A DNA stretch of 64,000 nt from Morchella semilibera (taxonomy: Eukaryota > Ascomycota > Pezizomycetes > Pezizales > Morchellaceae): positions 1 through 64,000 of the forward strand of contig WBVU01000022.1 in NCBI GenBank assembly GCA_009192285.1, written 5' to 3'. The notes under the pieces were generated by a model. The model was not told where the DNA came from. It saw only the letters and a program-made list of their open reading frames with translations, and did not search any database. Positions 1 through 64,000 of the stretch are shown here, one piece after another. The number at the start of each line of letters is the position of its first letter. Within the stretch, counting starts at the first letter, position 1. Position numbers and translations under genes: made by a program.

Positions 1-322
1 CGCGTTGTCTAGGATTCACATCACGGCCATCAGCTTGCAGCGGGTTGACATCACTTTTGATCAGTCTTGGCGTTGCGGAAATGACCAAACCTCCGTTTTT
101 TGTGCACAAAAAGATTTTTTCTTTTTCCAAGAACTCGAATGCCACTGGGCTACGCAAAACGCCACCGTTCCTAGGCTGCCTTTGACTTCCAAAAACGTCG
201 GTCTTAGCTTCAAACTTCTTTAACGTATTTCTAAATATCCCGTTAAATCTACTACTACCCAGACTTTCAAGTAAGTAAGGTTTATCTCCAGTTGGTATTG
301 TCCTTGGCTTAATCCTCGTCAT
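1..322 (-). CDS. 5' part of an unidentified protein gene, running off the left edge
   Basis: Reading the minus strand from the ATG at 322-320, the frame stays open for 107 codons up to the window edge, so only the N-terminal part is visible. The protein begins MTRIKPRTIPTGDKPYLLES and is basic and hydrophilic, with no membrane segment or signal peptide. I do not recognise a domain in it. An open frame of this length in 45-50% GC DNA is suggestive but not proof of coding. It could be a host gene, one exon of one, or a relic of a mobile element. The plus-strand frame over the same bases is shorter and looks less protein-like. Confidence 0.4.
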   Translation of the reverse strand, partial: MTRIKPRTIPTGDKPYLLESLGSSRFNGIFRNTLKKFEAKTDVFGSQRQPRNGGVLRSPVAFEFLEKEKIFLCTKNGGLVISATPRLIKSDVNPLQADGRDVNPRQR

Positions 323-3300
323 ACTTCTTATGCAAGTGGCATCCTGCATAAAGTTGGTACTGCCATCAGGGCCATTGAGGCAGTATGTGTGTCACTATAT
401 GTACTAGCATACCGGAAGCTGCTGTGGGCAATTGCATTACATTATCCATCATGTCATGCAGCTGTAGTGACCGATATCTCCTACTGGAATTGGCAAAGAG
501 GGATGGACCACTACATGGCCCGGGCCGCGTGTGCTCAGCCGAATGAGTACTAGAGAATAGGTATCCCTCTCCCCCAAACATCTGTCTGCATGTAAGGTGA
601 ACAAAGCTCAGGTAATGTGGAGGATTCCAGGCTGCCGCTGCACTGGAAAAACCCAAGAATCCATTCCGTCTTTGTGCGCACCCTCCAGTACGTACATATG
701 CTGTGTATCTTTCTCCCACCGGTAACTAATGTACTGACGTGTATAGTGAACGTATATTCCTCGATGTTGTTAAAACGGCCAATGATAGGAAGCCAGTGCT
801 TCTTAATTGGTTGATAGGGCTAAGACCCCCGGAATTTGCAGATTTTGGCTGTAGGCCCAAACATAACACATATGCCCTTCTTGACCTCATCTCCCACCGG
901 CGATGTTTAATAAAGCAATTGCAGGACTTGGCAGCTTTATCTTGGCATATACTACTTCCTGACTGGCTATCCCCACTCTATCTTTACCTTCCAACTCCCT
1001 CACCCTCCCCCCCTCCCCCTTTCACCACTTCCAGTATCATCAAAAATGTTCCCATATCTCTGCTCCCTCGCAACATCCCGCACAGTTCCCTTCATGCTCA
1101 GCATTGACATCACGGCTGAGACGGAATCGTATCGAGAAAATAGTTCCGGTTTAACTCGGGTACTACAGAGATAACTATGAAGTCGATAATGCATTCTTGG
1201 CGGGGGGAGGTCAAATCAAGCAAGATCACGACACCGAGTTGTGGGTCAACGTAGCAGCTGTTTCTCAAACAATAGCGCGGGGGCAGAGTGGCAGCGGATT
1301 GGTGCATACATTCGATGGAAGGGTTTCATCTCTTATAACATTCACCCCCTGATCCACGCCATACATTTATTGATCGGTGGTATGGTAGCTAGTTGCTAGG
1401 AAGGAGACCAGTCGTAGATGCACTTACATTCGTGGTCAGCGTAGCGGCTATCCACATGTGGACAATTCAGCCCTCGGGCCATAATGATTTCGCTTGTTAG
1501 TTAGTATCACTTCCATGATCTCTGACATTGAATATTTACCGGAGCTTACCTACCTCAAACTCGGTATAATCAGTCTGAATCTGCAAATCGGATGCTTCGC
1601 CGACAGCTTCCGAGGTTTTCTTTGATCAGTAGGGTCTCGTGTATATCCGCCCAGCTTCGTCGTCGAGCGCATTTCGATGCAGTACATCTCCCGCAGCAGG
1701 CAACAACCGTTGTGGACAACTCCTTGCTGCCTCACTTCACTACAGATCGACTCCTCAGGTTTAAATCGTGAATTTTGAAAATGGGAGAAAGATCTGCATA
1801 ACTTACTCTACATAAGCAGTTTACACGCCACCATCGGTTGGGGGAGGAGAGCTACTGCCACGGGACCACATATTCACTCATCGGCTATTATTACAATTAT
1901 TAGCCACGTGGGCGTGCTGTTTCTCATTTGTGTGAGCGAGCTGAGCAAGAGAGAATTCAACAGGTTACACTACCGTCTTAGGTCTTGCTGCGGTAGATCT
2001 GTTGTTGAGCCTATCAAGGAGAAACAGTCGTGGGGAGGGGAATTGATTCAGTGTCAACAGCACTTGCTCTACTAAAGGATGCGTTGGATCTTTTTGCAGG
2101 CTGCACCTCTACTATTTCGAGGCAAAAGGGGACAATTTTGGTAATTGATCTTCCCCGGAGCTCCCTCCTCTTTCTCCCTATCCTCCCTTCTCCACTCCAT
2201 GGGTACCATTCCCGTAGCATTATCAGTGATCGTAACTCTTTTTTTGTGTGTAATATAATTCTGTAGGGCTCACTCGCTCGCTCGCTGACTGCATACCACC
2301 GATATGCGGTCAAATACATACGCACTCATTGGTACTTGGCCCAGGTGACAGAGTTCCTCTATCATAATGACAATATAAACATTAGTTACTGGATTATCGC
2401 GGGAATCTGATCATGATCGAGGTTAAGAGAGCAGAGTATGTATATACTAAGCATGGATTAGGAAAGAAAGAAAAAAAAAATTAGGAAAGCAACGAATGTT
2501 ATTTATAATTTGTGACTGGCGATCTGATCTGAGGCTTGTTATAACTCTTGACCCAAAAGAACTTGTACTAGTGCTCAATTCTCCTATTAGACACTAGTAC
2601 TGCCGCCGAGACATTTGTTTCCATCAGGACCTGGAAGCGGATGTTCAATCCAGTTGTTCTTACCACGAAATGCCTCCTCTAACGGCCCGACCCAGATGCA
2701 GATTCGATTCCGGCTACCATTTTTCCATTCCCTAACGGTCCCAGATTCATTGTAATCCAGGAAAGAGAGTAATACTCACGGACCATTTCTTGGGATGGGC
2801 AGGAGTGAATATCACTGAAATGACCTGAGCGTGTGTGCAAGATTAGCACTGGCGCATGCCGGGGTGGACGGATCCGCCAGATGGCTGGGTCAAAATGTCG
2901 GTACCATTCCATATTTCCCGGGGGAGGGGGAGGGGGGGGAGGGGGGGGGAGGGAGGGTGGAGGGATCGAGGACAACTCCTCTGTAACTAGAGTACATGTA
3001 CCACTGAATGCTGGGACAAGACGTAAGTACATCCTCTACCTAGTCCCGTGCCTCACCTATAACCATCCATTTTCCTTATTACAGCGAGGGGGAAAATTAT
3101 TATAGAAGTATAGTACGAGTCCTATTAGCTGAGGGCAGCCACATAAACCTTGTTTTTAGACCCCTGTTTCCACAATAATAATTTTTCCCCATCGCTGTAG
3201 GGAAAAAATATCCCACCTTCCCCCCACATATAAACTACTTCTAGTACTCCCCCACAAATACGTAACAGGGCTGACTGCCAGGGAACCACATCTTGAACCA

Positions 3301-4386
3301 AGAAACTATTAATACACTAGCTAGAGTAAGTAAACGATACCCTTAATTTTACTCCTTCCCCGTGGGGTTCTACATGATTAAAGCTATATATATATATATT
3401 TATAAAGCACCGTGTACGGCATCCGCGGATGCGGCTACGGCTTGCTAAAACACACACCGCCGCCGCCGAGAAGGCTGGTTCCCGTGCCTACTGCTTCAAG
3501 ATGAGGTCTACTGCCTTGAGCTTCCTTCTTCATACTCTTTGCGGTCAAGGATTAGTTGATGGACGACGTTCCACAGCGTTGATAACTTGCTTTTCCCGGT
3601 GCGGGTGGTTTAATGTTATGTAGTTGGATTTTTTTTGTTATTTGAGCTTTCCTAAATTAGTAGTACTGCAAGTAACGATTATGTTTTACTCGTACAAAGT
3701 TACTCGGAATAACATGAGCCGTCCACTCGATGTGTGGAGTAGAGTAAATAGCAAGACAAAAGGCAATGATTGATTGGGGGGGGGGGGAATTCCTTCCCTA
3801 ACTCTTGGTCATGTGGAGCGAGGCAGTCTAAACGCTCATGTATGTACCTATAGGTACAGATACAGAAAGCACACAGGAAAACTCGGCATTCTCTTAGCCC
3901 CTCCTAAATCCCCGCCGCTGCTATGTTCTATTGTGTTCTGTCTGCATAGTGCTCTAGTGAGGTTGTTTGTCGGTGAAACAACACCCAATACTACGCCGCC
4001 CTACACGCTAGGGCAGGGTAACCCCACTCTTTTTCTACTAGCAAAACACACCAAAAATCGAGTCATCAACAAATAAAAAGTCCCATAGATATAACAAAAC
4101 TGTGCCAACCGAGTCTAACATAATTCGGATACAGGAGATTTATGTTTCAAATTCCTGGCCTAATTGAGATTCTGGTAGGAGTGGAGAGAAAAGCAGTAAA
4201 AGGCGTTTTTAGACACCCTCACCACTAGGTCCCATTCTTTGTGAATAGGCCCTAAAACTGGCCTATAGACACCTTCAGGTGCCTAGACACAAGCGCACAA
4301 TCCAAGGGAAATGGGAAAACTCTCAGGACTCTGTGCTCCTCGGTGTCTCTCTCCGGTCGCGACAATACATTGTGGTTATGCGAGTA

Positions 4387-4547
4387 CAGTCGTTCATGGG
4401 GTGAAGATGGACACTGGTGTTGACGGACAGGCATCATGACTATGAGTTATAGTGAGGAACGCCCAAGCTTCTTTTTAATATTTCTTATTCGTTGAAATCC
4501 CCCTGTTCGTTAACACCTAGTGTCCGTCTTCACCCCGTGAACGACTG
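4387..4547. mobile_element. 161-bp MITE with TA target duplication (pogo/Tc1-mariner style ends)
   Basis: The two ends are inverted copies of about 40-46 bp, starting CAGTCGTTCAYGGGGTGAAG, with only a few mismatches, mostly C/T or G/A. TA dinucleotides flank both ends (4385-4386 and 4548-4549). The interior is about 80 bp and carries no coding sequence. Ends starting CAG next to a TA duplication are typical of non-autonomous pogo/Fot1 or Tc1-mariner derivatives in fungi. Family assignment is inference. Confidence 0.7.
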
Positions 4548-4669
4548 TACTTTACGTTCCTCCCCACCCCCAGCAAGCAAGCAAAACAGGTCTGCGGAGA
4601 TGAGATCTCTTTAGAACCATCTGATGGGCGCTCGTGATACCTGAGACCTGCAATCAACCTCTTTTTCAC

Positions 4670-4728
4670 TCCTCCTCCTGCTCCTCCTCCTGCTCCTCCT
4701 CCTGCTCCTCCTTCTGCTCCTCCTCCGC
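4670..4728. repeat. CTCCTCCTCCTG minisatellite
   Basis: About four and a half tandem copies of a 12-bp pyrimidine-rich unit ending in TG, slightly degenerate at the right end (CTT and CCG variants). Confidence 0.85.
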
Positions 4729-5223
4729 CCCACTATGGTTATTGATTGATATGTACCCGATTCCCCCCTCCCCCCTTCGCCCCGCACACTCTATCTTGTC
4801 AGACCATACTTGCGAGTCTGAACTACCCCACGCTAGAAAACAAAAAAAAAAAAAAAAGAACCCGAAACAACAGGGGGAGAATTCCGGTGTCTGGTGGTTG
4901 TGTTTGGTGTGATGGATCGTGGTACTGGTAATGATCGAACACCTACAAGTTTGAGCCCATCCGCAGGGTGTGTATAGTGCTGTTTTGTTGTTTTGCTGTT
5001 TGTTACAAGTTGCTCCGCCGGCTTCATGGGATGATAGCCAGTTATTCGATCACGCCTTGCCCTAGGTACCTTATACTATCCCCGGGGTTGCTCTCATCTT
5101 CCTTTTGGTCTTATCCGCTTGGAAGAAAACAATAGCCAACATTATCTCGTTTTAGATTACTTCCTATTTACACTGACGCTTTCCCTCACCCCATGTTCCT
5201 TCTAGCCGTGGAAGTGGAAGGCC

Positions 5224-5253
5224 GGGAAGGGAAGGGAAGGGAAGGGAGGGAGG
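5224..5253. repeat. GGGAA/GGGA simple repeat
   Basis: Short tandem GGGAA units that degenerate into GGGA units. Confidence 0.8.
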
Positions 5254-8200
5254 GTAAGTTTTAGTAGGGGTCTAGATCTTAGCTCAGTGACCAGTGTCAG
5301 TTCAGGGTAGTCTTGGAAATCTGCACGAACCACACCGCAACAACGCCAACAACCAGCTAGCCTGACCGATCTCCGCGCCCCGATCCCGATTCCATCGGAA
5401 ACCAAACAACACCGACCGCTAATAATTGCGCGCTGATCAATATTTTGGGGCATCTGATTGGCCAACAATGAGGAAAATATCCCCTACCCTACCAACCAGT
5501 AGGCGCACTTTACGTTGACAGCCAGCTAGGTCTTGGCGAGGTCGGAAAATGGGGATGTGAAATCAAGAATAGTTGAGTAGAGGAGCAGTAGTAGGGTGAT
5601 GATGACTGTGACTCTACTCTACTGGACACAACACCTCCATTTTTTTTTTCCTTCTCTCTCTGCGCCCTGAGAAAGAGGCTAGAGATAGAGTGCTTGTACC
5701 GCGTGCCTCAGAGAGATCGTAGAAGGGGGGGCCAAAGTACGATGGGATGCGTGGGGGAAAACTAGCTAGCACTACTGTAGGTACTGGAGATGAGGTTCTG
5801 GGATAGAGTAGATAGGTTGTTTATCCACTCTATCCTGATTCTGGATAGCGATTGGGTTTTAGGATTTAACCGGACCCTCTTAGACTTCACCGAGAAATTA
5901 AAAAAAAAAAAATTCCTAGGCATCGCGGATAATGCAGGAACTACGGTAACGGATTTTGTCTGAAACACTTTTGATTAGGATGCCATGAAGGGTGCCATTA
6001 ACAAAAAAACTCAGGGCTCATCACAACGGGCTGTGGTTGGTTGTGGCCGCGGTTTGTAGCAAATCGGAGAGGACGGTGGTGGGCTTTGAGCTCTCTTTCA
6101 ACTGCGCCAAAGGAACTCATGAGTAAGAGAAACTCTATCGGGTAAGGATTTACTCGTTTTTCATTTTTTTTTATCTCTGCTTGAACAGCAAGGCCGCGCT
6201 GACTGAGGCTATGAGGTTGTTTTGTATTTCCGCTCGATATCTTGGTGTTGAGTGCATTGGGTTCACGTCAGGGTAAGGGTTTTTGTTAAGAATATTAGTT
6301 GCATGGGGTCTTGGCACGAAATCACCATGGCCTACCACGGCGAGTGAATATTAGCTTCTTCTCCGAGTTTCTTTTCTTCTGCCTCTTTTTCTGCCCTTCC
6401 AGGACCGTCAAGGGTGATGGAAGGTGGCGGATAAACGGAACCACCAAATGCCAAACAAGCCTCTGGTATCGAACCGATGTGATAACTCTGGTTGGTCCAG
6501 TTTACTTGCGAGGCCCCAAAACAAAACAACTCAACCCTAACCCTAGATAGTGAAACGGTAGGCAGTTCCCAAACTGGTCAAGTTCGATTCATCTCCCACC
6601 CCCACAGAAAGGCCAGAACACCCACCCTCGTTTCGGGTTCCCCTATCAAAGCTTAATCAATCTTGTTTCTATTTTCGTGCTTTTTCCTCATTCTTGCAAA
6701 CCGTTGGGGGGTGCTTCCTATCTGGTTCAAGAGTGTATCTATCGATATCAATCTGCTGCTCTGTCCCCCTCCCCCCTCCCCAGGGAGAATCTAATCAATA
6801 CCATTGGCCCTACACTTCCTGGCCCACCACAAGGCACTCCCGATTCTAACTATCCCACCCACCAGTAACAGAAGAGAGTCACCCTCTCTCTCTGCTGACT
6901 CGTCCACTTATCCCCCCCCGGGCCCACGTTACCCTGCGTCTGCATCATGCACTGTGGTGGAGCACAGGACAGGCAAAGGCAACGGAAAACGGTGGTAGGT
7001 ATTATGTACGCAGGGGTAGAATACATAGGACCGCTGAGGAACAGAAATAGTCCTCTGTATACAGCCAGCCTTGAGGGGGAGGAAAATCATTGTCCACCCA
7101 AAACTACCATGTACCTGGATGTACCGTAAGGAGATGTCGCGCGGCCGGTAACTACGGTAGAGTTACCTACATAGGTACGGCAGTAGGTACCTTAGTAACC
7201 CTAACACCAATCAACCTATCAAACCCCAAATAGCGGAACGGAAGCCAGGGGTAGTTAGCGGCTTACTCAATATAGTCACATAAGTGCACTAAGCGAACGC
7301 GACAGAGACAAAATATTCGAAAACGCCAAATCGTGGGGTTCTTCGAGAATAGGCGACAGAGCTCCTATGTATACATGTATGTCTATTTACTTGCGAAGCC
7401 CCCCCCCTATCTACACCCCCCCCCCAAAAGGCGCAGCAATGAATGAAAGGGAAGGAGGAGCTCCCAATGGAGTAATAGCAGGGGGTTTTTCTGTTAAAAT
7501 AAAATAAAATAAAACCGCACATATCTTTCTCCCCTCCAGGGTAATGAGGAATATCAGCGACCGACCGACCGACCGAACCTACCGGGGGTGCTTGATTTTC
7601 AAGATACAGAGCGATAATCTTGATCTTGACGGCCATCTAGTTTATTATCCCGAAGTTCTGGCACACCCCACATGGGGTGTGCGCGTGTGTGTGTGGGTGC
7701 AGGGGTTCACTTCAATTCAGCAGTGCAGCAGCAGCAAGCAAGCAGCAGTAGGGGTATGTATGACCGACAGGTAGCTTAGGTTACTCTACTCTACACTTGC
7801 TCTACATACCTTACCTCACCTCACTCTACTCACTCTGGAGTAGCAGATATGTACTCTACCCAATTGCTGTATTAGGATGGGGTGAGGTTAGAGGTAGGTG
7901 TGACTGTATATCGCAAGGCCAAAAAACCATTGATTCAACATCAAATCCACCGATTTCAACAACGACCGGGGAAAAAAACAGGATCATGGCAACCGTCAAC
8001 GAGCGCGAGAGTAGAAAGGGAAAGTCCATAACCAGAAGGGAAATAAAAACAGAGCCCCGTCAGGAAAGGGTCAGTTTTTGCTGGGGAAGGCGAAGTTGCA
8101 AATTTCGCGATTTGATCGATCGAGTGCATGGCCCTTGGTGGGCTTTTTTCCCTTGACGCCCCTCCTAACAGTTGGGTTTTTTCTCTCTCTTTCCCTCTCT

Positions 8201-9182
8201 CTCTCTTGCTCTCTTCTGATCTGCTGCAGTCTGGTCTAGAACTTGAAATAGCATAGGTGAGAGGCCAAACGGAAGTAAATGTCTGTTTCGGGGATACTCT
8301 ACTTTCATAAAGGTTTCCCTTTGCTTGGCTGGCACTCGGATCGGCCATCCCACGCGATATCTTAGGCAATAGTGGATACGAACTGAACGGAGCAAATCTA
8401 TTGATCCGATTAAATCGAGGTTTTCGAAATGAAACCTAAAATAAGACGAGCAACAGAACCAAAAAGGCTTCAGAGGTAAAAGAGTTGATATCAGCAAAAT
8501 GTACAAAATCTTCAATTATTGACCCGGTCCACCCCGCCCTGGCCTACACTGAAGGCCGATACATGAAATGAAAAAAATAGAGTAAATGAAAAAAAAAAAT
8601 GAAATACGAAAACAGGATTTAATTTGTCTGTCCATCTGGCCACGGTAGTCTCGCCGTTGCAACAGAAATTACAGATAAGAAACCACCCACTCAAATAAGA
8701 ACGGAATATATACATAAGAGAATATAGAAAAGAACAACAAACACCTTCTTCAGGAGGAATACTACAGGAAATATACCCCAAAGCATTAGGCAGGGTCTCG
8801 GAACCCTTCCCTCGCTGTGAAGACTCTCAAAGCGAGGGCAATAGAAGTAGAACCCACACAAAACAAGAACACAAGAGGGCCCCAAAAATAAAAACAAGAA
8901 ATCATTGGTAACTACCTCCACCGCTCGCCCATCCAAGCCAAATAACCAACCATATGTTTTCTTGAACGAAAAGACAAATCCCAGAGACAAAACAATCAAT
9001 CAAACAAAAACATAGCCCAAATTGTTTCGTGAAAAACAACAACCAAGGAACCCCAAAGAACCCCGTTAACAAATTCATAAATGGCATAACCCAAAATCGA
9101 CAAAATCATGAACCTGAGAAAAGCCGCTACCAGAACAGAACCGCCTCTCTTCTCTTTATTAGCTCATATTCGCATTTCTCTC

Positions 9183-10568
9183 CTAATTCGTCAAGTCGTT
9201 AGGACTGGGTGTTGTGTACATGCGGGGATCCAGTGGCATATTGACTACGGAAGGAAATGAGTATCCATAGCTATCCTGGCTTGATGGGGCATTCAAAGGT
9301 GATGAGGCAGCCGAAGAAACAACCTGTTGGAACTGGCTCATTGAAGAGGTGCTGCTGTTTGAGGGCGAGTTCATGACGTGCCTCTGGGGAGGGCTACCAG
9401 TGGAGCTGGCCGGGCTGGTAAGATAAGGTGCACAGGATTCCATCGTCTGTTGGCTCAGGCGGTTCGCGTTGCTAGCGGCAGAGAATTCGAGGGGGCTGCT
9501 ACGGCGGAGAGTGCAGCTAGGGCAGTTGCGCACAAAACGTGCAATGAGTTCCTTTGGCACCCTATTAAGCGCAATTATTAGTCTGGTTGCTGAATCGAAA
9601 TCTCAGGTAAGTGGGCCTACCATGAATAGTTCTTTCGGACCTGAGCAGAGGTCTTGTCACGTCCACCGTGCTGCGCCTGTCCGTGAGAGGTTGTCAAAAC
9701 GTGGTACAAGTCTTCCCGCACGGCAACCGGCTTGCCCTCGTGGCAAACAACGTCAGTATGGTAGCCATCATCTTGCTGTACTAGACGGAACATCTTCTTG
9801 GCCCAAAATCTGAACTGAGCGGACTCAATTGTGGTGCATTTGGGATCGCGCAGAACGGCGCGGATGTTTTCGTAACGCTTCTGGGGAATGAGAGCCTTGT
9901 CTCTTTTCTTGGGGAAAGCGAGAGGATGTACTCGTTGAGGAGGTTCTCGAATTCGGCGGCAGTGGGGAAACCCTCCATGTTCTGTGGCTGCTCATCAAAC
10001 TGGTTGCCCAACTCAGATGTAGGTGTAGGCATGAGATGTTGCTGCTGTTTGGGACTTGAGTTCATGAGGACCGCGTGTTGATCCTAAAATCCATGTTAAC
10101 AACCATTTTTTTTTTAAAAATGACGACACCGGAGTAGGATCTTCAACAGAACAGCCAGTCCACTATAACTCCCACATTCCATATGCGACCGGAGGTAAGG
10201 GTAGCAGTATTAACCACTACCAAAACCTCTTTAACACTAGGTAGGAAAGCGGGTATGCTGGACCAGTGGCTGCTCTCTCGAAAATTCTAGTCAGATTGCC
10301 GAGACGAATTGTGTCTCACCTGTTGCTGCGCCTGCTGTTGATGGTGGTGGATGGTGGTGGTGCTGCTGGGGATGGTGGATGTTGTGGTGGTGGGTGTGGG
10401 CCTGTTGGTGAGGGTTCGGCGAAAACTGTAGTGGGGTAGGCATAATGAGACTTCCTGGTGGGGGGCGCGGTTGTACATCATGCTAGAGTGGAAGCGGGCC
10501 TGAGAAGTGAAGTCAAATTGTGAAAGGTTATGGAGATGACGGTCCATAGCTGGCATGGTGTTCATCAT
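9183..10568 (-). CDS. Fungal H2C2 zinc-finger protein (Spt10-type DNA-binding fold)
   Basis: Three exons: 10568-10320, 10083-9621 and 9561-9183, with GT-AG introns of 236 and 59 bp. The N-terminal part is rich in Thr, His and Gln. A conserved block follows (EPQNMEGFPTAAEFENLL-like, then SAQFRFWAKKMF). Next comes an H-x4-H ... C-x2-C motif: SHGQAQHGGRDKT, then across intron 2 VPKELIARFVRNCPSC. This His2-Cys2 finger is the fold used by yeast Spt10 to bind histone promoters and is related to integrase N-terminal zinc domains. Here it sits in a host protein with a long Ser/Pro/Gln tail, so a nuclear DNA-binding role is inferred. The reading frame shifts by one base at a four-C run near 9915, between SLSP and KKRDKAL. 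With that shift the protein would be about 363 residues. The function in filamentous fungi is not known to me. Confidence 0.8.
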
Positions 10569-13500
10569 AATTGTTGGATTAGTGTGTTTTTAGCTAAACG
10601 AGCGTGGGCTGGCTGATATTGACGGAACTTTTCTGAAAAAAAGCGAGTGCGATGGGGCTTTCAATGTGGCAAAGGCAGAGGACAGGCTTTATTGTATTTG
10701 TTGATGGAGGAGGGCTGGAGACGAGGGTGAATGTGTAGTAGGTATATAGATAGGATTATAAAAAAGAATAAGCCCGGAATTCTCTTTGAGTATATAATGT
10801 AATGGGTTGAGTATGGAAGAGGAGGAGTAAGAGAGAGAGAGGGAAGGAGCAAGCGGGAATAGGGCAGCTATTAAGTTGAGCGACCTAATAACAGTAATTC
10901 AGTGATTCTAATGGATGGATGGGCCAACTATCGATAAGTACGATGATCGAGCGTATATTACATGTATTTTTATTTTTATTCCCCGACCAAGAGGGTGGGA
11001 GGATGTTCTGTTCTACTGTCACACAGCAGGGTGAGCGAGCAGAGAAGAGGACTAGCCTACAGGTTACTTACAGCGGACGGGCTTTCTGCAGCAGAGGGAT
11101 TCAGGATGCTGTTTCGGTGCTCGTGCTGTGCGTGTACAGTACATTCGTTGCTTGGCCTCACGGGAGGGTGTGGTGGGAGTGTGGGATGGGGGTTGGTGGT
11201 GGGATGCAGGCCAGTGCTGTCTGCAGGATTTGGGGCATGGGTTGGACGGGGGGAGAAGGGGGGGGGGGGGGTGGGTTTGTGGATTGGTAGGTTGTGGATT
11301 GGCGGGATGAGTGGGGTCCTTTTTGGTACTCTCTACATGATATTCCTACATATCGCGTGGAGGTAAAACTTATTGATGATGCTTCCTACTAAACTTCAAA
11401 ACTTGAACACCGAGTGTTACTTCACACTTCACTTCCCCCATCATCCTCCCATCCCCTCCCTCGGCTTGCCGGTATTGTCAGAACCCACTCAGGATTGGAA
11501 TCCCGATATGTTGATGGCCAGTGCAGACCTGATAGTGTTTCATGAGCACGGCAGATATTCATGAGGGACTGTGAGACCAGTTATCTCTATAGATGTGTAC
11601 CCTACCCGGTGCGTGTTGCAATAAAGTTTTGGTCGAGCCTGTAGAGTATAGAGCAGATATCCGAGTACGTATCAAAGTCACCTCGCAAACCACTTATTCG
11701 CTGGTAATGAGAGGGATAGAAAAGTGGGATGTATGTACCTAGCTTCATACTTACTTACCTACCGTAGGTATAGATAGGTATTACGGAGATTAGTAGTGTG
11801 GTGTAGTTAGTTGAATCGGCGTTCGTGACTCGGCTGGAGGACGATCAACGGTCCCCCCGAACTGTCACAATTTCCAATTCTGTGACCCTTTCGAGATGAC
11901 GTTTTGTCCACGTCTTAATCCTGATCGACCTCGTTAGACCATTTTGGACAGGTTCGTAACCTGGAACAAAATGATATGAAAAATTATTCCCTACACGTAC
12001 TCCAAAGTACTATACTCGATATAATTAGGAAGCATGTATGTACTTATGTGTACATACCTCACTGTACGAGGTAAGTAATACCTTTAGGTACCTGAACTCT
12101 GATATGTGTAACCCGAGGTTTCTAGTGACAAATGCCATTTTCAAAAGCCCCAGAGGTTTTCTTACTTCAACTCCAACGGTTTTCCTTTTTTCCTTTGCCC
12201 CTCTTCTACTAAACAAGCGAGCGAATCAGGCCAAGCATCGAATCAAGATCTGGAGAAATGAAAATTCTTGCGATCTCGGAGGAAAAGTTTTCACGCTCGT
12301 ACCATCCCATACGTACCATATCTTTGCTCTCTTTGCAAGTTTATAATGACACAAACCTCTTTGGATTGGATTCGTTTATACAAACCTTGTCTCCAGTCAG
12401 ATCGCGATAATCGATATTCACCCTTCAGAAGTCTCAAAACACTCGATCGGTGTTTCTCTTCTCCCCTCTTTTGTTCTCGTTGTCTATCTCCCCACACTAC
12501 CAACGAGTTAATTGTCAAGGTGATCCCACCCACACACGATGATATCCACATCTGTCAGATCTCGGAACTCCAAAACTGTCAAGGGACTGTTTGCTTTGTT
12601 CATCATCCTCTGTTGATACCAAACGCATTATCTTTCTTCATCATCTCGTAAGAAAGCCCGACATTGACACCTACACCTACCTATTCATTCACTCACCTGT
12701 TATTCCTTTACCCCCACTATACAACCCCCCAACGTACTCTCACCAGATCCCTATCTAGGCTCACTCCCCACACGCATAATTTTCCCCTTCCCGGTCTAAT
12801 TTGCATCTTGTCTTTCTGTTTAACTACTTACATACACACGTACATCATGCCTTACACACCACCTAAACACCACACACCACCCATCCACGCCTACATACAT
12901 AACACATAGTTATCCAGATCTGGCTTCTTCAAACCACGAAACAAGCCCTCTCTCTATCTTACAACTCACATGCAAATCATGCGGCTGGATTAGATGGATC
13001 GAGAGAGTGCGCATAGATACATGAGCTGTGCCCCCCCCCCCCCCGCGCTTTCGCGCGTGCGCTGTGGATAGCGAGCCCGTTTCGCCTCTTCTATCCCCGA
13101 CAAATTTTCGGTTGCCCGTTCTTCCTTCGTTTTTCCCTTTTTTTTTTTTTTTTTTTTTTCCCTTTCTTTTCTTTTGGGCCTCGTTGCCTACCGATGATCG
13201 ACGGCAGTGGATTCCTTCCTGCTCGCTAATGGCGCTTTTTATTTTTATTCCCCTGTCCATCATTAAACCAGCAGCATCAGACATCGAGAACCGTTTGTAA
13301 ATCGGACCAGGAGCATAACTGTGCTGGCCCTGCCCGTTGTGTAGAGTACAGCTCAGCATCATGGCATAACCCTTCTCGGCCCCCTCCACCGCCAGGACCG
13401 CTAAAAGGGCCGAGACCATACAAACTAAATAGAGACTATACAGGCAGCCCTATCATCTTTCCCCGTCTGTGCCCTTCCCTCTTCCCCGGTCCGAAAGATA

Positions 13501-14744
13501 GGATGAACATCCACAATATTGTGGTTGGCTGTTGTTACGATTACCCTATTTTTGCTGGAGCCTTGGCAAGTAATATTTGGCACAAAAACAGCCAAAAACT
13601 TGTACACTTGTTGCTCAAGTAGTACTAGTACATGTAGTGGTCCAGAACCTAGTTATTTGCTTATTCCTAGTCTCCAACCCGGGCTTGATCTCTTTTATTT
13701 TATTTTTATTTTTATTTTGCTTTCTTTCATCTGATTGTCATTCCTCGTAACCTGGGACGGAAGGGAGCGGTTGAGTACATTAATGCGGGTAGTCTACTTT
13801 TACCCCCCAGTTGATTGCTTTTCTTTAGAAGCATCGAACCCCTTCGGAGGATCCGATAACCAAGAAAAAAAAAATACGTACCCACTATTTCACATGTCTA
13901 TATCACATTCAGACTTACCTTTGATACCGACAGTATGGGATTCACATTCTCTGTCGCAGCCTTTTCTGCCTTCCTTCCAGACAAGATCAAGCAAGACCCC
14001 ACGAGACACTGAAACCAATTCGAAAGCCAACCCCCAAGGAAAAGAAAAAAAGCTCTGAGAATAGAAGAAAAAAGAAACCATCATGTACTCCAAAAAGCGA
14101 AGCATTACAGCTCATCCTCGTCCCTCTCCCCCCCATGGCAAGGCACCCCCGCGGTGCAGGGCAAAAGAAAAGAAAATAAGCACGACCCCCTGAGTTACTG
14201 CAACTAATTTTTTTTGGTTCCCCAATCTTTTCTTTTTTGGGTGTTCCGAAGCCCAAAGAAAGCCTCGCAGTGGTGTGCAAAAGCCGGCACCCACACCCTC
14301 TAGTTCCCCGCATTTTGGGCCTGAACCAGCCATTGAACATAAAAATACAGTACCTGCACACCCTCTTCTCTGCCCGTCAAATCTCTCGGCGCGCCATACC
14401 CCGGGCTCTCCCACCTCGCCTCTTGATCTATTTCCAAACTTGGTGCATGGCACCTGGTAAAACGCGACCGCACGCAGCGCATGCGCAGTTTCAGCAAAGT
14501 GTTTTTATTTTTACTTTTTCGGGAATTTTTCTTATTTTCACTGAATCTGTTACTTCCTTTTCTTTCCCGCCGTTTTTTCTAACCTCGTATCCAGTTTACC
14601 CTCCGAACCTTATTGATCCCCCCCAGTTGACATTCTATCACACACCATGCTACCATACCACGTTCCAGGAAACAGCACACACACTACGCGGAAACAAGCA
14701 AACGAGCCTCAGGAGTGTGAGCGCGGACCCACACTCACGGTATT
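10569..14744. other. Intergenic stretch, no recognisable gene
   Basis: Contains the upstream region of the zinc-finger gene, then pyrimidine-rich tracts, a 14-G run (about 11258), a 14-C run (about 13031) and a 23-T run (about 13138). Several frames of 100-180 codons exist but are built on these tracts or lack any family resemblance, so I do not call them. Confidence 0.5.
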
Positions 14745-16129
14745 CTAAACCGGAAGCTCGAACTTTTTACCCTTAAAGACCCTGTTGATTCGCAAAAAGC
14801 ACAGTCCATTAGTCTTGTTGCAAAAGCTTAACCTATCAATCGACCGATGATCGACAGGGCATTTAATACAGGAGTACTATCACTCACTGGGTATCGACGG
14901 ACTCTGGGTATTGACGGGCAGGGGGTACTGGCCAATAAGAGAAAACAAGCTGGGCTTGGGCGTTTCTCTTTGGTGGGGTCCGTCAACACCCAGTATCCAT
15001 CATCGCCCCGTGGACAGCGGTATGCATCCAGGGGGAAGCTTTGGAGGGGTACGTGGGGTGGAGGGGTAGTGGGGCACGAGGGATAAGAAAGGTACAAACA
15101 TACTTGGTGTAGTAGATGTAAAAGAAATCCGAGTAAAGGATTGTTTGGATGATACCAGCCAACGTAGCGATGGGGTCGATATGCCCATTCTCCATGAAAT
15201 AACGATAAATCCAGTTCGGTATATACAAGGCCCTATATGCACCCAGCGCAAACAGGTAATGTGTCGTTATAGTTTCGGCCTCGCCCGTTCGTTGAACCAT
15301 GAAAAGTTGAGGGAGAATGGCGACGCTTTCAAGCCAGATACTAAAGGTCCACAGAATCTACCGAGAGGGTAACCCAAATCAGCCTGGCACTTTCAAAGCC
15401 TTCGAAACCACCAGCAATTCAGCCACGGGAGTGAATAAACGGCAGTATCAGGGCCAACGACACTAATCGCACCGGCACCACGATCTCGAGGGGCTAGAAA
15501 ATGACACCCGAATTCCCCGTCCAAATGAGTGGGTCAAATACCTCTGAGGGTATCCACTTGTATGGAAACAGAATTGCCAGAATCGCCGATCCACCAATCA
15601 AATATTGAACCTTGAATGTGTCTATGTTTGGATCGTGCGTTGGCTTAAAGTCATTCATCATCAGGTGAATTGTGTATCCGGCAGAGGCGATAAAGATGAT
15701 CTTCATCAAGGTGTTGTATGTCGAGTGATTGAAAGTCCATAGAAGATCTGTTAACATGCGTGGTCAGCACTTTCCTTCCCGAAAACTACACACGGAGTAG
15801 ACGCGCAGTATCCATCGCCGGGACGGAAATATAGTAGATTACTTGCGCATGAGGGAGCTTTCGCCTACCTAAGTACCGAGTGACATAGACTGTGAGGTAC
15901 AACACCTGGGACTTGAAAGAAATCCCTGCGCAACTCTTAAACAAACCGCCCCGAACATCAGCCAGCCGAAACCGGACGGGACAGAGGACCGAAACTTCAG
16001 ACTACATGTGTATTCAATTCAACACGGAAGGGGACTGCAATTGCACACCTTCGATGTTCGCATCTTCTGCAGTAGGATGAAGATGGATATGAGATGGGAG
16101 AGATCTCCCGTGACTCGAAAGATATTCAT
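14745..16129 (-). CDS. ERD2: ER lumen protein (K/HDEL) retention receptor
   Basis: Erd2 is the seven-helix Golgi receptor that binds HDEL/KDEL tails of escaped ER proteins and returns them by COPI vesicles. Five exons: 16129-16049, 15935-15869, 15747-15542, 15357-15104 and 14781-14745, giving 214 residues, the usual length. Diagnostic stretches are [20 protein letters not shown] at the start, [37 protein letters not shown], then [40 protein letters not shown] and DFFYIYYTK. The last exon is only 37 nt and encodes [11 protein letters not shown] after a split Lys codon. It matches the family ending (GKK..LP.) and lies beyond a 322-bp intron holding an inverted repeat. The intron 4 sequence is open for many codons and can mislead gene finders into a false long tail. 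The gene is divergent from ILV2. Confidence 0.96.
14886..14994. mobile_element. Possible short inverted-repeat element inside ERD2 intron 4
   Basis: ACTGGGTATCGACGGAC at the left end matches the reverse complement of GTCCGTCAACACCCAGT at the right end at about 14 of 17 positions. A second direct copy (CTGGGTATTGACGG) lies just inside the left end. No clear target duplication is visible, so it may be a degenerate MITE or merely a structured intron. Confidence 0.35.
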
Positions 16130-17649
16130 GATGGCGTTTTTTTAAATAAATATTTGGTATTTTTACTTATTCACAGAATTGCCCCTAGGTAGCCCACGGA
16201 TGAAACAGAGATTTCCGAACAGGGCGGATGTGATTATTGTGCCTGCGTATATTTTGTTTTGCTGTCTTTCTCTCGGTTCGTCAATGGTAGAGAAGGGGGG
16301 GGGGGCTTGAAACGGTTGGGTGGATAGCACTTTGAGGTTGGAGAGGACACGTTCCGCTTAGCAGTTTGGTACTGAGGTATTTGAGCACCCGGTAGCTTTT
16401 CCGGCGGTCAGGAGTAGACGGAGAACTGCAGATGGGGAGAGAAAAAAAACTTGAAGCTGTAGGTGATTGATTGCTCTCAGAGCGAATGAATCTACTGTGT
16501 CTGATGGGATAAGTTGCGATCAATGCGATGCCGTAGGTATGTCGCTGTTGGCAGTCCTAGTAGAAATGAACGGTGACGGAGGTCAGGGGTCTATTTTTGC
16601 CCAAAGCAACGAGGCGTTGCTTGGTTGCTGGCGTAAACTGCTTGGCGGACCTATCGCCTGCTGTAGTTACCCTGCCTGTGCCCGTTGCAGCACCAGCGGC
16701 GGGCAGCCTACAGTACAGTACTGCCAGTGAGACTGGAACCATACTGGGGACGACTCCGGGGGCCATGCCACGCTGCACTCAGCGACAGCACGGGGGATAT
16801 ATGCATTCGGGCCGGCCGCGTCCCGGGATTTTTGTCGGCTGTCTTTCACATTTTACATAAGACGGAACCGAACAGCACATATATACATATAGAGAAACTC
16901 AGAGCTGGAGCTCTCTGTGGCTTGAGCTGGCTCCAATGAATGCTTAATAAGAGTGCCTAGGGCCAATGATTCGTCGCAGGGTAGGAAGGAAGGAAGAAAA
17001 AAATCTGTTTCTTGATGATTGACCTGGCTTAGAGGCCTTATTGGTCTTTCGGTTAATGGCCCACTCGTTGATTTTCTGAAGGGTCTAGGCGGCCCTAGAA
17101 CCTTGTGGGTTAGGGCTTCGGATTTTTTTTTTCCTGCTACAGGTACGGGTGCATGCATGTTTCCCCCTTAGCTAAATTCTCTTGTTAAAATTTTTCTTTG
17201 TGTCCTTCTTTCATCTTGCAATTATCCTATTTCCCAAAGTTAAAATGATCGAGAACGTAATAAGAATATGTGGCCGAAAGATTTCTATTTCACCTAACAG
17301 GCTGGGGGCTATTAATTAATGTAATGGATCTACAATGCGAAAATTGTCTAGGCAAGAGTTAATATAGTGACGGAATACAATGTTAATTTCCCGTTAAACC
17401 TCGGTGTATCAATTTCTATTGCCAGGGTCCGGTTGTGGGGTATGACTCTAACCCTTCCAGTGAAACGTAAAAAAATCTTCTCTCGCCTCCTCCTCTGGCC
17501 TTTTCTCTCCCCCACACCCTTCATCGTTCAATCGATCCTCCTTTCTTCCATTCTTTCAACCACGACCAACTCGCCTCAGTTCATAATTCGCTCATTCCTT
17601 TTGTTTCCCTTTTTGTAATTGGGTTTCCTTTCGTAGCGAATTGCCCAAC
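16130..17649. other. Divergent upstream region of ERD2 and ILV2
   Basis: About 1.5 kb between the two start codons. It holds an 11-G run near 16295 and a GC-richer island at 16560-16830 with overlapping spurious frames on both strands. A CT-rich leader lies at 17470-17640 just before the ILV2 start. I see no gene. Confidence 0.55.
17443..17448 (+). promoter_or_regulatory. Candidate Gcn4/CPC1 core site upstream of ILV2
   Basis: TGACTC lies about 200 bp before the ILV2 start codon. It is six of the seven bases of the TGASTCA site bound by Gcn4/CPC1, which activates amino-acid biosynthesis genes, including ILV genes, on starvation. The seventh base here is T, so the site is imperfect, and a 6-mer can occur by chance. 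Confidence 0.3.
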
Positions 17650-20159
17650 ATGCTCAGAACTGCTGCCGTCCGAGCTTCTTTCAGAGCTGTCAGCCCTCAG
17701 AACGTCAGCAAGAGCTGCTTTTCGACGACTGCAGTCCCTGCTGCTTTATCGCCGTATTCTCGTGCGGGCGGATTGTCACGGAGCAAGACAACGGACATCT
17801 CACGGAATCAGTCGACCACTGCTGCTGCTGCTGCTGCTGTGTAAGTGTTTTGCATTGTCCATATTTTTTCTCTATGCGTCCCCGCAATCTCCATTTTTCG
17901 AGTTGCATAAAGAGTTGATAGGCTAAATTCTGACTCATCGTTGGGGACCTGCAGAAACCGGCCCGTGCCGTCTCCATCATTCAACCAAGATCCTCCGAGC
18001 GCTTCTCAACCCGCAGCTCATGACTTGCATCCTCTACAGGCCAGGCAAGCGCCTGAAATGGATGATTCGTAAGTTCATGTCAGATGTCGTGTCCAATTGC
18101 GACTTTGGCTGACCCAATTCAATCTAGCTTCGTGGGAATGTCTGGAGGCGAGATATTCCACGAGATGATGCTACGACATGATGTCAAGCATATCTGTATG
18201 TGAAACCAAGCTTTTGCAGATCTTGTTGCAGTCTTATCCCATTTTTACTTACTGCAGTCGTGACTCTCAGTTGGATACGCTGGTGGGGCTATTCTCCCCG
18301 TGTTTGACGCCATCTACAACTCACCGCATTTTGATTTCATCATGCCCCGCCATGAGCAGGGTGCTGGCCATATGGCCGAGGGTTACGCACGGGCCTCAGG
18401 AAAACCTGGAGTCGTACTTGTGACTTCTGGACCTGGAGCGACCAACGTGATTACTCCCATCCAGGATGCCCTCAGTGACGGGACTCCTCTCGTTGTGTTC
18501 TGTGGGCAGGTTCCGACTTCTGCAATTGGTACCGATGCTTTCCAGGAGGCGGATGTCATCGGCATCTCCCGTGCTTGCACGAAATGGAACGTTATGGTCA
18601 AGAACGTTGCGGAACTACCTCGCCGCATCAACGAAGCTTTTGAGATTGCGACATCTGGCCGCCCTGGACCTGTTCTCGTAGATCTTCCAAAAGATGTTAC
18701 TGCCGGTATTCTGAGGAAGGCCATCCCAGTGCATTCTGATTTGCCAGCGCACCCTTCCGCCGCATCCATTGCTGCAAAGGAGGCCAGCAAGAGGCGGCTG
18801 AATGCTTCAATTCAAAGGGTTGCACGCCTTGTTAACATGGCAAAGAAGCCAGTAATTTATGCTGGAGCTGGAATCATTGAGCGACCCGAAGGGCCGGAAA
18901 TTCTGGCCGCATTTGCAGAGAAGGCAAAGGTCCCTGTCACAACAACTCTACAGGGGTTGGGTGGTTTCGATGAGCTTGACCCCAAGTCTTTGCACATGTT
19001 GGGAATGCACGGATCCCCCTATGCCAACCTGTCCATGCAAGAGGCCGATTTGATTATTGCTCTCGGCGCGAGATTCGATGACCGTGTAACTGGTAACATC
19101 GCAAGTGAGTCCCGCCCATCAGAATAAAGAGAGGGAGAAAAACTAATGGAGCCATTTAGAATTCGCACCAAACGCCAAGATCGCTGCCTCTGAGGGGCGT
19201 GGTGGTATTGTGCACTTTGAGATCTTGCCCAAGAACATCAACAAAGTCATCCAGGCCACCGAGGCCGTTGAGGGTGACGTTGCAAACAATCTTTCTCTCC
19301 TTATGCCACACATCGAAACTGTTGTCGACCGCCCCGAATGGTTCGGTCAGATCAATGATTGGAAGAAGCGCTTCCCCTTCGCCTACGAGAAGGAGACCCC
19401 CGGATCTATGATCAAGCCCCAATCCGTTATTGAGGAGCTCAGCAGGCAGACTGCAGCACTTGACAAGAAGACCATCATTGCTACAGGTGTGGGCCAGCAT
19501 CAGATGTGGGCTGCTCAGCACTTTAGGTGGAGAAGCCCTCGTACTATGGTTACTTCTGGCGGTCTCGGAACCATGGGATTTGGGCTTCCTGCTGCTATTG
19601 GTGCTAAGGTTGCATGCCCTGAGGCTATCGTTGTTGATATCGATGGTGATGCCAGCTTTAGCATGACCCTCTCAGAGCTGTCGACCGCTGTGCAATTCAA
19701 CGTTGGTGTCAAGATCATCATTCTGAACAACGAAGAGCAAGGAATGGTTACACAGTGGCAAAGTTTGTTCTACGAGGACCGTTACTCATGGACCCACCAG
19801 AAGAACCCCGACTTTGTGAAGCTGGCTGATGCTATGGGGCTTAAGGGTATGAGGGCTACAAAGATTGAGGAAGTACCTGGTGCGATCAAGGAGATGCTTG
19901 AGTATGATGGCCCAGTGTTGTTGGAGGTTGTTGTCGACGTAAGTTTCATCTGAGCTTCGAGTCTCTTTTTTCTTCAAGATAACATTGCTAACGCCCATTA
20001 TAGAAGAAGGTGCCCGTTCTACCAATGGTACCAGCCGGTAAAGCCCTTCATGAGTTCTTGGCCTACGATCCCGACAAGAACCAGATGCGAAAAGCAGCTC
20101 TCAAAGCTAGATATCCTGATGGGGTCTTCACTACACATGAGCGGCAGACAAAGTACTAA
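17650..20159 (+). CDS. ILV2: Acetolactate (acetohydroxyacid) synthase, catalytic subunit
   Basis: Mitochondrial ThDP enzyme catalysing the first common step of valine, leucine and isoleucine synthesis (two pyruvate to acetolactate, or pyruvate plus 2-ketobutyrate). Six exons: 17650-17840, 17955-18068, 18128-18195, 18271-19104, 19160-19938 and 20004-20159, giving 713 residues. The first ~70 residues are Ser/Arg/Ala-rich and lack acids, as in a matrix targeting peptide. The catalytic Glu lies in MPRHEQGAGHMAEGYARASG. FAD/central-domain signatures follow, then the ThDP/Mg motif DIDGDASFSMTLSEL with NNEEQGMVTQWQSLF, so the inhibitor-contact Val, Trp and Phe are the normal ones. In the usual FGYPGGAIL loop this copy reads FGYAGGAIL, immediately after the exon 4 acceptor (18271). 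The ATG at 17650 is chosen because the upstream in-frame codons lack another ATG. A Gcn4-like site lies upstream. Confidence 0.97.
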
Positions 20160-20769
20160 AGGAAAAAGTGTTTAGAAAGTTCTACTAAATTATGTTTCGA
20201 GTGTCTATCGCTGTGTTTCTTACTATAAAAGTTTCGTTTTGCTCTGCATCGGGTTAGGATTTTTTGTCTAGTATTGGAGAAAGGGTGTGTACGAAAAAAA
20301 ATTCTTACCTTCTTTGTTGTTATTTTGTACTTCTGGGGTGTTCTTTGCGATCTTTATATATTTGTATTGTATGGGTTTTATGAATTGTCTTCTGAGGGGT
20401 TACTTCACTACCTAAAGAGGTTTAGTTCCTTCCAAGGTGCATTCTAAGCTTTGTAATTGTATACTCATACTTCTGATGTTAGCTCTGAAAGTACGAGCCA
20501 TCATTCTGTTCACTTGTTCATGGTCTTGATTTGTTATCCTGTAACTAGCTGTAAAACAATATATTCTTGTTTCAGGACTGATCGATCACTACTCGGTTTG
20601 CTTAGTGATTGCTCAAGCCAGGAAGCAGTCCAGTTCATTAGTGACCCCTATACACAAACTAGGTACTCATTCACTTAGCCTAACGAGCTCCAATAGGGAT
20701 AAAGAGTAATTGCGATGGCAGTAACAAACCACCAAACAGAAGTTAGAATATTTGCATCATATAATATCA

Positions 20770-20840
20770 CTCGCCACGCAGACCCTGAGATCGTGGCGAG
20801 GTGAGATCTGGAGCTAAAACGGGAGCCCAAACGCTCCCGT
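20770..20840. other. Two adjacent strong hairpins downstream of ILV2
   Basis: CTCGCCACG at 20770-20778 pairs perfectly with CGTGGCGAG at 20792-20800 (13-nt loop). ACGGGAGC at 20819-20826 pairs perfectly with GCTCCCGT at 20833-20840 (6-nt loop). Both are GC-rich inside an AT-rich surrounding. They could form in RNA of either strand, or be the remnant of an element. No RNA family is recognised. Confidence 0.5.
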
Positions 20841-23076
20841 GAACCCTGGTATTAAATATATGGGGGTACGTTAGAGTGAGGGGCGTGGCTTTACCTTTGG
20901 TGCTTTAGGCGATCTTGTGGCATGGCTATGCTGGACTGGGTTGGGAAGTTTGGTCTGGTGGGGTGGGGTTGGTACTAGGGGGCTGTTTGATGGTGTGGTA
21001 TGAAATAATGAGTGGTGTGGGGGCGGAAGGCTGGTAAGTGTAGGGATGGTGACGGCTGGCGCAGGTAGGTATGCGGTTGCTGGTTGAGGGTTATGGCTCC
21101 TGGGTTGACCTTGGAGGTGGTTGGTCCCGAGACTGTGGGTGGGTGCTGGCGTATGCGAATAGTAAGTAGAATCTCGCTCTTCTGGATTAAGGTGTGGAGT
21201 GGCAAAGTCATATAAACAGATTGCATTATTATGGGCGCAGCGCAACGTTGTTATGACGACTCGCAAAACCAATGCCCAGTCTCCTTTTGTTACATGCTGT
21301 TTCATCCTGGGTAGCTAGGCGTCTGATATATTCTGTGACCTCATACCAACCATATAACAGGGTTAGTGCTGAATGCAAGGCTCAAGGCGGGCTACAGCAC
21401 AGACAGACACCCGTAACAGGTGCCAATGATACTTTTGCAGGTAAATCATTAGACCTTTTTTGGTGGTCCCCGACTAGTTACTAGTAAGTCAACTAGGGTA
21501 CGATAGTTCTTCTTTGCCGTAGTTGGAGGTTTCAACACGGCCCCACCCCGCTCTAGAATAAAGAGTCAGATATTAGGCCCGTCAAGCGTATAGGAGCCAG
21601 ACTAAAGAAGCCGGGTGGTGACTAGTGTTTGAAATGCTCACTGCCCATACGGCCCGGCTGATATCTAGTGATATTCTTGTTAACTTAGTGTATTGAAACA
21701 TTGGAAGGGATTATAGCGTTATGGGAATGACGGTTGACGATGCATGACCGAGTGATTATCTGTGATTAAATTATTGCCGTTCATTTAACGTTTTTTTCTT
21801 TTTGAGAACTACCTAAATGAGAGATCCAAGGTATATCACAGGTTTCGTCTCTAGATTTCTCTTTTGGTTATGTTCTATTTCCTTCACACTCTCATAGTGA
21901 TACATTTGCTAGGTTGGCCAGGCCTAGGTCTTGTACCTTCTTTAGAAACGTTCTTCCTCAAAGAGAACAGGGGAACCTTTCGTCCCCAAGGACCAGGGTA
22001 AAGAGAAACTACAAACCTTACCTCGGCCCCAACTACTTGGTGGATTGCATGCGATAGCGAGCAATAGAATGACCCGCCAAGAGAAGCAAGGCCGCCAAGA
22101 TCAAGGAAAGGCGGGAGGCTCTTAGACTTGTAATAAATTCCCTATGTACGTAAGTAACAGCTTGGGGATCATAGTGTGTGGCCTTGCATCGTGGGCAGAG
22201 ATGCATCGTTTCGGTTGGGGTACAGTAGGAAGTCACCGGCGCCACCCTTATGCCCAAAGCTTGATAGTGGCGAGGACGTTCCGGGCTATCCCTTAGTCTG
22301 TCAATGCTGACCCCCCTATAATAGAGGAATTAAATTTGTATGGAAGATCTATTGTTTGATAAGGGAGATAACGAGATCTGTTAGTAAAGCCACATAAAAC
22401 TTGCTTCTTCTTGGGGCCAGCATTTTACTGATAGACTAAGGGATAGACCAGCCATTGGGAAGCCAGGCTCAAAAAATCGTGGCAAAGTAATAATAGCCCC
22501 AGGCCCGCTGATCTTGCTGTATAGAACTTCAATCGCACAGCACCCCCGCATTAAGGCAGTTAGTGGATCTGCAAATTTGCATGCTTCGATGTTTGGGTTT
22601 TTTTCTTTTTTTTGTTTTATCATTAATTGTATTCGATGTTATATAATTATAGGTTGTCAATGTAGCGGGGGTGCATGAAACATGGAGTGCACGTGAAAAC
22701 TGCCCGAGCAGGAAGATTACCGGGCACAAAATCAGGTGCCGTTGTTCCTCGGAGATCGCTGTCCAGCCGTATCCGTAGTCCTAATTTTGACCCTCCTGAT
22801 TATGGCCTAGCCCGCGTTATCTCGACACTCAACCCGTTCTACACTGTCTACTTTTCTCATAAATCAACCATGGGCATGTACAGGCCTCTCGCGCTTTACA
22901 TTTCGCTGCGGCGCAACCCCGTTGTAGAGATATCGTCTATAGGATTTTCGGCCTCTAAAGATATGTAATTTGAGTCTCGATAGGGATTATTTCGGGTGAA
23001 CTGGGCACTTTTTATAAGGATAAATGGCCTATAAGGAGATCTCTGGGTACAGAGCTGTTATATTTTCATATCCTTA

Positions 23077-23301
23077 TCACCTGGAGGATTAAGAGACTTG
23101 GAGAATCTCTCTCATGCATTAGCGTGCCCTATCTAGGAGGTGATTAATTATAACTAAAGTAGAGCAGCAATGTGCGTATTCTATAGCATATCTAAGTATT
23201 ATAAGGGCTGATAAACGCGGCGGACTGTTTATACCCTCACCCAAAGTCGAGATCACATATGCATGAGAGAGATTCTCCACCTGTCTTAATCCTCCGGGTG
23301 A
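23077..23301. mobile_element. 225-bp inverted-repeat element (MITE) with TA duplication
   Basis: Ends of about 43 bp are inverted copies: TCACCYGGAGGATTAAGA, five non-matching bases, then GGAGAATCTCTCTCATGCAT. They are flanked by TA on both sides (23075-23076 and 23302-23303). The interior is about 140 bp and non-coding. Confidence 0.6.
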
Positions 23302-25738
23302 TAGCGAGATTATGCTGTATGGACTGTGGAGAAGATAGCGGGTATATAGGTCAAACCATCCACCCAGACATTTTTGGGAGGGATAGGGTTTGCAGAAAGA
23401 AGATATGTAAGTATTCTCTAATGGAGTTGTTTGTGGTGAATCTGATCAACCGTTGCTGGTCATCATAGCCGCCGGCGGTGGAGCTTCGCTCATGGTGGCA
23501 TGTGTCAATCGAACCCCTTTCTCCACCATGCATATTCGTGGGGTATTCTTCTCTAACTTACCAGTACCTCAAAATAACATTTCTCACCAAGTGCCCTCGT
23601 CTAGAGCCTCATCTCGGTTGCATTCATGTATTGGTTACCAGTTTTGTGCTGAGCTTAAGTACATGTATGTAGCCGAGTGAGGTACTGTGAGCCAAGCCTA
23701 TTATAACCAAAGCCAGATCCACTCGCTAGTGATAAAATAAACCTAACCCACTAAGAATTTAAGACTAAGTTTAATTGGCTATATTTATTATATTATATAG
23801 TGCGGTCCTAAGGATTGAGACCTTGTTAAAATCTACCAAAAACAAGCTCAACTAGTTTATCTGCGGTAGGAACCCAGTACCTTCAATATGATAATACTAA
23901 TCGGCCTATATATACCACAAGGGCAGGATCGGGGGCACTGTAGCCTATCCTGATCGAACGCAGAGTGCAAAAACTAAGACACGAGACATTGACCTCGAGT
24001 ATAAATAGTCACAGAGGCAGCTCATAAACATTGGACAAAAGATGGGGCACACCTAAATGATACATGTAGCCAGCCCCCTCCAGTATCAGAATCTAGAGTG
24101 ACTACATGTACTCCAGTGCCAAGGGTAAGTGGGTAGAACGCGGCGGTGCGGTTTGCGTAGTACTAATTGATTGATTGATTGGCTGATGCATGCAACCGAG
24201 GGCCATGGCAACTAGAGTAACCACTACTACTTGTAGGAATTCAATAACTTCTGAGATACTTAGGTGCTTATACATAGGTTACTCGTTAACATCGCTCACT
24301 AGACTACATTACACATCTAAGACAGCCTAGATATTATCGAGAAAAGCTGAAATATCCTTACGAATACCACGAGCAATTGCGCAAGATGATGGTTATGAGC
24401 AAAGACATTATGAACCTCTTTGATTAGAGGATCTATGGGATAAATAGATACCTCCAGTGGTATCAGTCGGCTACTATATATAGTCTGACTCAAAATAGGC
24501 CAGGGGAACTAAAATCTAACGCATGTTTCAGAATGAGTGAATCATACTAACTTCTAGAATCAAGGTCAGAAATATCATACTGTTAAGGTCAAGATGCCCT
24601 GGCCTCTGATTTGGCCGCGTAGTTGCCTTAGAGCCAGAGCCAGAGGAGTCGGGCTATTGGATTCAACAGTCCAGACACGGGCTAAACGGGACTGATTCAC
24701 TAGATAGATCAGGGTTGGGGTTCTTAGGAGAACAATCCAAGTCGTCTTCTTGCTAGGTGGAGGTGGCTTTTAATTGTGGGTGGTATATATACATGTAGTT
24801 CTTATTCAGGAGTCCCGGGATCGACTGCGAGTTGCTACGGGGGCTTGTCCCGGGATTTTTGACATGGAGGTATACATACCACCACTAAATCAATACCAAA
24901 AGAACTTTTAATATATACTCCCCGCTACTCAAGGATAGAGAATGACCCTATTGCCGTAAACATAATGGTAAATTTACTAGTTTTTTATGTAGTCGATACT
25001 CCATTCATCCGTCCAAAAGATAATTGATAGACTGCCTTGGCTGAAGAATCGCGGCCGGTTGCGGCCCAACTGGGCTACAGAGTTGGGACCCGGTGTTAGA
25101 ATTATGTGCGAGCCTTGGAAAATATATCTTTACTATAATAATTACGGCTGGGTCTAGCCCATGATTACCATATTATTATTGTCTCATTTGCCAAGGCAAA
25201 CACTACTATAAAGGGCTACTACCCCTCCTGTATTGTATTTTTTGGAGGACAAGAATTTATTCCGCTGCCAGTCAATACCCTAAGCACCTCACGTCGCTCC
25301 CGGGAAGGAGGAGAGACGACTGCCATAACCTACGGGTTGTATGCATGTATGAAGTATAAATAAATAAATAAATGATATTTTAGACTTGATATATCGAGTG
25401 ATAAGCTGTGACTGTTCACGTGAGCGGACTATACTTGATTGGTTAATTCATTATGTATAACGGGCTACACTTACATAGGTGGTGTGTATTGTACTGTCTG
25501 GCACGTATACCTAGATTTGGCTCTTTAGAACTTCGGTGGAGTCACTACCATATATAGGACTATGGAAGTTAGTGACGGGTAGAGAGTTAAATTGGTATTG
25601 GAGGAAGAGTACTACTACTACTGTAGTACTAATACCCTATTCTTACTGCATTGCTGGCGTATGACGTAGTGATCAACCCCCTCTTTTGTATTTTGTACTG
25701 TAGTTAAAAGGAACCACCTCCACGCTAAGAGGTTTCAC

Positions 25739-25770
25739 CTAACCCTAACTCTAACTAGGGCTAACCCTAC
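25739..25770. repeat. Short degenerate telomere-like repeat
   Basis: CTAACCCTAACTCTAACTAG followed by GGCTAACCCTAC: four CTAACCC-type units, some mutated. It may be an interstitial telomere remnant or chance. Confidence 0.45.
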
Positions 25771-26534
25771 AAGTTTTAAACCTTTTCTGCGCACATGGTC
25801 TCATAATATTATTATGCTTCTTTCTGTACCCTGGATACGAAGATAAACCTTTTTTGCCACAAACTTTAATGGCGAGATATAGTTTTCTGGTGCAGCTAGC
25901 ACAAGATCAATAATATTTCTGGCATGTGAGCATCGCCCGCTGTCGCATGAGACAGATGATTACTCATACAGCTGAATCTTCCCAGTGGGGGGGGGGGGGG
26001 GAGCTGGTGGCCTGGGTAAAGAGTACCTACAAGGGTAAAATATTTTTTACAAGATGTAGGCAGATGATTTACTCTAGACTTGGTCAGCTCTCTAACATTC
26101 CCTCCAGTAAATATGTATGCCTATGGGATACTCCGAATCCGCAGCAGACGGTATGCAGATATATTACTCCGTGTGACGTTGAAATAAATATTTTTATGGG
26201 CGATGAATGCAGTCGTGATGTTGAGGCTTGGTATTGGTGTCCGTGACTTTGCTATTGGGTGCTGATGAAACTTGAAACCTTCTGACACTACATAATAAAT
26301 GTTAGGTATGATATGCCAGCACTTGGCGGGTTGCCAAGAATATGTGAAGGTACAAAAGATGAGCTCAGAGGTGATCCCTGCAATACTGTCGCTTCTCATC
26401 GCTGCCCTCCCAAAGGACTACACTTCAGAAAAAGAAATGTAAAAGAGGAGAAAATGTATGACGCGGAGGAGCCATTGTTGTTAGCCACTCATTACATATC
26501 CGAGCCTTTTGTATCCCCTACGGAAATCCAATCC

Positions 26535-26913
26535 TTATTTAAGCCGCTTGCAACTGCCGGATCCTTGAAGGATTGTAATGTAAAAATGATCATTTGTTAG
26601 GAGAGGACTATTATCAAAGGCCTCTAGAGTACGAGTAAACTCTGTAGGCGCCCCATGTCGATAATTCTTGTGCTGCTTGACGGATGGATCGTTGCCGAAA
26701 ATTTTGAGAGCTCCTTCACTCCCGTAAAGCGACTTTAGGATGGTCATGATTGAATTCATGAATCGAGCCGCTCCGATAATACACCGTCATAAACACACCG
26801 AAAAAGGTGGATCTTTCGATATATGGTTTGGATAAAGTTTGGAGTGCTAATTCCAGCTGTTTTCGTCGCTGTAGATCCGTCAATCCTGTCTCGATTTGTA
26901 GCGCTGTTGTCAT
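26535..26913 (-). pseudogene. Unidentified ORF pair, possibly one small gene with a frame break
   Basis: Two minus-strand frames overlap in adjacent registers. The first starts at the ATG at 26913 (MTTALQIETGLTDLQRRKQL) and runs 65 codons. The second covers 26759-26535 (74 codons, ending SGSCKRLK). Read together they would give a soluble protein of about 140 residues with a Lys/Arg/Gln-rich start. The switch falls near 26750, and no canonical intron there joins the two frames. I do not recognise a family. It may be a decayed gene, a gene with a sequencing error, or chance. Confidence 0.25.
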
Positions 26914-29320
26914 GTCCCTACAACCAAGTTATACATCGAAGGAATCCAATCACCGACCCTTTATTGGTTTTCGTCCTTAGCATCGAGTGAAGAGGTTAGA
27001 CCTGTAGGATACATGTATTAGCTTAGCGAAAGTTTGGAAGCCTCACTTCCTCTGTGATAGAGTAGTCATGCGCATAGTACCTTAGATAGCTTCGTACTGC
27101 TATTAGGGTATTAATAGAGAATAGGCGTAGCTTAAGAAGTCCACCGCCAGACGATAAGTACCTTCATGTAGGCTCTACATACATGGGGAGTCCACTGTCT
27201 TTTGAGCAGACGGGCCAGTGGAGGCCGGCCCGGCTGGACCGGCGGGTGAAACAGAGAACAGGACTACATACAGTTACATACATACTCGCGTGTCCCTTGG
27301 CATCCCACGCTGTTGGTTTGTTAGCAAATCCTTAATATCCATTCTGCGCCAAAGAATGTTCTTCTCGAGGATCCAGGAGTCTGTGTTTGAGCAAGTTTTG
27401 TATAGTTTTGTATTTCGGCAAAATGGAATGTCTTGGCTGACGACCTAGATTGAAGATCAACAGCGGAAGGCTTGAGTGATCGGCGCCCCCTTCATGCTTC
27501 AGATGACTCTAGGTGGAATTAAACTGAATCATACATGGTCACCCGGAGGAATACCTGCCAAGAAGGCAGTGTTACAATCTGCGGTCTACTCCACACTCGT
27601 GATGTTGAGTGGAAGCTCTTTAAGCTTCAAATTTCTGGTATCGTGATCATTGAGGCGTTACAAGGGTGGTGTTCCTTATGCACACCATGCTGAATTTGAT
27701 ATCGTATGTAGGTCCTACCGACATGTTACATACATGTATGTTACACTCCTTCTCGGTGCCCCACACCCGTGGTTGTAAAACTAACTACATGTAATGCGAG
27801 AACCTGGAAGTTCTTCTCCGGCGTGCAGTTCCGCGACCCCCCGACGTGCAGCGTTCTCGAGTATTCCTACTTCTTAGAGTATCAGAGGTTAAACTCAACG
27901 TCGAAACAAAACGAAAGCCTCGATAAGCTCTACAACTTTTCAGCCTGAAGACTGATTAGAAAATTCGAAGGGGGATTTAATCGCGCCCCTTATCAAATCT
28001 TCCTGTACGATATTGGATATTGACTGTGGCGCTATTGCTACATGTATACTTGAGTCTGCATAGACTTCATGTTTCCGGTTGATCACATGGTTACGGCTCT
28101 AGATCACTGCCAATAGTTTTACGGAGTTTGAATCTTTGCTTTTGTTTAGACCTCCCAGTTCAGATCTTGATTTTTTTTCAGACGGCAGGCGGACGCAGGG
28201 TTCATGTAAGAAAGAGTCCTATGATTCTAGATGGGAATCGAGGACGTCTATCCGATGTTTTATTGAAGCACAGTCGCTCACTATTGACGGTGGATCCTGC
28301 CTGATGGTTTTGTTTGCAGTAATTTGCCCTTGGCATCCAGAACCTGGCTCTGTTATTGGCCTCAAATCCCTGATCGCCATCAGACGGGATCCGCCTTCAC
28401 TCCGTGGGTGCCTGTACCTACAGCCTGAAGCTCTTTATTATCTTTGTTCCTATTGTAACAAGGCGTCCCCGGCGAGTGTTTTACACTTTTAGACGTAAGA
28501 GCCGGAAATCAAAGATAACGTATATGTAGTTTTGGGCCAGTATGTGATTGGGCAAAAAAAAAAAACGCGAGCTTGAGGATCACCATGTCTGCACGAGCCC
28601 TTCGCCACGCAGAGAAGTACCGGCTGTCGCTCCTAGAATGCCCAATTATCCGGTCTGTATTATTTTTTGGACATCACATTTTTGACATGAGACTATTCCA
28701 CTACAGGCATTTAGTTTGAAAGAGTTATGATTTACTGTTTTGGCTTGTTTCCAAAAAAACAATTACACAGAAGTACTTTTGTCGGCTTAACCTTCTTGCA
28801 TTGACCCCTCGGCTATCATCAGCAGCGTGTCTCCTGGATAATGAGTTTTCGAAAGAGAAATGGGATATGAATTTAAGATAGAAGAAATACATGTACATAG
28901 CTACAGATCTATGGTATGAACAAAGTTGTACTCCTATATACATATACCAGCTTCATATAGATGTATAAATAAAAAAGCCGAGTGACAGCCCAAGATTATC
29001 ATTTCCTGACTAGGCCTTGCGCCTTACTGGGCACAGTGGGCAGCATACCAAGGAGAGCCGCGCACCCTCCAGAAAAATCCAAGCACCACCCAGCTGCTGC
29101 ACGTCTCAGCAACACTTGCACAGCTCAGCAACCATCAGCAGGAGCAACCACCACGCTCGTTCATCTCTCTACCACCCTCTACGTGACCAGGTTTGAAACC
29201 CATACGAACTTACAAAGCAGGAAAAGCCCCCTTTGGAAAAGCCCCCCCTCCCGAACAAAACCCTCACCCTTCCCGCAGCCGGCGAGCCGTAGCTGCAGTT
29301 CTGGATTTTTCACACCTTGA
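26914..29320. other. Intergenic stretch, no supported gene
   Basis: Contains six TACATGTA palindromes, a small GC island around 27215-27250, and a 118-codon frame at 28136-28492 with no recognisable feature. The right end probably contains the 5' leader or an upstream exon of the sugar transporter, which I could not place. Confidence 0.45.
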
Positions 29321-31772
29321 AGAACACGGCTGTTCTCCAGCCCAACCGCCTTCACCATTCCTTCCACATCGTCCACCCGCCCAACTCAAATACCCCTTCG
29401 TGCCCTAGATTTCTCCTCAACAAGGGACCGTGACCGCATACACTCAGAATCGCTTCTACCTGGGCCCTCCCACAGCAGCTCCCATCGCGGGAACTCCTCA
29501 CATTCAAGGTCGTCTGTAGACTCAGACGACTTTTCTTGGAGTGACACTGGCGATTTAGCCGAACAGCTAGAAGACCGGGAGGATCCCTTATCTATAAAAC
29601 TACGAGAGACTCTTGACGAGGTCACCCCTACAGCTTCGTCGAGTAAACACCGCCGTACTGGCTCCAGAAAGTCTAACAAGTCCCAGCACTCGACTGAACT
29701 GTCCGATCACGGACACCGTACGAAAGAAATAGTAATTCATATACCAACGCCTGAGAATAGGGCCTCTAAACCGCAGCAAATACTAGCTTCCGTCATGTCT
29801 GGCGGGAGAAATGGCTCGTCAATCCATGGATTGACGGGCAAGCCGTTACTGTTTGTATACCTAGAGCTTCAATGTATGTGAACTATTTAGCTGATTTCTG
29901 AAAGATATTTTACGAGTATCTTTGTGAGCTTGGGTGTGTTCTTGTTCGGTTACGACCAAGGTGTAATGTCTGGTATTATAACGTATGAATACTTTCTATT
30001 CTTATATGTCGTCAGTATCAGGCCTGTGCTGATCTTGTCCACAGTGGACCATACTTCAAAGACTACTTTGATCAGCCAACTAGAGGTCAGATCGGGACTA
30101 TGGTCGCTATTCTAGAAGTTGGAGCTTTCTTCTCCTCTCTTGTAGTTGGCCGATTAGGTGATGTTTATGGCCGCCGAAGAGTGATTCTCTGGGGGGCCGT
30201 GATTTTTGTTACAGGAGGCGCTCTCCAGACTTTCTCGAATGGTATGGGAATGATGGTTTTGGGTCGTATCATTGCCGGTGTTGGAGTTGGAGCATTATCA
30301 ACCATTGTTCCTGTCTACCAATCCGAGATCTCGCCCTCCCACAACCGAGGCCAACTTGCATGCATCGAGTTCACTGGTAATATCGTCGGATATGCATCTA
30401 GTGTATGGGTCGACTATGGTTGCTCTTACATCGAAGGTAACATGTCATGGCGTCTACCGTTGTCCATGCAATGCATTATGGGCGCTCTCCTTGCAGTTGG
30501 CTCATTGATCATCTCTGAATCACCAAGGTAAATTCGGTCTACTAAGACATTTAAAAATTACAATATCTAATTATATTTTAGATGGCTCCTTGACAATGAC
30601 CACGATGAGGAGGGAATGGTCGTATTGGCCAATCTTTATGGAGGTGGAGACGTCCACAACGAATATGCCAGGAATGAATTCCGCGAAATTAAGGAAAACG
30701 TTATTATGACACGTCAAGAGGGCGAGCGCTCGTATTCTGAGATGTGGTCTCGGTACAAGAGGCGTCTCTTGATTGCAATGTCGTCCCAGGCATTTGCTCA
30801 ACTCAACGGTATCAACGTGATCTCGTACTATGTACGTCATTTCAAACCTTCCTTATCGTACAATCAATCATGAAAGCTAACAGTGATAGGCCCCATTGGT
30901 TTTTGAACAAGCTGGTTGGGTTGGCCGCGATGCTATCTTGATGACTGGTATCAACGGTATCTTTTATGTCTTAAGCACCATTCCTCCGTAAGTTTTTCAT
31001 TCTAGACTTAAACTCAAGATTTTCGATGCTAATATCAGTGACAGATGGTATCTCATGGACAAGTGGGGCCGTCGCCCGATCCTTTTATCAGGTGCTGTTG
31101 TCATGTGTCTTTCACTTTCAGCGATATCCTACTTTATCTATATCGACGTTCATTATACACCACGAATGGTTGTTATATTTGTCATCATTTACAACGCATT
31201 TTTTGGATACTCATGGGGACCTGTCCCATGGTTGTATCCACCAGAGATCTTGCCATTGAGCATCAGAGCTAAGGGTGCTTCTCTTTCAACGGCGACCAAT
31301 TGGGCTTTTAATTGGGTGGTTGGTGAAATGACGCCCGTTCTACAAGATTGGGTCAAGTGGAGACTTTATCTGATCCATGCCTTCTTCTGCGCCGTCAGTT
31401 TTGTGCTTGGTAAGTATAAAGGCGGGTTGTTAGATTTTGTGATGTTCGTAGCTAACAGGATCCACAGTATGGTTCGTTTACCCAGAAACTAAGGGTGTTG
31501 CATTGGAGGAGATGGATGATATCTTTGGAGATCAAACCGTCGTCGCAACACCGGCAACCGCCAGACATTCGCTCCTTCACCCAAGCCGCACTGGAAGCCC
31601 CGTACCCTCACTCGATATCGGCCGCGCAGACGCAAAACGAACACCCTCACCCCAATACCGCAGCCGAGGCAGAACCGGAATCAGCGGATGGATCAAGGGG
31701 GTGTTTAGTGGAAAGACAGAGAGCGAGGCCGGAGGAAACTATAGACGGCTTGATGAGGGAGATGACGTTTAG
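29321..31772 (+). CDS. MFS sugar (hexose-type) transporter with acidic/Ser-rich N-terminal extension
   Basis: Plasma-membrane sugar porter of the major facilitator superfamily with about 12 helices. Exons: up to 29850, 29905-29982, 30045-30527, 30582-30831, 30890-30987, 31045-31409 and 31468-31772. Family motifs are PLLYFTSIFVSLGVFLFGYD spliced across intron 1, GRLGDVYGRRR after helix 2, SESPRWLL after helix 6, AQLNGINVISYYAPLVFEQ in helix 7, DKWGRRP and FVYPETKG after helix 12. A Ser/Arg-rich cytosolic tail follows. The first in-frame ATG is at 29795 and would give 544 residues. However, the same frame is open upstream to 29321 and reads like protein (DDFSWSDTGDLAEQL, EDPLSIKLRETLDE), an extension I recall from related fungal transporters. 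No ATG lies in that extension, so the true start is probably in an unplaced upstream exon. Substrate unknown. Confidence 0.9.
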
Positions 31773-32905
31773 GCATTTAGAATGGTCGGAGTTTTTCTGC
31801 TGGTTTTTCTGTATTCTGCATATTGTGTGAGTATTTGTGGGAGGTTGCTTTTTTGTTAGGATATTTGGGATTTTGTTACTATGAGCTATTTATTATTCAT
31901 GGGTTCTGCCGACACGCGGCAACGCCCTTGTACTTTTTTCAGGCTGCCCTGCATTTTTGCTTTTTCGTTTGGGCATAGCAAGTATAGAGAAAAATAGAAG
32001 AGGAGCAACTGTTGCTCCTAGTCGTCATCTCTGTCTTTCTTTCTTTCTTCTATTGTAAGAGTTATGGTGTAGAATTTACATGTAGTTGTTGAATTGCTTT
32101 TGGGTCGGTAGTTGTCGGCTTGTGAAACGTATTTTTTCTTTTTCGCCTCGGATCGTTCATGATGTGCATCAAGAAGCAAGTGATATCTCTTTTTTGTGTG
32201 CCAGTGATACTGGCGGAAATCCAGCCTTTGAACCCCACCTACATGTTGGTAGCCTGGGAATGACGACAATCGTTCAAATACCTACTTCATGAGATGCTAA
32301 ATTAGTACTAATATGCACATTGTATAAGTTTATCTCAATAGAACACAGGTTCTTGAAGCCACCACCCCCTTAGGGACGTGGGACTGTGGAGTAGGAGTGT
32401 AATGGGAGTTTACGACCGTACACCCGGGCACGCTGGAACTGCGTCACTCGGTATTGCCTAAAGTTCTATATTTCCATGTCCCTATGGGTTAAGTTTAGAA
32501 AAGTTTTATCGTGTATGGCTCCCAGTGGGACCTACCTAGAGTAGATAGGGCTGTTTATAATCCAAAAAATCAACGACAAATGTTTAGACAACGCTCAGCC
32601 GTTTTCCGGTAATCGTGTAAGCCAAGCCGGCAGCGGGCCGAGTACGTAAGGGCATTATATGTCGATTTAAAGTTTTCGGTAGAGACGCCGCGGCACTTCC
32701 GGCCGACTCCGCTGGGCGCCTAGACCTTGTGCCTTAGGTGTATAGATCCCAACCAGTCCGTGAGCTCCCGCCGTAGCAGCTCTTCCAGCAACGACATCAA
32801 CCACCCCCCACACTACCCGAGACATCGATAAACAGCCACCCCCGCCATTCGTTTTGTTTTCTTATCGTAAAACATATTCATTCTCTTGAGGGCGAGCTTG
32901 TTGCT
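31773..32905. other. Intergenic region between the sugar transporter and NHX1
   Basis: Transporter 3' region, one TACATGTA at about 32078, then the GC-richer upstream region of NHX1 (32600-32900). No gene seen. Confidence 0.55.
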
Positions 32906-35194
32906 ATGAGTGTGGTGACGGATTTGGTGTTCGCGCTGTTGAGTTTGTGGCCTTTCTGGGAAACGTGTCCAGGTGCGAAGGATGATACTGACTATCGTGT
33001 GCGTGGCGGGTAGAGCGCGAAGCGGAGGAACCAGATACTGAGGGTATGCATTATTAGCGACCGTTAATATCTTTCTTCCTAAGAACTTTGCGTTACGGTT
33101 GCAGTTGTAGCACCGACCAGCGGATGGGAGAAGGAGAAACCAAGGGGGAGCTTGTTCAGATGGCTAATATGTAGGATTTTGCAGAACCTACCGACCCCGG
33201 CGAATCTGAGATAATATCATCATGGGCGTTATTCATCCAAGTTTCGCTACTGATATTGGCTCTGTTCTGCAGTTATTACCTGCAGTTGAAGAAGATACAG
33301 GCGGTGCACGAGACTGTGGTGTCTATTTTCGCGGGTATGACTCTGTTTCTTATGGGGGTCGAGGAAGTATCGCGGGGACTGGGAGCTAAAGCTAAGCTAA
33401 CATGGGACGTGTAGGTATGTTCGTGGGACTGATAATCCGGGTCACTCCTGGTGACAATATCCAAAACCTTGTCAAATTCGACTACCAAATTTTCTTCAAT
33501 GTACTACTACCACCAATCATTCTAAACTCAGGATATGAGTTGCATCAAGCAAATTTCTTCCGGAATATAGGTTCGATTTTAACGTTTGCGTTTGCTGGGA
33601 CGTTCATTTCGGCGGTAGTTTTGGGGACAGTAGTATTTATCTGGTCCTGGGGACCCCTAGAGACACTTGATATCTCATACGTTGAGGCTATTGCAGTTGG
33701 TGCGACCCTCTCCGCGACAGACCCTGTTACTATTCTCGCTATATTCAATACATATAAGGTGGACCCGAAGCTTTATACCGTAATTTTTGGAGAGAGTATC
33801 TTGAACGATGCGGTTGCTATCGTCATGTTCGAGACTGCTCAGCGGTTCCACGGATCTGGGCATGGGCCAGCAAGTGTTGGAAGCCTGTTCAAGGGTATCG
33901 GGATTTTCTTCATTGTCTTCACCGTGAGCTTGTTGATTGGGGTGTTCATCGGTATCGGAACAGCTCTATTATTGAAATATACGTATATTCGGAGATTCCC
34001 GAAGATTGAGAGTTCATTCATCCTCCTGATAGCATATTCATCGTATCTTTTTTCGAACGGATGTCACATGTCTGGTATGTTACCCCTGGGTTATTTACCC
34101 TTTGGGGTTACAGAAGTTTACTCATCAGTTATATAGGAATCGTATCACTACTATTTTGCGGTATCACACTTAAGCATTATGCTTATTACAACATGTCTCG
34201 CCGGACTCAACTCACTACTAAATATCTCTTCCAAGTTCTCGCCCAGCTTTCTGAGAATTTTATCTTCATTTACCTCGGGCTTTCACTCTTTACCGACACC
34301 CAGCTCGTCTTCCGTCCTCTCTTTATTCTCATTACTACCATTGGTATTTGTGTTGCCCGTTGGGCTGCAGTATTTCCTCTATCTAAACTCATCAACTTTG
34401 TTATTCGCTCTCGTGCAAGTGCACGCGGACAAACCGTGGCCGATGAACTCCCGCATTCCTATCAAGCAATGCTCTTTTGGGCTGGACTTCGCGGAGCTGT
34501 CGGTGTCGCCCTTGCCGCCGGAATTACTGGCGAAAATGGGAACCCACTCCGCGCAACAGTCCTTGTCGTCGTCGTGCTCACTGTCATTGTATTTGGTGGC
34601 ACTACAGCCCGTATGCTTGAAATTTTAGGAATTCGTACAGGTGTAGTGGAGGAAATTGACTCTGATGATGAATTCGATATTGAGACTGTTGGTCCTTACT
34701 TCAAGTCTCCCCGCGGCGGAATGGGATCCAACTCTGTTCCCCTGTCTAATGTTGACAGTGGGTCCTACGCATCTGGTCAGAGGGGCGGTTCCCTAGACAC
34801 GCAAGGTACACCGCTTGATAGGCGCAGCCGACGGGAACCGGAGCTCCTAAACACGGATCCGAACGAGAGCGATGCCGATAGTGATATCGATGATCTGCCA
34901 CCTATGATACCGACTACCGTGCGCCCCCGAGGGGCATCTGTGACTAGGTCAGCAGGTGGGAGTGGTGAAGGCAGCAGCAGTAGTCAATCTCAAACACAGC
35001 CACAGGCTTCGAGCACTGGTATCACAGCTGGAAGTGCCTTCAATAGCTTAACAGGTATATTCTCCGGCACCACCGAAGACCAGGCGGAATGGTTCCGGAA
35101 GCTGGATGAGGGTTATATTAAGCCTACACTGCTGCTAGACCCGGGAAAGGGTAGCGGGGGCGGAAACGGTTACAGGGGACCAGGGGCTGTTTAA
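32906..35194 (+). CDS. NHX1: Endosomal/vacuolar Na+(K+)/H+ exchanger
   Basis: Cation/proton antiporter of late endosome and vacuole membranes, controlling luminal pH, salt tolerance and vesicle traffic. Exons: 32906-32972, 33185-33334, 33415-34074 and 34137-35194, giving 644 residues, close to the yeast protein. Exon 1 encodes a hydrophobic leader (MSVVTDLVFALLSLWPFW); its link to exon 2 (EPTDPGESEIISSWALF) is by phase and family resemblance and is the least certain part. The core shows YLQLKKIQAVHETVVSIFAG, FFNVLLPPIILNSGYEL (amiloride-site region), SATDPVTILAIFNTYKVDPK, FGESILNDAVAIVMFE (the ND transport motif) and GLRGAVGVALAAG. The roughly 170-residue C-terminal tail is acidic and Ser-rich, ending in a Gly-rich segment. 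It is followed tail to tail by the aldo-keto reductase. Confidence 0.95.
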
Positions 35195-35911
35195 GAGGTA
35201 GATCATGGGACATATGAGAGCAGAAGGGCTACGTGCCTTTCACGGATGTCTCTGTTAAATATTTAGGCGCGCTTTCTGTTTTGGAAAAAGTTCCGTTTTT
35301 GGCTTTTCCTTTGTAGTTCTTTTCCTCGTTTTATTTTCCTCTTCCTTTCCTCTTCGTTTCCTTTTATGGGTCAATGGTTTCTTCGCTAGCCTTGAGCTGG
35401 TCGAGGGATTTTACTGTTGTGATCGTTGTCTCATTCTGGCCATGGGGCTTGATAATAGATGGTTACATACTATAGCCCCCCCCCCCCCCACCGGGCCCAA
35501 CTGTACTGTACTGTATCTCATTCATAATTCACTTTGAATAGAGGTGTTTTATCGTCATCGAGCTTACAGCGAGACTGAGATATAGGGGGAAGGCTTGGTC
35601 GTTTAAGCATACGCATAAACGTGAGGTGTAAGAGTCTCTTTCATAAACCCTCCTCCGTGTTCGGGTTGGGGATGTGATATGCACAAAAAACTAGTGCAGC
35701 GGATGTAGCAGGTAGAGGTTTACTACAGCCCAGTGGTCGATGATCAGGTGATGATTAAGCCTCATGTATGTAAGCTTGTGGCACCAACACATACCCTGCA
35801 AAACACACCGAGTGCTCACTCATGATTCCGGTATTGATTCACTTTTTTGTTTATTTATTTATTTATTCGTTCATTTATTGTAGCTATGCTAAAAGATCTA
35901 CTACCTATGAT
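35195..35911. other. Convergent intergenic region between NHX1 and the aldo-keto reductase
   Basis: Holds the 3' regions of both genes, a 14-C run at about 35476 and a TTTA tetranucleotide tract at about 35848. No gene. Confidence 0.6.
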
Positions 35912-36932
35912 CTAGCTACTAACACCTGCCTCCGCCTCCGCCTTCTCATAATCCCCCTTCCAATAAATCCTGTGGTGCGCCCCCCCGGCCGCAGCAGTAA
36001 TCTCCGCAACCTCCTCCTCGCTCAGCTCAAACCCCACGTCGGCAAACTCGCGCTGCCTGCCCTCATTACTGCTTGTAGTTACAACAACGATGCCCTGCTG
36101 CAGCCCCCACCGTAGCAGTACCTGTGACGGTGTGCGCCCCTTCTCCGCCACCAGCCGCTGCAGCACGCTGTCGACAGGCCCGCCGCGAAACTTTGTGAGC
36201 GGGGCTAGTGGCGAATAGGCGGCGAGTCGGATGGAGTGGCTACGGCAGAAGGTGAAGAGGGGGAGGTCGAAGCAGTACGGGTTGAGCTCCACTTGGTTGT
36301 AGATTGGGGGGATGGTGGCATGCGATAACAGGGAGGTGATTTGGGAGAGGTTGAAGTTGGAGACGCCGAGGGAGCGGGTTTTGCCAGTGCGTTGGAGGGA
36401 TTCGAAGGCGGACCAGATGTTGGGGATGGTGGTGGTGGCACCGGGGGCGAGGGTAGGGAAAGGGGCGTGGATTAGGTACCTATGGGTGGGGTTAGTAGGT
36501 GCGGAGGTGGGTGCGGAGAGGGGGCAAGAGAGCTTACAGGTCGACGTAGTCCGTCTGGAGCTTTCGCAGTGTCTCGTTGAGGCCCTTTTCGGGATCATCA
36601 AGAGTTTTAAAGGACTTTTTGAACCACAAATTAGCTTACTACTCCATAGACACCCAATATAATATAAAACAACGTACCTTTGCGACGATAAACAGCTCCT
36701 CGCGCGGAATGCCGCTCTCCTTGATGGCAACGCCAACCTCGGGCTCGGTGCCGTAGATCTCGGCGCAGTCAAGGTGGCGGTACCCAAGGGCAAGCGCATA
36801 TTTGATCGAGTCGATGAGGACACGGTTCAGTGGCTCGGCCTCGGACTTGTACCAGGCAGTGCCAGTGCCGAAGCCGAGAGCAGGAATGGGTGTGCCTGTG
36901 GGGAGGTGGAAGGTTGGGATTGTGGTAGACAT
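35912..36932 (-). CDS. Aldo-keto reductase (NADPH-dependent, Gcy1/Ypr1-like)
   Basis: Cytosolic TIM-barrel oxidoreductase reducing aldehydes or ketones with NADPH. Exons 36932-36678, 36614-36538 and 36479-35912, giving 299 residues, normal for the family. The catalytic tetrad is visible: Asp and Tyr in HLDCAEIYG, Lys at the end of exon 1 (ELFIVAK), His in DLYLIHAPFP spanning intron 2. The second half has SLGVSNFNLSQI, YNQVELNPY and AAYSPLAPL, then VVVTTSSNEGRQRE in the NADP-binding region. Exon 3 is markedly GC-rich, so many false frames overlap it on the other strand. Substrate cannot be inferred. A cluster of hairpins lies about 200 bp upstream. Confidence 0.94.
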
Positions 36933-38383
36933 TTTTTTGGTTATGAAGAGAGGTAAGGGGAGGTGAGTGATAATTGATAATGGGGGGGGGGGGGGTAGAG
37001 GTGAGTGAGGAGAAGTGATTCAATGATGTGAGTGATACGGCGTGAAGATGGATATTGTATTTGGATGTGGGGGAAGTGGAATGGGGTACGAAGTTTGAAG
37101 TTTGAAGTATGGAGGAGTGTGAGGAGTGTGGTTATGTTAAGTACAAATACTTAACAGTATGTAAATGCATGTATTTACATACACAGTACGTACATGTACG
37201 TTAAGTAACTCTCTGTGCGGGGGAAGAATGATGTCGTTGCTTATTACAAATTGAGAGTAATCACGGGCGAAAGCTTAACTACGACCCGAGAAACTCGAGA
37301 AACTACAAGTACATATACGTACTTTCATGTAGCCGAAATTATCAATCTGAAGCTCCCCCTCTTCCATCCTTCCTTCCCTTCTTTTGCTTCACAGGCTATC
37401 ATCCGCGTAGAAGAGTGTTATCGCAATCGCAATCGCGATCGTGTCGGCTACTGACGGCATTAGTAATTTGCTTTGTTATGCACTGTCAGGATTTATGAAT
37501 CTGCATCAGTGGACATATACAATCTAGTGGGCGTGCTGTGTTTACAGTATGTTATACGGCTACGTGGAGATTAGTGGAGAGCGATTTTCAATGTTTACGA
37601 TATTAAAATGCATTTTCCTCCCTTGGTTGCGGTTGACTGAGTTGGCTGCACGCGAAAGCACGATGATGATCTACTCTAGCCGAGTGAGAACCGAAGACGC
37701 TCCTCGGAGTCTACATACATGTAATCTACATACCAACATTTATGCTATACTACAAGATACCAACTACTACTGAGTGTTGGGATCGCGATATGAGTAATGC
37801 GAATATCGATTTGCATTGCAGAAAAGTGTTGGAGATATCAATTGCGAACCAACACCGTCGGTCCGATTTCTTGGTTCGCCATACCGGGAATGCCATCTGA
37901 TTTATAGGTACATTTATGGTATTTGGTTGTAACATTGCGCGCCATCTTACTCTACAGCTAAAACCTTGTCAGCAGAGAGCGCGCCGGGCTAAAGAATCCC
38001 CCAATTCGTCCCGAATTAATAATCCTCTCAGCTTTTCGGAATAGACACCAGACCTCCAAGGCTGATTTCAACAGCTTTGCTGTCCGCTCCGGTTGTGTAG
38101 GATATTGTTATCATTCATTCGTCATATGAAATGCTGTTGAAGGTGAATATCACTACGAGAAATATCTGATGAGGTCCAATCATTGTAGGACAGGCAGTAA
38201 ATCTTAAAGCACGGACCAACACTAAAAAAAAATCTCCCTTTTCTTTTTTCTTTTTTTTCTTTAGCCTCACGCTGTTTCAACCTCACAACCACACCTCATC
38301 CAACCACTCGAACTACTTTCTATAATCCAAACCTCAAACGAACAACACACCCCGCCCCTACTCTACAACTCACAGGAGCAGCA
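36933..38383. other. Divergent upstream region of the aldo-keto reductase and IMP3
   Basis: Contains a 14-G run (36982-36995), a hairpin cluster (37136-37205) and the CT-rich leader of IMP3 (38230-38380). No supported gene. Confidence 0.55.
37136..37205. repeat. Cluster of three perfect palindromes/hairpins
   Basis: GTTAAGTA-CAAA-TACTTAAC (8-bp arms, 37136-37155), GTATGTAAAT-GCATGT-ATTTACATAC (10-bp arms, 37157-37182) and the 14-bp palindrome ACGTACATGTACGT (37188-37201) follow one another within 70 bp. CTTAAC/GTTAAG brackets the last two. Confidence 0.8.
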
Positions 38384-39392
38384 ATGGTCCGTAAATTAAA
38401 GCACCACGAACAAAAGTACTTCATCACCAGCTCACCTTATTCCACCCCCTCCCCTCCATTCCCCTCCCCCTCGCGCCCCCACTACCCCCCTTACCTTCCG
38501 CTATGCAACATCATCGCTAACAATAATCTCTCTTCCCTTTCAAGGCTTCTACGAAAGGTAGATTTCCTCGAATGGAAATCAGACAAGGGACACCGCGACC
38601 ATGATGTTATGCGTCGCTATCACATACAGGACCCTGCCACCTACGCGAAGTACAACAAGATTTGTGGGTCAATCCGCCATCTCGCGCACCGTCTTGCGCT
38701 GTTGGAGCCCTCCGACCCGGTGCGCCGCAAGCACGAAGACCTGCTCCTTGCTAAGCTCCACTCCATGGGCATCCTCGCTCAAAAGACAAAGATGTCCGAT
38801 GTGGAGAACAAGGTGACGGTATCGGCATTCTGCCGGAGGAGGCTGCCAGTCGTCCTGACAAGGCTAAAGATGTGTGAGACCATCTCGGCGGTATGTGGCT
38901 TCCTCTTTCTTTTTTTCCCTCCAGCTTACCTACCCTTTGCCCTTTGCCCTTTCTTCTTCATTCCCTCTTAGTTGTCCTCCTACCCATGTTGTCGTGGCTT
39001 GATCACTGCACAGTGGTAACTTGAAACCGAAACACTCAGGCTTAGCTTAGCTGGTTTAGCTGCAGTGAGTGTGGCGTTGTGGCCGCCCATCACCGGTGGA
39101 GAGACGTTGTGAGACCCGTTAACTAACGCCAGGTGGATGATATAGGCTGTCAAATTCATCGAGCAGGGTCATGTACGAGTCGGTCCAGAGGTTATTACTG
39201 ATCCAGCCTATCTCGTCACAAGGTAAGAGAGATCCACTCCAGGGGTGGAGGGGTTGCGCAAGTTCAGCTTATTAACCGTCCTCCAATTATAATAGGAACA
39301 TGGAAGACTTTATCACGTGGGTTGATTCTTCAAAGATTAAGCGAAACATCATGAAGTATCGCAACGAGGTCGACGACTTCGACCTCCTATGA
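38384..39392 (+). CDS. IMP3: U3 snoRNP protein Imp3 (SSU processome)
   Basis: Nucleolar component of the U3 snoRNP/Mpp10 complex needed for early 18S pre-rRNA cleavages. It is an S4-domain relative of ribosomal protein uS4 that helps U3 base-pair with pre-rRNA. Four exons: 38384-38415, 38545-38890, 39146-39222 and 39296-39392, giving 183 residues, the same as yeast Imp3. Exon 1 encodes only [10 protein letters not shown] plus a split Lys. Then come [44 protein letters not shown], and the S4-type [20 protein letters not shown] with [20 protein letters not shown]. The end is [20 protein letters not shown]. Intron 1 remains open in frame, so a naive reading adds a false Ser/Pro-rich insert. Intron 2 is 255 bp, with no snoRNA boxes that I can recognise. 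Confidence 0.96.
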
Positions 39393-42300
39393 GCGGGTAT
39401 TTTATTTCTGTTTTCTGTTTTTTTTTCTTTTTTGTTCTCTCTCTCTTTTTTTTCTCTTCCTTTTCTTTTTTTTCTTTTTGTAATTTGCGGTAATTTCTTT
39501 TTAGGTTAGGGTGTGTAGTGGAAATGATTGGAAATGGGGGGGGGGGGGAGAAAAAAGTGCTACCTGTATCGTATGCTCGGAGTTTGGCTTGGAATGGGGA
39601 GAGAGAGGGGGGGGGGGGGGGGCAGGAGAACTAATGAAAGTATAACGTAACGTAACGTCTCATGGGCTCGTCTTCTCATCTTCTCATCTCACCCCGAAAG
39701 GTTCAAGAGCAGTTAATTAAGTTTACATTAGATCAACTGTACAGGTGGTGTTTATAGGAATCAGACCACGTGCAGTTTTATTCTTCCTTACAGCCAGTTG
39801 TCCCCTGATCCTGATCAGCTTCTTAATCAAACTATGCCTATCGTCGTCTTCTCAGTCAATCAATCAAGAGAATCAAGAGAGGTCTTAGCCAAGTCAATCA
39901 CACTCATGTACTTTGAACCCCCATCACGTGGCCTTTGTTTCGATACAATTGTCCGCGGGCCCATACAGAACCACGTTGAAATGTAAGACGCCCCGAGATC
40001 TGCTCGTTACTGGGCCTCTAGTTGGTCAATGGCTCTTTGGGCATCACTCGATGACCCTTCTATACAGATGATCTGCTCTCACCAGGGGGCTCTTATTAAT
40101 CACCGCTCCATTTTGAGGAATATACGCCGAGTTCCAATCAACCAGTCCCTAGCTATAGGCACTCACTCAATCGTTGCAAATAGGGGATGGGTCCTCAGTA
40201 AATGGCTAGAGTTGCATATTACAAACAGACTGTTTAGGAATATCAAACATGCCCTTTTACCTTAGGAAAAGGCTTTTAATTCACTCGCAGGGCTGGTTCG
40301 GAATATTCCTCGTATTGAGAGCCCGGGATACTACTGCAAATTAAAAACCAAAATTTCCCGTTCTACAGGATTTTCAACTGCTTCTGCCCTAGCCAGTCAG
40401 CATAGCACGATCGAAATAATACAATGCATCAGTGTGAACTATATTAATACAAATCAGTACTTATAGGTACTTCTTGTGTTTTATCGTTTGGGGAACATTC
40501 AATAATGGCTCGTCTGATTGTTTGCTTCCCTCGAGTGGGCCACTGCAGAATCGGATATCTATCCGAGGGGTAATATCTATCTATCCGTGGCTCGAAGGCA
40601 TCAGCCCAAGATTACATCCCGAGATCGACTGCTGCCCTACGATCCTGTCACTCTCGAGTCCAAGTAATGAAGTACCAGGTCCTTGAGCCCTTATTCCCAC
40701 CACTACTATCATCAGATTCTTGATACCTGTGCCCATATGCTCCTTGGTCCTTCTGCTGCTGCTCACATTCGCCCTTCCCGCTCCCGCCTCTTCGTATCTG
40801 GCATTCGAGTAATTTCCACAAACACTTATCGCCCCGTTCAATTCGGCTTGCCTGATATATGGACCACCCCCCCCCCCCCCCCCCTGTGCAATCATGTTCT
40901 TCGGGAAGGGGGCCGAGGTCTGGATCGCCGCCACCACTAAAGCCTTTCCGCTACCATTGGTGTAGTCAGGCCTTGGTAAACCACTAAACCTGGGAATAAG
41001 CTTCCAACTATGTTCAGCTTCAGCTCCTGCCGAAAGTCCTAAACCCTGGTTTAAGCTCTTAAGTAAGTAGGCCAAGCACATTTGGGGCCAGGGCTGGCAA
41101 ACCGTCAGACAGGGCTTACGAGCCTCTCTTCCTCATCTCATCCCTCTTAACTACTTACAGTTCAGCGCACCTGTGCATCAGTCATTGATGCCTTCCCCAG
41201 AACCTCCGCCAATGTGTTCCCCAGTCTTAGGGGGAAGAACTAGGGGGAGGGGGTTCTTCTGGATTTCTTCGCCTCCTGATTTCTCCAGACGCCTCTCGCA
41301 TGCCTGCATGTCCCCTACCCTCAAGAACAAGCATATCATTCAATCACTCGTCGTCTATTTGGGAAAATAAACCCCTCCGAACTAAACACACGGCGCCACA
41401 CGGCGGCTCTAGAACCCTCCCATTACCTGCCGCTAAGGTAGCAATCAATGCTCCCGATGCCAGATGACCTTTTAATGCAGAATTGCGACAGGCTAGCGAT
41501 GGTCCCAACTGCTCGCTACCAACCGCATCGTTACTTTATGTACCTTAACTGAGTGAACACCATTTACCGAGTGGGCCATCACATCACATCCCAGACACAA
41601 GCTCTTCATGCCCCCCCCCCCCCCCCTCCTCTACTAGCCTAGCTCCCCCTCCTCGAGTGGCCTGGGCTTTCGATGCTCTTCCTTCCCCTTTCCCCTTTAG
41701 CCTTTTTTTTTTTTTTTTTTTTTTTCGTTCTTCGGGAACGGGAGAGGCGCATGCTTCCTGGGCAGGGCTGGGCAGGGCTGGGCTGGAGGATATGTAGATG
41801 ACGGCACTGAAGCTGGAGGGTCATGATTCGTTATATTTTCTATAATTGTACATGTACTACTACTACATGCGCAAAAACGTGATTGATCGCGTCATTGGCC
41901 CCGGCCCCTAGGTCCTAAAGACATTTGCCAGGGACCTGGAGAAAATCATTAGATATATGCGTTCCGAGATCGATCGAATAAGGACATGAGTTTTTTTATT
42001 TTTTGTGCGGGTTTTTGTTTATTTGACTGAAAGATAAGGAATAGCAAGGTCCCCTGTTATATTTATATGCCGTTGTCACACCCTTCTGTGCAGCAGCTTC
42101 TTTTTTGTTTATTTACTTTTTTTTTTTTCGAGGGCTGCAGCCTTTTTTTTTTTGTTGTTGTTTTTTCCCCCTAGACTGGGATCCAAGATCTCTCAAATGG
42201 CTGTTTGAGACAAAAAATTTTCTTCCTTGGGCTTTTCTTGGTGCTTGTTTCTCATGGGCCATCTATACCGCTACCGTCGTGTGACCGAATAACATTTCAT

Positions 42301-42600
42301 TGCAAAGTCGGGAAAACAGAATGCTGCAAGCTCGTGCATCATTGACCCGTCCTCACCCGTTCGTACGTTTTGCATTCATACGTTCACTGAACTCAAGTAT
42401 ATACAAACATAATAATGTGTAAAAATGTGGTAACACGGAATAAAAAAAATTTTTTTTTTTCCTTCCGCTCCAAGATATTGATTGATTGATTGACAGATCG
42501 ACAGCTGCATACATGTAAAATATGTACTAGCTTCTGGCTGCATTTAAGTACATGTATTTATTATTGTAGTACTGCGCGCGCAGCAGCTATGGGGGTGGAA

Positions 42601-42650
42601 AAGGAAAAGAGGAAAAAGAAAAGGAAAAGAGGAAAAAGAAAAGGAAAGGG
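42601..42650. repeat. A/G-rich 20-bp tandem repeat
   Basis: AAGGAAAAGAGGAAAAAGAA is repeated twice exactly, followed by a partial copy. Confidence 0.85.
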
Positions 42651-42904
42651 AAAATGATTATCTATCGACAACGCTTGTAATACCCTATCCAAGCTTGAGA
42701 AGTGTTCAGAACGGCGGAGGTTGTGGTGGAGGTGGAGGTGGAGGTGGTAAAACGCTCTTCCATTCCCAGACTAATTAATTGCGCCCCAGGCGCTCCGCTA
42801 AGCTACATAGCTTAGCTAGCACAAACGAGAGATTGCTTCTCTATTTGGCTTGAAATACTACATGTATCTTCTTGGTGACTCTAGCCTCTCCGGGCTCAGG
42901 TATG

Positions 42905-42969
42905 TTATGTATGTATGTATGTATGTATGTATGTATGTATGTATGTATGTATGTATGTATGTATGTATG
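42905..42969. repeat. (TATG)16 microsatellite
   Basis: An uninterrupted tetranucleotide array of about 65 bp. It creates false open frames on both strands. Confidence 0.95.
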
Positions 42970-43494
42970 CTGCCCTGATTCTCCACTGTGTTGAATGCAG
43001 TGCGGGTCTTGAGGGCTGAGTGAGTCTCATGCAATATACTAACTACATGTATGCATATATATACACACGTAGCTGAGATCGAGGGGGAAGGGATCTGTGT
43101 ATGCAAATGATGAAATGTGGTACAAAGAGTACTGATAGCAAACAGTAGAATAGTAACTATCACACTCTCTGTACCCGGTTTGAGAAGGAGAAGGAGTGGA
43201 GTAGGGGGAAAAACGTTAGATGGCAAGGGACTCACTCCATGTCTTTTGGGACGCTTGTAACACCTCAATTCGGTCCGATCCCCAAGGTTTAACACAACAC
43301 CGACAGGTAAGAGAAAAGGCTAGTGCTGCATATCTCAAGCGATACCAGTGAAAGTCAGGAAATCGCAAGCAGTTTTTGCTTCTACTTGTAGAAAAAAGAA
43401 GCTACTCTACTATTCCCCCCTCTCATAGATCGTCACGCAAGCGGCGCTAAGTAGCTAAATGGTATCTTTCCTTGATTCCACGACATACACTCCC

Positions 43495-44746
43495 TCAAAT
43501 CTCTTCTAGATCACCGAGGTCGTCAACAGCCGGGAAATCGCCAATTTCAACACGGTCTGGTCTCACGAAAGAGCCGTGTTTTGGTGGGCACTTGAAGTAG
43601 GACTGCCCATTGATAGAGCCATCGTTTTTACCTGTTCAAGAGAGTAATGCCCAACAAAAAGGAGGATTACGGTTAGCCAAGGTGATGGTGGCTATAAGTG
43701 CCGGCCCCATATTGCAGGAGAAACACGACCATACGGGGATTAATTCGGGGGATAAATACCCGTTGGTTCATCGGCTTCCACACCCACCCAAACTCCGCCA
43801 TTAGGAATCTCTTTAACTTCTCCGATAAACCTAACGGTGCCTCGGCGATCCAAGTCCGCGCCACCCACCCGGCATCGCGCACCAACAACTATCTTTTTTG
43901 CCTCAACCTCTTCATACTGACGGTTCAGCTCCTGTTGTTCCTTCTCATCCTTGTTGGGGTCGAATCGACCAAGCTTATTTCTTCGCTTCCATGCCAGAAC
44001 GGAATCCTGGAGTTTGTCGTACTCATCCACCGGCATTACGTATTTCTCGACCGCGGAAAGATCCTGAAAGTTGGGACGAGCAGAAACTGGGCGTGTATCG
44101 GCAACCTATGCAAACATGGAGCATGATTAATCAGAGACACTGTGTCAGATGGAGGAATCTATGATTTTTGTTTCTTTTTCGCCAGGGGACACAAAACTCA
44201 GTCTGACAGTCGAAAGGCTGGGCAAACTACGTATGTAACACCGCCATGGGAGGGTGTATCAAAAAATAAAAAAAGGGGGGGGGGGGAAGAGGATAATAGA
44301 AAAGTACAAGTATAAAATGATTCCTTTTTGAAAGAGTAAACAGTATATCGAATAGAAGATTGTGTACCAAAGCAGGTGGGAAAAGCAAAAAAAAGCACCG
44401 ATAATGGGAAAGAGTAGACGGAAGCAAGCAGAGAAAAAGTATCAAAAATAGATCGACAGCTATCTAGAGGAGGGGGGGGAGAGAATCATACGTGTAATTC
44501 AACGTAAGGCTGAAGAGGAAAGCTGGCAATCTGCGTAGTCTCCTCATCGTGGCTCGAGATGGGAATAGGCTGAGGTGCATGTGGTAGACGCAATGTGAGT
44601 TGCTGCGAAGATGGTGGGATACCCGTAACAGTCTCAAGCTTCGCTTTCAAGATGGCGATGGTCCAAGAGGGCGTAATACGACGCTCGGCAGCAGCATTAT
44701 CAGAAATAACACTGACTGGAACGTCCGCGGCTGTTACAAAGCTCAT
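43495..44746 (-). CDS. Tubulin-folding cofactor B (CAP-Gly domain)
   Basis: Cytosolic chaperone (human TBCB, fission yeast Alp11) that binds alpha-tubulin after CCT and, with cofactor E, passes it towards heterodimer assembly. Three exons: 44746-44492, 44105-43760 and 43631-43495, giving 245 residues, typical of the family. Residues 1-90 form the ubiquitin-like domain. The linker has [20 protein letters not shown] and the acidic/basic helix [20 protein letters not shown]. The CAP-Gly domain (about 150-235) shows [20 protein letters not shown], then [16 protein letters not shown] across intron 2, with the GKNDG binding motif intact. It ends in the acidic DDLGDLEEI; cofactor B proteins usually end with such an acidic EEI/DEI-like tail. 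Intron 1 is 386 bp and contains a 12-G run. Confidence 0.95.
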
Positions 44747-47382
44747 TGCTGCTGATTGATGATGTCCGTGAGTTGATCTGTGGGTGTGTACTGAACTGTG
44801 TTCTGGCTGGTGGTTGTATGCGTTGCCGATGCCAATTTCGAAAACTCCCGTTTGCTTTGCTCGCTAGGCTAGTTGCTGGTGATGCGTTGTAATTATTCGT
44901 CTGTGTTTGGGTCCTCCACTATCGTTCGTGGTGTTGAGCTGCCAATATAACAGGCACGGAGGGGTGACAGGAGAACCTGAGTGGGGTAAAACAAATTAAA
45001 AAGGAGTTGTGGAGACTTCAGCTGTCACTGGGTGCTTAAGGTCCACAACGTTAGTAATATGCATCCTCACTCTGGTTGATTGACACCAAGCCCTTCCTAC
45101 AACATATAAATGTACATCTATTTCTACACGTGTTTCTATACATGTGCGATGTACCCTATTCTCTAGGGAGACTCACTAATGGTTTACTAGGAACCTTTAA
45201 CGTAGATGAGCTTGATTTCCACCTACTCTACTGCCTACACAACTGTTGCTTCTCCCACACACAAGTTCTTAAGTGATACAACTCTTATTTATGCAAGAAG
45301 CCCCTTCGCCGAGAATGTGGAGTAGCTACATAGCTAGGTTGCTATTGTAACTACGAGGGAGAGCCAAGTCGGATATCAGTCGCTAGATTCCGACATCTGC
45401 TTGTGACACTACACAACTTTACTGTTTTGTCGCTTCAATTGTATCAGATCCCTGATGATCGGTGGAACATCTGTACCCCGGTCCGAGCTACCAAATAGTA
45501 GGCTCCCAGCCGCAGACATAAACTCCTTGCAGATCGTTGGGTTGACGATGATCTAAGATGAAATCACTGAAAGGCAGCCAAAAAGAGGAGAAGGAAGCGG
45601 GTATAAAAAATCACGGATTAATGCACATGGGACGGCCGGGAAAGAAACATCGAAACGTGCTCATGTATGTACTCCAGTATGGTGCCAATTAGATTAAAAC
45701 ACCCCCTACTACATGCCACACCCAGGATTGAGGAAAAAGAAAAGAAAAAGAAATGCTTTCGTCCGATAGTGAGTATACATACATACATAACCATATTATA
45801 CAAACATGACCCGACGTCACACGTGCCTGAGGAGCTTTTTTCGTTTGCAATATGTAGAGTATTTGAGTGAACCCTTGATAAATACATGTACAGGTATGAT
45901 ATTGCCTCTCCTAGGTAACGGCCCGACATATTGGGTTTCCCACCGTTTTGGATCCTATATATCTGAAAGGCTTCTAGAAGCCTCCAAGTTGTGAAGCCCA
46001 GAATCCCTTTACCTGGTTCTTCCCTGCAGGGCCTAGGCTGGGAAATTAAACACATCACGCATGTCAATACATGATGAATACATGTAGGTACATGAGGTAT
46101 GTAGGAACATGTAGTACATGTAGGTACATACGTATGTACCTAGCAGAATCATTGACCAGTTTCTCTGATCAAACAAAACATGAAAAAGCAAAATACTAGG
46201 TACGAAGCATTGGTCTAACTACAGCCGTGGCTGTACCTACTTTCTAGTCCAGAATCTCAAGGGTGTATTCGAATGATCATGGCTGTGGGAACTTTTCGGT
46301 GACTGTCACACCTTACCTGCGTACGTGCACGGGCCAGACGAATGCTAGAGGAAGCACCATTGCGTACAGGTCTAGCCAATTCAGGCGTGCATTGTCCTGC
46401 GGTTCATCGCATCTTTTTTGGAAAGCCCTACAGTCTTGGTCTAGATAGAGTTACACTTTCAATGGTTCATTTAGAAATGAAACGCCTCCACTTGTCTTTC
46501 CCAGGATTAGCAATATAGGCTGTATGGTTTTATTATGTAGCATACAGTGACAATAACTAGCCTGATCTTCACAAGACACACTAGAAGGTTAAGGAAGTTC
46601 TCTTAGACTTGATTTGCAACAAATACAGTACCCATGTACAAGTTCTCACTGTAGCGATTTTATACCTATGTACTTACACATTAGGGAAACCCCCTTGCCA
46701 ATATACGTCAGTCAAGCTCTCAATCAACGCCCCTGAGACCTACACGCAGTTCCTCCCTCTATCAGGTATTGGTGCTAGACAAATTTCCAACCTGAGTGCA
46801 GTTTAATAAATTTCAAGTGGCCAAAGATTCCCCAAAGAGAGCGAGACAACGCCCCCCCCCCCTTCCCTGGCCTTCATTCACACTACAAGTAAACACACGA
46901 TAATTAGTCCTAGACAAAAGGCTCATATTGAATATTAGAGAAATAATCTACCAAAAGGGATATGATTCATTGATCTCCGGCAAGTATATCGAGTGAGTGT
47001 TCCAAGGTAGCATCAAAATGAGGACCCTGTTCCCGTATCTATATCCAACCCTGTCACAGTTTTTGGATTGACTCCACGAGGTGGTCCATATTTACCAGAA
47101 ACCAATAAAATTGTAGGAAAGGGCCTATATGCCGGCGCCACCCTCAGCTGGTGCAAGACCTACTCCGCCAACATCCATTCCTTCATAAGTCACCGTGCAG
47201 GAAGCGCATCTACTCTCATCACCTCCATCTTCCTACACCTCCTTCATTTGTGCTCATCTGAGTGAGAAGAACATCATAATCCCCCACATTAGATTTTCTC
47301 GACGTCATAAACCGACAAACACCTCCCATCCAACCCGGGTAACACCGTTCCGCTGGCTTCCATCTCATACCTCCTCGCTCCG
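44747..47382. other. Divergent upstream region of cofactor B and the Myb gene
   Basis: No recognisable gene. It contains a dense patch of GTACATGTAGGTAC-type palindromes at 46060-46140 and an 11-C run at about 46852. The frames present are short or overlap repeats. Confidence 0.5.
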
Positions 47383-48117
47383 ATGCCGCCCAAGAAAGAG
47401 CCTCCAAAACAAAAGGAGCCCGCTCACCTCCCTAAGACTTTATCGCAACCACCTCCATCACCCTCAGCAAAGCGACCTTTGCCTGATAACTCAACAGCAT
47501 CTCCCGCCAAACGTCAGAGTAAATGGAGTCCAGATGAGGATGCAACTATCATAAGCCTTCGAGGGCGTGGCATGAAGTGGGAGGACATCTCAAGAAGTTT
47601 ACCGGGAAGATCTGCAATTTCTTGTCGTCTTCATTACCAGAACTACCTGGAACGCCGATCTGAGTGGGATGAGGAGAGAAAGGACAGACTGGCTCGTCTG
47701 TATGAAAGGTAAGGTTCATCCACTTCAAACCCGGAAGGTTTATCGGAGATTTAACCTCGGAATCTCTTCCCGTGGTGCGACGTGAACGACTTTGAAAAGC
47801 TGGCTAACAGTGTTTATTGGGGGGGGGGGGATAGATTTAAACAAGAAATGTGGAGCCAGGTTGCGAAAGAAATGAATATCCCATGGCGAGCAGCTGAGAG
47901 TATGCATTGGCAGTTAGGTGAGAAGGAAATGGCCAGGCGCGCTGGTGTTGTACCATTCTCCCAAAGCTCAGTTGCACTCGATGTCCCCCCCAAAAAACCC
48001 AGCCCACCCCGTCGAAGTCCAACCCCCGAGGGACCGGAAGAAAAACCACCTTCGGGGCCTTCTGCGCCTCCGGCGGAGGCCGGGGCTGTTTTGGGAAAAG
48101 AAGATACTACCAAGTAG
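47383..48117 (+). CDS. Small Myb/SANT-domain nuclear protein
   Basis: Two exons, 47383-47708 and 47835-48117, giving 202 residues. The N-terminus is Lys/Pro-rich (MPPKKEPPKQKEP). The first Myb/SANT repeat is KWSPDEDATIISLRGRGMKW followed by EDISRSLPGRSAISCRLHYQ, with the spaced Trp and hydrophobic positions of a Myb helix-turn-helix. A second, weaker repeat crosses the intron (RLARLYERFKQEMWSQVAKE, then NIPWRAAESMHWQLGEKEMA). The tail is Pro-rich. The family is common in filamentous fungi and presumed DNA-binding; I know no established function. The intron has 12 G just before its acceptor (ATAG) instead of a pyrimidine tract. The gene converges with TRM9. Confidence 0.85.
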
Positions 48118-48866
48118 ATTGATAACAAAGTTCTTTGGATCAAAATATTAGTCCAAGAATTAATGGTAGGTTTTTTTTATTAAACATATTTGTGCGGTAT
48201 GATAGATAGATCGTTTGTACTCTATGATTTTTTTTTTCTTCGTTTTCCTTCTCTCTTCTCCTTTTCTTTATATCATTTATATACGGGCTTGGCCCAACTA
48301 GGGAAACGGCTGTACGGATTGTAAGGGCGAAATGTGTTTGGTATTGTATTCGTTTGTATTTTTTTTCTCTTGTATTTTGGTATTTCCCTATTACCTGTTA
48401 AGGTTAGATTTTTGATTGCTTGGCTTCGTTTAGTTTGCACTGGATATACTAAACGGATACATTATCATTAGAATAATGGGACAAGGATGATACACCTACA
48501 ATTTTAGTATCCCGGGACGTCAAGTTCGGTTGTGTGGTGGTCGGGGGTAATTCCAGCCCAGATTTTAGACATGGTTGATAGGGCTACAGCAATAAACAGG
48601 TTTTGGACATGGTCTGTGGTGTAGAACGCATTGACTGCGTGGGTGAGACGGGCCGTTCTAGTGTGATATCAAACCAGATGCTTGTGATACGCAGGCATCC
48701 CACCTGGTTATCACTCATTGAATGTATGTTGCAGACCGTTGCTCCGCGAACACCCCATTCTGTGGTGACTGGTCCAAGACAATGTCTTTCTAGACCCCGT
48801 CCAGCCAAAGTGCAAAGGTGAGCAATATTTTTGATTCTCATCCACACACACGCATCTACATCCCGT
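48118..48866. other. Convergent intergenic region between the Myb gene and TRM9
   Basis: T-rich 3' region of the Myb gene, then non-coding sequence up to the TRM9 stop codon. Nothing else seen. Confidence 0.55.
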
Positions 48867-49749
48867 TCATCTGTGCGGAGGGGCACATATTGCCCACCAG
48901 TTATCTTTTTCATACCCGGATTCAAGCACTATGCCTCCAGCAGCCACTATATCTTGCACCAACTCTCCATTCCTATAAAGGTGGTAGTATCTGTTATACG
49001 TGACTACTTTGTCATCCTTGCCCTGTTTAATGCTCCCACCCTTTACACCAGAATAGCCCTTAGACGTTTGCCATGGAACCATGACATCCTGTGGATCACC
49101 TTCTTTCCAGCCTCTCTTTGAGTTCGGCTGCTCCAAGGCCCAGACATAGATAAGCGCTTTCCCGCCATTAGTCTCGCCATTGGATGATGGTTTTAGCGTA
49201 GCAAGGATGCTTCGTATTGAAGCGACTCTTCGGTCTGTGGTCGAGAAATGGTGGATAACAGCTATGCTAATTGCAAATCAAATCGCGAGTCTGGGTGGGG
49301 CAGTTCCAAAGTATCTGCTATAAAGGAATCTTGAACCTTTAGGTCGTGAGCTATCCGTACAAGAGCAGTTGACCTACTCGTAGCAATTAATTTATGCAAA
49401 TTTGTACAATTGAGGAAATGACCCCAAAGGAATTGAACCTATGACTAACCTGTCTGACCCAATAATGAATACATTTTTATTTACTGTTAGATACTTCCCG
49501 TTGCCGCACCCTAGGTCTAATCCTATTGAACCAATGGGGAGGCCCTTAAGAAAACCCTCGACTATTGGCCATGGCTAAAGTGGTTGCGGTCAGTAAAGTC
49601 TCGTTAGGGCTGTTTATATTGGTCGGAATTTATAATTGATAGTAAAGTATATGTACCTTAAAGCGTGTTGCAGAGAAATGAGAGGCGATGAGTTCATAGA
49701 CACGATGCACGTGTTCGGCCTCATGATCCTGGGGATTGTTGATGTCCAT
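48867..49749 (-). CDS. TRM9: tRNA wobble-uridine carboxymethyl methyltransferase, with one frame break
   Basis: Trm9 (with Trm112) methylates cm5U to mcm5U at the wobble position of tRNAs such as Arg-UCU and Glu-UUC. Exons 49749-49657, 49574-49450 and 49373-48867 give about 241 residues. Exon 1 encodes [20 protein letters not shown]. Exon 2 gives [20 protein letters not shown] then LGCGNGKYL, the SAM-binding motif I. Exon 3 begins [10 protein letters not shown] and contains [14 protein letters not shown] and [20 protein letters not shown]. It ends [33 protein letters not shown], the characteristic Trm9 C-terminus. Within exon 3, near 49276, the frame shifts by one base at a three-T run between SRFD and AISIAV, so the summed exons are one base short of a whole number of codons. 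Start chosen because family proteins begin just before this block. Confidence 0.9.
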
Positions 49750-52700
49750 CCGGTGGAGATGAGGCTTGTGGCGTGCGTGGTGTTTATTCTTGTATCTTGT
49801 ATCTTGGGATGGTTCCGAGGTTGGGTTCGTGGGGGGACACAAGCAAGTTGATCATTCGGTTGCCGCTTCTTGGTTCGGTGAACTTTGAGTTTGGTGTGGT
49901 GAATGGATCTGATTGGCCCCCGCAGTCTTGGCATATATTAAAGATGAGTTACCCTGACCAACCTTTTGAAATCTTAGTGTGAACCATTATTCATTGGCTA
50001 ACCTTCATCACTCAGCACACGTACACCAAGCTTTATATTTAATCTACATTTGCGCTTATAAACAGCAGCGGCCAGCAAGCTATACCAACTTCCGCTAGGG
50101 CAGCTAGCTTCTAGGTAGTAAAGTTCTAGCGAGCGGCTTAGGTCATGGTTTGGTGCGCACCAGCTAGCTGACTACTCGTCTACCATAAGAACCATGGCCA
50201 GAGAAAATGCAGTTTCTCAGGTCAAGGGTAATTTGTATGGATTAGCGATAATCCCTCCTACAAATCACCCCTGTTTCCGTTACTTGCATATCTAGTTCAT
50301 TTCGCGGTAAACGAGTATAATTGGAGCAATTATCTTAATCCGGGATAGGAGTGAGTGGTGCTTTGATCCTAATTCAACTATCAGAACAGGCGTACGAGTC
50401 TACTACTCCTCTAGTAACACCGGAGCCCCTGCCAGCCAGCCCAAACATAACAAGAATTCTAAGCATACAATGAAAATCTGGTTTATTAAACTCAGGGCCC
50501 CGTTAAACCCACTACGGCTAACTAGGGTCTAGGATAGATTTCGGAAACATATTTCCACAAGGATAATTCGATAAGGCGGGACGGAAGACCCGTTACCGTC
50601 ATATCATAGTCTCACAGATACCCCTACTGATCTCATCATTAGCACAGGAGCCTGGGCAAATGTTGGATGTCTTCAAAGATCATGTCACTCCAATCATCAC
50701 CCCTTATAATAACATACGTTCGAATAAAATCCGATGGCTTAATCACCTGACTACGTTTGTGTCATCCCAGATATTCAATTGGAACGGAAGCCTCTCAACA
50801 GGATTAAACTCAGTCACATGTGCACTACTAAATTGAGCATTGCTGCAATAATTGGCTCGGTTTTAATGAATCCTCTCGTGCGCTTCGGATCTGATCATCG
50901 GGAAATATTCAGATTTTCTCAAAAGAAGCTAAAGAGCCGGGCCCCTGGTACTTTCAACCTATCAAAACTACATGTAGCACGCAAAAGATCGGAGCGGCGC
51001 ATCTCGGATGGCACGGCTTAAGAATTTGGTCACTCAGGTGAGCACAGCGTCCAGCGATCAGCCGGTGTTGAAACTGGGCGATTGTTGGGGATTCAATACA
51101 TGTCCTAAAGGGGAGATAATCTCTGTTGGAAGCGTATTTTGCAGCGATCACAGCCTGCTCAAGGATGAAATTATTGATTTCTGGCAAGAGAATGGCTGGG
51201 TGTGTAAGATAGCAAATACCCTCGTTCATGTCGAAGAAACCTCTGACACTTGCCGAAGCGCAGCAGTGGGGGCCTTGTACCATGAAACTCACACTTAGAG
51301 ATACTCCAAAAAAAAAAAGCAAAATTCTCTCTAATATGACGTCTTACTAGGCACTAATGTACTGCACAGCAAGCATATTGCTAGTAATGTGGCTGTCAAA
51401 GCCAACTGCCAAGTGATCACCCGATGTCAGGGTTGCTAGTACATGCAAGTCAGCTAGTGCAGGGCCCGCATTAATTGCTACATCAGCTCTAAGGTGTTAA
51501 TCATATCCCACTTATCGGAATCAGAGCTAAAACCAAGACTAGCCCTCGGTTGATAATGAAGAGTGAGTCACAGTGCGTCACTCGGAACTATTCATGAAAT
51601 AAATTGCACAAACCACATACCGAAAATTAAAACCGGACAACACAATCAACCATGACATCAACAATTCTCGTGAAGGCCCACAACAACTTACTCTTACGAC
51701 CCCACTCTAGATTTGCCGATGCTAGCTGTATGTACCTTGTGACGCTATAACCCTAGATGGTTAGTATAGCCGCAACACTACATTTTTATCCGTCCGAAAA
51801 AGAAATAAAGCTGACGACAGGAATCCCAAAGACACGATACCGCCGATAAGTGGGAACACAGAAAAACCAATAGGGTAGAGAGGTATTGAAAAAGATGAAA
51901 GATACTTAAGTTCGCTATCGGTATTATTACTATCGCTTCAAACCCCCTCCCCCCCTTGCCAAGAAGAGAAGACGTAGTCTTAAGTGCCAATTTACTGTAG
52001 GATAAGGGGCAACGATAGCGGACCTATCGAGTACTAACGGTAGGGGTTGGACGTTGTAGCAGCCATGGCTTGTATGAGGTTGGCTTAATTGCTTCATAAA
52101 ACGTATTTCGGTAAAAACCTAATCTTTTTTTTTACCCATGGTTCAGGGATGTGAGGAATAAACAAGGGTGAATTAAATATTCCTCTATTTATTAAATTTG
52201 GTATTTAAAATCCATTTATCAACGTTAGTACTAAATGAATGATTCTTGCTAGCCCTTGATAGTGAGCCAAAATGTTAGATTTTTATTGTAAATGTTTACT
52301 CGTTTGATATATTAGCTAGTGCAAATTTTCAGATTGCTAATATCCGCGCTACCTACGATACATACGCGCATGTATATGTAGCAATAAGCTGATGTTTCAC
52401 TCTATTCTGCCCGCTGAAGAATACCTATGTAAGTTAACCACGACCCGTACCGATAGCCCCATGCCCAAACATGCAATATCGAGAAGCTTGGAAGTTCAAG
52501 CTTCCCACCCGCAAAGAAACCCGACATCACCAATGATTACCAAAAGAAATTGAGGAATACAACGGGGCACAGCTCTATCTTCATATGCATAATTTTAAGG
52601 ACTATAAGGTAAGGTCCTGATTTAATTACCGTATGGTACGATCGGTCTAGGCCATGTCAAGCGGATCGGCACGTTGTGCGCACGCAATTTTGAAGCACAC

Positions 52701-55691
52701 AGGGTACCAGCAATATATTGGTGCTTGTTTTACTCTGACTGTATCCGAAATCTCGGGTTATCGATGGGATAGGATAATTTCAGGGAGCGATGCGACGAAC
52801 ATGTGGGGATGGGCGATTTGGCATAGCTGCTGGTCCTTTCAACCACTCTATTTTGATGAACCTAACTGCTTGTCAAGCCCAGATCTAGACAGGGAGTTAG
52901 CCTCAAGCTTAACCGCAGACAACTGAGCAACGACCTGCCTATTCGGTAATAATCTCCGTACCACACTTTGAAAATCATATTTCTCCGATATCAGCAATTG
53001 CAAACCAAACGTGGTATATACTTGTTGGATATATCAATATTTTATAAAATGGTGTATGATGTATAAATTCGGTGCGGGTTCCGGTTGTATCCGGCCAATT
53101 TACCTAGCTATAGATGAGATTACCTTTTACCTAGTGGCGGGGGGCTCGGTAGGGAGCGCTTTATTGAAATCAGGATCTAATGGGATATAATAGGGCACTA
53201 CACCCGTATTTCCCAGGGTCCTGTCGGCGTCGGTATTACTTTCAATATTGTCGCCCTTTTGGCCAAATTTCGCAGCGGACACTACCCTCCATGGCCATCT
53301 CCTGCATAGATTATTGTCATATCGAGGATCAAGTATATTCTACTGCCAGCGGGCCTGCATTCCGGGATGAATTGACAACGGAGTCAATTTTGCTCTTGAT
53401 ACATAGTGTAAACTAGTTGTTGTCACAGCCCTGTCTGATATCCAGATCCTATAGGTAGGCTCACGTTCACATATAACCCCACTCATTACAACTGACCCCA
53501 GTTCGTGCCAGCTTCTGGGTGTTAGGTAATACCAACTACATATAGAGAGCTCCCTACAATAGCCTAATATTACTACTATGTTCAATGGGCCTGGCCCGCT
53601 CGAGCACGAGCTGATCTTTAGGCTCATTGTGTGGAAGGCTGGTGTAGTGGGACATGGCAAGTGAGCACCCTCCTACCGGACGCTGGAGTGTACTCCGGGC
53701 CCGTGTTCCCCGGGGGGGGGGGGGGTTCGTGGACAGGAGTGAGCTAGCTCTAACGCGGTGTAATAGAGTTTCAACCCCAGAGCTGGGGTAATCTTGGGCT
53801 GTTGATCGTGTATATTTAGGATATTGCTGCGCTATATAACCCCTTTGGAGAGGGGGGGGGGGGTACTCGTCGTGTTACTACTGATTGGGTTTATATGAGC
53901 GCTGAACGGTGGGATATACTCGTAATTTCATAGCGTTTTTAAACACAGCTGGGTCTGCATACCACCAAGATTTGGAGCCTCATGCAGGATTTGGCGGGAA
54001 TGCACACCTAGTTGTGTTTAAAAACGCTATGAAATTACGAATAGATAACCTTAAAAGCGAGTTTAGCCTATACATAGATGTGTTGTATGGTTTCGATATA
54101 ATGGGAATACAAGAAGTAATATAATTACCTTGGCCGCCGCATTGTACACAACTCTACTCCTCTTGGTATTAAGCAGCATATACTTTCCTCCGGATCCGCA
54201 GACCAGCTCTACCCTGCAGAGAAAGAAAGAGAGACACTTGCTGCCATTAAGGGTGCCAATGCTAATGCCCATGATTATTTGGTATGTATAGATCGGAGAT
54301 GCGGTAGCTTGTATGTTAAATACATCATGTATATATGTACATGTACATGTAGTTCTAGCTTGGGCGGGAAATCCTAAGTTGTCTATGAAACTCAACTGAA
54401 GAAGAGGAAAGTGCGCCAACACCCCCAGATTTTATGAGCTACAGAAAGACCCCCAATTAGACCACTCTAGATATATCTACTCCCAACCTCTGTAACCGCC
54501 CCCTGGGGGGGAGGGGTGCCGGAGGAGAGTATCGGCTATATTCAAATCTCCATCTCCCACGGTAGTACAACATTAGCACTTATTCAAAGCCAGCAGGCAT
54601 GCGAATATGCAGGAGACCATACTTGATCTCCCGAGCAGCTTCAACCCAGGAACCACTGTTCCAGAGTATCCGGTAAACTGGTCCGCCCGCAACTCCCAAG
54701 AGGGGGCTAGCTCTACAAGACAGATCCGAGCTTAGCCGACCCGACCCGCTCTGGGGATGCAGTAGCTATGGTAGGACGTAGATCACGATGGCTCTGTAGG
54801 TACACCCAAGTACATAACTACCGGTCTACCAGCTAGATGTAAGTACTGTACTGTGCATGTGGTTGGCGCCAATAGCTCGCCTTATAAGGCAGTGGGATGC
54901 TATATGCACGCTCTGCTTACTGTTGGGCTAATCCCCCGGATTGGCCATTAATTTGGACTCTCTCTCTCGCCGAAGGGCTGGGGCAATAAGCCGCAGCAGT
55001 CGGGGCCCAGAAGAGGGTCTGGAATAGTTGGTCATGCAATCAAACAGAGGAAAACCGTGTTGGTACTAACCGCGTTTAATTCCTCATTTGGCCTCGTTAA
55101 GGAGAAAACCTGGCGCTTATCATATGGGCGTCTAGTTATGTGAAAGTACACTATAGTTACTACATGTATACATGTATATATACTCTCACTAGTACTCCCT
55201 GCCCTGCGAGTTTAGTACGTACCGAGTGCTGGGTCCCTATATTATGTAATGATTGCGAGTGTAATCTGGGGGAAAGAAATGAATTCTACACTCGTTACGC
55301 GGTAAAGGCGCTAGGCGGCGAGTGAGAGTACCGTGATTATCATCAGTAGTTCGGATCTTGCTTTGGGGGGATTCGGAATGTCTTTCGATAATCAATTAAG
55401 GCGTTTTTAATCGGTATTCGGATTGTGTGTTTCTACCAAACTAAACTACCAAGAGGTGGTGACCGAAAAAACCAAGCCCGGATGAGCGAGCACCAGAGAT
55501 GACTCGGTGCTCGCCAAGCGACGAGTGATTTCCCATGACCTTGTACGCCAGCTCTGCCAAAGAAAGAGAGGTACACGAGTCATAGGAAGCCTAAGGCTCC
55601 ACATTTATTTATTATGATTAAATATCTACTAAATATTCCCCAGACCTAACTCCAAACCCAAACACCTGTAGGAAATAGTTGTTTACAAAAC
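49750..55691. other. 6-kb stretch without a recognisable gene
   Basis: Frames of 70-120 codons exist (for example 50954-51322 minus and 52654-52926 plus), but none shows a known domain. Present are a near-perfect hairpin element (53919-54041), 14-G and 12-G runs (about 53712 and 53852) and paired TACATGTA palindromes near 54340 and 55165. Confidence 0.45.
53919..54041. mobile_element. 123-bp foldback MITE with TA duplication
   Basis: The outer 28 bases (TCGTAATTTCATAGCGTTTT then TAAACACA) are exact inverted copies at the two ends. The pairing continues inward with scattered mismatches almost to the centre, so the whole element can fold into one long hairpin. TA flanks both sides. It has no coding capacity. 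The family is probably Tc1-mariner/pogo-like, by inference from the TA duplication. Confidence 0.75.
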
Positions 55692-55985
55692 TCACGAGGT
55701 AGTACTCGGCTCATACGACGACTCCTTCGACCTACAAATACAAATAACACTATCAACACTTTTTGAGTTGCTCCCCACCAACATATAATCAAAGATACAC
55801 AGCGCGAGATATAGTACAGAACCGGTCAACATAAGAACAATAGTCAGGGGAACAATGCACGGATTGGGCTTGTAGACGTAGACGGCCGTGCAGATGGAGG
55901 AGGATAGTGTGCAAGTGGCGACGGCGATATGTGCAAAAGCGACGGCGCGTTTTAATCTGATGCGTTTCGATCTTTCAAGAACCAT
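55692..55985 (-). CDS. Hypothetical small membrane protein
   Basis: A 97-codon frame from the ATG at 55985. The N-terminus is basic (MVLERSKRIRLKRAVAF), followed by two hydrophobic stretches of about 20-25 residues (AVAFAHIAVATCTLSSSICT and IVPLTIVLMLTGSVLYLALC) and a polar Ser-rich tail. Charge distribution and spacing look like a real two-helix membrane protein with the N-terminus inside, but I recognise no family. It could be one exon of a larger gene or chance. Confidence 0.4.
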   Translation of the reverse strand: MVLERSKRIRLKRAVAFAHIAVATCTLSSSICTAVYVYKPNPCIVPLTIVLMLTGSVLYLALCIFDYMLVGSNSKSVDSVICICRSKESSYEPSTTS

Positions 55986-58900
55986 TGTACCCTGTAGTGG
56001 GGCAGTGGATTCTAGGCTCTGCCGTGATGGCGGGTGACGGCAGGGATCTGGTAGGATTTGTTCGAGTGCTGGTTGGGAAAGGGGTTTTCGTTAGTATGTA
56101 GTGGCGATATAGGCTTGTCAATATGACTGTGTGATATTGGTGATGGTAGACTAACCGGTATACGTGTATGTCCTTCTCGGCGCCAGGGTGCTAGAGTGGG
56201 GGGCCCGTTCTGTACACTACAAGTACAGTACTGGCAAAGGAGACTACAGCATAGATTGTAGATCGACAACAATATTGTCACTAAAGGTTTCTCTAGTAAT
56301 AGAACATTAGAGCTGAAATCAATCTGTAGGGAAGAGAACTTACAGAAAATTCAAAGAGTGAACCCGAGAATTTTGTGCACAAGGCCTCAGTGGATACAAT
56401 CACACGTATATCAAGACTGATTACCGGTATTAGCAATAGAGCGCCCAGATGGGGAGAAAAGGGACTGGAATCTTACCAAAATGAACTGTGGGTTGGGTGG
56501 CTATTAAAAATTATATGTTATTGGTGAGCGCTTTAAGTAGAAGTCGACCGGTAAAGAATGTCCAGGATACCATACAAAAATAAACAAGCCCCCAAACTCC
56601 AAAAAGAACAGTAAATACAGGCAAAGGAGACAGTGCTTCGAAGAATGTAGAACTCAGGAGGAAGAAGAAGTAAGGGAGAAAAATGGAGAACACCCATTAA
56701 GTAGGAAACCTGAGACAAGGCCGTACGTCCCCTTCTATGAATAGCAATCTGGACTGATAAGGTCTGAGGTCGTTGTGCTTGGACTGCTCGGACAAGGAGC
56801 ACATATCTGTAGTTTAATTCCCACCAACCCGGAAACACTTCCAGAACGAAGGGGAATCGGGTGGGCGCAAACGTTATCGATTGGCAAACATATGCACGTT
56901 TATTTGGCTACCAACTATAGTAAGGCTAACTGAACTCCGGAACTTGGAAGATCCGCAAGGAGATATTTTGTTCATGCGGAAAGCCAATGCCAATCCTTTT
57001 TCAGCATAAAGGCCCGTTCTGAACACCTCTCGACCCCCTTTCCCCAGAAGCCTAGAACCCCGGGGTACTACATAAGCATTATCTTTGTAAGTGGAGGTAG
57101 GCACGCTGCAACTCTCGTAAAATTCTTATCGTGAGCATTACTCATGAGAAATCCAGGAGGCTAGCTACATTGCTGTCGATAACCCCATCTCCGGCCTCGC
57201 TTCCCAGGGTGTAGTTAAAGTTGAGACATCGAAACATATATGCGCACTGCACGGTTTGCAGATTCGGGAACTTCCGGATGGACGCGTGTTGCGTTCTTGC
57301 GGGAGAGAAGAAAGCTTGATTACTTAATGCAGATCCGGCATCAATAAGCACTACAGATCTCCCAGTGGTCTCCCTTTCACGATACAAAGAGTATGTGCTT
57401 GAAACATCAGCAATGAACCATTGATGTTTTCCACAAGGCAACGCGTCCCCCAAATATCAGGCTTCGAAAGACCCAATTTCCGGGAATGGCTATGCTGTAG
57501 CCTCTGTGTAATGTCTTAGTCCAAGTCATAACGCACTCCAGATATTCATTACTTGTTATTTGGGGGGTACATACGTAGTGTCGTGCAGTACGAGCTGCCC
57601 ACGACATACCTACTTCATGCTCCAGTCCCCTAGCCTCCCATTTTGTAGCGTTGGAAGCATGATACAACAACGCATCAAGTACCTGTGGTCTACATGTCCC
57701 CACAATTATTCTGTTCGCCGAGGCAGGCGACACTCACCTACAATGTCTGACCCAAGGCGATACCTAGGCGCCTCCTGAGTATGTGCTGTGGACCGTGCAC
57801 TCGGCCGCGTGGTCTTCCCCTGCGCAATGATGTCTCACCTTGGCCGAACCCTTCTCAACAAAACATGTTTTGTGCAAACATCCGGACCGTAAGTAGTCGA
57901 TAGTCCATCGATCCATCTGATGAGACAGCCATGCCAGGTACATAGTGTCATCGGGCCAATGACAAAAAAAATAAAGCTTATTTGCCTACCATCAGAAAAC
58001 GATAGCCCTTTCGGACCAATCTCCAGTTTCAAAAGTGGCCACAAGATTCTGAAACTTCCCCTAAACACTCAATAGGATTCGATACGTGCTTTTTGTAAAA
58101 ACGGGATATTTCTCATCGATCTTTGGTTATCCAGCTGAGCTTTGGCCATCCGTCTTGCTTTTGATGGCTGTGTGATCGCAAGTGCAAATACTGCTTTCTA
58201 GCCAACTATGAGAACTTCAAGCTCATGAGCCCCTCCTTCTGTTTGCCGTCCTGTCCGCTGGCTGAAGGACATCGTGGCTCAAAGTGATATGCCGAATCCA
58301 AGGATAATTGTGTTTTCAACAGGACCAGTCTGTTGCATAGCGGATTGATGAAACATAGACCAATCGGTAGGTCAAGGTGGGAGTGTGAGGTGGACTGTTC
58401 TAGATGGTTAGTCGAGGGGTATCCAAGATAGAGGCCTTAAGGTGATATATGGATGATGTTTACGAAGCTAAGGAATGATATGATAATGTTGTGCGATTGC
58501 ATAATGAAAACCTCCACGCAGATATTCATGATTGAGAAATTTAAGGATAAGGCGGAGCTCTGCACGATGATGAAAGAGTGACCGCCGAAAATGATCAGAA
58601 AGACCTAGGAAAGAGCGGCTACTAATCATAAAGATACAGGTGGTCGAGCAGTCAAGCTAGGTGGTTGCTTTTTAGCTTCATGTTACATCACTCGGCGGGT
58701 TTATTACCCGGGAAAAAAAGCAAAGCGCCGACGTTACGTACCCGCACTAGCAGAGCAGAGAATACCAGGATCCTGTCTTGTAGGTACGTATAGCTTTTAG
58801 GTACATCATATACACCATGTACGTTACATACATGTACATACATTAATACATGTAGTATTCCAAATGGTTTTACTCGGGGCAGGCAGAAAGAAAAAAAACT

Positions 58901-60867
58901 TGGAAATGATCTTTGCTGGCAATGAATCATGACTTGTTCTGATCTCAAGATTATTCGGCTCCAGTCCCTGCTTGACGCCTGCTCTGGAGATTCTTTCTTT
59001 TTCGAAGCACATACGCCCAAGACGAGCTTACAAGATGACTTGATGCCTCGTGGAATGCACTACATAACCCGTAGTTAGTTCAGGTTGATACACGTATAGC
59101 CTTCATGTACCTGGCCCGATCTACTTGAAGTTGCGTATCTACATGTAGTGAGCTATAAGACCCAAAGCTCTGTTGAATCGCAAATAGATACATGTACATG
59201 TTCATGTATGTACAGCGGTGGGTAATAAGTCATCGGATGGCTAGGCTACAATTTTGCCATTTTGGTGGCGTTCCGTCCCATGACTTATTACCCACCGCTG
59301 TACATACATCATGTAGGCCATATATTACTTGATTTAGCACATCCAGCTGGCGGCAAGATTCCCCCACCGTTACCCGGTTCAACCCTCCAAGATAGGGGTT
59401 AAGTGTCGGTAAGACTTACCCCAGGTGTGTTCGGTCATAGAGCGATAAAAATGGAGCATCCCGTCAGATCTGCTGTACCCAAATATCGTATCGCCTGGTC
59501 AGTACTGCAGTCGGTGACGGTGCAGGAATCTCAGGTACTGAACTCCCAGATCTCATCTTTTTTCCCCCCTTTAGATCTGAGATTTTAGGTTTTTGGACAT
59601 CGCATGCACCATGCTTTCGATCCTGCCCCATGGGAACATTGTGACATTTGATCCAGCCACTAGACGCCTATTCGAGGATAAACCGCTCGAGATTTAAATT
59701 TGAATATTGCCATAAGATATAGGTAGGAAGTTTATTTTACCTCCAGCCCCAACCGTCCGGCAGATGTGTTTGGATCGATCCTCAACGCACTTTGATTTTA
59801 CCGCTTACATACATGTATTTGATGACAGGACCGAAGAACATCCAAATCTGGCCCCAGTTACTGGGGAGGGGGGGGCTTGGCTCACAGAACCTCACTCGGC
59901 CGTTGGACCGGCCCCCCAACCAAACCTACCTCAAGACAACCGAGGCCCGCGGGGGGGAAAACAACAACTGTATCATGGAGCTCTCCATAGACGATGGGTG
60001 ATCTAAATCTAAATACTTTAATACGGCGAGTAGTTCCATCTCCCTTGTCTGGGTGTTTTCTACCTGTACAGCAAGCAGCACCTCTACTTCGATTCCAGCG
60101 TATGTGGGGTGCCAAGAGTTGTTGGCAAATCGGATATTGTCGACTAATACAGGTTCGAGTGATAATATATGACCAACGACCCCCGCCTATTTTATGGACT
60201 GCGAGACCTCTGTCGTTTCCTAGTAGGTGTGTGGTCTGGACGCTCGCGATGCTGGGCTGGGCTGGGGGGGGGGGAGTACTGTGCGGGGCCAGCACCCCCG
60301 GCGAAGCAACCCGGATCCGGCGGGGTCTCAACACCGCATTGTATGGAACACGGGCCCTGCGTGCATCTTGTATGTTTGGCTATTACGGAGGGGTATGAAG
60401 TTTACTAGCTAGGCTGTATATGTTGTTGTCGGAGTAGTATCTACATTATTTCCGCCAAGAACGCTACACAGGATCATTGGCTTGGCTTAACCTGCAAGCG
60501 AGTGATATTCCATGCCGCCAACCAGCTACTTCCGGTCTTCGTTCTCGAGGCTTCAACGCAGGGTCTCGGCATCCTGGTGTTATAAAACCTTTTAACCCGT
60601 GGTGCACACCTAGCTTAGTCGTGGGCCTAAAGAGCGGCGAAAGGTCAAGAGGAAGTTTGAGATGTGGTAAAGGAGCAATGATCATTATTTCGCAAAGGAG
60701 AAAAGAAAGAAAATGCAGCAAAACTCCGTACCTGTCCTTTATGATACACGTGTATAGTAGTAATAGTAGTATGAAGCCAGGAGACAAAGAAAAGATCGGA
60801 ATAAAAGGAAAAGGCAAGGAAAGGGAGAAAAAGAAAAAGAGAAAAGGCACCGAACTACTACATGTAG
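55986..60867. other. Stretch with weak minus-strand ORF cluster, no recognised gene
   Basis: Five minus-strand frames of 76-108 codons follow one another between 56533 and 58068, more than expected by chance, but none matches a family I know and no consistent splicing emerged. A 110-codon minus frame at 58688-59020 begins MGVCASKKKE, which resembles an N-myristoylation start. A MITE lies at 59213-59300, and there is an 11-G run at about 60264. The end contains the SSL1 3' region. Confidence 0.4.
59213..59300. mobile_element. 88-bp MITE inserted in a palindromic target
   Basis: CAGCGGTGGGTAATAAGTCA(T) at the left end is repeated perfectly inverted at the right end. TA duplications lie at 59211-59212 and 59301-59302. 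The bases outside the TA are also symmetric (ATGTATG and CATACAT), so the empty site would have been the 16-bp palindrome ATGTATGTACATACAT. The interior is about 46 bp and non-coding. Confidence 0.7.
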
Positions 60868-62404
60868 CTAACCATCAATCTCCATCGCCTCCGCCGCCGC
60901 CGCTGCCGACGCCAGCGTAGCCCCATTAGCCGCCGCCCCATCTACCTTTTGGCTCGCCGCAGCGCTTGACTGGCAGCCGGGGCAGTTATACAGCGTCTCA
61001 TGGCAGAAGACGTCGCAGTCGATACAGAACTGCCCGCTGCACTCCGTGCACCTATACCGGCTACTCACACTAGTACCCCGCTCTGTCCGTGCCGGCGCCT
61101 CCCAATCCTCACTCCCCTTCTCTGGGAGCGCCGGAAACGGCGCCTGACATGCGCGACACACTGTTGCCGTCGCCTCAACCCACGGAACCTCTACCCAGTT
61201 CCGCAGCGGGAACAGGTGGTGGTAGTGGCGCGCCAGATGTGTGGAGAGCACCAGCATGAGACCGCATGCAGGGCACTCCATTGGCAGCTCACAGACCTTC
61301 GTTGAGCAGCGCGAGCAGAGGTATCCGCCCTTGGCCAGTTTCGAGTGGCATGCGCAGAGCGAGGCGGACTTTTCGACGACGCGCGAGGGGAAACCCCACA
61401 TGAGCAGGCATGCGGCCGACATCTTTGCGGAGCGCGTCACAGGCGGGATAGTAGTGTCTATGAGGAGCTCTCGGAAGTGCTTATCGTCGAGAGCGACGCC
61501 GTAGGCGCTCGTGTCGCCAGCATTCGTCTTTTGCACAAGCTCGGCGCAGACGGCGACTTGAGCGGAGAGGCCGACAACACTGACGCGGATCTTGTCGGTC
61601 ACCAGGTGGGAGATAGTTTGGTGGATGTCCCCGGGGTCGGAGGAGTGTAGGGCGCCGAAGACAATAACTACTTCGCGGGTGCCATGCGTGGGGGCGTTGC
61701 TAGAGGGGGGCCGGGGGTCAGTATATAGTGATGTGGAGAGCGGAGGGGAGTTTTCACAATAGGGCGGCCCGCGACATCTCGAGAGCGTTTTGGAGACTTG
61801 GGGAGCCTTTAGGGTCGTCAAGACGGAGCTTCTGGATAGCATCGATGTGGTCCGTGGGGTTTCCGGACATGTCACTAACGCGGACGGCGAGGCCGTCGCG
61901 CATGCCCAGCACGCCGAGTTGGGAGATTGGGTTCTGTTCAAAGTACTCGCGGACGTAGTCGCACGCGTACCGGATGGACAGGAGGTATCTGCTGGGGCGG
62001 AAATCCTTCTCGGCCATGGCTATTGATAGGTCCAGGATGAGCATGACATGCCGGATGATTCCTCTCTGCAGCGGTGTCGTGTCCTTCAGGAGCCTTTATT
62101 TACACCAGATGTCAGCTTCAGAAAGGCCTCGAACTTCAGTCTGATATTGTAGTAATAGTAGTAATGGTAGTGGTCTAAACCTTTTCCGCTTCCCGGCGTC
62201 AAGGAGGCCGGTGACATTGATGCTCCCGTCGGCGCCCTCGACGACATTGTCCCAGGAACGCTTGATATCCTCCCATGCTTCTTTCTTCTGGACCTTTTTA
62301 GCTTTCGAGGAATGGCGCGCGCCTTTTGGGCCTCGCCGGCTGACGATGTGGGCACCGGCTTCGTCGCCGGAGGAGTTCACGTAGTCCTCGTCGGAGTCGG
62401 CCAT
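60868..62404 (-). CDS. SSL1: TFIIH core subunit Ssl1 (p44)
   Basis: Subunit of the general transcription/repair factor TFIIH that binds and stimulates the XPD/Rad3 helicase in promoter opening and nucleotide excision repair. Three exons: 62404-62181, 62093-61758 and 61699-60868, giving 463 residues, close to the yeast protein. The acidic start (MADSDEDYVNSSGDE) is followed by KRSWDNVVEGADGSINV. A von Willebrand A-type domain follows (about residues 85-270), with RGIIRHVMLILDLSIAMAEK, DFRPSRYLLSIRYACDYVRE, SQLGVLGMRDGLAVRVSDMS and the Ssl1-specific HGTREVVIVFGALHSSDPGD. The C-terminal half has the zinc ligands: CACHSKLAKGGYLCSRC, CELPMECPACGL, then the RING-like CRACQAPFP and CTECSGQFCIDCDVFCHE with CPGC. 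It ends in an Ala-rich tail. A 267-bp MITE lies about 185 bp upstream of the start codon. Confidence 0.96.
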
Positions 62405-62589
62405 GGTCGGGGGTTTTTGGAGGGGGGTGTGGACGCGGGAGAGCTGGGAGGGTGCTTTGTTGGAGGGTTTGGATTAGTCAGCTGCAGTAGACAAGGGTGC
62501 AAGTATTGAGCTGATTGGTGGGCTGCAGCGGGTGCCGCATACATAGTTCTAGTGATATTGATTGTAGTCAGTATCTACAGTTGTAAATA

Positions 62590-62856
62590 GAGTCTTTCAG
62601 TGCAACCCTGAAAACCATTTTCAAAGTGAAAGGGAAACTCATGCAGCCAAGCCTGCGCCGCCATCGCAGCTGACAAGTCACTTTATCAGAAATACGCAGT
62701 GTAGAGTCTCCAGTCCTCAAGTATTTCTCAGCATGCAGCTGTAAGGTCTACCTCTATGCCTTGTTTGTCAATAAATTCATGTATAGGGTGGACTCTTGGC
62801 TGTATGAATTTCCCTTTTACTTTGAAAACGGTTTGCAGGGTTGCACTGAAAGACTC
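62590..62856. mobile_element. 267-bp MITE with 63-bp terminal inverted repeats and TA duplication
   Basis: Both ends carry GAGTCTTTCAGTGCAACCCT as exact inverted copies. The similarity continues for about 63 bp with about six mismatches, nearly all G/A or C/T. TA flanks each end (62588-62589 and 62857-62858). The interior is non-coding. It sits in the likely promoter of SSL1. Confidence 0.85.
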
Positions 62857-63813
62857 TAATAAACTGAATGAGTAACGGACCTATCATGGGAGCCGTCATT
62901 ATCATAAAAGCTCTTTTGACATATGACTCGAATATCAGCAGTGCACTTAAGATCAGCACCTAACGAAGCACAAGAGGAAGAAGGGAGATAGAATAGGAAG
63001 AAGAGAAAGATCGAAGATGAGATAAATAAATAGCAGCAAGAGGACACGATCGCTAGAGGACACGATCACAGAAGAACTGAATGACACATATACTACTCCT
63101 TCTTATGCTATATTACACCATCACTGGAGTACATGTAGGTACAGATTGTGGCTCTTATCGTTTGAGTACATGTACTTACTAATGTGTATATACTTACATG
63201 TGGATATAAATAAAAGCTTTTGTCTGTCGTACTGCTCACCGTTGAGTACAAATACTCTACTCCGTCACGCGAAACACAGCATTGTAGGCATTATCCCTCA
63301 TATACTTAAGCTTTATATACATGTATATAACCCTCACATATGAACCTTACTACAAACGTGTATCCCCAGGACACAATCGAGGGGCCTGTTAATCAAATAT
63401 GATATATGCCATGACAGGAGGATACAGTATATGTACATGTAAGTAGGTACTTGCTGGCAGCTACAAAGTAAGACTGGTTCCTTAGATGGGGAGCAAACAT
63501 AGCATTTCAAAACTCCGATTTCAAATATTGCCAAGTGCTCGTTACACGGTAAATCGAACAACAAGCAAATCAGCTGTTACACAGAGTCCGATCCATAAAA
63601 AGCTTGAACAGTCGAGTTTGGCCCTCCATCCCCGGCCGGAAAAACGTTAATCCAGAATCGCTGAGTCATCTACACCCCCAAAAGCAGTCCCAGCCCTACC
63701 CTAGTCTCCACAACCACCACTACAGACTGATACCGAAATCCGGCCAAATCATCGATACGCACGGGAATTATCACCAGCCAGCCAGTCAGCCAAACACGCC
63801 AAACCCCCCCTAC

Positions 63814-63901
63814 TGTAGGTTCTCAATCTCCACAATACCCGCGGCTTTCCCCCCTTCCGGATACGAGTTAATCAGAATTTCTGCGATAGTCGTTTTTTTA
63901 C
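63814..63901 (-). CDS. Possible single exon of an unidentified gene entering from the right edge
   Basis: Bounded by a good acceptor (TTTTAAG before 63901) and a GTAGGG donor after 63814, an 88-nt open segment encodes KKTTIAEILINSYPEGGKAA followed by GIVEIENLQ. The composition is protein-like and the segment has proper splice edges, but I cannot name a family and found no neighbouring exon. Chance remains quite possible. Confidence 0.2.
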
Positions 63902-64000
63902 CTTAAAACACCAACCAAAACCGCCAAAAATGGAAAACGATAAGGGTATGGACAACCCCCCTTGAGTTTGGGATCTTGAGTATTGGGATCCTGAGATTCC

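Follow-up and report, generated by a model that had tools for sequence, protein, structure and literature searches.

The 64-kb stretch of DNA analysed here, which we refer to as the window, carries segments coding for a sugar transporter, a Na/H exchanger, an aldo/keto reductase, IMP3 and SSL1, a 5S rRNA gene, and 39 exact copies of the palindromic 8-mer TACATGTA (Table 1). Dinucleotide shuffles (n = 100) gave 1.10 copies on average and four at most, which bears out the original prediction of about 39 copies where about one is expected; among the eight positions quoted there, 2993 and 24061 were exact, and six were off by one or two bases (27731, 42510, 46079, 54338, 58829 and 63167 are correct). 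The copies had also been described as often paired, and indeed 9 of the 38 gaps in the window do not exceed 60 bp vs. 1.35 under random placement. With one TACATGTA per 1.64 kb, the window exceeds the genome average (one per 2.56 kb) about 1.6-fold in site density. The last called coding segment of the window, adjoining SSL1, is without a Pfam match.

Table 1. Copies of TACATGTA in the window, with their outer TA dinucleotides and surroundings.
Core TACATGTA	Extent with outer TA	Outer TA	Remarks
2993-3000	2993-3000	none	
7372-7379	7372-7379	none	
10959-10966	10959-10966	none	
13629-13636	13629-13636	none	
23660-23667	23656-23671	both sides	full TAnnTACATGTAnnTA
24061-24068	24061-24068	none	paired with 24103
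24103-24110	24103-24110	none	paired with 24061
24790-24797	24786-24797	left	
27010-27017	27010-27017	none	
27731-27738	27727-27738	left	paired with 27786
27786-27793	27782-27793	left	
28039-28046	28039-28046	none	
28888-28895	28888-28899	right	~430 bp before open frame (29321) preceding sugar-transporter segment
32077-32084	32077-32084	none	~1.3 kb before Na/H exchanger segments
37191-37198	37187-37198	left	between divergent aldo/keto reductase (-) and IMP3 (+)
37716-37723	37712-37723	left	between divergent aldo/keto reductase (-) and IMP3 (+)
41849-41856	41849-41856	none	
42510-42517	42510-42517	none	paired with 42549
42549-42556	42545-42560	both sides	
42859-42866	42859-42866	none	
43044-43051	43040-43051	left	
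45883-45890	45879-45890	left	
46079-46086	46079-46090	right	paired with 46115
46115-46122	46115-46126	right	
50969-50976	50969-50976	none	
54338 and 54344, overlapping	54334-54351	left of first	6-bp spacing
55161 and 55169, abutting	55161-55180	right of second	8-bp spacing
58829-58836	58825-58840	both sides	
58847-58854	58847-58854	none	18 bp from 58829
59140-59147	59136-59147	left	
59189-59196	59185-59196	left	~230 bp before 5S rRNA gene
59810-59817	59806-59817	left	
60859-60866	60859-60870	right	just beyond 3' end of SSL1 open frame
63130-63137	63130-63141	right	~670 bp upstream of last called coding segment, adjoining SSL1
63167-63174	63167-63178	right	
63318-63325	63314-63329	both sides	
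63434-63441	63430-63445	both sides	

All counts were made in one fungal genome, that of Morchella semilibera (56.76 Mb). Genome-wide, TACATGTA occurs 22,206 times, about 22-fold above the second-order Markov estimate (~990, i.e., the 4.1 copies expected in a 234-kb sample scaled to 56.76 Mb), and the reversed word has 3,723 copies, so that the abundance noticed in the window does not dissolve into a count near the Markov background. In the 234-kb sample, TACATGTA tops all palindromic 8-mers with at least six copies, being 19.5-fold over the second-order expectation vs. 4.7-fold for the runner-up. A 214-kb sample contains 80 copies against 2.7, 3.9 and 5.0 expected under Markov orders 1-3. Under a maximal-order model the window count is unremarkable (39 vs. 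31.7 expected), because the word itself raises the frequency of its 6- and 7-letter parts.

The excess is concentrated in the exact core. In the same 214 kb, single-mismatch neighbours numbered 127 vs. 89.6 expected, compared with 80 vs. 3.9 for the core, and such enrichment of an exact palindrome far beyond its close variants is a feature of the site of a dimeric protein. The two halves, TACA and TGTA, were strongly over-represented when directly abutting (80 vs. 4.4), but not at a gap of 1 (no occurrences) or at gaps of 2-15 (4-13 occurrences), and the control word ATGTACAT, built of the same parts, was raised only about 3-fold. As for the related GTACCTA/TAGGTAC words in the original prediction, GTACCTA is mildly raised (42 vs. 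23.6), whereas the extended palindromes TAGGTACCTA (2 vs. 0.4) and TACCTAGGTA (0 vs. 0.4; strand-doubled counts) are too rare to matter as partners of TACATGTA.

A new observation is that TACATGTA forms the centre of a longer palindrome, TAnnTACATGTAnnTA. An outer TA at offset +3/+4, two bases beyond the core end, is present in 16,337 of the 44,412 flanks genome-wide (36.8%), while only 3,606 flanks (8.1%) bear a TA one base further out, three bases beyond the core. Around isolated sites in the sample, it was found in 54 of 166 flanks (32.5%) vs. 237 of 3,392 (7.0%) around permuted control words. The dinucleotide separating it from the core is varied (14 of 16 types), and therefore the outer TA does not represent a single tandem copy. 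Both flanks bear the outer TA at 3,317 sites, near the number expected for independence (~3,000). It is partly present at other words as well (TACTTA, 22/108; TATGTA, 42/222; TATATATA, 16/92; TGTATACA, 5/10), and one-mismatch neighbours of TACATGTA, with 46 of 284 (16.2%), lie between the controls and the exact sites. Since these neighbours keep part of the excess, some of them are weak or decayed sites; this result is compatible with selection and with decay alike and separates neither. Extra contacts at a fixed offset are expected of the site of a dimeric protein, and the outer TA agrees with this expectation. An insertion target would give the same picture, which counts against a binding site being the only reading that fits.

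Pairs of TACATGTA spaced by exactly 10 bp occur 606 times genome-wide vs. 8.7 under a uniform distribution, with varied linkers, and those spaced by 6 bp occur 501 times; the remaining spacings between 8 and 68 bp reach, on average, some 6-8 times the uniform level. Triples (13, four of them being two pairs on the look-alike contigs C12/C13) do not exceed the 16.5 predicted by the pair rate, and the 10-bp pairs are therefore not a product of minisatellite growth. Together with the varied dinucleotide, the triple count led us to reject minisatellite growth or tandem slippage as the origin of the pairs.

The claim that all copies lie outside coding exons was sustained as far as gene calls of crude quality and low sensitivity allow: in a 204-kb unique sample including the window, none of 76 copies fell into the 32.9 kb of called coding segments vs. 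12.3 expected. Two home-made coding predictors were built; codon bias was weak, the first predictor was probably overfitted, and the second alone was used, both for this test and for a crude upstream/downstream profile. Likewise, TACATGTA was absent within the 8.4 kb of short-chain dehydrogenase domains. The copies do not lean to the 5' side of genes: in a small and crude sample, the sites around 17 PF00106 matches divided into 16 on the upstream and 21 on the downstream side, no upstream lean was seen around 41 crude gene calls, and only three sites came closer than 300 bp to the edge of a called coding segment. A classical promoter element would be expected to favour the upstream side; these counts speak against such a role and weigh on the binding-site reading as well. 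No TACATGTA site of the window lies inside a blastn match to other sampled loci (E up to 1e-3, low-complexity filter on). Hence the sample reveals neither homologous flanks pointing to a dispersed repeat family as the carrier nor a shared repeat that would hold all the window copies, and the earlier suggestion of a word spread by small elements finds no footing there. Three transposon-containing loci of normal GC, which were picked after their counts had been seen, hold one TACATGTA in 30 kb vs. 12.9 expected.

An exact 8-letter word about twenty-fold over-represented across a whole eukaryotic genome needs a cause. The protein-binding site named among the possibilities in the original prediction draws support from the sharpness of the 8-bp core, the fixed-offset outer TA, the 10-bp pairing and the absence from called coding segments; the over-representation and the first three features are observed on the genome-wide scale, the last one in the sample only. 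From these data we infer that a protein may bind TACATGTA, that it would do so as a dimer, and that it may regulate transcription or organise intergenic chromatin. With slightly better than even confidence, we consider TACATGTA to be the core of a putative binding site for a sequence-specific, probably homodimeric protein that reads TAnnTACATGTAnnTA. The homodimer would read the two TACA/TGTA halves, contacting the core strictly, and would additionally read the TA two bases past each end; two dimers would often be placed one helical turn (10 bp) apart, and the sites would sit in non-coding DNA, often several per ~70 bp, like homotypic regulatory clusters.

The main rival, which we consider improbable, is that a Tc1/mariner-type element inserted at TA and, when excised, left two terminal bases per end, yielding TA-CA-TG-TA, i.e., TACATGTA; it is in this form only that the proposed preferred insertion target survives, and in a weakened state. 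The outer TAs would then reflect the palindromic target preference of the element (TAnnTAnnTA). The 10-bp and 6-bp spacings, both of them raised, fall where a repeated event would put them, namely at one of the outer TAs or at a TA of the site itself. PMC3520976 gives taCATGta, the same eight letters, as a rare Tc1 excision footprint in C. elegans. The genome has 69 Tc1-type DDE_3 matches, 57 of them above the cut-off; TACATA/TATGTA, possible half-footprints, are raised (310 vs. 162) with intermediate outer-TA rates (15.2% and 18.9%); the one-mismatch neighbours retain some outer-TA signal; and in one 38-bp alignment between otherwise unrelated clusters (L003/L024), TA-TA with a 4-base gap stands opposite TACATGTA. 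On the other hand, this explanation requires about 22,000 fixed excisions, whereas the expected element end TACAGT is at chance (115 vs. 116.5), which speaks against an abundant source, and donor elements with TA-CA...TG-TA ends were not found in number in the sample. Inverted-repeat pairs ended by TACA/TGTA that passed the complexity filter numbered seven in 263 kb vs. 0-13 for eight other end pairs, and among the six inspected one was judged a real element (window 4385-4549). Elements with GA...TC ends are commoner (13), but the footprint word expected from them, TAGATCTA, shows no excess (5 vs. 3.6). The near absence of TACATGTA from the three transposon-containing loci also argues against footprints, although the transposon copies there may be too young to carry sites. 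In the empty-site comparison, few homologous copies hold TACATGTA and none shows a clean 6-bp gain; the compared stretches of contigs C9/C10 and C21/C22 are 100% identical and hence offer no allele contrast.

Just as improbable is a mutational or low-complexity effect, whereby intergenic TAC/GTA-rich cryptic repeats (TACATACA, TGTATGTA, TAGGTA) would give rise to TACATGTA at junctions where the strand switches, without any protein binding to it. The flanks rich in TATA, GTAC, TACA and TAAGTA, the ~6-fold rise of TACATACA and the strong clustering are in line with this, but the restriction to gap 0, the modest rise of ATGTACAT, the position-specific outer TA with its varied dinucleotide and the unexceptional number of triples are not. 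UGUA is a cleavage-factor site that RNA from either strand of the palindrome would contain, and TACATGTA might thus serve 3'-end formation of convergent genes. We hold this RNA-level signal to be very unlikely: 21 of the 37 sites around the PF00106 matches are downstream, but 16 are upstream, no TACATGTA lies in the spacer (window 35192-35914) that separates the convergent Na/H exchanger and aldo/keto reductase genes, and UGUA alone needs neither an exact 8-bp palindrome nor a TA beyond each of its ends. The original prediction named three possibilities and claimed none; the last of them, a base-modification target, is hardly credible, be it for a DNA-modifying enzyme or for some other non-regulatory DNA-binding activity protecting or attracting TACATGTA. 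The palindromic 8-mer with its exact core would suit it, but there is no need for such targets to be over-represented, and no test result speaks in its favour.

If a protein reads TACATGTA, as we prefer to think, it may touch much of the fungal intergenic DNA, and the extended motif is a probe for finding it; if the word is a footprint, transposon excisions have left their traces in this genome tens of thousands of times. A bolder and rather doubtful proposal is that TAnnTACATGTAnnTA could be the site of a new general regulatory or architectural factor of filamentous fungi, with ~20,000 intergenic positions, often in 10-bp-phased pairs, and no gene-start preference. The role of such a factor would be to shape the chromatin between genes (boundaries, nucleosome-free regions, origins), not to switch genes one by one, and the abundant oomycete motif with this core would be convergent or due to a shared protein family.

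Among the literature matches listed, titles and abstract openings name no fungal protein for TACATGTA. The identical 8-bp palindrome is described, in the accessible parts of the sources, as Phytophthora motif-1 (PMC3520976) or M93 (PMC3597505), one of the most abundant upstream motifs of Phytophthora genomes (12,070 genes), correlating with expression during infection (PMC3520976, PMC3597505) and taken as suggestive of a homodimer site (PMC3520976). This match provides a second lineage for comparison; Phytophthora is an oomycete, not a fungus, and both independent origin and a shared protein family are possible. The outer TA at +3/+4 and the 10-bp pairing belong to the fungal TACATGTA, and neither is reported for motif-1 in those parts of PMC3520976 and PMC3597505. 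TACATGTA is also cited as the preferred site of Irx (Iroquois) TALE/KN homeodomain proteins, without the outer TA in the site as cited in the accessible text (PMC3520976). In the fungal genome, a single PF05920 Homeobox_KN match passes the cut-off (C14:782200, 51.1 bits), and this KN homeodomain gene is a candidate binder by domain match.

The assembly comprises 56,756,124 bases in 23 contigs, with the window being bases 1-64000 of contig C18, and a 234 kb sample was composed of the window and 17 fetched 10 kb stretches. An exact count gave 39 copies of the palindrome TACATGTA in the window vs. 1.10 expected from dinucleotide shuffles, thus confirming the original prediction of about 39 copies against about one; the most found in any of 100 such shuffles of the window was 4. 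The sample contained 80 copies vs. 4.1 by a second-order Markov model. In the whole genome, 22,206 copies were found vs. 3,723 of the reversed word ATGTACAT, totals which, like all our genome-wide counts, are inflated by look-alike contigs (C9/C10, C21/C22 and probably C12/C13), while densities are not. These pairs are near-identical in sequence or length (C9/C10 100% identical over 9,842 bp, C21/C22 100% over 3,597 bp) and are probably duplicated contigs in the assembly. Scaling up the sample expectation gives about 990 copies genome-wide, hence an excess of about 22-fold, so that the genome-wide Markov check proposed with the prediction also upheld it. Of the palindromic 8-mers found 6 or more times in the sample, TATATATA ranked second, at 4.7-fold. 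When all sample 8-mers were compared, the run CCCCCCCC outscored TACATGTA by z (58.4 vs. 53.0), but its ratio was lower (16-fold). A maximal-order model inside the window, with 39 copies vs. 31.7, masks the excess because the word inflates its own parts.

The TACATGTA unit exceeds 8 bp. A TA at positions 3 and 4 beyond the word (outer TA) was present in 54 of 166 flanks of isolated sample sites, compared to 237 of 3,392 (7.0%) flanks of permuted control words. Genome-wide, TACATGTANNTA gave 8,250 forward and 8,087 reverse matches, i.e., 36.8% of 44,412 flanks, whereas a TA separated from the word by three bases gave 1,716 and 1,890 (8.1%). The full palindrome TAnnTACATGTAnnTA occurred 3,317 times vs. 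about 3,000 under independence of the two sides. The dinucleotide between TACATGTA and the outer TA was varied (14 of 16 types, most commonly TA, TG and TT), and A was rare (11% in the sample) as the first base outside the word. Once TG, CA and TA linkers were excluded, the outer TA still accompanied 27.0% (44/163) of TACATGTA flanks, compared to 20.4% (22/108) at TACTTA, 18.9% at TATGTA, 15.2% at TACATA and 5.6-13.8% at other words with at least 80 copies; without this filter, it was also seen at TATATATA (16/92) and TGTATACA (5/10). Since other words carry it in part, the signature is strongest at TACATGTA but not unique to it.

The sites are also clustered. Exact 10-bp pairs numbered 606 in the genome vs. 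8.7 if uniform, and 501 pairs overlapped at a distance of 6 bp. Gaps of 0-30 (spacing 8-38 bp) gave at least 2,666 matches and gaps of 31-60 (39-68 bp) at least 1,627, both being lower bounds, as there seems to be one match per start; with the 10-bp class subtracted, such pairs are about 6-8 times the uniform level. Triples at 10 bp numbered 13 (4 of them being two look-alike pairs on C12/C13) vs. 16.5 expected from the pair rate. Thus, there is an excess of pairs with no triples above the pair rate, which indicates clustering with a preferred 10-bp phase and no array growth.

For the location of the sites, we used a 204 kb sample with 76 sites, from which locus L013 was left out for its near-complete overlap with L012, and L015 and L016 for their low GC content. 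None of the 76 sites fell within the 32.9 kb called as coding, where 12.3 were expected, in agreement with the predicted position outside coding exons. Of 10 open frames scanned in the window, 8 had Pfam segments: TPP-enzyme (read as acetolactate synthase), sugar-transporter, Na/H-exchanger, aldo/keto-reductase, ribosomal-S4-type (IMP3), CAP-Gly and Ssl1. The best solved relatives of IMP3 and the TFIIH subunit SSL1 are among what we take, from entry codes and yeast gene names, to be fungal-type chains, which marks the window as fungal; together with the GC-poor, repeat-rich stretches, the proteins suggest a filamentous ascomycete. No TACATGTA was present in the convergent spacer that separates the exchanger from the reductase. 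Around PF00106 domains (17 of 20 loci, with L025, L038 and L041 dropped as duplicates), there was no site in the 8.4 kb of domains or within 250 bp of either end of the matches, and the upstream 25.5 kb contained 16 sites, the downstream 25.5 kb 21. With 41 crude gene calls, an upstream preference was not found, and only 3 sites lay within 300 bp of coding edges. L015 and L016 had no site. At L007, L009 and L019, which combine normal GC with transposon-like repeats, there was 1 site in 30 kb vs. 12.9 expected, a shortage that is suggestive only, since these loci were grouped with site counts already visible; L014, also with inverted-repeat elements, has 2.

One repeat family explaining all copies did not emerge from the sample. 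Flanks of the 39 window sites gave no blastn matches to other fetched loci (E up to 1e-3, low-complexity filter on), and a common family should have surfaced given the density of one site per 2.6 kb; as far as sampled, TACATGTA is therefore not a dispersed repeat.

Locations of individual features
Feature	Location	Description
TACATGTA sites	window: 37191, 37716	divergent spacer, aldo/keto reductase vs. IMP3
5S rRNA gene	window: 59427-59546	preceded by four TACATGTA sites within 600 bp
L015, L016	C12, C13 at 1.0 Mb	26% GC, repeat-rich; look like RIP-type isochores
Inverted-repeat element	window: 4385-4549	roughly 160 bp, TA-flanked, inverted ends CAGTCGTTCATGGG, arms matching at 31/40 first bases
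GA...TC-ended pairs (among others)	window: 62588-62858; L005: 7292-7425; L014: 3164-4046
Repeats common to L010 and L037	window: 22286-22446, 23070-23302	80-83% identity
G/C runs (examples)	window: 11258, 13031, 25987, 35476, 36982, 39607, 40867, 41611, 53712

Judged by sequence, these features are those expected of a dimer-binding site in wide use. The strict palindromic core, the fixed-offset flanks on both sides and the one-turn pairing with a free linker make up a dimer-site pattern, and the local clustering and the lack of sites in coding DNA likewise fit. That no upstream preference was seen speaks against a simple promoter element, leaving room for a chromatin-organising role. Alternatively, the copies might be excision footprints of Tc1-type elements, as PMC3520976 describes TACATGTA as a rare footprint of this kind. 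The outer TA could then reflect target preference, the 6-bp and 10-bp spacings fall where repeat events would land, and the genome has 69 DDE_3 matches to Tc1-type transposase (57 over cut-off); TACATA is raised (310 vs. 162), and one short cluster alignment places TA-TA opposite TACATGTA. However, TACAGT, the expected element end, is at chance, and inverted-repeat pairs with TACA/TGTA ends numbered 7 after filtering in 263 kb vs. 0-13 for eight other end pairs, one of the 6 listed being judged a real element (window 4385-4549, which looks like a Tc1-type MITE). Pairs with GA...TC ends were commoner (13, TA-flanked, some nested or overlapping), yet their footprint word TAGATCTA was not raised. 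We consider the footprint origin improbable and regard TACATGTA as a putative protein-binding site. Several GA...TC-ended pairs have GAG..TTnGCCA-like arms and possibly represent a MITE superfamily.

The word is identical to Phytophthora motif-1/M93 and to a cited Irx homeodomain site, and one KN homeodomain match, at C14:782200, was found in the genome. We putatively assign TACATGTA to a known kind, the abundant palindromic cis-elements, rather than to Irx-type sites. As a separate observation, the 64-kb window bears 24 runs of at least 8 G or C; across the 204 kb sample, 10 runs were of length 8, 2 of length 9 and 24 of length 10-12, a distribution that looks two-humped, unlike plain decay.
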